Assembly: GCA_033239005.1 (NCBI GenBank) | Contig: BSQZ01000097.1 | Coordinates: 62,001 to 126,000, forward strand | Source: Lamellibrachia satsuma | Lineage: Eukaryota > Annelida > Polychaeta > Sabellida > Siboglinidae | Reading direction: 5' to 3' | Length of the DNA: 64,000 nt | Part shown: positions 1-64,000 of the stretch, one piece after another | How the letters are laid out: each line of letters starts with the position of its first letter | How positions within the stretch are numbered: position 1 is the stretch's first letter | Notes under the pieces: generated by a model | Seen by the model: the letters and a program-made list of their open reading frames with translations, nothing else | Databases searched by the model: none | Told to the model about the DNA's origin: nothing | Translations under genes and position numbers: made by a program

Positions 1-500
1 ACGTCAGGACTGACTGCTGAATGAAGTAGGTAGAAGGTTCTGACATGAGACGGTTAGGAGGGACTGGTAACAGCAAAGTTACAAGCTGTCTGTTAGCAGC
101 TATAGGGCTTAATGACATTTTGAAAGCTTGTAGCCAGTAGCTGGTAGAATAGGTTAGAAAGTTAAGTTTATTCATATTTAGTACTGTTACATAGTTAATG
201 TGTTATGATAGACAAAATACATTATGCAGGGACTGTCCATGTGCCAGTATAATTGTCTAATATTCTGTGCAGTTAAGCCAGAATCAGACTGGAGCACTCT
301 CCCTCTCTTTGACATTGTCTTGATTAATCACCATGTGGCACTGGCTGGGCAGGGTGTGTGAAATATTCCCAAGGGACAAGTGCTTGACAGCAAGCTGGGG
401 CCACACTAGATAGTAACTTGTAAACAGGGATCAAATGTTTGGTTTGATCATTTAATGTAGTATTGATATCTTAGTACATTTCTGGTGACACCATTGTGTT
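1..500. other. No recognisable feature
   Basis: I see no coding segment, RNA gene or clear repeat here. The last eight bases (493-500, ATTGTGTT) are the left target-site duplication of the adjoining hAT element. Confidence 0.6.
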
Positions 501-1530
501 CAGGGCTGGGTCCAATTATGTAATTGTAATTGTAATTGATTACAGCAAAATCATGTAATTGTAATTGTAATTGATTATGGTTTCAAAATGTTGCTGTAAT
601 TGTAATTGTTATATTTTGTATAATTGAAATTTTATTTCAATTACAATCAATTACAATCAATTACAGTACGTTTCATATCACAAACTACCTGAACGAATTG
701 TCAATAAAAATATAATTTAAGTCTCACATGAGTTGAAAATCAAGACTACTAATAACACCTGCTTATATATTTATATTTAAGTCTCAGTATTCACTGTCTG
801 GTGGGTACTGGTCAGTGGTGCTAGTGGTGGGTAGCCTTAGCAATTAGCCTTTTCAGTAAGTTGGTAACAGCCAGGAAGCAATAAACAATGCACAGACATT
901 CAGTGAAACATTGCAGAGTTAGCAAGCCAATTACACCCCTTGTGTTGTGGTGGGTTGGAGACAGGTCAGGTGGCAAGGACTGTTTATATGGCCTCTCTTC
1001 CCATTCCCAACTCACACAAAGCAAAGGGCAGACCAGTTAAGAATGTCAGCTTAGAGCAGGAGCTACAACCTCAAAGTAAACACATCAAACCCTATTATTA
1101 GTATTTTCCAAAGAAAAATTTAAGAAATGCGCACGGATAAATGTCTGCATTGGAATATGTCCTGTAGGATTATGTCTGGATATTGCATTGTATTTTTATA
1201 TAATAAAAATATGTTTTAAACAGCTATCTTTTTATTTAGTATAATTCAAAGTCACAATTCAACAAAATGTACAAACATTACCGTTATATTTGTTTATCAA
1301 TTGTGTACAAAATATTGAAATTAAGCAAAACGCGCAAAAATACATAATTAACAAATGTTGAATATATTTGGTTCCGCATAATGTAATTGTAATTGAAATT
1401 GAAACAGTGTAATTGTAATTGTAATTGATTTAGAAAATTATGACTGTAATTGTAATTGTAATTGAAATAAGAAATTTAATGTAATTGTAATTGTAATTGA
1501 TATAGTTTTGTGTAATTGGACCCAGCCCTG
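501..1530 (+). mobile_element. Non-autonomous hAT-type transposon, copy 1
   Basis: The element opens with CAGGGCTGGGTCCAATTA and closes with its reverse complement, an 18-bp terminal inverted repeat. Just inside each end lies an AT-rich run of ATTGTAATTG-type repeats. It is flanked on both sides by ATTGTGTT (493-500 and 1531-1538), a perfect 8-bp duplication. An 8-bp duplication and a CAGGG terminus are hallmarks of the hAT superfamily. At 1,030 bp with no long ORF it cannot encode its own transposase. Related copies lie at 27398-28432 and 36870-37960, both in the opposite orientation. Confidence 0.85.
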
Positions 1531-1687
1531 ATTGTGTTAGCATACATACAGTAATGTAGTTAGTCACTCTTTTGTTTATTCATTTATAACTAGTTGTATA
1601 TCATTTACAGGTGCAGATGACCCCCAGTAAAATGCAGGATGCCGTTGCACTGAGTCCCTGCTCAGACACATTATAACACATTTAGTT
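1531..1687 (+). repeat. Flank shared with the hAT copy at 36.9 kb
   Basis: This 157-bp stretch recurs almost exactly, inverted, at 36713-36869, immediately beside hAT copy 3. It lies outside the transposon's terminal repeat, so the two loci share host flank as well as element. It contains a Py-tract plus CAG followed by a short open reading frame, which could be an exon, but I do not recognise it. Confidence 0.8.
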
Positions 1688-2445
1688 AGGCCTGAAGTGC
1701 CCAGTTGGGGTGAGCATTGTTATTTTGGTTTCATGGGTTGTCATGAAGTATTACTATTTTAATTTAGGTTAGGAAATATTTATTTTGATGGTCAGCCGTA
1801 ACTATATTAAGGAACTAATTATAGACACTGCATATATCATATGTGTGTGGGTATTAGTACTGATTTGTGTACTCATAGTCTCCAAGGATTGTGTACCTTT
1901 ATATGTTATAATGGATGTTAAGCATAACTAATGCTGTGTTATGCATGGAATACATCAAATTTGTATTAATTATAGCTGCATTTAGAGTATATTTGTTGTA
2001 CACTTCACTTAGGAGTTGATACAGTGTTATTGGTACGTAGGGTTCATTTGATTGTATTTCCAACCTGGGAACACAGTGTTTAAAGACTATAAACCTATGT
2101 ATGTTATTGGTACGTAGTCTGTCATGGAGTATTGCTGGATAGAAATTTAGATACAAATACCACAGGTGCCAGCCTGCTATTTGGTGTCTGAGATAATCTA
2201 TAGATAATAATTATGTCAATGTAATGCAGGGAATATATGTTTTTGACTCTGTTGATTAATGATCCTGTGTAACCATTGTAGTAGTGCATGTAGTAATAAT
2301 ATTTTTGTATGTTTTACAGGTTTTTATTTTTTCTATGTTATGCGAAATAAAGGAAATCACCATTTCCTGTCTTCATGCGATTCCACGGTTACATTCTACA
2401 TTCTTCGGTTACAAAGACATTTTATGTATAGTTGATGATGACATG
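1688..2445. other. No recognisable feature
   Basis: AT-rich sequence with no coding segment or repeat family that I can name. Confidence 0.5.
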
Positions 2446-2909
2446 TGACTTGTGAAGCCCCCACCTTCCCCTCAGTCCACGTGTCGTATTTGACTTGTGA
2501 AGCCCCCACCTTCCCCTCAGTCCACGTGTCTTATTTGACTTGTGAAGCCCCCACCTTCCCCTCAGTCCACGTGTCGTATTTGACTTGTGAAGCCCCCACC
2601 TTCCCCTCAGTCCACGTGTCGTATTTGACTTGTGAAGCCCCCACCTTCCCCTCAGTCCACGTGTCTTATTTGACTTGTGAAGCCCCCACCTTCCCCTCAG
2701 TCCACGTGTCTTATTTGACTTGTGAAGCCCCCACCTTCCCCTCAGTCCACGTGTCGTATTTGACTTGTGAAGCCCCCACCTTCCCCTCAGTCCACGTGTC
2801 GTATTTGACTTGTGAAGCCCCCACCTTCCCCTCAGTCCACGTGTCGTATTTGACTTGTGAAGCCCCCACCTTCCCCTCAGTCCACGTGTCTTATTTGACT
2901 TGTGAAGCC
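2446..2909 (+). repeat. 45-bp tandem array, 10 full units plus a partial
   Basis: Units start every 45 bp from 2446 to 2896. They are almost identical; the visible variant is G or T in the GTC(G/T)TATT step, in the order G T G G T T G G G T. Because 45 is a multiple of three, long ORFs run through the array on both strands; they are by-products of the repeat, not genes. Each unit holds a CACGTG E-box core and a Py-tract ending in CAG that resembles a splice acceptor. Confidence 0.95.
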
Positions 2910-5260
2910 AAGGTATAAGGAAGAACTTAGGCTCGACATGAATAACTACTTTATATCTCCATGGAGATCGTACACAAAGCGAACCAAACAAACAATACAC
3001 AGCCGTCCACTATCCCAGTTCGTCAAATTATGTATTGATTAGGATAGCAGCTACTTTAGACATATGCCATCGAATTAAGTCTTCGACTAAAACTTATTCA
3101 GTAGGTTTTGAAGGCATCGTCCTGAAAGAATTGCTCTGGTTAATAATAATAATGTTTACTATTAATAATGCCACTAACTGAAGGCGTCAACAATATCATC
3201 AGTAGGAACTTTGAAGTGCTTCCAAAACCACTTTCGGATGGTGTCCGTTTTACCCTGATCAGTGCCCACCAAGTGGCCAACAAATATATTTTCATTTGGC
3301 GAGCGATTTACTTTGTCTGCCATTTTTTTTTTTTCCAATTCATAATGAGTCTTAACGTGTATCGTTCAAAGAACATATATTGTTGTACACGTTTGTGTTG
3401 TTCAACACTTCAAGGCCGGACGATGTCGTGTTAGGAAAATACGTAAAGTGAAATGAGAAGACAGAAGGAAGACGGGGGGGGGGGGGTGGGGGGAGGGGGG
3501 TTAAGAAATTGGAATGAAGAAACAAAAAAGAAGGAGATGTGGAGTTAAAGTGTTTACATACTTGGAAATATAATGAGAGTGAAGTATGTCTTGAAAATTA
3601 GGAGTGGGGTCTTTTATTAGTTTTACTAACTTGCCATAGGGGAGGCCGGGGAGGGTTGGTGCAATTTTCAATTAAATAATTGTTTTCTTAATTTAATATA
3701 GATAGGATGCATACACTTGATATACGTATGTTCGCTCTTCCTTCATGTATTAGTATACATATTCAGGGATTTCCTATCTATTGTGGCATTTATGATATTG
3801 CCCATTATCTGACCCCTCTTCACCAGCACCAACCTTCCCCTGTACTGGGTAAGTTGGCGCACCCCCAGGGTACGTTGGCGCATCCCATCAAATACACCAA
3901 AGGGGTTAGCAAACAGTCCTTTAATTCAACCCAAGGCACTGGACAGGCCACGCATAGGCTTTCAAACAACACAATCACAGTTGTGACATATAGAATACAG
4001 ATAACTCCCAATACATTTTTCGTGTAACCGTTAGCTGCACACAGTTTGTTGGACCAATATCTCCCCGGACCTATTTTTGTCAAATATTACCGGGGGACTG
4101 CATGGGTGTCGACGATGGACTAGGCTTCACCGATGGATCAGACTTCATTACTGACTCGGACGACACACTGCGTGACTTTGGGGTTTGGTCTGTCGGTAAC
4201 AGGCCAAATCCCCATGATAACGCATGCGCCAACCCGCCCCCACAAAAAATGCGCCAACCCGCCCCGATCTGGTTGGCCACTATTTGCGTGACACAATAAA
4301 TACAATATGCGGGGCAAGATGATTGACTTCCTTTCGATGTGTGCCCAAAATGTGATACCTTAATCATGTTGCCCCCCACAGTACATGACCAGTAAGCAAG
4401 GACGGATCTAGGCTTGCTGGCAGGGGTTCTACTTACATAAGGGTTAATATTAGCCGGCTTATAATACTTCAGTCTTTACATCATTGACACTAGTTCCGAT
4501 GTAGGCCTATATGCGTTGTTCTTTACCATAATATTTGCCACGGACATTGGGGGGTCTAAAACCCGCACCATGGCCGTGGGGTCTTGAGACCCCCAGTTTA
4601 CCCTGGATCAGCTGTTTTTAAGTACCCATGGTGTAGAAGACATTTATCATGTTTCAGGTTTTTTACTCTCATGTTGTGAAAAAGTTAAAAGCTGTAATAG
4701 CTTTTGCATAGCATCATTTTTATGGCTGATATCTTGTTGTGTGGTACGTAAAGTTGGCTTCGTATAACCGCAGGATTAATGCAATATAAAAAAAATTCCT
4801 TCAAACCTTCCAGCTTCCTCTGGGTATTGATCTCTTCTGTAGATTGCTCTGATCTCGTTGTTGTCTCTTGAGCGAGTGTTTGAAGAATATAGCAAGGGCA
4901 TGCAGGGTAGATGTCATGTTTTGTACTTAAGGGCCCTTGAATGCATTGGATAGTGCCAAATCCAGGCTGTACACGCACACATTAAGATTAATTATCAAGT
5001 TAGAGTAAAAAAAAAAAAATGCCCCCCCCACACGCCCCCTCTGGATCCAGAAAACGTGAGAAAACATTAAAGTAAAAACGGGAATGTGCTCATGAAAAGC
5101 AGGAAACACTATATTCCACGCAATTTTCTATAAGTGCAGCAAGACACGTTTGACAGCTGTAGTGACTATTCAACACATGTAGTGAATTGTTTAGTTTCAT
5201 TGAACATTAATATGCATTAAGCATTTGTAAACATAATGTAAATGAGAGTAGGTCACCCAT
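2910..5260. other. Mostly unassigned sequence
   Basis: No gene recognised. Local features are a G-rich tract (3474-3500), four TTGGCGCA/TGCGCCAA motifs (about 3840-4270) and a short perfect hairpin at 4577-4592 (GGGGTCT, loop TG, AGACCCC). Confidence 0.4.
3474..3500 (+). repeat. G-rich tract with quadruplex potential
   Basis: Thirteen G, T, six G, A, six G in a row. Four G-runs of at least three can be drawn from it, so a G-quadruplex is possible on the plus strand. Confidence 0.7.
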
Positions 5261-5261
5261 T

Positions 5262-5425
5262 GATATGGAGCGCACTAACATAATGTTTGAAACGTTGGAC
5301 TCGCAATTGAGAGGTCACGTGCTCCTATCATCTGTTCCTACCATTTTGATGGTTGAACAATTTCGACCAGACCACGTTGCCTCCGTTCACTCAGCTGTAC
5401 AAATGAGTACATGGCTACACACATT
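5262..5425 (+). mobile_element. Degenerate tRNA-SINE-like fragment
   Basis: It contains a GTTCACTCAGCTGTACAAAT segment closely matching the body of the SINE-like sequences near 47.3 and 59.0 kb. No clean A/B box pair or target duplication is visible. Confidence 0.35.
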
Positions 5426-5833
5426 TGATGATTTATTGAGCGAATAATGTATGCGCAGTAATTACAGCATGGCTGAATTCTTCCCGGAGAGGTTGTTTTC
5501 GTGTTGGAATGAACAGGTCTACTATCGGTGAAGTGTAAATCTCTTTGAATGGTTCCAAGGGTCAGATGCAGCGCTATTACTGACCGTTACCGTTTTACTA
5601 ACCAACGTTTTAATACAGTTTAATATACGTGATTATCATGCCGCCATATTGTGCCGGAAATCTAACTACCAATAGCAGAGCTTAGTGCAACCTAAACCAT
5701 CCCTAGGATTGCGATATCACATTCCTAAGACTTCAGGGTTAGGCTCTATACAACACTTCAGTTCTAGAAACGCCACAGTACATAACCGACCAACAATCTT
5801 CACATACCAAAAAACACTCAAATTACAAGTGTC

Positions 5834-7105
5834 TCAGAGCAACCAAAGGGCATGGACTGTGTCTTGGGGGACCAAAGGGCACGGACTGTGTCTTGTGGGA
5901 ACAAAGGGCATGGACTGTGTCTTGGGGGGATCAAAGGATTGGTCTGTGTCTCAGAGGAACCGAAGTGCATGGTCTGTGTCTCAGGGGGGGATTGGTCTGT
6001 GGCTCAGAGGAACCAAAGGGCATGGTCTGTGTCTTGGGGGACCAAATTACTGGTCTGTGTCTCAGGGGGACCAAAGGGCATGGTATGTGTCTCAGAAGAA
6101 CCAAAGGGCATGGTCCGTGTGTTGGGGGACCAAATGACTGGTCTGTATCTCAGGGGGACCAAAGGACATGGTATGTGTCTCAGAGGAACCAAAGGGTATG
6201 GACTGTGTCTTGGGGCACCGAAGGATTAGGCTGTGTCTCAGAGGAACCAAAGGGCATGGTCTGTGTCTCAGAGGAAACAAAAAAGGCATGGTATGTGTCT
6301 TGGGGGACCAAATGATTGGTCTGTGTCCCAGGGGGACCAAAGGGCATGGTATGTGTCTCAGAGGAACCAATGGGCATGGACTGTGTCTTGGGGGAACAAA
6401 GGGCATGGACTGTCTTGGGGGACCAAAGGATTGGTCTGTGTTTCAGAGGAACCAAAGCGCATGGTCTGTGTCTTGGGGGGACCAAATGAGGAACCAAAGG
6501 GCATGTACTGTGTCTTTGGGGAACAAAGGGCATGGTCTGTGTCTCATAGGAACCAAAGGGCATGGACTGTGTCTTGGGGGGCCAAATGATTGGTCTGTGT
6601 CTCAAGGGGAGCAAAGGGCATGGACTGTGCCATGGGGGAACAGAGGGCATGGACTTGTTCTGTGTCTCAGGGGAACCTGTGTCTCAGAGGAACCAAAGCG
6701 CATGGTCTGTGTCTTGGGTGACCAAAGGGCATGGACTGTGTCCTGGGGGGCCAAATCATTGGTCTGTGTCCCAGGGGGACCAAAGGGCATGGTATGTGTC
6801 TCAGAGGAACCAAAGGGCATGGACTGTGTCTTGGGGGAACAAAGGGCATGGACTGTCTTGGGGGACCAAAGGATTGGTCTGTGTTTCAGAGGAACCAAAG
6901 CGCATGGTCTGTGTCTTGGGTGACCAAAGGGCATGGACTGTGTCCGGGGGGGCCAAATGATTGGTTTGTGTCTCAGAGGAACCAAAGGGCATAGACTGTG
7001 TCTTGGGGGGACCAAAGGATTGGTCTGTGTCTCAGAGGAACCAAAGGGCATGGTATGTGTCTTGGGGGGACCAAAGGGCATGGTCTGTCTTAGTGGGACT
7101 AAATG
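5834..7105 (+). repeat. Composite minisatellite of ~30-bp units with higher-order structure
   Basis: Units such as ACCAAAGGGCATGG followed by CTGTGTCTTGGGGG or CTGTGTCTCAGAGG alternate through about 1.27 kb. On top of this a ~165-bp block starting at 6323 recurs at 6766 (spacing 443 bp) with few differences, so the array grew by block duplication as well as unit slippage. Many overlapping ORFs on both strands are artefacts of the repeat. Confidence 0.9.
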
Positions 7106-7519
7106 GTATGTGTTGACCTTTCATAGTGTACATCTTTCTGAATTTGTCAGAACATTTTGTTTTGTTTGAGAAAAAACTGCCCCAGTAGATTCATATTCCA
7201 TAAGTGCACATCATTGCAAGTTGAATATTTAAAAATATTCCCCAGCATTACACTGTAAACAACAGAAATTTGTATTTAAAGCGAAGTCAAACTTAATGTT
7301 AGATTATGTCGCAGTTGTAGGATTTTGATTCTAACAATATTCTAAATAATATTTATTTTATTCACAGAATTTCACATTTGTGAAATAAACATACTAGAAC
7401 ACGATAAAAGTTTTACATGTTGTTATCAGATCAAATCATATGGACTAATACTTTGTCCGTCCTCTTTACAAAGATGACACTTTGATTGGCGCATACTTGA
7501 AGATTACTATCAAACTACT
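7106..7519. other. No recognisable feature
   Basis: AT-rich spacer between two minisatellites; nothing coding recognised. Confidence 0.5.
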
Positions 7520-8095
7520 ACATCTGACAGTATAGTGTCATCACTGGTGACACTATAATATTTTAGTGTTGTAATCATTGGTGACACTATAATATGTTGG
7601 TGTCGTGTCATCACTGGTGACAGACACTATAATTTGTTGTTGTGTCATCATTTGTGACACAATGATGGGTCTGTGTTGTGTCATTACTGGTGACACTATG
7701 ATTTGTCTGTGTAGGTTACACTAATGTGTATGTGTTGTGTCATCAGTGGTGACACTATATTCTGTTACACTAGTGTCATCACTGTTGACACTACAATATG
7801 TTATTGTGTCATCACTGATGACACTCTATAATGTGTCTGTGTTGTATCATTATTAATGACGCTAATATGTTGGTGTAGTGTCATCACAGTTGACACTACA
7901 ATGTTATTGTGTAATCACTGATGACACATTATTAATGACACTAATATGTTAGTGTAGTGTCATCACTGGTGACATCATAATGTGTTGTTATTGTGTCAAC
8001 AAGGGTGACTATATAATCATTGGTGTACTGTCATCACTGTTGACACCATAATCTGTCACTGTAGTGTCATCATTGCTGACACTAACATGTCGCTG
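7520..8095 (+). repeat. Hairpin-forming GTGTCATCACTGGTGACAC repeats
   Basis: About fifteen imperfect copies of a near-palindromic core (GTGTCA, short centre, TGACAC), separated by AT-rich linkers such as TATAATATGTTGGTG. Each core could form a short stem. Spacing varies, roughly 30-50 bp. Confidence 0.85.
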
Positions 8096-8130
8096 TATAC
8101 ACATAGTACATGTGCATTAGTAGTTGTTCT

Positions 8131-8189
8131 GTTACTGGCAACAGTTACCATGGCAAACTGTTACCATAGCAACTGGTTACCATGGCAAC
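8131..8189 (+). promoter_or_regulatory. Cluster of RFX X-box-like palindromes
   Basis: GTTACCATGGCAAC at 8176-8189 is a textbook RFX X-box (GTNRCC, short gap, RGYAAC). Close variants lie at 8144-8157 and 8160-8173, and a shorter GTTACTGGCAAC at 8131-8142. RFX factors drive ciliary genes in animals. No adjacent target gene is visible and the sites abut a minisatellite, so they may be chance products of repetition. Confidence 0.45.
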
Positions 8190-8674
8190 CTGTTAACAGT
8201 TTTCAACCTCAACCTTCTAGCAAATGAAGAGCCCCAGAAACCAACGCATCTAGCCACGACAAAACATACATATTGCACATTTATTACGAATACAATTTGA
8301 TTAAATATTTACTCGATTTTAATCTAACGTGAGCCAAATAGATTACATCCAATACATGCATTCATGATCAAACAATCAAACGTTGGAGTAGAATCCAAAA
8401 AGACAAACAAATTAGGAAAAAGAAATAACGTCAAGGCATATAAAAATTGGCAAGCCAATTGTAGCAAAGCAGCTACAATGGTCACCCGAACTGTTTCCAG
8501 CAGAATGACACTGACAATCCTGTGTTAACTGTCATGGTCTGTCTTTGTGAGACAATTATGTCCACTCTGGCTTCTAGCGTCCACTATTATACTCTGGTCA
8601 GATAAGTGACCTCTACATATTCTGAAGGTACAAGTCAGTAGCCCGTCTTGCTTAAAGCACAACACGCTGCTATT
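8190..8674. other. No recognisable feature
   Basis: No gene or repeat family recognised in this stretch. Confidence 0.5.
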
Positions 8675-9280
8675 TTCAGTGTACATGGCAGGTTGTACAC
8701 CAGCACTGATACTGTTGATTAGGAATACATGTGTACACACACCCAATGTGTACACAGCCTGTTGTACACCAGCACTGATACTGTTGTTATTAATATAGCT
8801 GTACACACCTCCAATGTGTACACACCATTTTGTATGCCAGCACAAACTGTTGATTAGGAATACACATGTACACACATTTAATGTGTACACATCATGTTGA
8901 ACACCAGCATTGATATTGTTGTTTATGAATACATGTGTACACACCCAATGTGTACACAACACACAAACACAAAACTGTTGTTTAAGAATACAACATGGTG
9001 TACACCAGCACAGATACTACTGTTGATTAGGAATACACATGTACACACATGTGTATGCACATGAAATGTGTACACAGCATGTTGTACACCAGCACGGGTA
9101 CTGTTGATTATGAATACTGCTGTACACATCCCAATGTATACACATGTTGAACACCAGAACATATACTGTTGATTAGGAATACACAATGTGTACATAGCAC
9201 GATGCACAGCAGTTGTACACCAGCACTGTTATGGTTGATAAGGAATACACGTGTACACACCCAGTGTATGCCAAGCTGTA
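8675..9280 (+). repeat. ~69-bp imperfect tandem array
   Basis: Repeats combine GTTGTACACCAGCACTGATA, a CTGTTGATTAGGAATACA segment and GTGTACACA palindromes. About nine units of unequal length. The minus-strand ORFs of up to 145 residues across it are repeat by-products. Confidence 0.85.
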
Positions 9281-9469
9281 TGCCCTGTGTATGCTAAAAC
9301 TGCTGCCAACATTAATTTATATCGCTCTATATATTAGCCTGATCTAATATGTACATAGAAAGTTGACTGTTATGTGATCATAGACACCCACACATTTACT
9401 TGCTGTGTTCTGTCTAAATGACATTGAATCTGTTGATAGAACAAGACAATCCCAAAGTCTGGAGCACAC

Positions 9470-9800
9470 AAGCTCTTGTACTCATCAGGAGCAGACAATG
9501 CTCATCAGGAGCAGTTAGTGCTCCTATACTCGTCAAAAGCAGTAAATGTGCTCCTATATGCATCAGGAGCACTGCTCATCGACCGCAAACTGTGCTCCAA
9601 GTCTCGTCACAATGTGTCACTTTCATAGGATCTCCTCATGACCAAACAGTGCTCTTATAATTGTCAAGAGCAGTGCTCCTTGTGAGCAAACAGTGCTCCT
9701 ATTCTCATCAAGACAGTGCTCTTCATGAGTGAACATTACTCTTATACTCACAGCAGTGCTCATGATCAAACAGTGCTCCTTTTTTCGTCAAGAGAAAGTT
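9470..9800 (+). repeat. Imperfect GCTC/GAGC repeats beyond the DLG stop codon
   Basis: Short repeats of the type GTGCTCCTATACTCGTCAAG. Embedded at 9598-9636 is a 39-bp near-perfect copy of 9801-9839, which holds the DLG stop codon. The array lies where the DLG 3' UTR would be. Confidence 0.75.
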
Positions 9801-9825
9801 CAAGTCCCGTCACAATGTGTCACTT

Positions 9826-9932
9826 TCATAGGATCTCCTTTGCAGGCACCCACATCGTTGGGCCAGACTGTTCACGGATGACTCCTTTCACTTTCGTGGT
9901 GATCTCCTCTGGCATGTCTCCGGTGACAACAG
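9826..9932 (-). CDS. DLG: DLG last exon: C-terminus and stop
   Basis: 107 nt reading VVTGDMPEEITTKVKGVIRE, then QSGPTMWVPAKEIL and TGA (9826-9828). The DLG family ends GDTLEEIYNKCKxVIEEQSG, then IWVPAKEKL, so this is the true C-terminus at the right length. The acceptor is CTTTGTAG. The upstream partner exon (EEQARKTF helix) is missing from the 1.65 kb before it. Confidence 0.93.
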
Positions 9933-10276
9933 CTACAAAGAGACAGGACACTTCATACAACAGCTACAAAAAGACAGGATACTTCATACAACAGCTAAAA
10001 AGAGACAGGACACTTCATACAACAGCTACAAAGAGACAGGACACTTCATACAACAGCTACAAAAAGACAGGATACTTCATACAACAGCTACAAAGATACA
10101 GGACACTTCATACAACAGCTACAAAGAGACAGGACACTTCCTACAAAAGCTACAAAGAGACAGGACACTTCATACAACAGCTACAAAGAGACAGGACACT
10201 TCCTACAACAGCTACAAAGAGACAGGACACTTCATACAACAGCTACAAAGAGACAGGACACTTCATACAACAGCTT
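9926..10276 (-). repeat. 31-bp array built from the last DLG exon's acceptor
   Basis: Eleven full units of exactly 31 bp (9926 to 10266) plus a partial. On the minus strand each reads GTGTCCTGTCTCTTTGTAG and then CTGTTGT, i.e. the Py-tract and acceptor AG of the last DLG exon plus its first seven coding bases. A few units vary in the Py-tract. The unit next to the exon is the genuine junction. Confidence 0.93.
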
Positions 10277-11102
10277 CTTACCCAGAAACTGCAAGAATAT
10301 ATCGATTACCAGAAACTGACTTGATATTGCACACAGTAGTAGTCAATTATTACAATTATGCAATATGACAAGTGTCATTATCAATTGTTTTAGTATCCCG
10401 CATGCACGCACACACGCACGCCCGCATGCACACACGCACAACTGAAATGATTGAAAACTGATAAGAAAGAAATTATAGATTAGACAAATCTACACTGGTT
10501 GTATAAGAAATAAATGGGACAGATCATTAATTAACCTTGGGGTTCTAATCATACGAATAAAGTGCCAGTGATTTTTACAGTATCCCATTTGACAATTTTT
10601 GCTCTATGGAAAATTATTTCTTAACAGGGATGTGTCCATATTTGAGGGCTGCGACACTTTGCCCAAATAAATATTTCTAGTGGACGGTTGGCAACAAATG
10701 CTCGTGTTAATGACGGAAGGATCCCTGGTGTACGAAGACAGAATCCGGTTTGTTTGTGCGACAAATGACAGGGAGCATACTCCAAGTTGATTGTCTCGAA
10801 AATAAGTGTAGGATTTGACAAAAGCACTACTGCAGGTCGACGACAAGACAACAATTCACGTGAAGTTTTTATTAAAACTAAATTGTAACTTTAGCACACT
10901 GTGGACTGACTTCTAGCGTTGTTTCAATGGGGAAAAAAAGCAGAATTGATTGAGCCGTGTCTTGGACACTTCTGCAGTGACTCGTGAAAGATGGAGTCCA
11001 CACATTTACCCCCTGTGTGGGATCTTTTACTTCCCCTGACATAGACACCAGATAGAAGGGACGAACGGCTTTTACTGTCTCTTCCGAAAGAATGTTACAG
11101 AT

Positions 11103-11193
11103 GGTCAGTAACACGTTACAACATGTGGTCAGTAACACGTTACAACATGTGGTCAGTAACACGTTACAACATGTGGTCAGTAACACGTTACAA
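11103..11193 (+). repeat. 24-bp tandem repeat, four copies
   Basis: GGTCAGTAACACGTTACAAC plus ATGT repeated at 11103, 11127, 11151 and 11175. It lies where the missing penultimate DLG exon would be expected, but no exon sequence is recognisable in or around it. Confidence 0.9.
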
Positions 11194-11317
11194 GATGGCT
11201 TCAGGCTGATGTAAGAGCTTTTTAAGACCAATACTTTGAAAATCTAAGACCTTCAAAGACAGATTCAATTGAAAACAAAGCAATTTGACATCCTCTAGGG
11301 AACGTTTATTTAATGGT

Positions 11318-11430
11318 CAATGTGTAATACACACTGATCACTAAATACATCTTTAATTAAATGATAAACATTGTGTATCATTTAATTAAAGATGTATATC
11401 ACTCAACCATACACAATGTATTCCACCTTT
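11318..11430. repeat. Fold-back palindrome
   Basis: A perfect 22-bp inverted repeat (11345-11366 and 11376-11397) around a 9-base loop, extended by an imperfect stem on both sides to arms of about 50 bp. It would extrude as a hairpin. It may be a small fold-back transposon or MITE remnant; I see no target duplication. Confidence 0.8.
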
Positions 11431-11588
11431 GTCTATTAACAGGTTAAGGCTTAGGCCTAGTTAGGCGAATTCAAATTTAAGACTTAAAAGAAACTGTCAA
11501 GGCCTTACAAATGTGAGATCCAATTTAACAATTAAAGACCTTTTAAGATTTTTAAAGATTTCATGAACAGTTGTTCTACCAGACTCAC

Positions 11589-11698
11589 ATGATGGCATCG
11601 ACAGACTTTGGCTTGATGAAAATGGCGACAGGGAAGAGTCCAGCCACCTACAGTCTCTTAATGGCATTGCCGCTGACATCCAGGATACAGTGCTTGCC
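11589..11698 (-). CDS. DLG: DLG exon: GuK segment with an in-frame TAG and a damaged acceptor
   Basis: 110 nt reading GKHCILDVSGNAIKRL, stop, VAGLFPVAIFIKPKSVDAIM. The family has Gln (CAG) where TAG stands at 11648-11650. The two bases before GGCAAG are AT instead of AG, so the natural acceptor is dead. An almost identical copy 46 bp further upstream in the gene keeps CAG|GGCAAG. The donor is GTGAGT. Confidence 0.9.
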
Positions 11699-11775
11699 AT
11701 GTCAGAGACAGACACAAGTGTACATCAAAGATACAGTGCTTGCCCTGTCAGAGACAGACACAAGTGTACTTGTTT
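11684..11775 (-). repeat. 46-bp doublet over a DLG splice acceptor
   Basis: Two copies at 46-bp spacing (starting 11684 and 11730), each with the first ~15 coding bases (GKHCI) and the preceding CTTGTGTCTGTCTCTGACA(G/T). Only the outer copy keeps AG. Using it would add 46 nt and shift the frame. Confidence 0.9.
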
Positions 11776-12209
11776 TACAACCAATCAAATCTGTTGTTTC
11801 ATACACTCCTATTACTGGGGACACTTAATGTTATATACTCTTGGTATCAAGAAATACCATAGGACATTTAGGCTGTTTCCACATTTTAGTAAACTCCTCT
11901 TACTGAAGGCGCTTATTTTTTTCTTACCAGGGACATTTGCAATTTAGGAAAACTTGTCTAAATATGACACTTTAATTTCAAACATGCCCCTCATATTGAT
12001 GGTACAAGTCATTTCAGCAACTCTCTCTCAACAAAACACCTTGAGGACACTTGTTTTGTCTTATTGATGACACTTCAAAACAAGGGTTTTGTATTGACCG
12101 AGGACACTTGTAATTTGCCTTAACTGAGGATACTTCCAATTTGCATACTAATGACACTTGTAATATGTCTCACTAGGACACTTGTGATTTGCATACCGAG
12201 GACACTTAC

Positions 12210-12382
12210 ACTTTCTGCCACCTCCCTCACTGATGCGACGCTCGTTCCATAGAGGTTGCTATTGTACTGGCCGGCCTCTATAAACAGATGGTTCTGTATA
12301 TCCGCCTCCATCTGTTCCCACGACTCGACAAAGTGGTAGTCGCAATGGTCAACCTCGTGTTCTCGTTGCAGCCGTGTTGTAT
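12210..12382 (-). CDS. DLG: DLG exon: middle of the guanylate-kinase domain
   Basis: 173 nt. After the completed His it reads [18 protein letters not shown], then [20 protein letters not shown] and VREVAES. These match DLG GuK (DYHFV; [16 protein letters not shown]; REVAE). The acceptor is TGCTGTCATAG and the donor GTAAGT. No lesion is seen. Confidence 0.94.
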
Positions 12383-13254
12383 CTATGACAGCAATGACAT
12401 GACACTACAAGTGACATGGTGACAGTATCACACAAATGTTTGTGACGGACATTATTTGACAAGGACTGTCATTTAACAAATATTGTTGCCTAAAACTCCA
12501 TCCTCAACTGATTTAGCTGATCGCAAATCCTGTTCGTTGATGTCGAAATATGTAGTGTGTGAATAGTTTAAGTAGTATCTGCAGTCGATTTAATAAAAAA
12601 ATGCCTATTTTTGTTCAAATCATCAAAATAATTCACTTTAGTCATTAGCTTTGGTAAAGTTTAAAATAGCAGATATCCAAAATGGTAAACACTGTGTGGG
12701 TTAATGCCGATCATGGCCGTGACTTCCATTCTCTCGCCGATCACATAACAAAGTGACACAATTTCACCAAGGGTGAAATTTGTGAGTTCAGCGTTTCCAT
12801 TATCACTTCACTTAATCTTTGACCAAACATTAAGTAATTTAATAGTTTGTCTGATGATTTAAGAAAAAAACTACATACAAAACTTGTACAAATGAGCTAA
12901 CATTAGCATGTGGCAGTGGTTACTAGTTAGGTTTGATCTTTGCATAATAAATTTGCAATGAGAATATTGAAAAAATCAAATTGAGAAGGGAACATCACTG
13001 AATAAAGACCATCACTTTTTACAGACAGTTGCTTAACAACTGACCATCATTTAACAGAGGTTAAGACTTAACAAGGACCGTCACTGAATAAGGACAATTT
13101 GAAAAGGTTAAGAGATGAAATATCAAGGCAGTTACACGTTTTGCATGAATATTATTTCTTACCAATAGAGATGTTACAAATACAAATAAATTCAGTGGTG
13201 CAATGCTCTGTAAAACAGTAGTTTAGTTAGCCAATAAAAACCGGTGCACAGCCT

Positions 13255-13960
13255 CTTTGACACAGACCACCACTTAACATGGGCGCTGACATCAGATATA
13301 CCATCACTTAACATGGGCGGTAACATAATATAGACCATTACTTAACATGGGCGGTAACATAAGATAGACCATTACTTAACATGGGTGGTAACATAAGATA
13401 GACCATCACTTAGCATGAGCAGTAACATAAGATAGACCATCGCTTAACATGGGTGGCAACATAAGATGGACCATCACTTAACATGTGCGGCAATATAAAA
13501 TAGACCATTACTTAACATGAGCAGTAACATAAGATAGAACATCACTTAACATGGGCGGTAACATAAGATAGACCATTACTTAACATGAGCGGTAACATAA
13601 GATAGACCATTACTTAACATGAGCGGTAACATAAGATAGACCATTACATAACATGGGTGGTAACATAAGATAGACCATTACTAAACAAATGTAGCCATTT
13701 TGTACTATCATCTGCAGTGCCCCCAAACATAACATTCATGCGGTCCAGGGAAAAACGTTGAAACCAGAAGACAGAAGGAGGATGGTGAAATTGCAAAAAA
13801 AGATTGAAATGAAGAAACACCATTACTTAACATGGGCGGTAACATAAGATTGAATATTACTTTACATGCGCGGTAACATAAGATAGACCATTACTTAACA
13901 TGGGCCGTAACATAAGATAGATCATCACTTAACATGGACAGTAACATAAGATAGACCCAG
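13255..13960 (+). repeat. 34-bp intronic tandem array, interrupted
   Basis: Units of TAACATAAGATAGACCATTA plus CTTAACATGGGCGG repeat about 17 times at 13255-13685 and again at 13820-13960. A related unit-free segment with GAAACCAGAAGACAGAA occurs between and after. No exon sequence is recognised inside. Confidence 0.85.
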
Positions 13961-14332
13961 GGAAATGTTGAGAGAAACCAGAAGACAGAAAGAGTATGGT
14001 GAAATTACAAAAAAAGATTGGAATAAAGAAACACCTGAGGATGAAGGTAGAGGGGAACAGACTGCGAGGAGCAGGACACATTCAGAGACTGAGTGAGGAG
14101 AGATTCACAAAGAGAGCAGGGAAACCAAAGTTGGTGGTAGAAGAGGAAGACCAAAATTAAGGTGGAGAGGGAGAGGGAGAGGGAGAAGAGTCATCTGAAC
14201 AAGGCAGGTGTGAACAGCAAATAATGACAGATGATCGAGAGATAAAGACAAGTAGTTGTGAGGAAAACAATTTGCGATGTGGCCCAGAGAATAAGACATG
14301 TCCAAGACAAGAGTTTGTAACGAGAGACTTAC

Positions 14333-14431
14333 GTGGTACGCAGCTTCCAAACAGAGAGGAGTCGGATATAAGGTCATCGTTGATACGGTCCTTCAACGGT
14401 CCCAGGATAATCACTGGTCTCTTGTATTTCA
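14333..14431 (-). CDS. DLG: DLG exon: start of the guanylate-kinase domain
   Basis: 99 nt reading [20 protein letters not shown], then SLFGSCVP. The family has [20 protein letters not shown] and FGSCVPH. The acceptor ATGTTTACAG is the one amplified in the 49-bp array. The donor GTAAGT leaves one base completing His with the next exon. Confidence 0.93.
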
Positions 14432-14690
14432 CTGTAAACATTCAAAGGTCTCAGGATAATCACTCGTCTCTTGTACTTCACTGTAAACATTCAAAGGTCC
14501 CAGGATAATCACTGGTCTCTTGTACTTCACTGTAAACATTCAAAGGTCCCAGGATAATCACTGGTCTCTTGTACTTCACTGTAAACATTCAAAGGTTCCA
14601 GGATAATCACTGGTCTCTTGTACTTCACTGTAAACATTCAAAGGTCCCAGGATAATCGCTGGTCTCTTGTACTTTACTGTCAATAGTGAA
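14398..14690 (-). repeat. 49-bp array built from a GuK exon start and its splice acceptor
   Basis: Units start at 14398, 14447, 14496, 14545, 14594 and 14643. The first is the genuine exon edge; the others repeat, on the minus strand, TTGAATGTTTACAG followed by TGAAGTACAAGAG and the rest of the first ~34 coding bases ([12 protein letters not shown]). Five of the six acceptors keep the AG; the outermost unit (14643) has diverged there. The unit is not a multiple of three, so use of an outer acceptor would shift frame. Confidence 0.92.
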
Positions 14691-14759
14691 TATATCAGGT
14701 CAACAATTTTCTTAATAATTGTGTTACACGTTTTATCCTAAGTGGGCTGTTAGATGCAA

Positions 14760-15230
14760 ACATTGTTACAAGTTGGGAAAATACAGTTTCAGGGGTTAAC
14801 GGTATTTTTGGTAGTATACACTGGGAACAAAAAGTAGATTAGAATTAGATGATCGAAGCTGTCTGAGCTGTCTTGCAGGAGTGAGCAGTGAATGTAAATA
14901 CGCTTGTTGCTTGAATCAAAGTGCTCAATAGGTAATCGTACAGATCTTAAAAATGAAGCGACATCAGACAGGAAGCCAATGCAATGTTTTAAGAAGTGGT
15001 AATGAGTGAGAGAAACGAGGCGACCAGTGAAACTAGTGCCAAACAATTTTGCACACACTGAAGTTGCAATAGTTTTGGTGACATCAAATGACATATATCG
15101 TCAAATACAATGAAGGTCACGAATGTGATAAAAGCAGCAACAACAAGTTTGTGAAATATGCTGTCTAAAATTTGAATTACTATCAAAGTTGACTCCTAAA
15201 TTCCGCGCTGAAGATGGCCAGTGTAAAAGT
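14760..15230 (-). mobile_element. L2/CR1-like LINE fragment, reverse transcriptase C-terminus
   Basis: The minus strand, across frame changes, reads LLKTLHWLPV, then YLHSLLTPARQLRQLRSSN. This matches the conserved C-terminal block of many L2/CR1-type retroposons (LHWLPVxxRI, then SLRSSN). It occupies the interval where DLG SH3 exons are expected, so the insertion or a linked deletion may have removed them. Confidence 0.65.
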
Positions 15231-15396
15231 TTGGCTCAGCATAGATGTTGTGAACAAAAGTTTACCATGCTGCTTGTGTGAACTAATAATAAGAAACTGT
15301 TTAATTTGCATTCAATAATTGTGCAGATCTTAAAATTACAGACAGATGTGGTGTAGCACAAACATGACACCTGTGACAGATGTCATGACAGTGTAC

Positions 15397-15499
15397 CTGA
15401 CATAGAGTGTTCTCTTCTGTGTCGTCTTCAGGCTCCCGGTATTTGTGTTCATCATTTGTTCCCGCAGGTCCTGAATCTTTGACTCAAACCTGTTGTACT
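15397..15499 (-). CDS. DLG: DLG exon: PDZ3-SH3 linker and start of SH3
   Basis: 103 nt reading [17 protein letters not shown], then TTQKRTLYV. The family motif [15 protein letters not shown] followed by SQKRSLYVRA makes this certain. The acceptor is TGTGTTACAG and the donor GTACAC, which is weaker. The SH3 exons that should follow (ALFDYD and DDEWWQ patterns) are not found downstream. Confidence 0.92.
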
Positions 15500-15689
15500 C
15501 TGTAACACAACAGGTTAAAGGTCACACAGGGTCATATGGGTCACACATGGTCAAAGGTAACAAAGAAATGCAATAATATTAATGAAAAAAACTTCTATTG
15601 CACCAACATCCTCAGGAACCTGAGCTCAGATGCATATCAAAATGAAAAGGTTAGGCAATCTCAAAAATGGAAGACAATGGTTAAAGTTG

Positions 15690-15815
15690 TCAACAGGTGG
15701 AGGAATACGCTAGGGAGTTATGGAGGGAAAGGGCAGGTGTAATGTCAAGTTGTCTACGGGTGGAGGAATACGCTGGGGAGCTACGGAGGGAAAGGGCAGT
15801 TATAATGTCAAGTCT
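15690..15815 (+). repeat. 62-bp intronic doublet
   Basis: GGTGGAGGAATACGC and following bases occur at 15697 and again at 15759 with few differences. No exon sequence recognised. Confidence 0.8.
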
Positions 15816-16390
15816 TCAGATGACACTGATATTGTATCCTGTTTCCTGCTGACCCAACACTAAGATGGAGTGAATTCCAAAGAGTTGGCGTGGCAACCGA
15901 GAAAGCCCCAGTTTCTATGTTTATTCATCTGGGATATTACTGGTAAATCAGAACCTCCACGATACTACTGAAGAACTCCATCCTCGCTAGCAAGGGGTGG
16001 TAGTATTACTGAACTACCCCCGGGAGATCAACTTGTCGAAACGTGTCAGTTTATCCCACGCCAAGTGTGGATGTGTGGCTGAATCATTTGAACTTCGTTC
16101 CACTTCCTGTCATGGTCAACGTGTTTCAGATGTGTCCGTGCCCAAAACTCCAAAGAGCGTTTCCAGGAAATGCCTATCATTACCCACCTGACCAGGAACG
16201 ATGAGTCCACTACCAATTAAAGTTAAGTTCCTGAATGCGAGCCCAGTAAATACCAGCAAGCTATCCGATTGGGTAACACAGCAACTAAAAAATCAGCGTT
16301 TCAACAGCTTGATCTGCCAGGGGTACTGATGTAGTTAGAAGCCCCTGGTGGCGGGGATGAAGAACTCTGGTATGACAGTAGTGTACGTAC
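15816..16390. other. DLG intron, no other feature recognised
   Basis: Intron sequence between two DLG exons; nothing further supported. Confidence 0.5.
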
Positions 16391-16493
16391 GATCTGGCTG
16401 GTACTGGGCGACAATGTCCACAGCATCCCCCGCTCCCTTCAGGGCGGCTGCAGCCTGCTCATGGGTTGCATTCTGTAGGTCTATGTCATTTAC
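16391..16493 (-). CDS. DLG: DLG exon: second part of PDZ3
   Basis: 103 nt reading [19 protein letters not shown], then [20 protein letters not shown] and IVAQY are strongly DLG PDZ3. The acceptor is TTTGTTTTCAG and the donor GTACGT. It ends one base into a codon completed by the next exon (DQYNRFESK). Confidence 0.93.
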
Positions 16494-16499
16494 CTGAAA

Positions 16500-17510
16500 A
16501 CAAACAACAATTGAATTAATCATGCTTGCTAAAGTAAAAGCTGGCAACAAGCTATAATTAAGACAGATTAGCTAACTGGGTCCAGCTTACAAACACCAAA
16601 CTAAACATAAACCCAAAGCAGACTAACTGAAACCAACAAATAACACAAGGTAGTGGGTGAAAGGAAATCGTCATGTATTTTTATCATGTGATATCAATTA
16701 ACATACATAGTATATGTATAAAACCACATATAAAATTACTCCCTAATATTACATTAAGTCAACAAAATAAAAAAGTACAATTTCTGCTAGTAAATCAGGA
16801 ATGGTCGGTGGGAGGTTTAAAACTTGCCACAGACAAAAATAAGAGAACCACTCTTGTCGCAGCACAATTTGAAAGTGCTGTGTTTGGCGCCAAACTAGCG
16901 GTATGTAGCAAAGCGGCCTGCTGATTGGCGCACACAGACCCCGATCGATTTATTTTCCCCAAAAAAACAATGGTTTATTTTTCGCTCACAGTCCATAAGG
17001 GTGCTGATTTTTAACGCATGCTGGCAGCGTTGCTTTATGATGGCTGAACATGAATGGTAAGTACAGGTGGTCGCTTAATGCAGGTGATCACTTAAATGCA
17101 GATAATTTAACATAACATTTTTGTGAAAAGAGGAGTTGACATTAATGACAGGTTGTCACTTAATGCGGGTAATTTAACAAGTGAAACTTGTGACAAGTGG
17201 AGTTGACTCTGGTCATTAATGACAGGTAGTCACTTAATGCAGGTGGTCGCTTCAGCAGGTTTGACGGTACAGTGCAACCTCACTATAAAGGTCACATTCG
17301 AGACTGGCCCAAGGTGACCTAAATAGTGAGGTGACTATTAGTGGGACTAAACATCTTATACTTTACTGTTTGGGAACAATTTGGGATTGTTCCAGGATGA
17401 ACATTATGACAAAGGGGCTGTACTACTGAGGTGACTGTAAAACGATGTCCGACAGTATATGTTTTGATGAAAACAATAAACATATTCTTATTCTGTTTCT
17501 GATTAGAGAA
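16500..17510. other. DLG intron with imperfect repeats
   Basis: Mostly unassigned. At about 17045-17265 a loose ~100-bp repeat with CACTTAATGCAGGT and ATTAATGACAGGT recurs two to three times. Confidence 0.5.
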
Positions 17511-18043
<533 letters not shown>

Positions 18044-18339
18044 CTGAAAACACACATCCCAACTGTCACACCCACCAACAGCTGAAAGCTGACTCGTGTG
18101 ATTGCTGCGCAACATCACTGCAACAGTGCCATCTGTTGGTGACTGTTTAACAAGCATTGAAATGTCATTGAACTGCTTGAATCACCTCGCAGCCTGACCC
18201 AAAGAACGTAAATAACAGTCAAAAGTCATGTTCAACAGTCGATGCAGCGATCATGTCTGTTGCACATTTCCACACAAGTCGTCTCTTTTGTCATCTACGT
18301 TCTTTGGTTTGGCCACCTGGAACTGGAAGCCAACATTCA

Positions 18340-18890
18340 ATAAAAAGCAGAAAGAACGTCTTTTTATATGAACAGTTTGTGCTGTTGCATGGTTGTGAAG
18401 CCTGGACAACGACACGTATATTAGAAAGAATTAGATGGTTGCTACTTCGGAATGTCCAGGATGGCATTTAACATACAAAGGAGTCAGCATGTCATAAACA
18501 GTGAGCTGTAGGGAGAAATGCCAGAACTGTCAGATAAGATCAGAGAGCGAAGGATGCAGAAAGAATTAGATGGTTGCTACTTCGGATTGCCCAGGATGAC
18601 ATTTAACATACACTGGAGTCAGCATGTCATAAACAGTGAGCTGTAAGGAGAAATGCCAGAACTGTCAGATAAGATCAGAGAGCGAAGGATGCTTTTCGCA
18701 GGCCACTGCTACAAAACCAAGAACGAGCCAGTGTCTCGATTAATAAACTGGTTACTAAAAGATGGAGTGAGGAAATCAGGGAAGCTTGCACTTACATACA
18801 TTGACATCCTGACATGTGACGCAGGTTTGAAAAGAGGAAATAAAGACTACAAGATAGAAAAATACGTAGGGCCATTGTGAACCAGGAAGC
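18340..18890 (+). mobile_element. LINE fragment, reverse transcriptase C-terminal region
   Basis: Reads LLHGCEAWTTTRILE, then after a gap MPELSDKIRERRMLFAGHCY, EPVSRLINWLLKDGVRKSGK and LTYIDILTCDAGL. This is the conserved tail of a common LINE group (LLYGCEAWTLT, RRLRFAGHC, GRPxLTYxDxL). Several stops and a 135-bp internal duplication show it is dead. It lies in a DLG intron. Confidence 0.75.
18423..18692 (+). repeat. 135-bp tandem duplication inside the LINE fragment
   Basis: 18423-18557 and 18558-18692 are near-identical direct repeats starting AGAAAGAATTAGATGG. Confidence 0.9.
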
Positions 18891-19024
18891 TCATTCAACA
18901 TATGCAAGATCGAACTTTCTTGTCACAAACATCAAAACCATGATTACTGTCACAAAAACTTATTGCCCATGATCACACGTTTACATAACACCAGCAGTCA
19001 AACATTACATACAAGGACACTAAC

Positions 19025-19232
19025 TGTGGAATTGTGTCTTGCTCTGGTGATCCCGCAACGGCCGGGTAACTTGTGCTGTGGCTGACAGTTGAGGTTCTCT
19101 GCTGCTGCAGCTGCTGCTGTGGCTGCTGCTGTAGCTGTGGTATATGGTATGGTTGGTGCAGCTGTGGTGGTGTTGACTGTTGCTGCAGTGGTAGCTGTGG
19201 TTGTGGCGGTGGCTGACTGTAGTCTGTCTGTT
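19025..19232 (-). CDS. DLG: DLG exon: Q/P-rich linker between PDZ2 and PDZ3
   Basis: 208 nt encoding a low-complexity linker rich in Gln, Pro, Ser and Thr, ending SPEQDTIPQ, which runs in frame into EPRRLVLNK of PDZ3. The acceptor is CCTGTCCACAG and the donor GTTAGT. Known DLG proteins have a variable linker ending close to EDIPREPRR here, so length and composition are free to vary. The CAG/CTG-rich stretch makes ORFs in other frames. Confidence 0.82.
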
Positions 19233-19485
19233 CTGTGGACAGGGAAGCAAGTGTCACACGAAGTGGCACAAACCTGCAGGGGTGCCAGGTATGTTGCACA
19301 TAATGCGGTAGATCTACCACTTTTCGAGACGTGAGGACAGTAGTCATCCTCTCCACTAGGGGGTTCCGACTGTATCAATACCTCGGGCAGATCAACTTAT
19401 TAAATCACTGATTTTTCAGTTGCTGTGTTAACCAATAATACTGCTCACTCAGACTGATGGGGCTCGCATACGGGAACTTAAAGCA

Positions 19486-20930
19486 AAACAAAAGTCATGG
19501 TGTTCATTTTATGCACCTATGAGTTACTAAAATAACCTTTTGTAACTACAATTAAGAATATGAACAATGAAACAAAAAACAATGCCAAAAAATCTGTTTG
19601 TATGGTTATTGATAACAAACCTAGGGACAAGAAAAATATTCATCCTGTTGTTATCAATAACCATACACTACCTTACACTAAAAAATGTAAATACCTTGGC
19701 CATATTATAAACAATAATCTTACTGATGATGACGATATTGCCAGGCAGAAAATATGTATCTATGCTCAGGCAAATGCTTTAGCCAGAAAATTTTAGTTAT
19801 GCAACAATTCCATTAAAACAACTTTATTTAATTCATACTGTGGTTCAATGTACACCTCAAGTCTTTGGTGTCATTTTAAAAAACAGAGTCTGAAAGGTAT
19901 TACTGCCGCTTATAACAACAGTTTTAGAATTATACACAACCTGTCACCCCGCTATAGTGCAAGCCATATATTCGCTACTAATTATGTTAAATCCTTTAAT
20001 GAACGTATTCGCTCATCAATTTTTAGCCTTTTATGCCGGTTGGAAAAATCCGACAATATACTTTTTGTGAATTATCTTCCCACTTTTATTTATTATCAAA
20101 GTCCATTGATTAAACATTGGATTGATCAATTGTATGCTTTTAATTCATGATGTTTGTACTTTTATAAATATATTTTTTTATCCTTACGTATCTTATATAT
20201 ATATTTTACTACACGTCATGTATGTATATTTATATATATAAATTTTTCTCAATACATGTACCTCTATTGTTCATGTTTGTATATGTATGTTTTTTTTTAA
20301 CCTGTATGTATTTATAATATTATGGGCTCTTGCCTGAAATAAAACATTATTATTATTATAATATCATGCCAGTGGTTTACTAGGAAAACCTAGTTCAATA
20401 CACATCTTAATTTCATGGGCCACGTCATACTGTTAGATAACCCTATGTCACAAGGACCATAGTCTGGCAATATTTGCTCCCCAAATGAAAATATATTCGT
20501 ATACATCTATTCCTGTACCTGCCAATAGGATATGGCCATGCTATTTGGATACAAACTCAACTTAAGTAACACATTTCGGCCTTTGTTTAATAAACTAGTC
20601 CTCTTTCTGGCAAAACAACATGCTTGTTTGAGACTTTGCCTTGGTTCTGTGTATGTTGGCCTCCATTAATACGTCACTTGTAGTCTAGGTTACCCCGATT
20701 TCATAGAACTACACTTATCAGCTGCGCTGGTTAATATGTCAGCCTTCAGTCATTTGGAAAAATGACTGTGGAATCTCCCACCTTTAGAACACATTTTGAG
20801 TAAGCCGCTGGCATGATATTCCTGATTTTAGTTGCACGTGATTAGATTTATTACCTATTTTAGGGGCATAGCCCCCAAAACCAATGCTTTTACTTCATTT
20901 TAATTGGTAGTGAACCCATTGTGGCTGGTC
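19486..20930 (+). repeat. Dispersed repeat, copy A, split by a LINE
   Basis: 19486-19557 plus 20362-20930 align, with divergence and some extra sequence, to 25013-25490. In copy B the two parts are contiguous, so the LINE at 19558-20361 inserted into copy A later. Family unknown. Confidence 0.7.
19558..20361 (+). mobile_element. 5'-truncated LINE, reverse transcriptase C-terminus and 3' tail
   Basis: One frame reads YTKKCKYLGHIINNNLTDDD and on through one TAG (ending 19796) to WCHFKKQSLKGITAAYNNSF, RIIHNLSPRYSASHIFA. KYLGH and the RxIxNLSPRxSA block are typical of LINE reverse transcriptase C-termini. A poly-adenylation-like AATAAAA and a short ATT-repeat tail end it at about 20361. The single stop makes it inactive. 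Confidence 0.7.
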
Positions 20931-21327
20931 GGATGGGTAATAAGGAGATATGATAGTGAATATCTGGCACCACGGGGCTTTGCTATGCGACAGCAGGGGA
21001 AGTGTGGAATTTGTAAATTTTAGGATATGAATTTACTTAATTCTGGAGCATTTTCTACGTGAGATGGTGATTGGGCAGTATATTAGGAGTCAAAATAATA
21101 CACAGACAACTTTACTCAAATGTATGGATAACTTAGCGTTTCCCCAGTACCTCCAAATTTAATTTAACCTAGCTGTACTGTCTTTTGTAGGAACTACAAA
21201 TAAACATGTTTGTGACTGGATTAAAAATTATAGTTCACAATGTAAAATATCACTGACTCAAGTCTTTTACCTAGCAGGCAGTGTATGACTCAAGGGACTA
21301 ACATTCAATGATTCTGTGGCCACCTAC

Positions 21328-21460
21328 CAGGAGCCAGTGTGTGACTTGATGGGCTTGTGCTAAACGGCTTGGCCACTGTCAATACAACCCTCTCCAGTGT
21401 GGCCTTCAGACATTCCACGGCTTCTTTGTGCGTCACGTTTGACAGGTTGACTCCGTTTAC
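21328..21460 (-). CDS. DLG: DLG exon: second part of PDZ2
   Basis: 133 nt reading VNGVNLSNVTHKEAVECLK, then VVLTVAKP, the last strand of PDZ2. The acceptor is TTAAATTTCAG and the donor GTAGGT. The single leftover G completes a codon with the AA that opens the next exon, giving APEQTDYSQ. Confidence 0.92.
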
Positions 21461-21659
21461 CTGAAATTTAACAAAAAAGTTATCAGGGTAACACAGCCAC
21501 CAATGCTAACACATCCCAATGTTTCACCTTTGAAAAAAAACAGTGACAAATTGAACGCCTGGATATAACGAACTAGTCTTGGCTTTCAAATTTTTAGTTT
21601 TGTTTTACCTGTCTGGTGGCGCTACCAACCCATTTTGTCAAGATGCTAGGCAACACGCT

Positions 21660-22153
21660 GTTTTTTTTTCATTTTACAAACAGTGAATAAAACAGTTACA
21701 ATTGTTTCTCCAAAGAATCATAAAATAACCGTTCAGCTCCATCATGTTTAAAGGTAAAAAGTCTCATTGTTTTTATTGTAAAACCATATTACAAACTAAA
21801 TCTGTCTTAACCTCTTACCCACTGATTTTATCGTTATTTGTGTAATATTTTGAATGTCATGTTTACATTTTATGCGGATGGAACGTAAATTTACGAGTAA
21901 TGCTACACATATTACGTGATCGCAAGAATGTCTGAAAATGAAATCTTTGTTTGGTTGTTCATCACACCGAAAACTCAAAGTATTTATGGGTAAAAACCTT
22001 TAAAAACACCTTAAAATAAATAGCTCATATTACGTCAAGACGCAAGGCAATGCACGGGTTTTTGTTAATTTTACAAATAGTGAATAAAACAGTTAGAATT
22101 GTTTCTCCAAAGAATCATAAAATAACCATTCAGCTCCATCATGTTTAAAGGTA
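21660..22153 (+). repeat. ~390-bp tandem duplication hosting the RTE-like insertion
   Basis: Sequence around 21675-22035 recurs at about 22060-22153 and continues after the LINE at 24695-24830. The LINE therefore entered the second copy of a pre-existing duplication. Confidence 0.75.
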
Positions 22154-24694
22154 TCATGATATCATGAGCAATTTAGGGGATAAAAACATCAACCTGATTA
22201 TGGGGGATTTCAATGCAAAGATTGGATCGGACAACCAAGGATATGAAAATGTGATGGGGGTTCATGGGCTGGGTGTGATGAATGACAATGGGGAGCGGTT
22301 TGTGAATGCTTGTGCAATAAACAATATTGTGATTGGGGGAAGCGTGTTCACACACAAAAGAATACATAAGGCGACATGGGTATCTCCTGACCAAGTCACT
22401 GAAAATCAGATAGACCATATTGGCATAAACAAAATGTTCAGAAGATCGCTACAAGACGTGCGTGTGAAGAGAGGCGCTGACGTCGCTTCTGATCACCACC
22501 TTGTAACAGCCAGGCTAAAACTCAAGCTAAGAAGAAATTGAGTAGAACAAGAAAGACGAAAGGCAAGATATAATGTGGATTTCCTGAAGGATCCAAGAAC
22601 AGCAGAAGAATATAAAGTCGCATTAGCTAATATATTCAAAGTCCTGCAAGAGCTGTATGATGAAGAAGAGAGAGTAGACATCAACAGCCAATGGAGTCAC
22701 ATCAAGGATGCAGTAAACACCACATGCGAAGAGATAATTGGCAGAAGGAAACCCCAACAGAAAGACTGGATTTCAGTAGAAACAAAGAGGAAAATACAGA
22801 CCAGAAGAGAAAAGAAGGAGGCAGTCAACAGCAGCCGCACAAGGGCGGCAAAGGTAATAGCTCAGAAAGAGCACACAGCAGCAAATAGAGAGGTGAAGAA
22901 AAGTGTCATAACAGACAAAAGGAACTTCGTGAAGGGACTTGCACAAGAGGCAGAAAAGGCAGCAGCTAGCAGGAACATGAAGCAACTTTATGATACAACA
23001 AGGAAGTTAGCTGGAAAGTTTAAGAAATCAGAGCGGCCAATCAGAGACAAAAATGGGAACGTCCTGATGGGGGCAGACAAACAGCTTAACAGATGGGCAA
23101 AGCATTTTGAAGAGCTGCTCAACAGACCAGCACCGCAGAATCAACCAGACATCCAACCAGCTGAGACATATCTCCCAATAGACTGTAACAAACCCACTAG
23201 AGAAGAGATAAAAAAGGCAATCGCACATATGAAAAATGGGAAAGTAGCAGGCCTTGACGGTATCCCTGCAGAAACACTAAAGGCAGATGTAAATACTTCA
23301 GTAGAAATGCTGTACTGTCTTTTTGAGGATATCTGGGAAAAAGAAGAAATTCCAGCAGAATGGAAAGAAGGTTACCTTATCAAGATCCCCAAGAAAGGAT
23401 ACCTGAGCCGCTGTGATAACTACAGAGGAATCACGTTGTTGTCAGTACCTGGAAAGGTTCTAAACAGAATAATCAGTGGACCAAACTTTGCGTGAACAGC
23501 AAGCAGGCTTCAGGCAGGACAGATCGTGTACTGACCAGATTGCAACACTGCGAATCATAGTGGAACAATCCATCGAATGGAACTCATCCCTATACATCAA
23601 CTTTGTTGATTACGAGAAAGCCTTTGACAGTGTGGACAGGGAGACACTCTGGAAAGTGCTAAGACACTATGGGGTGCCCAAGAAACTAGTCAACATGATT
23701 AAAAACTCCTATGAGGGAATGTCATGCAGAGTTATTCATGAAGGTCAACTTACAAAGAACTTTGAGGTTATGACGGGGGTGAGACAGGGATGCTTACTGT
23801 CACCATTCCTCTTCATTCTAGTCATAGACTGGGTCATGAAAACAGCAACCAAGGAGAAACGAAACGGAATCCAGTGGACGATGCTGACCCAACTTGATGA
23901 CCTGGACTTTGCGGATGACCTTGCACTCCTGTCTCACAGCCATAGGCAGATGCAGGACAAAACAACATAACTGGCATTGATTTCAGCACAGGTTGGGTTG
24001 AAAAACAACAAAAGGAAAACCTGAGAACAAATACTACTTGCGAAACACCAATCATGATTGAGGGAGAGACACTGGAAGAGGTTAAAGATTTCAGATATCT
24101 AGGCAGCATAGTGGATACGCTTGGAGGGACAGAGGCTGACGTAAAGAAAAGGATCAGCAAAGCAAGGGTAGCTTTCCACCTGTTGAGAAATGTGTGGAGG
24201 TCAAAGGTAATTGGAGAAACCACCAAAATACGCTTGTTTAACACAAATGTAAAGTCTGTGTTGCTGTATGGAGCGGAAACGTGGCGAATAAACAAGACCA
24301 CGCTGAAAAGGATTCAGACATTTGTCAACCATTGCCTGAGAAGAATTCTGCAAATACACTGGATGGACAGGGTGAGCAACAAAGACCTTTGGGATAGAAC
24401 ACACCAAGCCCAAATAGAGATAGAGATCCTTAAGAGGAGATGGGGATGGCTTGGCCACACCTTGAGAAAGCCAAGCACCAACATAACCAGGCAAGTCCTG
24501 ATGTGGAACCCCCAAGGCAAGAGAAAGAGGAAAAGACCAAAAAACACCTGGCGGCTTGACCTCGAGGCTGACATCAAGCAAACAGGGAATGGCTGGCAAC
24601 AACTGGAGAGGATTGCCCAAGACAGGAGGCGCTGGAGAAATGTTGTGGATGGCCTATGCTTCAGGAGGAGTTAAGGGCCTAAGTAAAGTAAGTA
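22154..24694 (+). mobile_element. 5'-truncated RTE-like LINE with perfect target duplication
   Basis: Flanked by the 13-bp direct repeat ATGTTTAAAGGTA (22141-22153 and 24695-24707). It encodes the end of an endonuclease (MGDFNAKIG, DHIGINK, SDHHLVTARL), a reverse transcriptase with the LDFADDLALLSH active site, and the C-terminal [19 protein letters not shown] and KRPKNTWR blocks. One TGA (22539-22541), a frameshift with a small deletion near 23470-23480, a TAA ending at 23970 and a further frameshift inactivate it. The 3' tail is TAAGTAAAGTAAGTA. Confidence 0.88.
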
Positions 24695-24841
24695 ATGTTT
24701 AAAGGTAAAAAGTCTCATTGTTTTTATCGCAAAATCATATTACAAACTAAACCTATCATAACCTCTTAAAACACTTAAAAATCAAAGTACTTATGGATAA
24801 GAACCCTTAAAAACACCTTAGAAATGAACACAGTAACTCAC

Positions 24842-24978
24842 AGCCAGCAATCTGTCTCTGGCAGCGAGGCGTCCATCCTGCTCTGCAGTGCACCTCTCAA
24901 TGATCTTCGTCACAAAGATGCCGTTGTCTCCAGGAATGTGTTGATTGCCAATGCCCCCAGCGATGCTGAACCCAAGAC
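24842..24978 (-). CDS. DLG: DLG exon: first part of PDZ2
   Basis: 137 nt reading [20 protein letters not shown] and then FVTKII and [11 protein letters not shown]. The GLGF carboxylate-binding loop is intact and GNQHIPGDN is diagnostic of DLG PDZ2. The acceptor ends TGCTGCAG and the donor is GTGAGT; the exon ends in phase 0. It joins in frame to the exon at 21328-21460. Confidence 0.93.
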
Positions 24979-25012
24979 CTGCAGCACACAACTCACTAAT
25001 TTAAAGGGAAGC

Positions 25013-25490
25013 CAAAGTCATCGTTTTGGGCATACCCACCTATAAGAGTTACTAATACATAACCATTGGCAACTATAATTAAGAACATCATGGGTGGTTT
25101 ACTAGGGAAACCTTGCTGAACACACAGTATCTTATTTTCATGGGCCGCGCCATACTGTTAGATAAAACCTATATCATGAGTGTCATAGTCTGACAACATT
25201 CACTCGCCAAATGAAAATATATTTGTATACACCTATTCCTATACTTGCCAATAGGATCAAATACATTGGCCTTTACCCCGATTTTATAGAACTGCACATG
25301 CATTTATCGGTGGCGATGGTTAACATGTAAGTCTTTAGTCAACTGGAAAAAATTATCAGAATCTCCAACTTTTACAACATATTTTGAGTAAACTAATGGC
25401 ATGATAGTCTTGGTTTTAATTGCACATGGTTAGTTTTTAGTACTTCTTTTAGGTGCATAGCCCCAAAACCATGACTTTTGTCTCACCTTA
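25013..25490 (+). repeat. Dispersed repeat, copy B
   Basis: The uninterrupted counterpart of the repeat at 19486-20930, just upstream of the Mutator-like transposase. It may be the end of that element or an unrelated repeat. Confidence 0.6.
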
Positions 25491-25599
25491 ATATACACTT
25501 TGTTGACATATAACATTGTTGTTTGAAGGTGCTGCCGTGCATACGAAGTTGGTTTGCCAGTAAGAATAGTGTAGCCACTGTACAGTGAATCCTGATGGC

Positions 25600-26635
25600 C
25601 CTGCCAAGGTGACTGATGTTGATGTGGCAAGTAACCACTGCGATGCATGCGCAAAATCTCGCAAAAATTAAATGATGTGCAATTCGATGTCTGGTATGAC
25701 CAGCATAAAGGTGTCTGTTCTGAAAACCATGAAGGTAGTGCAGGTCAGATGGAGCCTCAAGGCATGCTTCGTGTGTTCATGACGTCAGAAGAGCAGTATA
25801 AGTTAAAGTACAGTGGGTATCTTGGGGATGGGGACTCAAAGAGTTACTCGAGTGTTGCTAATGCTGACCCACCGGTCTATGAAGGTGTAAGTGTGGTGAA
25901 GTTAGAGTGTTGTGGGCATGTCCAGAAACGAATGGGGAAACGGTTAATAGATAAAGTAGCCGAAATGAAGTCAAAGCCATTCAGAGAGGGGGGGGGAGGA
26001 GTTACAAAGGGATAGGTGGTGCAGCAGGTTTGACGAGGAAAGCCATTAGACAGATTCAGGGTTACTATGGTGGAGCCATCAGAGGTAATGTGGGTGACAT
26101 GGGCAAAATGAAAATAGCAGTGATGGCCATCTGGAAGCACCGAGGTAAGGACCACAGTGATTGTGGTGACTGGTGCCCGGCTCTCAGTGGTGATGTAGAC
26201 ATAGCCAACAGGAACTCTCTGCCGAAGTTTGTGTTGAAGGTCATCAAACCTGTATTTGAGGCACTGAGTGATGACAGTTTGTTCTCTACGTGCACTCATG
26301 GTGGAATGCAAAACTCAAATGAGAGCTTCCACCATTTGATCTGGAATCGCTGCCCAAAGAGTGTGTTTGTGGGCAGTATGAGGTTGGAAGTAGCTGTCTA
26401 TGATGCAGCCATTGTGTACAATGAAGGGGAAATGGGAAGGTTGCCCATATTTAAAATGCTGGGTCTTGAGCAGGGCGCTGTCATGAAAGCAGGTTTCCGT
26501 CGCATTGACCGAAAGCGGGTGTTGTCAGCTGAAAAGCAAGTAACAGAAACAGCCAAGACAGGTAGAAAGAGGAGGCAGGTTGCACAGGTTGGCACAAGCA
26601 CTGGTGATGGTAGCTATGCAGCTGGAGCGTTCTAA
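25600..26635 (+). pseudogene. Mutator-like (MULE-type) transposase, partial
   Basis: Reads WYDQHKGVCSENHEGSAGQM, then YLGDGDSKSYS, KLECCGHVQKRMGKRL, and in a second frame IRQIQGYYGGAIRGN, HGGMQNSNESFHHLIWNRCP, KSVFVGSMRLEVAVYDA. GDGDSKS, ECxGHVQKRMGxRL, QNxNESF and VWxRxPKxxFVG are conserved in the animal 'Mutator-like transposase domain' family; the first two carry likely DDE residues. One frameshift falls in a run of nine G (25988-25996), so it could be a sequencing or slippage error. The N-terminal part is missing. Confidence 0.82.
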
Positions 26636-27397
26636 CTGAAAAAGTGTTGTCATTAGACATGTATGAAGCGTTTAAACGCTGTTTTCTCCATTTTGTTTTT
26701 TTGAGCCGTGCATGTAAACGTATGTCAAGATATGTTGAACAGTTGTTGACTGATGTTGATGAAATTTGGCTACTGTTGAAGCTGCATAAGCTGAAGAAGT
26801 GGAACTAAAATGACTAATATTGTTCCGTTATTTACAGAGATGTAGCATGTTATGTCCATGATGAATGTGTTTTTGTAACCTTTGTACATAAAAAATCATA
26901 ACCGTTCTAATATTTGTCTGATCTTGTTTCTTTTAGTACAGGTTGAAATATAATGTATTGGCATCATACTGTTAAAATATCAACTTATTACATCCATGAA
27001 TAACCATGATATGGTGACTTGAAAATACCCTATATATTTATCTTTGGCGGCCATCTTGGGTCATGTGACTTGTCGTAATTGGGTCATTATTCTAATTTTT
27101 TGCTTCTGATATCATTATACTTCTTTGTCACAAATTTGACATCTTTATGACTTATAACAAGAAAGATAGAAAACTACCGTTATACAAATGCAGTTACAAA
27201 AACTTTTTAAAAGTATTACATGTCTGCTTTTTATAATGACACTTTACAATTTCTGTCTAAATTCTTGTGACTTGACAATAAGGCAAAATTATATAAAATT
27301 AATTTGCTTTATTGATCAGATTAAACCCCACATGGAATAACCGGAAGTTCATAGAGATGTATTAATTACATTTTATTCTAAGTCGACTGATAACACT
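26636..27397. other. No recognisable feature
   Basis: AT-rich. The 3' end of the Mutator-like element may lie here but I cannot place a terminal repeat. Confidence 0.5.
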
Positions 27398-28432
27398 CAG
27401 GGCTGGGTCCAATTACACAAAATTATATCAATTACAATTACATTAAATTTTTTATTTCAATTACAATTACAATTACAGTCATAATTTTCCAAATCAATTA
27501 CAATTACAATTACACTGTTTCAATTTCAATTACAATTACATTATTCGGAACCAAATATATTCAGCATTTGTTAATTATGTATTTTTGCGCGTTTTGCTGA
27601 ATTTCAATATTTTATACACAATTTATAAACAAATATAACGGTAATTTTTTTAACATTTTGTTGAATTGTGACTTTGAATTTTACTAAATAAAAAGATAGC
27701 CGTTTAAAACATATTTTTATTATATAAAAATACAATGCAATATCCAGACATAATCCTACAGGACATATTCCAATGCAGACATTTATCCGTGCGCATTTCT
27801 TAAATTTTTCTTTGGAAAATACTAATAATAGAGTTTGATGTGTTTACTTTGAGGTTGTAGCTCCTGCTCTAAGCTGACATTCTTAATTGGTCTGCCTTTT
27901 GCTTTGTGTGAGTTGGGAATGGGAAGAGAGGCCATATAAACAGTCCTTGCCACCTGACCTGTCTCCAACCCACCACAACCTTGGCTTGCTAACTCTGCAA
28001 TGTTTCACTGAGCTGATATTTTCTGAAGCAATATCAGGCTACAGGTCTTTCCATGTTGTTTGAATACCAGCTTAGCCTTTGTCTGACAATGTCTGTGCAT
28101 TGTTTATTGCTTCCTGGCTGTTACCAACTTACTGAAAAGGTTAATTGCAGCAGACAGTGAATACTGAGACTTAAATATAAATATATAAGCAGGTGTTATT
28201 ATTAGTCTTGATTTTCAACTCATGTGAGACTTAAATTATATTTTTATTGACAATTCGTTCAGGTAGTGTGATATGAAATGTACTGTAATTGATTGTAATT
28301 GAAATAAATTTTCAATTATACAAAATATAACAATTACAATTACAGCAACATTTTGAAACCATAATTAATTACAATTACAGTTACAAAATTGTGCTGTAAT
28401 CAATTACAATTACATAACTGGACCCAGCCCTG
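27398..28432 (-). mobile_element. Non-autonomous hAT-type transposon, copy 2
   Basis: Same terminal repeats and body as copy 1, inverted. Directly abutting 8-mers differ, but TAACACT precedes the left end and recurs 6 bp beyond the right end (28439-28445), suggesting a target duplication with a small insertion. About 100 bp of the copy 1 interior is absent or altered. Confidence 0.8.
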
Positions 28433-28726
28433 AATTATTAACACTGTAATGAATATTGTGGGGGGAGGGGGCAACTGTCGGCAACCCACAATAGTATTAG
28501 TACAAGCTATACATATGAAGGAAGTATATCAGGCATGGGGTCAATTCTGTTTTGTCAATTCCAAAAAATCAGTTCTAATTCCGCCTTGCAAAAAATCAAT
28601 TCCAACTGTTAAAATCCTAGGCTAAAGAAAAATTCAAATCCAATTCGTTTTAACACAGTTTTATTTGTCATGTGTGCACAATCATATTTAATTAGATATG
28701 ATTAAAAAATTATTGTTCGTTAAATG

Positions 28727-28727
<1 letters not shown>

Positions 28728-28805
<78 letters not shown>
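28728..28805. repeat. CA then TA microsatellite
   Basis: A short (CA)n run followed by (TA)n. Length is probably unreliable in the assembly. Confidence 0.95.
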
Positions 28806-28808
<3 letters not shown>

Positions 28809-28980
28809 GTTTGCCATAAAAAAACGTTAAAATGGCATCCAGCCATTTCATATGTACTTTCTGCTGTGACACCTCTCCTGGATTTTTGCTAACAAAACCA
28901 GACATTTTGGACAGCCCTGGACAGTTGGGTCATTAATCTGAGTTTTGAACAGTTTCCCCTGTTTATATCTTGTCCAGGTT

Positions 28981-30007
28981 ATTTGCCCCCCTTCCGGACA
29001 TTTGCCCCTTTGTCACTTGCCCCCCCAGACATTAACCCCTTGCCTTATTCAAAATCTGGACATTTGCCCCCTGTCCGTAGCTTCTGGATTATTTGTAAGT
29101 TTTTTTAAGAAATGTTTTTTTAACTAATTTTTTTATTTCTGAACATGAATTCAAGATATATATTACCCTAATTGCAATTAATGTTCTTTGTGCCAGATCA
29201 GCCAAGTAAATTACTTTATGTAGTTGGAGATGATCCTGTAATCAAAGGATTATCTTTATTGCAATTGTGGAAGAAGCCAGTGACATTAGGACCTGGACAT
29301 GTTAGGACAATTGAGGATATTTGAAAGAAGCCATCTCAACAAGGTTTCTTTTGAATTGCATTTACCATGGAGAGTTGGAGTGACTCCATTTTCCTATAAA
29401 ACTGGATGCACAAGCCAGAGTTGTCAGAATTCACTTATAACTTCACCATGGAAATTACTACTAGCATTTGAGGAGGTCAGAAGCTATGTTTTGAGTGTCA
29501 TTCCTACACCAAGAAGGGGGACCAACAAGATTACTCTTCATTGGGAGTGAAGCCAGCGTCGATCCTGATCATGCAAGGGTGCTGTGGTCACTGATCTGAT
29601 CTCCAGATCCAGAATGTGATCAACAAGACTGCCTGCAACCATGATGGTGACACGGCACAGATAGAAGCTGCCAAGGTCCGTGAGGACCTGAAAACTAAGG
29701 CAGCTAATACCAGGGGCACTCCAAACCAGCTGATCTCTGATTCGTTACTGTCCACCACTGTTTGTGGAAGCATCACCCCAAGAACCCATCTTCCACCACT
29801 GATCTGACTATCAATGATACCTGGAAGACAACTGGTGACAAGATCATCTCATACACACTCCAGGGGATAGGCCATTGCATTAGGCTAAAGTGACTTCGAC
29901 TTGTCATTGAATGTTATGTTATTGTAGTAATAATGATAACTGCAAACTGATTTTCACTTGTCAACTATCATAGAAAAAAGGGGCAGATGTCCGGGGGGGG
30001 GGCAAAT
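28981..30007 (+). mobile_element. Nested element with ~30-bp inverted termini
   Basis: Left end ATTTGCCCCCCTTCCGGACA and on to 29010; right end 29978-30007 is its near reverse complement. About 1.03 kb, inside the 2.2-kb hAT. No clear target duplication. It contains the FLYWCH-associated fragment below. Confidence 0.55.
29590..29810 (+). pseudogene. Fragment resembling FLYWCH/MULE-associated protein
   Basis: One frame reads IEAAKVREDLKTKAANTRGT, then PNQLISDSLLSTT. In FLYWCH-linked transposon proteins a HxHxPDxAxIEA(x)KV segment is followed by LKxxAxxTRExPxQIIxxxL, which this resembles. Weak call. Confidence 0.35.
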
Positions 30008-30915
30008 ATACTAGGAGGCAGATTTATATCGCTATCAGTTGTGGTATCATTGATATTTCATCAAATTTACTGGAAAGTTTGAGTCTTCAACATCCTAATC
30101 TCCAACATCTATTCTCCATGGGGACATTTTTAATTACTACAAAGGGCAAACCCTACAGCCACATGTAACAGCATTGTACAGGTGACCAGTGATGTTTAGT
30201 ATGGGAAACTTGTGGGCTGAACATTAGGCTTGGATAAACAAGGGGCTGCATTCAAGTGGGGCAGGCTTGCTCTTTCACACAAAGGGAATTAGCAGGCAGG
30301 TGCCATTAATTGGTAATCTCTGTAAATAAACCTTGTACACTGAGAAAGAAAATGAGGCCTGAATGGTCTGATTTTGGTTTTACTGTCTGTTACAGTAACT
30401 TAGTATTTCTTGTTGATGCAAATGCTTGATTATATTGTACTTGGTCACAATGTTTCAATACCAGAGTAGACAGTGTCTATGCAGTAATGTTGACAACTTC
30501 CTGGCTGTTACCAGATTCAGGGTGACATGCTAATAGCAGACAAATATGATTTTAAAAGTAATATAAGTAAATATAAGGGTAAATAGTAACGGTATCAAGT
30601 CAATAATTCCAACAAAATCAATTCCAATTCCCAAAAAATAAATTTTGGAAAAAAAAATTCCAATTAAAAAAAACATTTTGAAGTCAATTCCAATTCCGGA
30701 ACTGGAATTGAGGGTCAGTTTCAATTCCGGAATGAAATTGACCACATGCCTGAAGTATATTCATGACAATATCTTGTATCTGTGTACTACAGCAACAGTC
30801 ATGAACAGTATAATTGAATTGAAACAACCTTACGTCTGTGGGGCTTTTGTCGGGAGGGGCTTTTGTCCATGCACCATACTATCTAGCAGATGCTTTCAGT
30901 ATAATACATAATAAT

Positions 30916-31018
<103 letters not shown>

Positions 31019-31372
31019 GTGTGGGCAGGTATGTGTGTGTGCGTGCAGCATTTATAAGGTAAAGATGTCACAAGCACAGATCTGCATTTGGTCCAATAAC
31101 AATATTCATGCATTATGTTACCTAAATCGAGTGTCAGATATAAAGTAAGGAACCCCATAGAAAGTGTACATATGGGTCCATATTTTATTATGGAATTTGG
31201 ACCCCTTATAGAATGTTTACCTCCCTGGCCCATTGAAAACAGTGCAATGTTGATTAGATAATATAATGCACTTTGGAGCTAGGATGCTACAATTTTGGTT
31301 ACATGCGTTTGGTTATGTTACCAGTGGCATTCGTCAAACATTTTCAAGTCACTGTATGTGTGATCTTTTCAG

Positions 31373-31645
31373 ATGAAGGATTCACCATTGGTTCGTACAA
31401 GTACAGGTACTAGTTTTGAAGCATCCAACGCTACGGGTGATGCCGTCAATCTTTACATTACGGATGTCACCTTTAGTGTCATCACTGCTACTACTGCTGT
31501 GGCACCACATACAACTGATGCTGAAATGCAAATCGATCCGGTAACGATATTTCAAGTGCGACACTTCGCGAATGCTGCTGTAGTTACGGATGACATTATT
31601 GCACCAATGAACGTTGATCATGACTACTCCTATGTGGGGGTGTAA
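31373..31645 (+). CDS. Unidentified ORF, cut by the LINE insertion
   Basis: Opens after a CTTTTCAG that could be a splice acceptor; 87 codons up to the insertion point, then LINE sequence. It is Thr/Ala/Val rich with no domain I recognise. Without the LINE the frame would read through ACTCCTATGTG and stop soon after (KNSE then TGA). Could be an exon or part of another transposon gene. Confidence 0.35.
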   Translation: MKDSPLVRTSTGTSFEASNATGDAVNLYITDVTFSVITATTAVAPHTTDAEMQIDPVTIFQVRHFANAAVVTDDIIAPMNVDHDYSYVGV

Positions 31646-34600
31646 GGGGTGTTGATGCGCTCAACCGTAAAGACACTCAAGTCAACCTCACCTCCCCGTG
31701 GTGCACCCCGGTAACCAGTACATTGTGCTGGGCAAACGAGGCTATGGCTAAGGGAAGGAAAACCCCGAAAATAAACCTACTGCGGAGGGCCAACAACCCT
31801 CCCAGCTCAAATGATATTACAGAAACCAGAAGTGAATTTCAAAAGCCAGCTTGTGCTGGAAATGGCTACAGGAAGGCGACGGACCAGATACCAGCAGATG
31901 ATGACATCATTTATTTGGACAGTGTGACGCTTCCGGATCAAAGCCAAACGGAAGTTCGGAGGCTGACAACGTCGTTAACCAAGCCAAAAGTTAATGTAAA
32001 TATAGGATGTTGGAATGTGAGAACGTTATACTCTGTAGGGAAATCAGCCCAGCTTGCAAGAGAAATGGACAAATATAAAATAGATTTCATGGGCATTAGT
32101 GAATGCAGATGGATGGGACAAGGAAAAGTCAAGATGAACACCGGAGAGAGCATAATTTTTTCAGGGAGAGAAGACAACATACACAGACACGGAGTAGCAA
32201 TAATGATGACGAAGAAATCAGAACAAGCATTGCTGGAATGGAAAGCTATCAGTGATAGAATTATTTATGCTAGATTCTTCTCCATGTATGTAAAGTTATC
32301 GATCATACAAGTCTATGCACCAACAAATGAAGCCAGCGTCGAAGATAAAGACAATTTCTATGAACAGCTCCAGACAGTTGTGGACAGTGTTCATAAGCAT
32401 GACATACTCTTAGTAATGGGGGATTTAAATGCCAAAGTTGGAGAAGACAACGACGGATATGAAAACATAATAGGAAGCCATGGAGTAGGTGAAAGAAATG
32501 ACAATGGAGAAAGACTTGTTGACTTCTGCGGACTCAATAACCTCGTGGTAACAGGTACCATTTTCCCACATAAACTTATACATAAACAGACATGGACATC
32601 TCCAGGAGGAAAGAAAAAAAATCAAATAGACCATGTGTTAGTGAGTAGGCAACACCGGACATCAGTAATGGACACTAGGGCCATGAGATGAGCCGACATT
32701 GCGAGTGACCACCAATTAGTGCGATCAAAAATCAAGCTGAAACTAAAGAGAAAACAAAAGAACAAGGCGATAAGAATGAAATTTGATATAATTAAGTTAC
32801 AGCACCCAGCTATTAAAGCCCAATTCTCACTGAAGTTACGCAACAAATATGATATATTACAAGACTACGAAGAAACAGGCGACGAAGAAGTTGAGAAACA
32901 ATAGCAAGACTTTGAGGATGCATACAAAGAAACTGTACTGGGGTACAAAAAGATAGGGCAAAAACCATGGATCAGCAAGGAGTCGTGGGAGTTAGTAGAA
33001 GAGAGAAAACGACTGAAGAAAAACATCGAGCAGACAAAGTCAGACAGGATTAAGCAGAATTACATGGATAAATATAGGTGTAAAGACAAAGAAGTGAAGA
33101 AGAGCATGAGACAAGACAAGAGGAAGTGGGTTGACCACCTTGCCATGGAAGCAGAGGAAGCGGCACATAATGGAAGAATGAAAGAAGTGTATAATATTAC
33201 AAAAACCCTCAGCAATGACAAACGTAAGACAACAAATGCAGTGAAAGACAAAGGTGGAAACTTAATAACGGAAGGATTGGCCAGAAAGAAGCGATGGAAA
33301 GAACACTTTGAGGAAATCCTTAATAGACCTATACCTGATGACCCTGTAACAGATGTGGAGATAGATCCGATCATAAACGAAATCAGCACTGACCCAATAA
33401 CAAAGGCAGAAATTAGAACAGCGCTAAGGAAGATGAAAAACGGGAAAGCAGGGGGAAAGGACGAAATTACAGCAGAATTATTAAAAGCAGACATGAATAC
33501 AACAGAGAAATGGCTTGTCAAATTATTCAGAACATTTTGGGAACAAGAGAAAGTGCCAAAAACGTGGAAGCAGGGACTGATCGTTAAAATACCGAAGAAA
33601 GGTGACTTGACAGAGTGCGGGAATTGGAGAGGAATTACTTTGACATCTGTTCCTAGTAAAGTATTCGGAAGAGTACTCATTGACAGAATAAGAGATGGAG
33701 TTAACAGCAAGTTGAGAGACGAACAAACAGGTTTCAGAAGTGGGAGAGGCACAGTAGAACATATATTTATTTTACGAAATATTATAGAACAGGTAGTGGA
33801 ATGGCAGGCAACTCTATACATCACGTTTGTGGATTTTTAAAAAGCATTTGACTCAGTGCACCGAGAGAGTCTATGGAAAATTATGGAGAGCTATGGAATT
33901 CCATGCAAGATAATCCACATGGTACAGATGTTATACGAAGATAGTGAATGTGTAGTGTTAGACGAAGGTGAGGAATCTGAGTGGTTCAAGGTCAAAACTG
34001 GAGTTAAACAAGGAGATGTAATGTCTGGATTTATCTTCTTGATAGTAGTGGACTGGATAATGAGAAACACAACAGCGGGAAACAAAACAGGAATAAGATG
34101 GAACTTCACGTCAAAACTAGAGGACCTGGACTTTGCCGACGACATAGCACTCATGTCATCATGCTACACACACATGCAAACAAAGACAAGACAACTGAAT
34201 CAATTTGCAGCAAGGACAGGACTAAGAATAAATAACAAGAAAACTCAAATATTGAGGATAAACAGCAAGTGCGAAAACAGAATACTAATCGATGATCAAG
34301 AGCTAAAGGAAGTGGACAAGTATAACTACCTTGGTGCGAACGTTAGTAAGCAAGGAGGAGGCGGCGATGACATTGTTAACAGAACTTGTAAAGCGAGGGT
34401 ATCCTTCATGAAACTAAAGCAGATATGGAGTTCAAATATATACACATTGAGATCGAAATTGAGGCTTTTTAACACACTTGTTAAACCAGTGTTGTTGTAT
34501 GGAAGTGAAACATGGAAAATTAACGAAGGAGACAACAGAAAGTTAGATACATTTTTTTTCAAGTGTTTAAGACGAATCCTACAAATTCGATGGCCATACG

Positions 34601-34927
34601 TTGTATCAAATCGAGATATTCTGGCAAAAACAAAATTGAAGACAATCAGCACTGAGGTCAAGATAAGAAGATGGAAGTGGGTAGGACATATCCTACGAAT
34701 GGAGAAGAACAGCAACTGTGAGACTGCACTGACCTGGACGCCTGAAGGTAAAAGAAAGGTTGGGCGACCAAAGACAACGTGGCGATCAACTATTGAAAAT
34801 GAAAGACGTATACTGGGGTGGAATAGCTGGAACGAAGCCAGACGTGTAGCAGCTGACAGAACAAGATGGAGGAGATTCACTTCGGCCTTATGGGCCACTG
34901 GGCCCAAAGAGGATAGGTAGGTAGGTA
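31637..34927 (+). mobile_element. Near full-length RTE-like LINE
   Basis: Flanked by the 11-bp duplication ACTCCTATGTG (31626-31636 and 34928-34938). The 3' tail is GGATAGGTAGGTAGGTA. The 5' end contains ~85 bp before the first ATG of a single long frame. A second, 5'-truncated and highly similar copy lies at 49901-51922, so the family moved recently. Confidence 0.92.
31723..34920 (+). pseudogene. RTE-like endonuclease-reverse transcriptase, three in-frame stops
   Basis: A single frame of about 1,065 codons. It starts with an N-terminal extension, then an apurinic-type endonuclease (NIGCWNVRTL, GISECRWMG, MGDLNAKVG, SDHQLV), a reverse transcriptase (KNGKAGGKDEI, FGRVLIDRI, FRSGRGT, AFDSVHRESLW, VKQGDVMSGF, catalytic LDFADDIALM) and a C-terminal region (LLYGSETWK, WKWVGHILRM, VGRPKTTWR). 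TGA ends at 32691, TAG at 32904 and TAA at 33840; each is one substitution from a sense codon. No frameshifts. Reads like the group annotated in flatworms and molluscs as SR2/SjR2-type or 'craniofacial development protein 2-like'. Confidence 0.92.
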
Positions 34928-34938
34928 ACTCCTATGTG

Positions 34939-35225
34939 AAGAATAGTGAGTGAGAATAAAGACATTGGTGCAGATGATGCACACTATGTGATAACAGCGA
35001 CATAACCGAGGGTGACTCAAGCAGCTCCGACACCTATGAGAAAGAAAAGAAGTTTGTCATTCGTGAGAAAAACTTATGTCACTTTTCTGCACCTGCCACA
35101 CACCAAACAGCCTTAAACTGTGACACAGGTTGTACTCATGTCTGATCTATCAGCCAAGGTCTTTCGGATACTGGGGTGTCTGTCAGGAAAGTGTGCTGAT
35201 TTCTACCCCTGGATGAGTGAAAGGT
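34939..35225. other. No recognisable feature
   Basis: Continuation of the locus interrupted by the LINE; no coding segment I can name. Confidence 0.45.
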
Positions 35226-35715
35226 GAATTGAATATGTTAGGTGTACATGTACTATCAGTCAGAATAAGTAGTGTATTGGTGTATATTTAGTGCCAGTAG
35301 TGTATTGGAACAGATGGTTGGTGTGCATGTACTATCAGTCAGAACAAGTAGTGTATTGATACATATGATTGGTGTACATTTACTGTCAGTACAAGTAGTG
35401 TATTTGGTAGAGAATGAGACGTTTCGTTTACATTTGCTGGCGGTAGGAACAAGTAGTAGATTCAGTCAGAACAAGTAGTATATTGGATACACATGATTGG
35501 TGTACATTTACTGTCAGAAGAAGTAGTGAAATGGTGCAGATTCCAGAATGAGATGATTGGTGTACATTTACTGTTGGTAGGAACAAGTAGTGTATTGGTA
35601 TGCATGATTGGTGTACGTTTACTGTCAGTCAGAACAAGTAATATTGTTACACATGATTGGTGTACATTTACTGTCCAATCAAAACAAGTAGTCTATTGCC
35701 ATTGGTACATATGAT
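35226..35715 (+). repeat. ~57-bp imperfect tandem array
   Basis: Repeats of GAACAAGTAGTGTATTGGTA, CATGATTGGTGTACATTTAC and TGTCAGTCA; about eight units of uneven length. Confidence 0.85.
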
Positions 35716-36576
35716 GATGGTGAAACAGTTAGAATGCCTTGGCTTTATAAAGATTAATTATTTCCTAAGCTAAACTACCAGTATATTTGATATGTTGTGG
35801 CATAATAATGATGTGTGTAACTGTGATATCCATGTTCCAGGTTGTATTTCCCGGTGGTAGAAGTCACTGTTTTAGTCAATGTTTAGTCTTGGTTTCAGTC
35901 GTTCTAGTTAGCCTTTTTTCTTTGGTAACTGTTTTTCTATGTGAATAAACTGTTGATATATTTCATGTTGGTCTCAATATAAATGAAATTGTGTGTAGTG
36001 ACATGCAAGATGCTGCAGGTAACATTTTTGTTGACAGAAGTGGGATATGGATAAGAAGGTATTCACATCATTCAGTTATTAATATTTTCGTGGGAATTTG
36101 TTTAGTTTTCCAGGTTGTTTTTCGACCTGCTGCATACTGTGGGTGCCTCACAATTTGGCTATATCAGACTATCAGTACACTCACCTGTGTCAGGTCAATC
36201 TCCATAGCATAACTTTCCATCAATTCAATTTGGTTCAGAATAGACATCACAGATCCTTCCCACATCGCAGGATGGGATTACTTGTCTTGACTTTCCTGAG
36301 CCTGAAATATAATTTGTCAGGGTTAGTTGATAGCACTAATTCCATAATTATCATAATAGTTGCAAAACTGTGAACATTACATACTGTCAGTAGTTAATTA
36401 TTGTTATTTAAATGATTACACTGCACCAAACAACAAGGTGTTGTGGTGTGCTACAGAGAGGGGTGATTACAAGTACGAATATTAATGTAATCATGATTAC
36501 AGTAATTATTGCAATCACAATTACTAATGTAGTCATGATTACAATCATTATTGCAATCACGATTACGGTAACATTT
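35716..36576. other. No gene; local ATTACA/GTAATC repeats
   Basis: Nothing coding recognised. At 36465-36570 short repeats of ATTGCAATCACGATTAC type occur. Confidence 0.5.
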
Positions 36577-36578
36577 AA

Positions 36579-36631
<53 letters not shown>
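36577..36631. repeat. (TA)n microsatellite
   Basis: Uninterrupted TA run. Confidence 0.95.
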
Positions 36632-36633
<2 letters not shown>

Positions 36634-36712
36634 CATAACGAATAAAATTAACCCTCATGTTATTATTGTCATCAATGTTATTATTATTATTGTCATCAAT
36701 GTTATTATTATT

Positions 36713-36869
36713 AACTAAATGTGTTATAATGTGTCTGAGCAGGGACTCAGTGCAACGGCATCCTGCATTTTACTGGGGGTCATCTGCACCTGTAAATGAT
36801 ATACAACTAGTTATAAATGAATAAACAAAAGAGTGACTAACTACATTACTGTATGTATGCTAACACAAG
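36713..36869 (-). repeat. Inverted copy of the flank at 1531-1687
   Basis: Reverse complement of 1531-1687 with very few differences, directly abutting hAT copy 3. Confidence 0.85.
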
Positions 36870-37960
36870 CAGGGCTGGGTCCAATTACACAACATTATAT
36901 AAATTACAATTACAATTACATTAATTTTTTTATTTCAATTACAATTACAATTACAGTCATAATTTTCCAAATCAATTACAATTACAATTACACTGTTTCA
37001 ATTTCAATTACAATTACATTATGCGGAACCAAATAAATTCAGCATTTTTTAATTATGTATTTTTGCGCGTTTTGCTTAATTTCAATATTTTGTACACAAT
37101 TGATAAACAAATATAACGGTAATGTTTGTACATTTTGTTGAATTGTGACTTTGAATTATACTAAATAAAAAGATAGCCGTTTAAAACATATTTTTATTAT
37201 ATAAAAATACAATGCAATATCCAGACATAATCCTACATGACATATTCCAATGCAGACATTTATCCGTGCGCATTTCTTAAATTTTTCTTTGGAAAATACT
37301 AATAATAGAGTTTGATGTGTTTACTTTGAGGTTGTAGCTCCTGCTCTAAGCTGACATTCTTAATTGGTCTGCCCTTTGCTTTGCGTGAGTTGGGAATGGG
37401 AAGAGAGGCCATATTAACGGTCCTTGCCACCTGACCTGTCTCCAACCCACCACAACACAAGGGGTGTAATTGGCTTGCTAACTCTGCAACGTTTCACTGA
37501 GCTGATATTTTCTGAAGCAATATCAGGTTACAGGTCTTTCCACGTTGTTTGATTACCAGCTTAGCCTTTGTCTGACAATGTCTGTGCATTGTTTATTGCT
37601 TCCTGGTTGTTACCAACTTATTGAAAAAGCTAATTGCTAAGGCTACCCACCACTAGCACCACTGACCAGTACCCACCAGACAGTGAATACTGAGACTTAA
37701 ATATAAATATATAAGCAGGTGTTATTATTAGTCTGGATTTTCAACTCATGTGAGACTTAAATTATATTTTTATTGACAATTCGTTCAGGTAGTTTGTGAT
37801 ATGAAACGTACTGTAATTGATTGTAATTGAAATAAAATTTCAATTATACAAAATATAACAATTACAATTACAGCAACATTTTGAAACCATAATCAATTAC
37901 AATTACACAATTTTGTTGTAATCAATTACAATTACAATTACATAATTGGACCCAGCCCTG
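36870..37960 (-). mobile_element. Non-autonomous hAT-type transposon, copy 3
   Basis: Same termini as copies 1 and 2. The flanks (AACACAAG left, AACTTGTA right) do not form a target duplication; the left one belongs to the segment shared with copy 1. Confidence 0.85.
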
Positions 37961-38409
37961 AACTTGTAACAATAACAAATATAAATGTCTGAATTATATG
38001 CTATTTTCTAAAACTATGTACATTGTCATGCAGCTGACATTCATCACAACACTGGTATTATTAGTTGCTTGGCAATGATAAAGGAACCTGGGGTGTAATG
38101 TTCACAGTAATTTTTAATGCAGACCCTCTATTCGGCATAGTTCATAAAACAAAACGGAACATTGCATATTAATCACATCAGTGATATACATCAGTCTCAA
38201 TTTTAATGTACACGACCATGCCTATAATTATTGCTTGTTTGGAAATTTTCACCCCCGCCCCCAGCAATTTTCACCCCCCACCCCAGCACCAGTAATTTTA
38301 ATACTCATATCTGCAATGCCATGGGCAAATAAAATTCATGTTTTATATGGGTTATCTTATATGGGAGGGAGGGAAACTTTGATGCACGACCAGTTGATGG
38401 CAGTGATTG
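37961..38409. other. No recognisable feature
   Basis: Nothing supported. Confidence 0.5.
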
Positions 38410-38830
38410 CTAGGCTTACCTGCTCCCTCGTTTTGATGATGGCTGTTGTTTGTCGCTTCTTGCGTGTACGTCGAACATTCGACGCAGGAACTGTTGTTGG
38501 GATGGCATCTGGCTTGAGGGAACGCTTACGATATCTCCAGATTTATAGCTGCACTTGATGTGGCCTGTTCATCGAAAAACTCAGCCACAACGCTGATGAC
38601 ACTGAGAGTAGAGAGGGGTCAGCCCATTCCATGGCATTATCGTGTTTTTCGCTGCACAAACCCACGACAGGTGAAGCGAGGGAGCTTTTCCTCTGGACGA
38701 AACATGTGCAAACTAGTTTCATTCGTGGTGCGGTTACTACAGCCTCCGACTATTCACCTTTGGCCACTCATTTTTGGGACTCGAACGTTCCGCTCCTACA
38801 CAACAACAATGTCAATGGAGTCACTTGAGC
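38410..38830 (-). pseudogene. THAP-domain-like relic
   Basis: On the minus strand YRKRSLKPDAIPTT, followed by VRRTRKKRQTTAI and a GTAAGC donor, matches the basic end of THAP DNA-binding domains (KRRLKPDAVPTI). Upstream in another frame VVAEFFDEQ resembles the SEHFDEQ part. Frameshifts separate them, so the domain is broken. THAP genes occur in hosts and P-element transposons. Confidence 0.4.
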
Positions 38831-38913
38831 GGCCCACACGAAGTGTGTCTTTACATCACTTCCTTGCTCATTGGCTGGCGACCGACCTAGAAATAGGCGA
38901 ATTAAGCGCGTAA

Positions 38914-39380
38914 TTTGAAGGTTAAAAATTCGATATGTAACCACAGGTACTCGTTGTAAACATCCTTGTCAAAATAATTACCAACGCTATAGATTTCTAT
39001 CCACGATTAACCTTTGTCCACTACGTAACACTGTTAACAAATTATTGTTCCATACATTAGGCATGATAACTATCATAACAATATTGGTTTTAAAATGTGG
39101 AAGTCATATTTTCTCATGAGGGTGTGACCCAATAGAATAATTTAAATTTGTATGAACAGTCGTAATTTAAGATCACTTGTATTATTTAGGTTGCTTGTAT
39201 TATAAGACATTATTAATTATGGGACAACGGAAAGACACGGTTTACGTACTCAACTCTGTATTTCCCTTCTCAAAGGTTTTTTCGCTTCTCGGATAGTTGG
39301 TTTGTAGCTATGAAATAAACAAATGTCAATAACAGTATTGTCATATCTTTAGCATTAATAGACGTGGTTTTCTGGGATGA
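38914..39380. other. No recognisable feature
   Basis: Nothing supported. Confidence 0.5.
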
Positions 39381-39390
39381 CTTCTGCAAA

Positions 39391-39516
39391 ATGTGTGTGC
39401 GTGTGTGTGCGTGTGTGTGCGTGTGTGTGCGTGTGTGTGCGTGTGTGTGCGTGTGTGTGCGTGTGTTTGTGTGTGTGTGCGTGTGTGGGTGCGTGCGTAC
39501 GTGTGTGTGTATGTTT
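39391..39516. repeat. GTGTGTGC microsatellite
   Basis: Regular GTGTGTGC octamers grading into GT. Confidence 0.95.
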
Positions 39517-39946
39517 GTCATAAAATAACACGTTGGTTTGGACATAATTGTTGCAGTTTTATGTGGTTTTCGGTCTCTGCTAAGTACAAATCTATTTCGC
39601 CAAGAACAAATGTTCCAAACCGCCCATAGCTCAAAACTGTAGTTGATGAAACTAAAAGGGAGTACAACATTATATATTGTTCTTCCCCTATTGTTCACTT
39701 TATGCGATTAGATAGGACTTCGCTCTGCCTTGTATTTGTCCTTATTGTATAGAGTTACAATAAATTTGAATTGAATTTTTTAGTCCAGTCGACTAACCTG
39801 ATACATTCAGACCGAGGTACTTTTATGTGGATTAAATATCTCCATTTAGCAGGTCCATAAACAACTGTTTTATTAAAATGTTTGCTTAGTGTAAGGTGAA
39901 AACGTCGTGCTACTTCACTGAATAAAAGTGTTCTCTCCCCTTGCAG

Positions 39947-40062
39947 GCAAGTTCCATATGTATATTGTCATCAACAACCTGTTCTTCATTGGCAATCAAC
40001 TCGCAGCACTCAGTAGGACAGGCAAGGTCAGGGTGTGGCACACCATGACACTGGACTGGCAG
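39947..40062 (+). CDS. KCTD3/SHKBP1: KCTD3/SHKBP1-like WD40 exon, copy 1
   Basis: After CTCCCCTTGCAG it reads [20 protein letters not shown], then LSRTGKVRVWHTMTLDWQ. The KCTD3/SHKBP1 family has [20 protein letters not shown], then NAVTQHWQ, one blade of its WD40 propeller. The donor is damaged: CAG is followed by TTAAAT, not GTAA. Tandem copies of the exon end that follow keep CAG|GTAAA. Confidence 0.87.
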
Positions 40063-40258
40063 TTAAATATCTTAAGATTGCTGCTCTCAGTACGACATGC
40101 AAGGTCGGGGTGTGGCATACAATGAAAAAACTTGCAGGTAAACCTCTCACCGTGGAAGGTTTTTCGCTCACATTGGCTCCATTCAATATGACAGGCAAGG
40201 TCGGGGTATGGCATGCCATGACACAGAACTGGCAGGTAAATCACACGGTGGCTGCACT
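40009..40258 (+). repeat. Exon-end repeats after WD40 exon copy 1
   Basis: Three units, each with GGCAAGGTC(A/G)GGGT, the TGGCA(C/T) region, CTGGCAG (or TTGCAG) and a donor-like step. Units 2 and 3 have G|GTAAA. Unit lengths are 77-95 bp. Confidence 0.87.
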
Positions 40259-40553
40259 CAACGACTCATAACGTCGGACGGAGCAGGCCGCGTTTCGTTG
40301 AGCTCTCGTGTGACGATGTTCTCTTGTTACAAATGCGACGGAAAATAATGAAATTATCTAACGGCATCGAACTTCCAACGATCCGTACGATGAATCTGGT
40401 GAGATAAACATTCACAATACCCTAAGATGGGGGTGGATTTGCACATAATCTATGGGTCTGTCAGATTTAGCGTGCTGCCATATTGAACGTCCATCTTGGA
40501 CATGCCACATTTGACACACCTATCAGACGTGTAACCAACGACAATAAGACATC

Positions 40554-41300
40554 ATGCCGCCCAAGCATCGCCAAAAAAGCTCGTCAGAGGCTACTCGCTT
40601 TGAAGGTATTGACAATGAACTTCTAAAACTTACCTTTATTGAAACTCTGAGTGACAGTGATGTTATAAAACAATTGAAACGAGCTCTGTTCCCGCAAGAG
40701 ATTGCTGACAAAATAGACTACTTAGCAGCTCAGACTGAGCAACTAAAACAAACTGTGAAAGAGAAAGACGAGAAAATGAAAGCACTTGAAAGTAGAGTCG
40801 ACTTGTTAGAATCGGCCAAAGACAGCATCGAGCAAAATCCTGGAAGATCCAATTTGAGAATAGAAGGAATACCCGAATCTGTAGGTATTGGTGAAATTGA
40901 AAATGCAATCCTAGACATTGTCAATGATCATATGAAGTTAACCCCAGTCCTGCAGTCTCACGAGATTGAGCGAGCGCACAGAATTGGCCGCCCTAAAACG
41001 GATGGCGGGCGACCACGCACTACAATTATTACACTAAATAGCGAACGTCGGAGGGACGCTATATACAGAGCTCGAATCAACCTAAAACAGCACAATACAG
41101 CCTCGGGTCTAAACCTTCGTTTATTTGTGAATGAAGACCTCACGAAAACTCGTTCTGAACTTCTGTATGAACTTGGAAAAAATAAACTGATTTCTGACTG
41201 TTGGTCTTTCAATAGGAATATCTTGTACAAAGACATTCAGGGTGTTGTCCATCAAGTACGAAGTAAACAGGACGCATGTGTCAAGGTGCGCCGTGTTTGA
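40554..41300 (+). CDS. LINE ORF1-like protein, 248 aa, intact
   Basis: Starts MPPKHRQKSSS. Residues ~65-95 form a Lys/Glu-rich coiled coil (EQLKQTVKEKDEKMKALESR), followed by an RRM-like core (SNLRIEGIPES) and a conserved ERAHRIGRPK, then NEDLTKTRSELLYELGK. This is the usual arrangement of nucleic-acid-binding ORF1 proteins of L1-, Tx1- and CR1-like retroposons. A GC-rich leader precedes it (40275-40553). The matching reverse transcriptase is absent, so the element is 3'-truncated at about 41.3 kb. Confidence 0.75.
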   Translation: MPPKHRQKSSSEATRFEGIDNELLKLTFIETLSDSDVIKQLKRALFPQEIADKIDYLAAQTEQLKQTVKEKDEKMKALESRVDLLESAKDSIEQNPGRSNLRIEGIPESVGIGEIENAILDIVNDHMKLTPVLQSHEIERAHRIGRPKTDGGRPRTTIITLNSERRRDAIYRARINLKQHNTASGLNLRLFVNEDLTKTRSELLYELGKNKLISDCWSFNRNILYKDIQGVVHQVRSKQDACVKVRRV

Positions 41301-41845
41301 CGCCTGTGTTACGTAACTCCTGCGGACATTCCCGAGACACTGCTGCGTCAAATGACGTAAGCATTGTCTGGCACTTGCACACTTGCACACCTTCAAGTAG
41401 CGTGAACCTACGTATCCAGTTTCCATGGCACTATGACAGTATTATTATTATTTCTTTATAAACAACATGAATGTATTTTATTAATATAACCTATCCATGT
41501 TATACGGATATATTATTTATTACAGAGTATCATTTTATTTTTCAGACTAAATACAATTACAGTAATCTATTTAGTTATGCTGATTTGTAGTTGGTACATG
41601 CCAAATCATGGCAGTAGGTTATATATATTTTTTCGATATCAAGACTAACCACCTAAGCCTATGTGCGCATATAATTTAATGGGCACATGCGATTATTAAT
41701 GATTGGCAGTCCTATATCACCATTGTATTGTGACTTGTGTTATCACCATTAATCTCGATACCTCGATGGTAAGCACGTTGAACAATCCCAAGGACTGGAT
41801 AGCGTGCTGTATAACAACGTACCTTTACTTGAGGTCTTTTTACAG

Positions 41846-41951
41846 GTGTTGCGGTAGCCAAAAACAATTTTGGTGGACCTAGAGTAAACGGTATCAAGGA
41901 TCACTTCAGTCGGATCGCTGTTGCTTATCCCCACTTTGTGTGTTTACACAG
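41846..41951 (+). CDS. KCTD3/SHKBP1: KCTD3/SHKBP1-like exon 'A', copy 0
   Basis: 106 nt after CTTTTTACAG, reading NNFGGPRVNGIKDHFSRIAV, AYPHFVCLHR, with donor GTAGGT. It resembles the family segment ([20 protein letters not shown]) at the start of the propeller. Near-identical exons occur at 47526 and 59263. No lesion. No companion exon follows. Confidence 0.72.
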
Positions 41952-42199
41952 GTAGGTGTCATAATGGCAAATTTCTACGAATTGCTATTATATGAACTAT
42001 TTTCCTGGATATGGTGAGGTAAATTTTAGAGTGTATATAGACGGATTGCATCAACAAGTTATGCAATAATAGTATCCAAGTGTGGTGTGGGAGCCCACAT
42101 TGGAAGTTTATTGTTAGGCATGGGGCATGAACAGGTTATGCAATAATTGTACCCATGATGTTTTCGCTTTTGGCGTGGTACATTATATTAAAAGGGGTA

Positions 42200-42490
42200 T
42201 CAACGTAATGGAGCCGTCCACGACAGGTTCGTTGTCTCCACGTCATGTTGACAGCCGACTTACAGAGCGTTCAGCCGACTGTTCAACTGCCTTCCCCGCG
42301 CGCGCGACACCAGTGCGTCCGCACGAGCTGTCGTCACGACACGTTAGCTGTCGTCACGACACGTTAGCCGTCTCCACGACATATTGCCGGCTGACATACT
42401 GTACGTCCAGCTGACCGTTCAACTGTCTTCTCCGTGTGTGACATCAGAGCGTCCGCGTCAGCCGTCGTCACGAAACATCGCCGTCTCCAC
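42200..42490. repeat. CpG-rich segment with short repeats
   Basis: A 20-bp unit (GCTGTCGTCACGACACGTTA) occurs twice in tandem, with further CCGTC(T/G)CCACGA variants. GC and CpG content is well above the surroundings. No gene recognised. Confidence 0.6.
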
Positions 42491-42540
42491 GATCTATTGA
42501 CATAGACCCATTGGCGCTCTTCCTTCTTGTTCACCGCTGT

Positions 42541-44190
42541 ACAGGGTTGAGGGTCAGGTGAAGTATTGTCGAGCCCCTCTTTCTGTTGTTTCTTTTCATA
42601 GTTTTCTAAAGGCCGCTCCCTCTCTCCATCTCTCGTCTTCCTCCGATCTTCTCATATCCCGCCTCAAACAGTCCTCCTATATTTGCTGTGACCTCCCCCT
42701 TTTCCTGAATTGTTGATGTTTTTTCACCTCTGCTCTCTTTGCTAGTTTGCCTCCATTCATCCTTACCAAGTGGCCTGCCCATCTCACATTGCTTCTCGAC
42801 AATCATCTTGTTAGGCTGCATTGAATCCCAACCTCTTTCCTCAGGTCGTTCATCCTTCTTTTGTCCACCCTCTTTGTTCTTTATATTCGACGAACCCAGT
42901 TGTTCTCACAAACTTGCAGCAGCGGTTGTTGCTGTTCTGTCAACGCCACTGTCTCCAGATCATATAGGCATGCCGGTGTAACACGTATACTCAGGAATTT
43001 CCCTTTCAGCTTTTTCAAAACGTTTCACTCCAACATGACTCCCCCTGCGTTTCTCCAAGCATTCGCTCCCGCTTGTATGCGACGTCTCACATCTGCGTCA
43101 GAATGCCCATACTCCGTAAACTTTCATCCATGGTAAACAAAGCTATCTACTTGCTTGATCTCCTTGCTGTCCAAAATGATGGTCAGCTCCTCTCTTTGGT
43201 GTCCAACCCACATCACTTCTGTCTTCTCCAATCTCATTCTCAATCCGTGCTTCTTGAACACCCCCTTCTATTCCTCCAACACTTCTTGTAGTTCTTGTTT
43301 GCTCTCTGCTATTATGGCCAAATCATCTGCATACACCATCTTCCTGAGAAGGTCCACAAATCCCACTACCATTCTCCCTTGCACCTCAAACCTCTTCTCT
43401 ACCAGCTGTCTTAATGCAAACATCCCATCAGTCCTCATTTTCCCTTTCTGAATCGCTGTTGTTCTTCCCATAATTCTTGCTCTACTCTCTTTCGGATCTT
43501 GCCATCCAGGGTCCTCTCTAGCAGCTTCATGATATGATGTGACTTAGAAATGTGATGCCTCTGTATTTCCCAGGGTATTGCACATATCCCTTCTTCTACC
43601 ATATTGGGACAATTAGCTCTGTTCACCATTCCTCTGGTCCTTTACCTTTCCTCATACATGTATTCAGCAGCCTCTTTGTCCAGCTGATTCCACTCTCCCC
43701 CGCTGCCATTACCATCTCCACATGCATATCATCGGTACCAGGTGCTCTTCCCTTCTTCATCCCTTTCATCCCGGTTTGCATCTCTGTATCCGTAATACCA
43801 GTTAACTTCTCTTTCCCCTCTACATCCATTGGTAATTCCTCATCGTTGTTATTTCCTTCCTTGTTCAGTAGCTCCTTGGAGTAGCTTTCTCAGACCTTCA
43901 GCACTACCTCTTTTTCTGTCACTAACTTCCCATTTATATCCTTGATCATCTTCTTTGCACCATCCTCGTCTAGTTTGCTATATACGTCTGCTTCCATATC
44001 TCTCCTCACCTAACAACAGCTCCCTTTGCCGCTGTATTCACCTGCCCGTATATGTGTATATCATTGAATCCGGTTGATTTCCTCTCTCCTTGTTCTTCTC
44101 TATTTCTTTCCAGGCTTCCTTCGTTTCGCATACTGCCTCTGTAACTTCACAGAGGCAGCCCCTATATTGAAGTAGGCTAACAATGTATGC
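42541..44190 (-). mobile_element. Degenerate LINE, reverse transcriptase region
   Basis: Minus-strand pieces in several frames: MKKGRAPGTDDMHVEMV, KGPEEW, HIMKLLERTLDGKIRKRVEQ, FALRQLVEKRF, VDLLRKMVYADDLAIIAE and MRTDGMF. AP(G)xDxI, KLWERxI, LRQLxEK and the catalytic YADD are in the correct order for a non-LTR reverse transcriptase. Multiple frameshifts. A related fragment is at 48885-49830. Confidence 0.75.
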
Positions 44191-44279
44191 TAACAATGCC
44201 CCTATAATGAAGAGAGCGTGTGGACAACGACTGTGTAATTTGGTTGCGTGGGCAACTAGTTCCTGTAACATTACTGCAC

Positions 44280-45040
44280 GTGCAGTTTTATGTGGTTTTT
44301 GGTCTCTGCTAAGTACAAATCTATTTCGCCATACACAAATGTTCCAAACCACCCATAGCTCAAAAGTGTAGTTGATTAAACTAAAAGGGAGTACAACATT
44401 ATATATTGTTCTTCCCCTATTGTTCACTTTATGCAATTAGATAGGACTTCGCTCTGCCTTGTATTTGTTCTTATTGTATAGAGTTACAATAAATTTGAAT
44501 TGAATTTTTTAGTCCAGTCGACTAAACTGATACATTCAAACCGAGGTAATTTTATGTGGATTAAATATATCCATTTAGCAGGTCCATAAACAACTGTTTT
44601 ATTAAAATGTTTGCTTAGTGTAAGGTGAAAACGTCGTGCTACTTCACTGAATAAAAGTGTTCTCTCCCCTTGCAGGCAAGTTCCATATGTATGTTGTCAT
44701 GAACAACCTGTTCTTCATTGGCAATCAACTCGCAGCACTCAGTAGGACAGGCAAGGTCAGGGTGTGGCACACCATGACACTGAACTGGCAATTAAATATC
44801 TCATGATTGCTGGACTCAGTACGACATGCAAGGTCGGGGTGTGGCATACAATGAAAGAACTTGCAGGTAAATCTCTCACCGTGGCAGGTTTTTTTGCTCA
44901 CATTGGCTCCATTCAATATGACAGGCAAGGTCAGAACTTGCTGGTATATCTCACGGTGGCTGCACTCAACAGGGCAGGCAATGTCGTGGTGTGGCATGCC
45001 ATGACACAGAACTGGCAGGTAAGGCTCCTCATGACGGCCA
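44280..45040 (+). repeat. Segmental duplication, copy 2 (partner 39552-40270)
   Basis: See the partner entry. This copy carries four exon-end units, the third with an internal deletion, the last with CAG|GTAAGG. Confidence 0.9.
44676..44791 (+). CDS. KCTD3/SHKBP1: KCTD3/SHKBP1-like WD40 exon, copy 2
   Basis: Reads [20 protein letters not shown], then LSRTGKVRVWHTMTLNWQ. The acceptor CCCTTGCAG is intact. The donor is destroyed (CAA followed by TTAAAT). Downstream repeat units (44820-45025) carry replacement donors. Confidence 0.87.
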
Positions 45041-45059
45041 ATCAGTGATCTCTAGGGGG

Positions 45060-45490
45060 TCACAGCGGAGATAGTTTTGTATAAGTATATGGACAAATGA
45101 AATGTTATGCAAATATTTCTATGAGGATGTTGTTTCATTATATTTTAATTGTCATCTTTTGAATGAAACTCTGATCTGTATTTCATAAATATCTTGCAAA
45201 TACGGCAGTTGTTTATATTTGTGTACTAAGGTCACTGTATAGCCAAGGTGTCCTTGATATACCCATATCCGTAGTAATACTTAAAAATAACTGAAACTTT
45301 ATATTTACTTGTCATCATGATTAGCATGCTTTGCCTTATAACAGTGACAAAACAGATCAACAAATGTGTAACATAAGATCAATTATACAATTGAAAGCTT
45401 AGTTGTCTTTTCAAGTAATCCAAATTGAACCATTGATTATGAATATAACTAAAGTTATATTAGTCTGAATGGATACGGTTAGGACACAGC
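45060..45490. other. No gene; similar to 53.8-53.95 kb
   Basis: The end of this stretch (from about 45395) aligns to sequence before the exon at 54047, showing that this is another partial copy of the same gene region. Confidence 0.55.
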
Positions 45491-45595
45491 TAATTTTCAT
45501 GACATGATCAGCACACAAGCTAATTTCCATGACATGACCAGCACACTGCCTAGCTTGATGCCCTTTGCATCATTTAAAGTCATCTCCATAGATAA
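45490..45595 (+). pseudogene. KCTD3/SHKBP1: Partial KCTD3/SHKBP1-like exon 'G', copy 0
   Basis: Reads MTSTLPSLMPFASFKVISI, matching the family [18 protein letters not shown]. The 5' part of the exon is replaced by a 30-bp tandem duplication of its own start (CATGACATGA(T/C)CAGCACAC twice). Confidence 0.65.
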
Positions 45596-45959
45596 CTTGG
45601 AACCTCACCTTCAGTATATCCTCAGTAAAGAAAAAAATATTGTATGAACCTTTCATTATGCTGTTTTCTAGAAAGTGCTGTCTGTGTGGAAATATGGATA
45701 ACTATAGTTGCTATTCTTGATGTTTTATTGGAAAACTGGGTACCTCTTTGTTGTTAATCTGGACCCGCCCTTTATTTGAAGAAAAATTTTTTTATTTAAG
45801 AAAAAATAGCAACTTCTAATAATTCTTACATCCGTAAATACAAATTATAATAATTATACATACATCGACCAATCAAAAGTGTATAATGGATATACACAAT
45901 AATGGTATGCAATAGGAGCATGAGTTGATAAGACAATAGGGTCATGAGACACTTGTATG

Positions 45960-46640
45960 TAAGGCTTGAATAGTCAAATTCGAAGAACCACCTTACATTT
46001 TTTAGTAACTCAAATTACCGGGCCAGCAAATTGCATTGTTGACTGATGTGACTGCTTAAATAATAAATTACTAACCGTAATTCAATTACACGTTTCCAAA
46101 GACAATCAAAATAAACCTCAGAAATTGGAACATTTTCAGATATTCTGTATATAATGCAGTAGAAGAACAATATCCAGGATATAGTTTGTCTGATGAACAG
46201 TATTTCCGGAATAGTATACATGGATTGAATGGTAGGATATTGTCCAGATGGGGGTCAGCCGTGGGCTAGTGGTTAAGGTATTGGACTCTAAATTCAAGGG
46301 TTGTGAGTTCACGGTTCGTTTTCGAACCCTTCTTTGCCTCAGTCTACTCAGCTGTAAATGAGCACAAACACTGTTTGGAATGTACCTGCGATGAACTAGT
46401 GTCCCGTCCAGGATTGTCAGTACAACTGCACTCTAAGGTGCTTTGCACTTTAGAAACCAAGTTTATGCACTGGTCATTATAAGCCTTCATGGCATCCTAA
46501 GGCGTAAGACTGGGGAATGACTTTACCTACCTACCTACCATTGTCCAGATAATATTGGTAGGGATACAATCAGGAGGAAAAGATAACTTATATGAAGCGT
46601 ACATTGCTAAACTTTTAGTACGTGTTACGCGCGACTGCAC
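45960..46640 (+). repeat. Partial copy (F0) of the 54.4-kb/59.7-kb segment
   Basis: Aligns to 54385-54780 and 59700-60090, with a SINE inserted at 46250. Confidence 0.8.
46250..46539 (+). mobile_element. tRNA-derived SINE, copy 1
   Basis: Flanked by a perfect 11-bp duplication ATTGTCCAGAT (46239-46249 and 46540-46550). The head has an A-box-like GGCTAGTGGTTAAGG and B-box-like sequence (GAGTTCACGGTTCG). The body shares ACTCAGCTGTAAATGAGCAC with related elements, and the tail is TACC repeats. Confidence 0.9.
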
Positions 46641-47204
46641 TACTAGCAAAAATGTCCTTTCCGTGGTTGTGCGACTGGGTCAACGAACATACCATGACTC
46701 GTGCAACTCATGTGCACACCGCTGTGTTCGTTAATCCCTGTTCATAACAAAAGACATTTTGAAATTCAAGCTTATTGCACAAAACAAAACTACCAGTTCC
46801 TCACAGACAATTAAAACTGGATTGAATTACCAAAAATGGATTGAATGAATAACTGATATTTTAGAGTGTACAATGTCATTCTTAATAATTTATACAGAGT
46901 AGACTGTTCAGCTAGTATGTAAGTTGTAAGAGAAGGAATATAGACAATTACGGTCATAAATGTGTGCACGTTAACAGGGCAACTGAGATTGCATATGCAT
47001 TGGATCAGATCACATTACGAGAAGCAGTTTCACAACGAAAAGAATCAGATACAGTACACAGATATACGTGGCTGATTTCTTAGCATAATTATGCTGGCAG
47101 ATTAAACAAATACTATCAGTCAGTGTCAAACAGAAGGCTAACATTTCTAGAATCCATCAAGCAGAAATTATATTTAGCTCGTTTGGTTATTTCTATTATA
47201 TAAA
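46641..47204. other. No recognisable feature
   Basis: Nothing supported. Confidence 0.5.
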
Positions 47205-47960
47205 TAACACAATGTTAGAATGCCAGACTCGGCTGAGGGAACCCAGGTTCAAACCCAATTGCTGAAGTATCAAAGCTTTGACAATTTTGTTCCCCCACAT
47301 TACCACAGTTCACTCAGCTGTAAATGAGTACCCAGGCAGAGACAACTGTGGAAATGTGAACGAAAAATCTTGCAGCATTGCTGAAAGCTTCCCACAGAAA
47401 TTCAAAAGGTGTTGAAATGAACTGGTCAGCCAGGGGGTGAACTGTTAAGCACGTTGAACAATCCCAAGGACTGGATACAGTGCTGTGTAAATATAAACAT
47501 ACCGTTACTTGAGGTCTTTTTACAGGTGCTGCGGCAGCCAGGAACAATTTTGGTGGACAAAGAGTGAACAATATCAAGGGTCACTTCAATCGGATCGCTC
47601 TTGCCTATCCACACTTTGTGTGTTGGTACAGGTTGGTGTCATAAGTAGACGTAACCACATTGGAAGCAGGACATTAATGGTCCTCTTGCAAATGTATTGG
47701 ATTAAGAGTGGACCAGACAACTGTAACGATGAATTGTGCGTGAGGGGAGAATGTCACATTAGATTGAGAAACTAACTTTTTCAGCTGTTCTAATAAATCA
47801 GCATTTGCACTGAGTAGTAATGGCTTATGTTTTGGTAACCAGTTTGATTTGTTTAATGTTTTTATTTATTCTTTCACTGTACATCCTTCTTGTCAAAGGA
47901 TATCTGATTTTTATGAGCATGCTGTAGTCAAGAAGAGTACTTCATTTAAATGAGCAAAAT
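47205..47960 (+). repeat. Segmental duplication E1 (partner 58925-59695)
   Basis: Nearly colinear with 58925-59695: a degenerate SINE-like head (GGTTCAAACCC B-box, CACTCAGCTGTAAATGAGTA), exon 'A', and following intron. Confidence 0.88.
47526..47631 (+). CDS. KCTD3/SHKBP1: KCTD3/SHKBP1-like exon 'A', copy 1
   Basis: 106 nt reading RNNFGGQRVNNIKGHFNRIA, LAYPHFVCWYR; acceptor CTTTTTACAG, donor GTTGGT. It ends two bases into an Arg codon completed by exon 'B' 478 bp downstream (YRMKDS), as the family's VCYRMKESSGW. This is the copy with the best downstream gene structure. Confidence 0.82.
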
Positions 47961-48108
47961 CATATGGTAAAATGCATATTGCTCAAACAGAGATATATAT
48001 GGGAGATTTTGTAATTTTCCACAGCAGAATACCAAAGTGTGGGTGTGCGAAATGTTTGATTGACGCAGATCTACAGATCGATGTAACTTGTGTGTTTATG
48101 TGAGACAG

Positions 48109-48302
48109 GATGAAGGACTCTGCGCGCTGTCAATTTTCGTGGACTAGTCCGTGTCTGAAGGATTTGATAGATCAGATGGTCCTCAATGCCAAGGTGCTCA
48201 ACACTGGCCAGGAGAACTGTAACAGGATGGTGGCCGCCACCTTCCAGTCCACTATACAGTTGTGGAGCGTAATGATCAACAATGATGGCAGCCTCATCAC
48301 AC
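48109..48302 (+). CDS. KCTD3/SHKBP1: KCTD3/SHKBP1-like exon 'B'
   Basis: 194 nt reading MKDSARCQFSWTSPCLKDLI, then QMVLNAKVLNTGQ, NRMVAATFQSTIQLWSVM and NNDGSLIT. The family has MKESSGWQLVFSSPWLD, VALNAKVxGG, KMVAVASESSIILWSVQ. The donor GTGAGA joins in phase to exon 'C' (ACA CGC AAG). Open throughout, single copy in the window. Confidence 0.88.
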
Positions 48303-48526
48303 GTGAGATAAGTCAGTCAGTGAGAAAGGTGTGTTATGAGAAAAAGGCTCTGGAGAGAATCATGTCACTGTCATAGACACCAGGTTTCTAAATGGCGCAT
48401 CATAGTCACACAACACCATGTCTGTAGAGGGGTGCTAAAATTTAGCAAATGTTGTATTGAAATGTTTTTCACATCATCAATTTATACACTGTTTATGAAA
48501 ATGTTGACCATATTCTTGAATTTATT

Positions 48527-48838
48527 CCCCATCCCCCAGGCATTACGCCTTAGGAAGCCATGAAGGCTTATATGGCCAGTGCTTAAACCTGGTTTCTGTA
48601 GTGCGAAGCAACTTAGAGTGCAGTTATACTGACTCCCTGGACGGGGCACTAGTCCATCGCAGGTACCTTCCAAACAGTGTTTGTACTCATTTGCAGCTGA
48701 GTAGACTGAGGCAAAGTAGGGTAAACGAAATTGCCTAAGCTTCGAAAACGAACCGTGCCCAATGTGGGTCTTGAACTCACAACCCTCGAATTTAGAGTCC
48801 AACACCTTAACCACTAGGCCACGGCTGCCCCCCTTAAA
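48527..48838 (-). mobile_element. tRNA-derived SINE, copy 2
   Basis: Inverted relative to copy 1. The 11-bp duplication TTGAATTTATT flanks it (48516-48526 and 48839-48849). The head reads GCAGCCGTGGCCTAGTGGTT, an A-box, with B-box TGAGTTCAAGACC. Longer than copy 1 by an extra segment after the tRNA-like part. Confidence 0.9.
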
Positions 48839-48884
48839 TTGAATTTATTAAACATAATTTTTTTTACCAAACTAACGGTGCTTT

Positions 48885-49830
48885 TCCTCTTTGTTCACTG
48901 TTATTCATGATTTAGGGTCAGGTAAAATATTGTCGAGGCACTCTTTCTGTTGTTTCTTTCCATACTTTTCTATCGGCCATCCCCTCTCCATCTTTCATCT
49001 TCCCCTGATCTTCTCGTATCCCACCTCACGCAGTCCTTCGATCTTAGCTATTCGCTTCCCCTTTTCTTGCATCCTTGATGTGTTTCCATCTCTCTCTTCC
49101 ACTCTCTTTACTATTTTGTCTGCATCCATCCTTACCATGTGGCATGTGGCCTGCCCATCTCACCTTGCTTCTCACCAATATTTCTGTTCAGCTGTCCTGT
49201 TGCATCCCATCTTTCCTCAGGTCGTTCATCCTTCTTTCATCAACCCTCTTGTTTTCTGATTATTCGACGAAACCAGAACCAAACTTGCAGCTGCTGTTGT
49301 TGTTCTGTCAACGCCACTGTCTCCAGATACAGATACAGGCATGCTGGTGTAACGCAAGCTCTCAGGAGTTTCCTTTTCAGCTTTTTCAAAATGTTTCTGT
49401 CCAACATGACTCCCTCTACCTTTCCCCGAGCATTCGCACCCTGTTGTATCCGACATCGCATTTCTACCTCTGCATGCCCATCCTCATTAACCATTCCTCC
49501 AAGTTACACAAAACCATCCACTTGGTTGATCTCCTTATCATCCAAACTAATGATCAAGTCCTCTCTCTGATGTCAAACCCACATCACTTATGTCTTCTCC
49601 CGGCTCATTCTCAGTCCCGGCTTTTTGAACACCCCCTTCCATTCCTCCAACACTTCCTGTAGTTTTTGTTTGTTGTCTGCTATCATGGTTAGACAGTTTG
49701 CATACATCACCTTCCTGAGAACATCCTTCATGGTGATCTTCTTGCTGATTAGTGCTAGCACCATTATAAACAGTAAAGGGTCACTTCCTTGCCTCTAACC
49801 GATGTTAACTGGAAACTCTTCCAACAAACC
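48885..49830 (-). mobile_element. Degenerate LINE, C-terminal region
   Basis: Minus-strand fragments (KQKLQEVLEEWKGVFKKPGL, MWVGHQRE, MVNEDGHAEVEMRCRIQQGA, MLDRNILKKLKRKLLRACVT) match the family of the fragment at 42541-44190. Many stops and frameshifts. Confidence 0.7.
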
Positions 49831-49900
49831 AGAACCAATCACAACCCTTCTTTTTGTTCTCATGAACAGGACAGGTCTGGGCGTTGCACGCCTTGACACA

Positions 49901-51922
49901 TACCTACCTACCTACCTATCCTCTTCGGGCCCAGTGGCCCATAAAGCCGAAGTGAATCTCCTCCATCTTGTTCTGTCAGCTGCTACACGTCTGGCTTCGT
50001 TCCAGCTATTCCACCCCAGTATACGTCTTTCATTTTCAATAGTTGATCACCACGTTGTCTTTGGTCGCCCAACCTTTCTTTTACCTTCAGGCGTCCAGGT
50101 CAGTGCAGTCTCACAATTGCTGTTCTTCTCCATTCGTAGGATATGTCCTACCCACTTCCATCTTCTTATCTTGACCTCAATGCTGATTGTCTTCAATTTT
50201 GTTTTTGCCAGAATATCTCGATTTGATACAACGTATGGCCATCGAATTTGTAGGATTCGTCTTAAACACTTGAACAAAAATGTATCTAACTTTCTGTTGT
50301 CTCCTTCGTTAATTTTCCATGTTTCACTTCCATACAACAACACTGGTTTAACAAGTGTGTTAAAAAGCCTCAATTTCGATCTCAATGTGTATATATTTGA
50401 ACTCCATATCTGCTTTAGTTTCATGAAGGATACCCTCGCTTTACAAATTCTGTTAACAATATCATCGCCGCCTCCTCCTTGCTTACTAACGTTCGCACCA
50501 AGGTAGTTATACTTGTCCACTTCCTTTAGCTCTTGATCATCGATTAGTATTCTGTTTTCGCACTTGCTGTTTATCCTCAATATTTGAGTTTTCTTTTTAT
50601 TTATTCTTAGTCCTGTCCTTGCTGCAAATTGATTCAGTTGTCTTGTCTTTGTTTGCATGTGTGTGTAGCATGATGACATGAGTGCTATGTCGTCGGCAAA
50701 GTCCAGGTCCTCTAGTTTTGACGTGAAGTTCCATCTTATTCCTGTTTTGTTTCCCGCTGTTGTGTTTCTCATTATCCAGTCCACTACTATCAAGAAGATA
50801 AATCCAGACATTACATCTCCTTGTTTAACTCCAGTGTTGACCTTGAACCACTCAGATTCCTCACCTTCGTCTAACACTACACATTCACTATCTTCGTATA
50901 ACATATGTACCATGTGGATTATCTTGCATGGAATTCCATAGCTCTCCATAATTTTCCATAGACTCTCCCGGTGCACTGAGTCAAATGCTTTTTCAAAATC
51001 CACAAACGTGATGTATAGAGTTGCTTGCCATTCCACTACCTGTTCTATAATATTTCGTAAAATAAATATCTGTTCTACTGTGCCTCTCCCACTTCTGAAA
51101 CCTGCTTGTTCGTCTCTCAACTTGCTGTTAACTCCATCTCTTATTCTGTCAATGAGTACTCTTCCGAATACTTTACTAGGAACAGATGTCAAAGTAATTC
51201 CTCTCCAATTCCCGCACTCTGTCAGGTCACCTTTCTTCGGTATTTTAACGATCAGTCCCTGCTTCCACGTTTTTGGCACTTTCTCTTGTTCCCAAAATGT
51301 TCTGAATAATTTGACAAGCCATTTCTCTGTTGTATTCATGTCTGCTTTTAATAATTCTGCTGTAATTTCGTCCTTGCCCCCTGCTTTCCCGTTTTTCATC
51401 TTCCTTAGCGCTGTTCTAATTTCTGCCTTTGTTATTGGGTCAGTGCTGATTTCGTTTATGATCGGATCTATCTCCACATCTGTTACAGGGTCAGCAGGTA
51501 TAGGTCTATTAAGGATTTCCTCAAAGTGTTCTTTCCATCGCTTCCTTCTGGCCAATCCTTCCGTTATTAAGTTTCCACCTTTGTCTTTCACTGCATTTGT
51601 TGTCTTACGTTTGTCATTACTGAGGGTTTTTTTAATATCATATACTTCTTTCATTCTTCCATTATGTGCTGCTTCCTCTGCTTCCATGGCAAGGTGGTCG
51701 ACCCACTTCCTCTTGTCTTGTCTCAAGCTCTTCTTCACTTCTTTGTCTTTACACCTATATTTATCCATGTAATTCTGCTTAATCCTGTCTGACTTTGTCT
51801 GCTCGATGTTGTTCTTCAGTCGTTTTCTCTCTTCTACTAACTCCCACGACTCCTTGCTGATCCATGGTTTTTGCCCTTTCTTTTTGTACCCCAGTACTTC
51901 TTGAGCTGTTTCTTTGTATGTT
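49901..51922 (-). mobile_element. 5'-truncated RTE-like LINE, young copy
   Basis: Flanked by the 9-bp duplication CTTGACACA (49892-49900 and 51923-51931). Ends in the same GGATAGGTAGG tail as the element at 31.6-34.9 kb and is extremely similar to it. It inserted inside a 77-bp exon-end repeat unit, so the array predates it. Confidence 0.92.
50047..51922 (-). pseudogene. RTE-like reverse transcriptase, open for most of its length
   Basis: The LINE-encoded part of a 651-codon frame with the complete reverse transcriptase (KNGKAGGKDEI, DEQAGFRSGRG, FVDFEKAFDSVHRESLW, VKQGDVMSGF, LDFADDIALM) and C-terminal domain (LLYGSETWK, VGRPKTTW). The stop at 50047-50049 replaces an Arg codon (CGA) present in the longer copy; after it the frame continues to the normal end. 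The endonuclease is lost by 5' truncation. The position that is TAA in the longer copy is Glu here. Confidence 0.92.
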
Positions 51923-51931
51923 CTTGACACA

Positions 51932-52571
51932 GAACTACCAGTTAAATCTATCACAGTGGCTGTGCTCGGTAGGACAGGCAATGTCGGGGTGTGGCATTCC
52001 ATGGCACAGAACTGGAACGTAATTCACTCACGGTGGCTGTACTCGGAAAAAGAGGCAAGGTCGTTGTGTGGCATGCCATGGCACATATCTGGCAGGTAAT
52101 TATCTCATGGTGGCTGTACTCTGTAGGAAAGCAAATTCGGGGTGTGGCATGTCATGGCACAGAACTGGCACATAATTCTCTCACGATGGCTGTAATCGGT
52201 ATTAGAGGCAAGATCGTTGTGTGGCATGTCATAGCACAGATCTGGCAGGTAATTCTCTCACGGTGGCTGTACTCAGTAGGACAGGCAAGATCGGGGTGTT
52301 TTATGCCATGACACAAAACTGGCAGGTAATTCTATTAAGGTCGCTGTACTCAGGAGGAGAGGCAAGGTCGGGGTGTGGCATGCCATGGCACAGAACTGCC
52401 AGTTAATTCTCTCAAGGTGGCTATACTCCGTAGGACAGGTAATGTCGGGGTGTGGCATGCCATGACACAAAACTGGCAGGTAATTATCTTATGGTGGCTG
52501 TACTCAGCAAGACAGGCAAGGCTTTTTGTGTCGCATGCCGTTACAGAGAACTGGCAGGTAAGTCAGATAAA
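51932..52571 (+). repeat. 77-bp array built from a WD40 exon end and its splice donor
   Basis: Eight units of about 77 bp from 51969, plus a half unit continued on the far side of the LINE (about 49845-49891). Each has GACAGGCAAGGTCGGGGTGT, a TGGCATGCCATG(A/G)CACA step, GAACTGGCAG and a donor-like GTAATT or GTAAGT. The coding part is TGKVGVWHAMTQNWQ, the end of exon 'C'. The last unit has a consensus donor (CAG|GTAAGT at 52558) and joins in phase to the next exon. The 5' half of exon 'C' is absent here. Confidence 0.92.
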
Positions 52572-52826
52572 TAAAACGCAGTTTGCATGCTATTTTTACA
52601 ATAGAAAGTAAGAAAATATTAATAGCATACTGTGTTATATCCGTCCAAGATAATTTGTTAGTTAAACTGTTACTTTATTAACCATGACATAACCAGGATT
52701 GACGTAAACACTTGTTCATGTTGTGCTCTTTGGGGAATGTAGTATCATTCATTCAACTTCTGCAGAGGAAATGTATCAAACCCGTAGAAATGTGCAAAGA
52801 CTGCACATATTACTGTTCTGTTGTAG

Positions 52827-52915
52827 GTACAGGACATGGTTTAAGTGACAAGGTATGACACGGTTGGGTCATTATCTATTCCTAGGTGGTAACAAAGGAT
52901 TGATATGCTACGTAG
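52827..52915 (+). pseudogene. KCTD3/SHKBP1: KCTD3/SHKBP1-like exon after the WD40 'C' exon, damaged
   Basis: After TGTTCTGTTGTAG it reads VQDMV, stop (TAA 52842-52844), VTRYDTVGS, then in the next frame GGNKGLICYV. The family has VQDVVPITSYDTAGS and LLGCNNGSIYYI. So there is one nonsense codon at the Pro position and a one-base insertion; the exon is 89 nt instead of 88. Donor GTAGGT. Confidence 0.82.
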
Positions 52916-52954
52916 GTAGGTGGTGTAAGACTATGAAAAGGGCAGGCAAAACCC

Positions 52955-53240
52955 GCGTTGCCGCTTTTGAGGTGCGATGCTATAGAAGGTGGTTGTTTAT
53001 TGGCTGGATTAAAAGAAATGACTATATCAGTAAAATCGAAAACAATTGTTGACTATTGAGAAAAGCGGTGACAAGAAAGCTTGGGTACATTGGCCACATT
53101 ACAAGGAAGAAAATGTTTGATGGACGGTTCCCCATTTGACCCTCCATGTACGTCAGAAGGGGAATAGGACACAACAGACAGACCATCATAAACTTCTTTA
53201 TATGTTAGATAGAATACACAGAATATGTGTATGCAGCCAT
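52955..53240 (+). mobile_element. LINE fragment, reverse transcriptase C-terminus
   Basis: Reads VRCYRRWLFIGWIKRNDYIS, then LLRKAVTRKLGYIGHITRKK across a stop. This resembles WCYRRMLRISWxDxxxNxEV and RQLxxxGHIxRR of other LINEs. It lies in the intron between two KCTD3/SHKBP1-like exons. Confidence 0.6.
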
Positions 53241-53289
53241 TGAAAACTAAAGCTGATTGAGTGTTGTTGTTTCTGCATCCTACCTACAG

Positions 53290-53379
53290 ACATGCAGAAG
53301 TTTCCGCTGCTTATGAAAGAGAGATACCATAGTAGGGACCGTGTCACATACCTCAGTGTCTATCTCGCCCCCACAACCG
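53290..53379 (+). CDS. KCTD3/SHKBP1: KCTD3/SHKBP1-like exon 'D'
   Basis: 90 nt reading DMQKFPLLMKERYHSRDRVT, then YLSVYLAPTT. The family has DMQKFPLRMKDNDLL and, further on, ALSVYLTPKTS; about eight residues in the middle are absent. The acceptor CCTACCTACAG and donor GTGAGT are intact, with matching phases on both sides. Confidence 0.88.
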
Positions 53380-53572
53380 GTGAGTCTCCCTGCTTGCTAC
53401 ATTTGACTACAATGTTAGAAATAAAAGTTACGAATACTGACTAATTCATAGAAACTACATTTAAGACTAACGTCTCATTTAGATGTGTTGATTATATTTG
53501 TTATGCTAATGTGCAAGTTGCTCCTTTGAAGCAGGGCTGTTTTGGTATTGTACATTGCTTGACTGTTTTCAG

Positions 53573-53742
53573 CCCTGAGTGGAAAATGTATTGAGATAGC
53601 CTACTGGACAATTTCGGGAGCTGCGCAGGTGATTCTACAGCAACCAGAGTCAGTTGGACAGTGCCACAGCTCTTCCAGATGTTCTCTGTACACATAAATC
53701 CCATCACCAAGATGATGTTGTCAACGAAGCATTGCGTCTCTG
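53573..53742 (+). pseudogene. KCTD3/SHKBP1: KCTD3/SHKBP1-like exon with one-base deletion
   Basis: Reads ALSGKCIEIAYWTISGAAQV, ILQQPESVGQ, then in the next frame PQLFQMFSVHINPITKMMLS, TKHCVS. The family has [40 protein letters not shown]. A single missing base after GGACAGTG separates the frames. Acceptor CTGTTTTCAG, donor GTAGGT. Confidence 0.85.
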
Positions 53743-54046
53743 GTAGGTCCAATTCTCAAGTATATTTCTATGGAAAATATTAAAATATACCTGGAAAAGC
53801 TTTATTTTATGATGATGACCATGCCACGTTTATGGTTTGATTTTTAGTGGGCCATCAATTACATATACTGTGATATCCTCAGTTATATAAAATATAGAAA
53901 TAAAAGCTTGGTTTCCTTTTCAAGTAATCCAAATTGAAGCATTGATTATGATCATATCAGCTTTTGTTTGATATGACGCGGCTTATCAGTATCAAGTCCT
54001 TGAATAATGCAAAGTGAATCACTGTAGCTCACTGGTGTGTTTGCAG

Positions 54047-54175
54047 TGTGCTCTGAGTACAAACATGTACATACGTGGAACGTGACCTGATTCCTTGGCA
54101 TGACCAGCACACAGCCCGGCTCAGTGGCCTTGGCATCATTCAAGTTTATCTCCATACAGAGGGTGGAACCACACC
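54047..54175 (+). pseudogene. KCTD3/SHKBP1: KCTD3/SHKBP1-like exon 'G' with in-frame TGA
   Basis: Reads VCSEYKHVHTWNVT, stop (TGA 54088-54090), FLGMTSTQPGSVALASFKFI. The family has [35 protein letters not shown]; the stop replaces Arg (CGA). The acceptor GTGTTTGCAG is good. A donor in the right phase is not visible. Confidence 0.85.
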
Positions 54176-54384
54176 TTCAGTATATCCACAGTAACAACTT
54201 TGGTAAGTCACATTGACAGGATCTAGAATTACAATAATTATATATTTCAGTAAATTAGATTATATATTAAGTTACGTAATAATTTTTTTTATTGGAAAAC
54301 TGGGCACCCCTTTTTTGTGAAACTGGGTCCGCCCGTTATGAGAAGAAGAATGTTGTTATTTAGGAAAAGAAATAAAATTCACAT

Positions 54385-55670
54385 TCGAGGAGCCACCTAA
54401 AAAATTGCATTTAATCAAGTTACTGAACCAGCAAATTACATTGTTCACTGATATTATAATAACTTACTATCAACTAACCGTAATTCAATTATACGCTTTC
54501 ATCTGCAAAGACAGCCGAAAATCAACTTCAGTAATTGGACAATTTGCAGACATGATGTGTGTAATGCAGTAGCAGAACAATATCCAGGATATACTTCTGA
54601 AGAGATATTGTCTCATCAACAGTATTTCTGGAATATTGTCCGTGGAGTTAATGATGAGATATTGTCCAGATAATATTGGTAGGTATACAATCAGAGAGAT
54701 GATAACTTATATGAATCCTACATTCCGTGTTTGTGCGACTGGGTCAGCGAACATACAATGACTCGTGCAACTCTTCTGCGCACCGCCGCTTTCGGGGCAT
54801 TGTTTTTGGAATTACATGCATTCTGGTTATATGGTTATATTGAGTAGGATAACTTATTACTATTTTCTGAATTGTATCACATGTAAACAAAGGAAAGAGG
54901 CATTTGTTTTAATTTTACAATGACACTAAACATTCAAACACTACCACAGCCAGTCACTGTGGAAATACGTGCATATAACACTTTTATAACATTTCACCAA
55001 TTTATGAATTGGAAGGTATATTTTATGTGCTAACTCCATTTTTACTTGACAACTGTTATAGCCTGTGTACTATCATAATATTTGCATGTGTGTATGTATG
55101 TATTATTATTCAGGCAATGTTTATATGGAAGAACCAATATGGTACATAACTCCTTATTTCGGTATTTTATGCATGGTTAGAGGTTTAACATTCAACTTGT
55201 TGCTGCGGTCGATCAGAATCGTCCAGGCATGACATATATTTGATGTCCTCGACAGTCAAAAGAACACAATGCCATGGTTAGGCAACCTAAATTGACTTTG
55301 CCATGTACTGTCAGGGCGATCAAACATGACAAAACTAAAAACACGGGGGAAGGAGTTGTAGACCGAACTGCCCCAGGTATACGGGTGGCTGTCTTGCCCC
55401 ATGGGTGCACCAAGATGACTTTTTGGGGTATTTTTACTGCTGCAAATGTTCATCCTTTTATGGTCGTCGGCACACTGCTTCAAATGTTCATCCTGTCATT
55501 CCACTATTATTCAACAGATGTGTATATAGATGTAATGTTTGGTCGAGTTAGAATTATATATATTTTTGGAATGGAACCATTGGTTGATTCAGACAGAAAA
55601 GGAAGCTATTTAATTAGACAGGTTTTCTTACACCTATGTGTAACAATATATTTGTAAATTGTGTTTGTAA
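54385..55670 (+). repeat. Segmental duplication F1 (partners 59700-60950, 45960-46640)
   Basis: Long, highly similar direct repeat. It includes the exon-like ORF at 54550, a conserved TGCGACTGGGTCAGCGAACA block, and a 127-codon ORF (55274-55657) that is frameshifted in the partner. Confidence 0.9.
54550..54678 (+). CDS. Exon-like ORF conserved in three copies, function unknown
   Basis: Bounded by AATTTGCAG and GTAGGT. One frame reads HDVCNAVAEQYPGYTSEEIL, SHQQYFWNIVRGVNDEILSR and then TAA. The copy at 59843-59971 is near identical and the older copy at about 46130-46248 keeps AVEEQYPGYS and DEQYF. I do not recognise a family. Confidence 0.4.
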
Positions 55671-55696
55671 CATATTCACATGGCCTGCATTAACAG

Positions 55697-55882
55697 AAAC
55701 TGTAGAAAATTTGTCCCATTCATTTATTGGCCTTTGGGAGGATGAAATGACGACGTCTGTTAATATCATTCCAGACACAATGGGTCAGCTGTGGACTCCA
55801 TCTCTCGTGAGTAGGATATCACCACGAAGAAGTGAGTTGGTTGTGGTGCATCCATCAGCTGAGATTTTCCCAGAAGCATATG
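55697..55882 (+). CDS. Possible KCTD3/SHKBP1-like exon 'H'
   Basis: 186 nt bounded by TGCATTAACAG and GTAAGT. One frame reads ETVENLSHSFIGLWEDEMTT, SVNIIPDTMGQLWTPSLVS. It aligns loosely with the family's [26 protein letters not shown], then LFVRLSS. Order and orientation fit the preceding exons, but identity is low. Confidence 0.45.
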
Positions 55883-55889
55883 GTAAGTG

Positions 55890-56539
55890 AGCAAGGAATA
55901 TATATTTAGATTTCATTAGTTTATTCTGTTCTGTGATCATGTGCTGGAGCTTCCTTAGCTAATTTAGGTGAAAATTAATTAATTTGCTTTTGCTATAATT
56001 GATGAAACCATGAAAGAGACGTATCACGTTCCATCTAATCGTATTGTAGCGCCTTTGTTTTTAAAGACGTCTGTCCAGATATACAGATTATTGTCGGTTT
56101 CATGTGAAGTCTCTCAATCCCGCTCAGCCTAAAAAATTGTATTGCAATTAGACTGAATTAATATTACACCATTAATTATTTCAATACTATGCGGGAAAGT
56201 TCATTTTGGCAAAAGTGTTCCCTGTACGTGAAAACGCCCACATACAAATGTATTTATTATTACCTTTGTTACATTTAATGTATGCAAATGTTATAACTTA
56301 TTATATAATTTAAAAAATAACGTTGCAGTCGGGGGTCCAACAAAATGAAGATATTGCCACATGGTTTCTCCTGGAAGTGTTTAAGGACAATCAGTGCATA
56401 CTGTTCTGGCGACACAGCACATGATCAAGTGTTGACTGAATTTATACCATTCAGTGAACCATGTGTAGGTGTTAAATTTATTATTGACCAGACTTGAGCG
56501 GATCTACGCACTGGGTAGTGGGTCCAGGATGTGTATGGA
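55890..56539. other. No recognisable feature
   Basis: Nothing supported. Confidence 0.5.
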
Positions 56540-56810
56540 AGGAGACAATTTCCTTGCTGAAGCTATCTGCTGCATTTGATACCATTGGTCACAGGACAAC
56601 TTGTTAAAAGTGTGTCAATATGGTGTGGCATATCTGGAACAGAGCTGGTTCTCATAATATTTAACTGATAGATACAAAAGAATGAAGATAGCGAATTGTT
56701 TCTCAGCTGCCCTCCCTACTTCACGTAATGTTCCTCAGGGTGTTTCACTCTCTACGCTACTCTACTTGGCTCAGTTATCCAACGTCACACAATCAAAACG
56801 TGTGGAAAGC
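56540..56810 (+). mobile_element. LINE reverse transcriptase fragment
   Basis: Pieces in shifted frames: LKLSAAFDTIGH, then DRYKRMKIANCFSA, RNVPQGVSLSTLLYLAQ. LSAAFDTIDH and GVPQGSVLGPLLF are core motifs of jockey/CR1-type reverse transcriptases. Confidence 0.65.
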
Positions 56811-57560
56811 ATTAGCTTAACAGTGTCACCTGGCTGTTCTTCGAAGAGAACAAATTTGCATGTGCGCTGGAGTGCCATAAAACACTAATATTATATAGCC
56901 TTTTTGTTTTGGGAGTGACGTAGAATGATGTAATGAAAGCATTGATTTACTAAAATGCAAGGAAGGACATCAACATAATAATTGACATGTAATTGATTAC
57001 GGATTGACAGACGTTTGCTACGATGACAATAAAACTGATGCCGATTGACCAACTAATGCGAATCGAGAATAATAACCTTTATCTGAATATGTAATGATTG
57101 ATGTTCTTTTGTTTAAAAAATAAGAGACCAATGACGTGAGTGACACTTAGCATTATCTGCTATTTGGTTGGACCTCCTATCGGTCGGTGGAGAGACCAAT
57201 CCACAGTCACCGAGTATCTTATGGTTGCTTATCGAGCAGCTCTCAGGGGAGAGATTTGTCGGCCCCCAGATCATTGTGCAGTTCTCCACCCAAACTACTA
57301 ACAATCCCTATATGTTGAGCTTGCAACACTTATTACAACACGTCTACCCGTTTATATAGTATGTACACCCTGTTTAGATGAATGTGTGGTGTGAACTCTT
57401 GAAACATGTTCACTTTACATTTAATTGACATAACAAATACTCATTAAACAATTTAGTTAATTAGAATGTTTTTTATATGGCATAGTTCATGTTGTAATGC
57501 AGCAAAGTGTATAACATGCATAAATAATATTACTAGTCTATGTTATTGATATTGAATTAT
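56811..57560. other. No recognisable feature
   Basis: Short ORFs only; nothing recognised. Confidence 0.5.
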
Positions 57561-57582
57561 GCATATCTAGTGGTGAAAATTA

Positions 57583-57618
57583 TGCGCATGCGCCGGAAGT
57601 GATCACTCTAAGATGGCG
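57583..57618 (+). promoter_or_regulatory. Candidate TATA-less promoter: NRF1, ETS and YY1 motifs
   Basis: TGCGCATGCGCC (57583-57594) is an NRF1 site, CCGGAAGT (57593-57600) an ETS site and AAGATGGCG (57610-57618) a YY1 site, packed in 36 bp and all in the orientation usual for housekeeping promoters. The YY1 motif includes an ATG that opens MASTRTLAV before a stop, possibly a first exon with a GTGTAA donor. I cannot identify the gene it would serve. Confidence 0.55.
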
Positions 57619-57639
57619 TCTACTAGAACGTTGGCCGTG

Positions 57640-58924
57640 TAATTGATATCAACAACCCTACAAAACCCTGTCTTAGGAATACAACACACTCCAAGTGGAA
57701 AAGGTTTATTATATTGGCAATAGTATCATCGAACAGTTGTGTTAACTGGTATGTCTGTTTATTATCTATGCATCTAGCAATTCCCACCGCCGTTACTTTG
57801 TTGAACAAATGCACATAACAGTTACGTTAGCCAACAATAAGCCAAAACGCCTAGAAAGTGTCTCGTCTCCTTGCCAGCAACAGTCTAGCCAAATTTTCAT
57901 GCGACTAATACACAGTCATGAATTTCATCAGAAGCAGAAAAAACACAGTGGTCACTAATTAATTAAGAATTCCCCGCATGCTGGCTGGTAAACAGGAATG
58001 AACCCTTGTGGTCTGTTGTCTGTGCTGGCGGAGGTAATCAACGAACCACGACAGGCATTGTCCATGCGCTCGGACGGCGTTGTCCTGTTTGCATCAGATA
58101 ATCTTTTGCAGCACCACGCCTTGACACCTGTCAACGCCCTGAATGACGTTGTAATCCTCACTTAGAAGCGCAATTTCTATGTCGCAATTATTCTGGTATC
58201 CTAATTGTATCAACACAGGCGTGTTGTTCTATTGAGGATACGTAATCGTACAGTAAGTTTCTCAACACAGTTACACAAAAAATAATAGTACGCATCAGTT
58301 GGTGTACGTTCAGTGTTCTGCTGTAAATGTGATTTAAATGTGGGCAGAAAAGGACAGCCCCTTACATTGGATAAATATGTATCGCAACTTCTCTGGGAAG
58401 CATTTATCCTAATTGTATCGACACATGCATGTTGTAATGTCGAGAATACGTAAGCGGGGATGGAAGCAGACAGGGAGGGAGGCAGACAGATACGCATGAA
58501 AATTATGTTTGTCGTATCCAGTCCTTTGTACTGTTCAAAGTGTTTTACACTTCACCCACTACCACACCTGTTCATTCCAACTTCATCTCGACTTCTCTGG
58601 GAAGCACTCAGTCATGCTGCAGTTACTGCACGAAGACCATTCTGAAGATTTCCCTCGACAATAGCGATAGCCATGAAAGGTTAAAAGGCAACAGTGTTGT
58701 TCTTTGTTAAAGATGCAAATCAATAGATGTAAGTACATGTTTTGGTTAAGACAATGGCTGTGTACACTATAAAAACATCTGCTGGGAATTTGTCTATGTC
58801 TATGTCTAAAACATCTGCTGGGAATTTGTCTTATGAGAAGTTAGAAAGTTCATAAATTTGACTGTTTCATCTCTTTCAATATGCCTATGCTTCGAAATAT
58901 GAAACAAATATTTATTCATTTTAT
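57640..58924. other. No gene recognised; SINE-tail remnants
   Basis: At about 58540-58640 the minus strand matches the SINE-like tail in segments E1/E2 (CTGGGAAGC, TCATTCCAAC). Otherwise unassigned. Confidence 0.45.
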
Positions 58925-59695
58925 TTCTACCACACAATGTTAGAACGCCAGACTCGGCTGAGGGAACCCGTGTTCAAACCCAATTGCTGCCGTACCAAAG
59001 CTTTGTCAATTTTGTTCCACCACATTACCACAGTTCACTCAGCTATAAATGAGTACCCAGGTACAGACGAGTGTGGAAATGTGAACGAATAATCTTCGCA
59101 CAGTAATTGTATCATTGCTGAATACTTCCCAGAGAAGTTCAGAAGGTGTTGGAATGAACTGGTCAGCCAGGGGGTGAACTGTTAAGCACGTTGAACAATC
59201 CCAAGGACTGGATACAGTGCTGTTTATATATAAACATACCTTTACTTGAGGTCTTTTTACAGGTGCTGCGGCAGCCAGGAACAATTTTGGTGGACCAAGA
59301 GTGAACAATATCAAGGGTCACTTCAATCAGATCGCTCTTGCCTATCCCCACTTTGTGTGTTGGTACAGGTTGGTGTTATAAGTAGACATAATCGCCTTGG
59401 AAGCAGGCCAGTCATGGTTCTCTTGGAAATTCGTTGGATTATGTGTGGAACAGACATTGCAATAAACTGTAACGATGAATTGTGGGGGAAGGGAGAATGT
59501 CACATTAGATTGAGAAACTAACTTTTACATTTGTTCTAATAAATCAATATTAGCGCTGAGTGGTAATGGCTTTTGTTTTGGTAACCAGCTTGATTTGTTT
59601 AATGTTATTTATTATTTCACTTTACATCCTTCTTGTCAAAGGATATTCTATTTTTATGAACATGCTGTATTCAAGAAGGGTACGTCATTTATATG
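58925..59695 (+). repeat. Segmental duplication E2 (partner 47205-47960)
   Basis: Near copy of E1, but here directly followed by segment F2, with none of the intervening exons. Confidence 0.88.
59263..59368 (+). CDS. KCTD3/SHKBP1: KCTD3/SHKBP1-like exon 'A', copy 2
   Basis: 106 nt reading RNNFGGPRVNNIKGHFNQIA, LAYPHFVCWYR, acceptor TTTTTACAG and donor GTTGGT. Open, but no exon 'B' follows it in the remaining window, so it is probably an orphan duplicate. Confidence 0.8.
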
Positions 59696-59699
59696 AATA

Positions 59700-60950
59700 C
59701 AACCACCTTAAAATTTGCATTTAATCAAGTTACTGAGCCAGCAAATTACATTGTTCAAATATGTTATAATAATTTTATCAACTGACTGTAATTCACTGCA
59801 AAGACAGCCGAAAATCAACTTCGGTATGTGTACAATTTGCAGACATTATGTGTGTAATGCAGTGGCAGAACAATATCCAGGATATACTTCTGAAGAGATA
59901 TTGTCTTATAAACAGTATTTCTGGAATACTGTCCGTGGAGTTAATGATGAGATATTGTCAAGATAATATTGGTAGGTATACAATCAGAGAGATGCTAACT
60001 TATATGAATCCTACATTCCGTGTTTGTGCGACTGGGTCAGCGAACATACAATGACTCGTGCAACTCTTCTGCGCACCGCCGCTTTCGGGGCATTGTTTTT
60101 GGAATTACATGCATTCTGGTTATATGGTTATATTGAGTAGGATAACTTATTACTATTTTCTGAATTGTATCACATGTAAACAAAGGAAAGAGGCATTTGT
60201 TTTAATTTTACAATGACACTAAACATTCAAACACTACCACTCCCAGTCACTGTGGAAATACATGCATATAACACTTTTATAACATTTCACCAATTTATAA
60301 ATTGGAAGGCATGTTTTATGTGCTAACTCCATTTTTACTTGACAACTATTATAGCCTCTGTACTATCATAATATTTTCATGTGTGTGTGTATGTATGTAT
60401 TATTATTCAGGCAATGTTTATATGGACGAACCAATATGGTACATAACTCCTTATTTCGGTATGTTATGCATGGTTAGAGGTTTAACATTCAACTTGTTGC
60501 TGCGGTCGATCAGAATCGTCCAGGCATGACGTATATTTGATGTCCTCGACAGTCAAAAGAACACAATGCCATGGTTGGGCAACCTAAACTGACTTTGCCA
60601 TGTGCTGTCAGGGCGATCAAACATGACAAAACTAAAAACACGGGGGAAGGAGTTGTAGACCGAACTGCCCCGGTGTATGGATGGCTGTCTTGCCCCAGGG
60701 TGCACCAATATGGCTTTTGGGGTATTCTTACTTTGCAAATGTTCATCCTCCCATGGTCGTCGGCATACTGCTTCAAATGTTCATCCTATCATTCCACCAT
60801 TATTCAACATATGTGTAATATAGATGTAATGTTTGATCGAGTTAGAATCATATACATTTTTGGAATGGAACCATTGGTTGATTCAGACAGAAAAGGAAGC
60901 ATTTAACAAGACAGTTTTCTTACATCTATGTGTAACAAGATATTTGTATA
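59700..60950 (+). repeat. Segmental duplication F2 (partner 54385-55670)
   Basis: See F1. It ends shortly after ATGGAACCATTGGTTGATTC and following bases. Confidence 0.9.
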
Positions 60951-61306
60951 TGCATATTTTTACACTTGAAAAAATAGTATTTATATAATGTGAGGCGAGA
61001 ATCTACTTTGCCATGTTTGTTGCGGTCCGCAACACGAGAAACAGTCCGGAGTACGCGAAATGGTTTTAGTCCAAAAACGTCATGTGACCACGTGACAAGT
61101 TAAACCCTGTCCCTTCACTTCAACTTAGTATATTCTGTTTTAGGCTTTGTGCCTACATTATATCTAAATTAAACGCCTTGTTTGCGTTATATTGATGTGA
61201 TTATCCTTGAGTTATCGTACAATTTATGTCTTCGGCCTTTGTTTAACTCTGCGCCGCCATTTTGTATTCCGATTTCGGCTGTATTTTCGTTGTAAATTGT
61301 TCAGCT

Positions 61307-61921
61307 ATGGACGGCAACTCCGACCTTTTAATTCTTGGTCATAGTTTTGTTCGTCGTCTGCAGGAATACGTGTTTCGTCGTAACGATACTAATAAAGTGG
61401 TTGGTGCAGACTTGGGTATTTCCGAAAAATTTTCAAACGTATTTTACCGTGGCATAGGGGGCCTCACCCTGGACGGTTTAATGCTTGAATTACCACTGGT
61501 CCGCGATCTCGCTGTACGGGGAGTCATACTTGACATAGGAACTAATGATTTATCGGCTTCTCATGTTGATCCAGTCAATCTTGCCAAGCGGATCGTTGAT
61601 TTCGCCAAGCTTGTTGCGGCTGTAGACTCGGTTGCCGAGGTGGTTGTTTGTCAGGTCCTCCCGCGTGTGATGGTGCGGCCGACTGGGCGGTCACGATTTC
61701 AAACTCGTGCCGATTTTAACAGCGCTCGTTTCGTGGTCAATCGCACGCTGGATGCTTTGACCACATACCTACCCTATGTTCACTATTGGCGTCATCGTGG
61801 CATGCATGCCAACTGGCCTCAGTATTTTGACCGGTTTGGGGTACATCTGAATGATGCTGGTATGCGCAAATATGTACGAAGCGTGCGGGGGGCTGCCATG
61901 TTTGTTTCTCATCAATTTTAA
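61307..61921 (+). CDS. SGNH-hydrolase-type protein, 204 aa
   Basis: Start chosen at 61307 (MDGNSDLLILGHSFVRRLQE), where homologous ORFs usually begin, rather than the in-frame ATG at 61262. LILGHSFVRR holds the block-I Ser, GTNDL is block III with its Asn, and FGVHLNDAG is block V with the catalytic His (the usual Asp two or three residues earlier appears as D in FDRF). It would be an esterase- or lipase-like fold. Such ORFs travel with Ngaro/DIRS-like and some LINE retroelements, and a gag-like ORF follows. The 5' flank has CACGTGAC and ACGTCATG motifs. No lesion. Confidence 0.78.
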   Translation: MDGNSDLLILGHSFVRRLQEYVFRRNDTNKVVGADLGISEKFSNVFYRGIGGLTLDGLMLELPLVRDLAVRGVILDIGTNDLSASHVDPVNLAKRIVDFAKLVAAVDSVAEVVVCQVLPRVMVRPTGRSRFQTRADFNSARFVVNRTLDALTTYLPYVHYWRHRGMHANWPQYFDRFGVHLNDAGMRKYVRSVRGAAMFVSHQF

Positions 61922-62039
61922 TATCTGCAATAATTTGCCATTGTGCATGTATACTGCGTTACCTCCATTTATTTTCTGCCCTGTTGTTTCACAATGAAAT
62001 AAATTCTTGTGTTTTTGTCATTTCGTTTTTATCAATAAT

Positions 62040-62775
62040 GACTTGTCATGGACCAGGGTCTATGTCCTGTAAACTCTGTACTTTTTGGGTTTGTTCTTGC
62101 AAACTTGACAGGTTGCAGAGATGTGTCTCTGTCATGTGAACATTTTCTTTTCTTTGTCCGGGTAAACATTGACAGGTTGCAGAAATGTGTCTCTGTCATG
62201 TGAGCATTTTACTTTGTGTTCATGCAAACATTGTCAGGTTGCAGAAATGTGTCTCTGTCATGTGAGCATTTTAATTTCTTTGCCCATGTAAACATTGACA
62301 GGTTGCAGAAATGTGTCTCTGTTATGTGAGCATTTTACTTTCTGTGTTCATTCGAACATTGACAGGTTGCAGAAATGTGTCTCTGTCATGTGAGCATTTT
62401 ATTTTCTTTGTCCATGTAAACATTGACAGGTTGCAGAAATGTGTCTCTGTCATGTGAGCATTTTACTTTCTGTGTCATGCAAACACTGACAGGTTGCAGA
62501 AATGTGTCTCTGTCATGTGAGCAGTTTCCTGTCTGTGTTCATGCAAACACTGACAGGTTGCAGAAATGTGTCTCTGTCATTTGAGCAGTTTCCTTTCTGT
62601 GTTCATGCAAACACTGACAGGTTGCAGAAATGTGTCTCTGTTTGATGAGCATTTTACTTTCTGTGTTCATGCGAACACTGACAGGTTGCAGAAATGTGTC
62701 TCTGTCATGTGATCGTTTTACTTTGTGTTCGTGCAAACATCGACAGGTTGCATAGCCGTGTCTCTGTCATGATGC
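62040..62775 (+). repeat. 64-bp tandem array between SGNH and gag-like ORFs
   Basis: About eleven units of ACAGGTTGCAGAAATGTGTC, TCTGTCATGTGAGCATTTTA and a variable TTTCTGTGTTCATGCAAACA segment. Unit length is 60-66 bp. Confidence 0.92.
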
Positions 62776-62973
62776 TGTTTGTACTATGGTCCCATTATAT
62801 GTGCCTGTACCAGCACAGTACATGGTCTAGTCATAATTACAATTTTTATTTTTGGTATTTGACCATGTAAGCAGTCACTCTTCTGTAGTCCAGTACTGCC
62901 CACTCACCATAATGGCATCATTATTGCAGTGTTTATGCATGCAGTGCCTGGCCTTCCGTTGCCTTGTTGTAGT

Positions 62974-63783
62974 ATGCCACGTGGACGTACATCCACAACG
63001 AGAGGGGCTGCGGTAAGACAGCCGTCACAACGCAGAGCAGCCATCCGGAAACGTGCTGCCGAGACTGCTCCACCCATGCCTGCACCGCCCGTTAGACGAC
63101 GTCGTCCTGTCAGCGCTGCTGCTGGCAGACCCGATGAGAGTGTCATCCCTGATGGGGGCCCGCCGACGGTCTCGACCAGCACAGCGGAGATGGTGGCCAT
63201 CGTCACGAGAGAAGTTTTGAAGCAGCTGCGTGACGATCGTGCTGCAGTGCCGGTTCCCGTTCCTGCTGCGCCTGTAGATGTCCCTGCTGCACCGATAGCT
63301 GTTCCAGACCTCATGATGCCGCCAGTGGCGGGTAATCCACCCGACGCTGCGGACCAGGTGGACTATACGGTTGCAGGAGCGATTGACGCCCTGCTGCGTG
63401 GCGAACAGGGTGAGCCGACCTTGCCGCAAACTTTGCCACTGCATACAACTGAATTGGGGGCCGATTTATCAGATAAAGTAAAGGCTAAGATATGGGAAAA
63501 CGAGTATGTCGATTTCTATGAGTTAGTCAACACTAGTAAGCGACACCAGATGCCAGACTATGCCCATCCTCTCCTTTCCCTCATACCACAGGGTAAAGTA
63601 AGGCAGATCTCTTCTATTGAGCAGTGGACATCTGCCTTCTTGGTGCTGTGTATACACAGCGATTTCCTGACAAAGCGCCTGGCTTGGAGGCCTGGTGGGA
63701 TAAATGATCGCCCCACCTTTGCTACTTTTACATGTCATTTAATAATTGCTTTTCTCGATGAGCTAGTTTGTATTGATGATTAA
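62974..63783 (+). CDS. Gag-like ORF of a tyrosine-recombinase-type retroelement
   Basis: About 269 aa from MPRGRTSTTRG (an upstream ATG at 62929 is also in frame). The N-terminus is Arg/Pro rich and basic, and the middle is a Pro/Val/Ala low-complexity stretch. The C-terminal ~110 residues read SDKVKAKIWENEYVDFYELV, GKVRQISSIEQWTSAFLVLC. VKxKIWxxEYVDxxxL and ISSIEQWTxAFxxF are typical of the protein preceding reverse transcriptase in Ngaro/DIRS-like elements. No downstream reverse transcriptase is visible before the window ends. Confidence 0.6.
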   Translation: MPRGRTSTTRGAAVRQPSQRRAAIRKRAAETAPPMPAPPVRRRRPVSAAAGRPDESVIPDGGPPTVSTSTAEMVAIVTREVLKQLRDDRAAVPVPVPAAPVDVPAAPIAVPDLMMPPVAGNPPDAADQVDYTVAGAIDALLRGEQGEPTLPQTLPLHTTELGADLSDKVKAKIWENEYVDFYELVNTSKRHQMPDYAHPLLSLIPQGKVRQISSIEQWTSAFLVLCIHSDFLTKRLAWRPGGINDRPTFATFTCHLIIAFLDELVCIDD

Positions 63784-64000
63784 GCTATATCTCATCGATT
63801 TACACATATATGATATTTTTCTCGATGAACATATTTGTACCAGCTATTTTCTCATCGATACATGTATTTTATTATCACGATGCATTTATTAAATGACCTT
63901 TAACAACAGTTACTCTTTGTGTGTTCCTGTAGCAAACAAGCTCAGGTTTCTGCCATTACGCATCTGCAAGGTATCAACATTAAGCATCAGCAGGGTATAA
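63784..64000. other. Tail of window
   Basis: Repeats of TTTCTCGATGA / CTCATCGAT-type sequence, partly continuing the end of the ORF; nothing coding recognised. Confidence 0.5.

Follow-up and report, generated by a model that had tools for sequence, protein, structure and literature searches.

Tandem repeats across exon borders in two decayed annelid gene copies: minisatellites of the mirage type

Why should tandem repeats have units that begin in a coding exon and end in the adjoining intron, as several do in this 64,000-nucleotide stretch of annelid DNA (the window), probably from a deep-sea tubeworm? Arrays were called in the window with TRF, and all five named arrays, with units of 31, 46, 49, 57 and 77 bp, were recovered. 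The unit of each of the five takes in exon bases and intron bases of a coding exon supported by homology, at donors (57 and 77 bp) as well as at acceptors (31, 46 and 49 bp), which bears out what the first-pass annotation had described. These arrays and one neighbor are the following.

9926..10275, minus strand: 31-bp array, 11.3 copies, acceptor of the last DLG coding exon (TRF)
11676..11769, minus strand: 46-bp array, 2.0 copies, acceptor of the GKHCILDV exon (TRF)
14392..14680, minus strand: 49-bp array, 5.9 copies, acceptor of the first guanylate-kinase exon GK1 (TRF)
17550..17937, minus strand: 57-bp array, 6.4 copies, donor of the first PDZ3 exon (17550-17921 in TRF; one further, shortened copy adjoins the exon)
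51928..52561, plus strand: 77-bp array, 8.2 copies, donor of a KCTD3/SHKBP1-like exon in its third segmental copy (TRF)
12097..12207, minus strand: 24/48-bp array, starting at intron base 3 of the GK2 donor (TRF)

The five border-spanning tandem arrays are a real, confirmed observation. As had been proposed, they appear to have arisen independently, in two genes unrelated to each other, since their units differ and so do their within-array matches (78-95% by TRF). The earlier count of at least six spanning arrays stands for these five; the sixth, the 24-bp array, begins two bases inside the GK2 donor and abuts the border. Six independent spanning arrays are ruled out, all the more as three 77-bp-type arrays are copies of one exon. 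A tRNA scan of the window returned no match.

The gene that carries the 31-, 46-, 49- and 57-bp arrays is a copy of DLG, whose exons match the Lamellibrachia satsuma protein P0102, the closest among the matches listed, at 92-95% over six exons.

9826..9932, minus strand: last DLG coding exon, ending ...TGDMPEEITTKVKGVIREQSGPTMWVPAKEIL stop
11588..11698, minus strand: guanylate-kinase exon GK3 (GKHCILDV exon), in-frame TAG (AIKRL-stop-VAG)
12210..12382, minus strand: guanylate-kinase exon GK2
14333..14431, minus strand: guanylate-kinase exon GK1
15396..15500, minus strand: DLG exon; no SH3-HOOK exons found in the interval to GK1, where they were expected
16391..16493, minus strand: second PDZ3 exon
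17938..18043, minus strand: first PDZ3 exon, in-frame TGA, GGPADLSGEL part lost
19022..19245, minus strand: linker exon (Q/P-rich), 85% identity with P0102, approximate ends
21329..21463, minus strand: second part of PDZ2, approximate ends
24836..24985, minus strand: first part of PDZ2, approximate ends

The Q-rich reading of tract 19099-19140 is common to P0102. The lesions of this DLG copy comprise two in-frame stops (TGA, TAG), one exon deletion and one lost acceptor. When residues 504-639 of P0102 (SH3-HOOK) were compared with both strands of the window, nothing convincing was obtained (best E 4.6), and the same holds for the penultimate DLG part, for which the best hit on both strands (E 0.57) consisted of 12 residues on the wrong strand. 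With its two stops and no convincing SH3 match in the window, the copy lacks the open reading frame with PDZ, SH3 and guanylate kinase expected of a functional DLG, and it is a decayed gene (pseudogene).

The second gene, a WD40 gene, is likewise decayed, a KCTD3/SHKBP1-like relic present as several partial segmental duplicates.

39946..40262, plus strand: first segmental copy, the same KCTD3/SHKBP1-like exon with degenerate 77-bp-type units
44675..45045, plus strand: second segmental copy, the same exon with degenerate 77-bp-type units
50050..51927, minus strand: non-LTR retrotransposon (reverse transcriptase ORF) adjoining the 77-bp array
53289..54204, plus strand: further KCTD3/SHKBP1-like exons at 53289-53387, 53569-53741 (frame shift) and 54043-54204 (in-frame TGA)

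The third segmental copy has lost the upstream exon body where the retrotransposon adjoins. Diverged 77-bp units are carried by three segmental copies of one exon and hence count as one event, not three. On the 5'-most unit of each of these copies the donor GT has become TT. The array probably predates the segmental duplication by which its locus was copied. In the array at 51.9-52.6 kb, GT is present at six of nine in-register donor sites and lost at three; 12 sites were listed there, and the three out of register were left out of the count.

Splice signals are present on many, not all, of the array copies. AG is found in 11/11 full copies of the 31-bp array (24 intron and 7 exon nucleotides per unit), in 6/6 copies of the 49-bp array (about 9 intron and 40 exon nucleotides) and in one of the two copies of the 46-bp array, namely the upstream one; the real-exon copy reads AT, so that the acceptor on the authentic exon is lost. 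The donor GT of the 57-bp array was in place in 7/8 copies by our own reading of them. The first-pass annotation had considered working genes in which duplications preserving a usable splice site are tolerated. That the genes work and are selected for copies of their splice sites is ruled out here by stops, missing exons and lost border sites, the 46-bp acceptor reading AT and the 77-bp donor TT in two genes that are both decayed. It is very improbable, too, that the arrays were kept as alternative splice sites or represent steps of intron gain (Rogers / AGGT duplication model). The good-looking acceptors in all 11 of the 31-bp copies would suit such a role, and mirages, the amphioxus counterparts described below, have been proposed as intron-gain intermediates (PMC3087553). 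However, the 31-bp array is invariant in 25 of its 31 columns, which means that AG is not specially kept; with most columns invariant there, no signal of selection for AG or GT within arrays emerged. The computed consequence of using the next upstream 31-bp acceptor is unfavorable (AVV-stop), units of 31, 46, 49 and 77 bp are no multiples of three (57 is), and a third of the in-register donors of the 77-bp array are gone.

The first-pass annotation knew of no described process that repeatedly amplifies exon edges, but the kind is already known: the five arrays are minisatellites of the amphioxus 'mirage' type, met here in an annelid. The minisatellite of human IFI6 (IFI-6-16), with a unit reportedly as short as 12 bp, also spans a donor. 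Its repeat units serve as splice donors according to the account in PMC4526556 (citing Turri et al. 1995), and, unlike here, the short-unit copies usable as donors are spliced in a functional gene. Mirages, as presented in the cited sections of PMC3087553, are minisatellite-like tandem repeats of exon-intron borders in Adh3 and the globin genes BflGb6/BflGb9; they occur at 5' and 3' borders, have units of 10-160 bp, and are unstable in length while splicing is undisturbed. The cited part of PMC3902484 adds amphioxus TnC and similar repeats in PGBD5. The annelid arrays share with them units that span donors or acceptors, AG or GT on many copies and, for the 46-bp array, an apparently variable copy number, whereas the cephalochordate genes are, by these accounts, apparently spliced normally and the hosts here are decayed gene copies. 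In human segmental duplicates, internal tandem repeats have been described that are likewise minisatellites (PMC2812944). Their units average about 30 bp, the genes were duplicated recently, and some of the repeats lie at exon-intron borders; unlike the present ones, they come with transcript evidence of new introns. Intron gain by tandem genomic duplication, as in the Rogers model and potato RdRp (PMC4974935), resembles the present case in that tandem duplication copies splice signals, but nothing here points to a new intron being used.

The 46-bp array bears on when such arrays arose. P0102, a gene model of L. satsuma with PDZ, SH3 and HOOK parts present and open, ends inside this array, which shows the array to be real and common to L. 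satsuma; there it would sit in a working gene. The C-terminus of P0102, GKHCIFDVHLCLSLTGQALYL, is the reading of two consecutive repeat-type units, while in the window a single unit of this type precedes the real exon; copy number therefore appears to differ between these relatives, as compared for the 46-bp array alone and via the protein sequence. An origin of the arrays after gene death, with exon edges as mere parts of DNA free of constraint and overlap with borders by coincidence, is quite unlikely. Decay of both genes, border dinucleotides gone on authentic copies and the 2320 of 8900 bases that ten DLG arrays take up in 9826-18725 agree with it; the occurrence of the 46-bp array in a model with open domains does not, nor does the scarcity of arrays in exon bodies: such an origin predicts arrays there too, and the TRF rows give only a 30-bp array (2.1 copies, 45484-45546) and the short-unit Q-rich tract at 19099-19140. 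Repeats are prone to mis-assembly, yet an assembly artefact is barely credible, as the 46-bp array recurs in the L. satsuma record, 77-bp-type units recur in diverged form in three places, and units differ by point changes. Outside support is lacking for the 31-, 49- and 57-bp arrays.

Whether borders are overlapped more often than by chance was examined at window scale with all 33 merged TRF loci of period ≥20, shorter periods being left out, under two nulls, in which either whole arrays or single seed units were placed at random. Whole-array placement gave P 0.12 for DLG and 0.19 for the window (range 0.11-0.22 over the DLG and window sets), whereas single-unit placement gave P 0.0016 and 0.0013 (range 0.0009-0.0048), with 0.61 borders expected and 4 seen for DLG, and 0.82 expected and 5 seen for the window. 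Adding three short-period DLG loci changed little (P 0.15 and 0.0028), and the KCTD3 body alone had no excess under either null (P 0.50 whole-array, 0.17 single-unit). Overlap above chance thus holds for single units and not for whole arrays; with a result that depends on the null, enrichment at exon borders is not established. The test was post hoc, on a hypothesis drawn from the same data and on five independent events in two genes. Six of the ten DLG arrays with units of at least 20 bp span no border, indicating that array birth is general there.

Splice junctions might be mutational hot spots where minisatellites are born, owing either to breakage linked to R-loops or transcription or to the sequence make-up of the junctions (polypyrimidine tract, AG/GT direct repeats). 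The rejected unit-seed null and the same pattern in several amphioxus genes (cited parts of PMC3087553 and PMC3902484) speak for this unlikely idea, while the whole-array null, the KCTD3 body and the post hoc nature of so few events speak against it. Bolder, and still doubtful, is the notion that exon borders are true birth sites across animals as distant as annelid and cephalochordate, with a general junction-linked duplication adding splice-site copies to working genes and perhaps sometimes helping to kill them.

The arrays are probably ordinary minisatellites, born by slippage, whose units extend over splice sites by chance; an otherwise intact gene model shares at least one of them. In a minisatellite-prone genome, slippage or unequal exchange between short direct repeats would turn a short segment lying by chance across a splice border into a tandem duplication, and the array would then expand as any minisatellite does. 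At its end the 31-bp array carries a partial copy of 9 nt (AGCTGTTGT); such a footprint would be left by seeding between two direct repeats of 9 nt, the first at the splice junction and the second 31 bp upstream of it. A clear seeding direct repeat is visible for this array only: the partial copy is 2 nt at the 46-bp array and uninformative for the 49-, 57- and 77-bp arrays. A working gene would tolerate duplication of a border as long as one border stays usable, since the additional copies are treated as intron, and duplications within exons would tend to be eliminated; both gene copies would have decayed afterwards. Slippage, tolerance by selection and this order of events are what we infer. 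The length-unstable amphioxus mirages of the same design, with splicing undisturbed, would support the slippage reading by analogy (PMC3087553, in the sections cited), and the border excess under unit-seed placement, which plain slippage leaves unexplained, counts against it.

A literature search on tubeworm and minisatellite found nothing, and the mirage literature found (PMC3087553 and PMC3902484, in the parts cited) concerns amphioxus; the annelid set suggests that border-spanning minisatellites occur more widely in invertebrate genomes rich in minisatellites, and it makes a test for enrichment across a whole genome worthwhile. For gene annotators it carries a warning, as a border-spanning array may shorten a gene model: that of L. 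satsuma DLG looks cut short because it reads into the 46-bp array.

Units that straddle exon borders, which the first-pass annotation proposed for a DLG-like and a WD40 gene and took to be independent, could be confirmed at all five named sites, where each unit holds exon as well as splice bases; TRF gives 67 rows for the window, and all five arrays are among them. Translation, a PDB sequence search (its matches are named as Discs large proteins, with 2xkx the best at E 1.2e-100) and tblastn with sequences of relatives put the DLG exons on the minus strand. The WD40 gene resembles KCTD3/SHKBP1; its best match, P0121, is unnamed and 65% identical, and most named matches are KCTD3.

Border-spanning arrays
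9926-10275, DLG copy, minus strand: 31-bp unit, a pyrimidine-rich stretch + AG + CTGTTGT (the last exon's first seven bases); AG in 11 of 11 full copies
11676-11769, DLG copy, minus strand: 46-bp unit, ctctgacag + GGCAAGCACTGTATC...; two copies, AT replacing AG in the copy on the real exon
14392-14680, DLG copy, minus strand: 49-bp unit, tgtttacAG + about 40 exon bases coding for (V) + 13 residues, in 6 of 6 copies
17550-17937, DLG copy, minus strand: 57-bp unit, ...GGGGAGACCAGCTACTGTCT + gtgagt; GT in 7 of 8 copies, read by eye
51928-52561, KCTD3/SHKBP1-like gene: 77-bp unit, KCTD3-like ...VGVWHAMTQNWQ + gtaatt; GT at 6 of 9 in-register sites

A 24-bp array (12097-12207) begins at intron base 3 of the donor of GK2, the second guanylate-kinase exon, and thus abuts a border without spanning it. 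Within a single DLG intron, one 34-bp unit makes two arrays, 13264-13687 and 13821-13955, about 130 bp apart.

The accompanying view that no such process had been described did not hold. Minisatellites spanning exon-intron borders are known from amphioxus as mirages, whose mechanism is called unclear in PMC3087553; according to PMC3902484, mirage-type repeats also occur in TnC, and similar, imperfect ones in PGBD5. Two further papers place minisatellites at the borders of human segmental duplicates (PMC2812944) and have downstream repeat units of IFI6 serving as splice donors (PMC4526556, citing Turri et al. 1995). Among the papers listed by a literature search, judged by title and opening of the abstract and with few subscription papers covered, none looked like an annelid case of border-spanning minisatellites, and none paired tubeworms with minisatellites; this does not prove absence. 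The arrays in the window belong to a known kind, here found in an annelid and within gene copies that have decayed.

The DLG copy is a broken gene. In-frame stops interrupt its first PDZ3 exon (TGA) and its third guanylate-kinase exon, GK3 (TAG), whose acceptor reads AT, and the GGPADLSGEL stretch is missing. The best tblastn E-value for SH3 and HOOK (residues 504-639 of P0102, a DLG protein) was 4.6 over both strands of the window, which contains no N; for the penultimate coding part (residues 676-703 and 821-848 of the DLG relatives P0001 and P0061), the best match was 12 residues at E 0.57 on the opposite strand. With the joined exons as query, Pfam recognised guanylate kinase and a partial PDZ; this query was assembled from the exons found, so that its missing SH3 is not independent evidence; both SH3 models are present in P0102.

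The KCTD3/SHKBP1-like gene is likewise broken: its reading frame shifts near 53.66 kb, and the exon at 54043-54204 contains a TGA. Several partial segmental copies of it lie in 39552-60951, and those examined are decayed.

Partial segmental copies of the KCTD3/SHKBP1-like gene
Exon E: 39946; 44675; 51928-52561 (array units only)
Exon C: 41845; 47525; 59262
Aligned blocks 39552-40262/44281-44970: 93%
Aligned blocks 47207-47953/58932-59696: 88%
Aligned blocks 54393-55659/59703-60951: 93%

In each of the three exon E copies, the 5'-most unit has TT where its donor should have GT, which suggests that the 77-bp array and the donor loss predate the segmental duplication. A retrotransposon adjoins the third copy.

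Among the proteins compared, the highest per-exon identity was that of P0102 (LSAT2_030118), from the vestimentiferan tubeworm Lamellibrachia satsuma (Siboglinidae): six exons are 92-95% identical and the fast-evolving linker 85%, with the first PDZ3 exon interrupted by a deletion and the last two DLG exons outside the comparison because P0102 ends before both. This points to a siboglinid as the source of the window. It ranked 102nd by E-value among the best 120 of 7999 scored matches, probably owing to this early end. The C-terminal end of P0102 reads ...REVAESGKHCIFDVHLCLSLTGQALYL, and its last 21 residues match translated 46-bp units; the L. satsuma gene model thus enters the same array and stops there. 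Since that model shares the array, an assembly accident in the window does not account for it. The P0102 sequence implies at least two repeat-type 46-bp units in L. satsuma, against one plus the real exon in the window. The deposited DLG scaffold model P0102 appears to have been cut short by reading into this splice-site array; one array is common to the window and this gene model, which is otherwise intact.

Overlap with borders was compared with random placement of all 33 merged TRF loci whose period is at least 20 among homology-based borders, accurate to a few bases. Two nulls were used, in which either whole arrays were placed or one unit per array was placed on collapsed sequence; the unit-seed placement is closer to array birth. 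For the DLG set (9826-25000; 10 arrays, 19 borders), 4 overlaps were seen against 2.03 expected with whole arrays (P 0.12) and 0.61 with unit seeds (P 0.0016). For the window, with 33 arrays set against 40 borders and the 77-bp arrays entered as one event, 5 were seen against 3.11 (P 0.19) and 0.82 (P 0.0013). Further sets gave, for whole arrays and unit seeds respectively, P 0.22 and 0.0048 in the dense part 9826-18725, 0.11 and 0.0009 there with the two 34-bp arrays merged and a 135-bp array dropped, 0.50 and 0.17 in the KCTD3 body alone, and 0.26 and 0.002 in an earlier 20-array set minus the two-copy 46-bp array. As the border hypothesis was drawn from the sequence on which it was tested, these P values are a lead, not proof; that junctions are true hot spots for arrays is a possibility that can be tested genome-wide.

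A standard account of minisatellite birth is slippage at short direct repeats. The 31-bp array ends in a partial copy of 9 nt, AGCTGTTGT, the trace expected if its founding duplication ran from a 9-nt direct repeat at the junction to its counterpart 31 bp upstream; no clear direct-repeat trace of this kind was found in the 46-, 49-, 57- and 77-bp arrays. Growth would need nothing special once two copies exist. In a living gene, extra copies would become intron when the authentic border is used, and splicing at the next upstream 31-bp acceptor would read AVV-stop.

Large minisatellites were also detected by TRF outside recognised genes, at 5829-7088 (a hierarchy of about 29/58/88 bp over 1.26 kb) and 2446-2909 (45 bp x10.3, 98% matches). 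The stretch 61247-63780, possibly part of a mobile element, holds a GDSL/SGNH-hydrolase-like ORF (Pfam PF13472); after it come an array of 64-bp units (x10.7) and an ORF of 306 aa with no Pfam match. A weak Mutator-like transposase match, under the Pfam cut-off, lies at 25955-26632.
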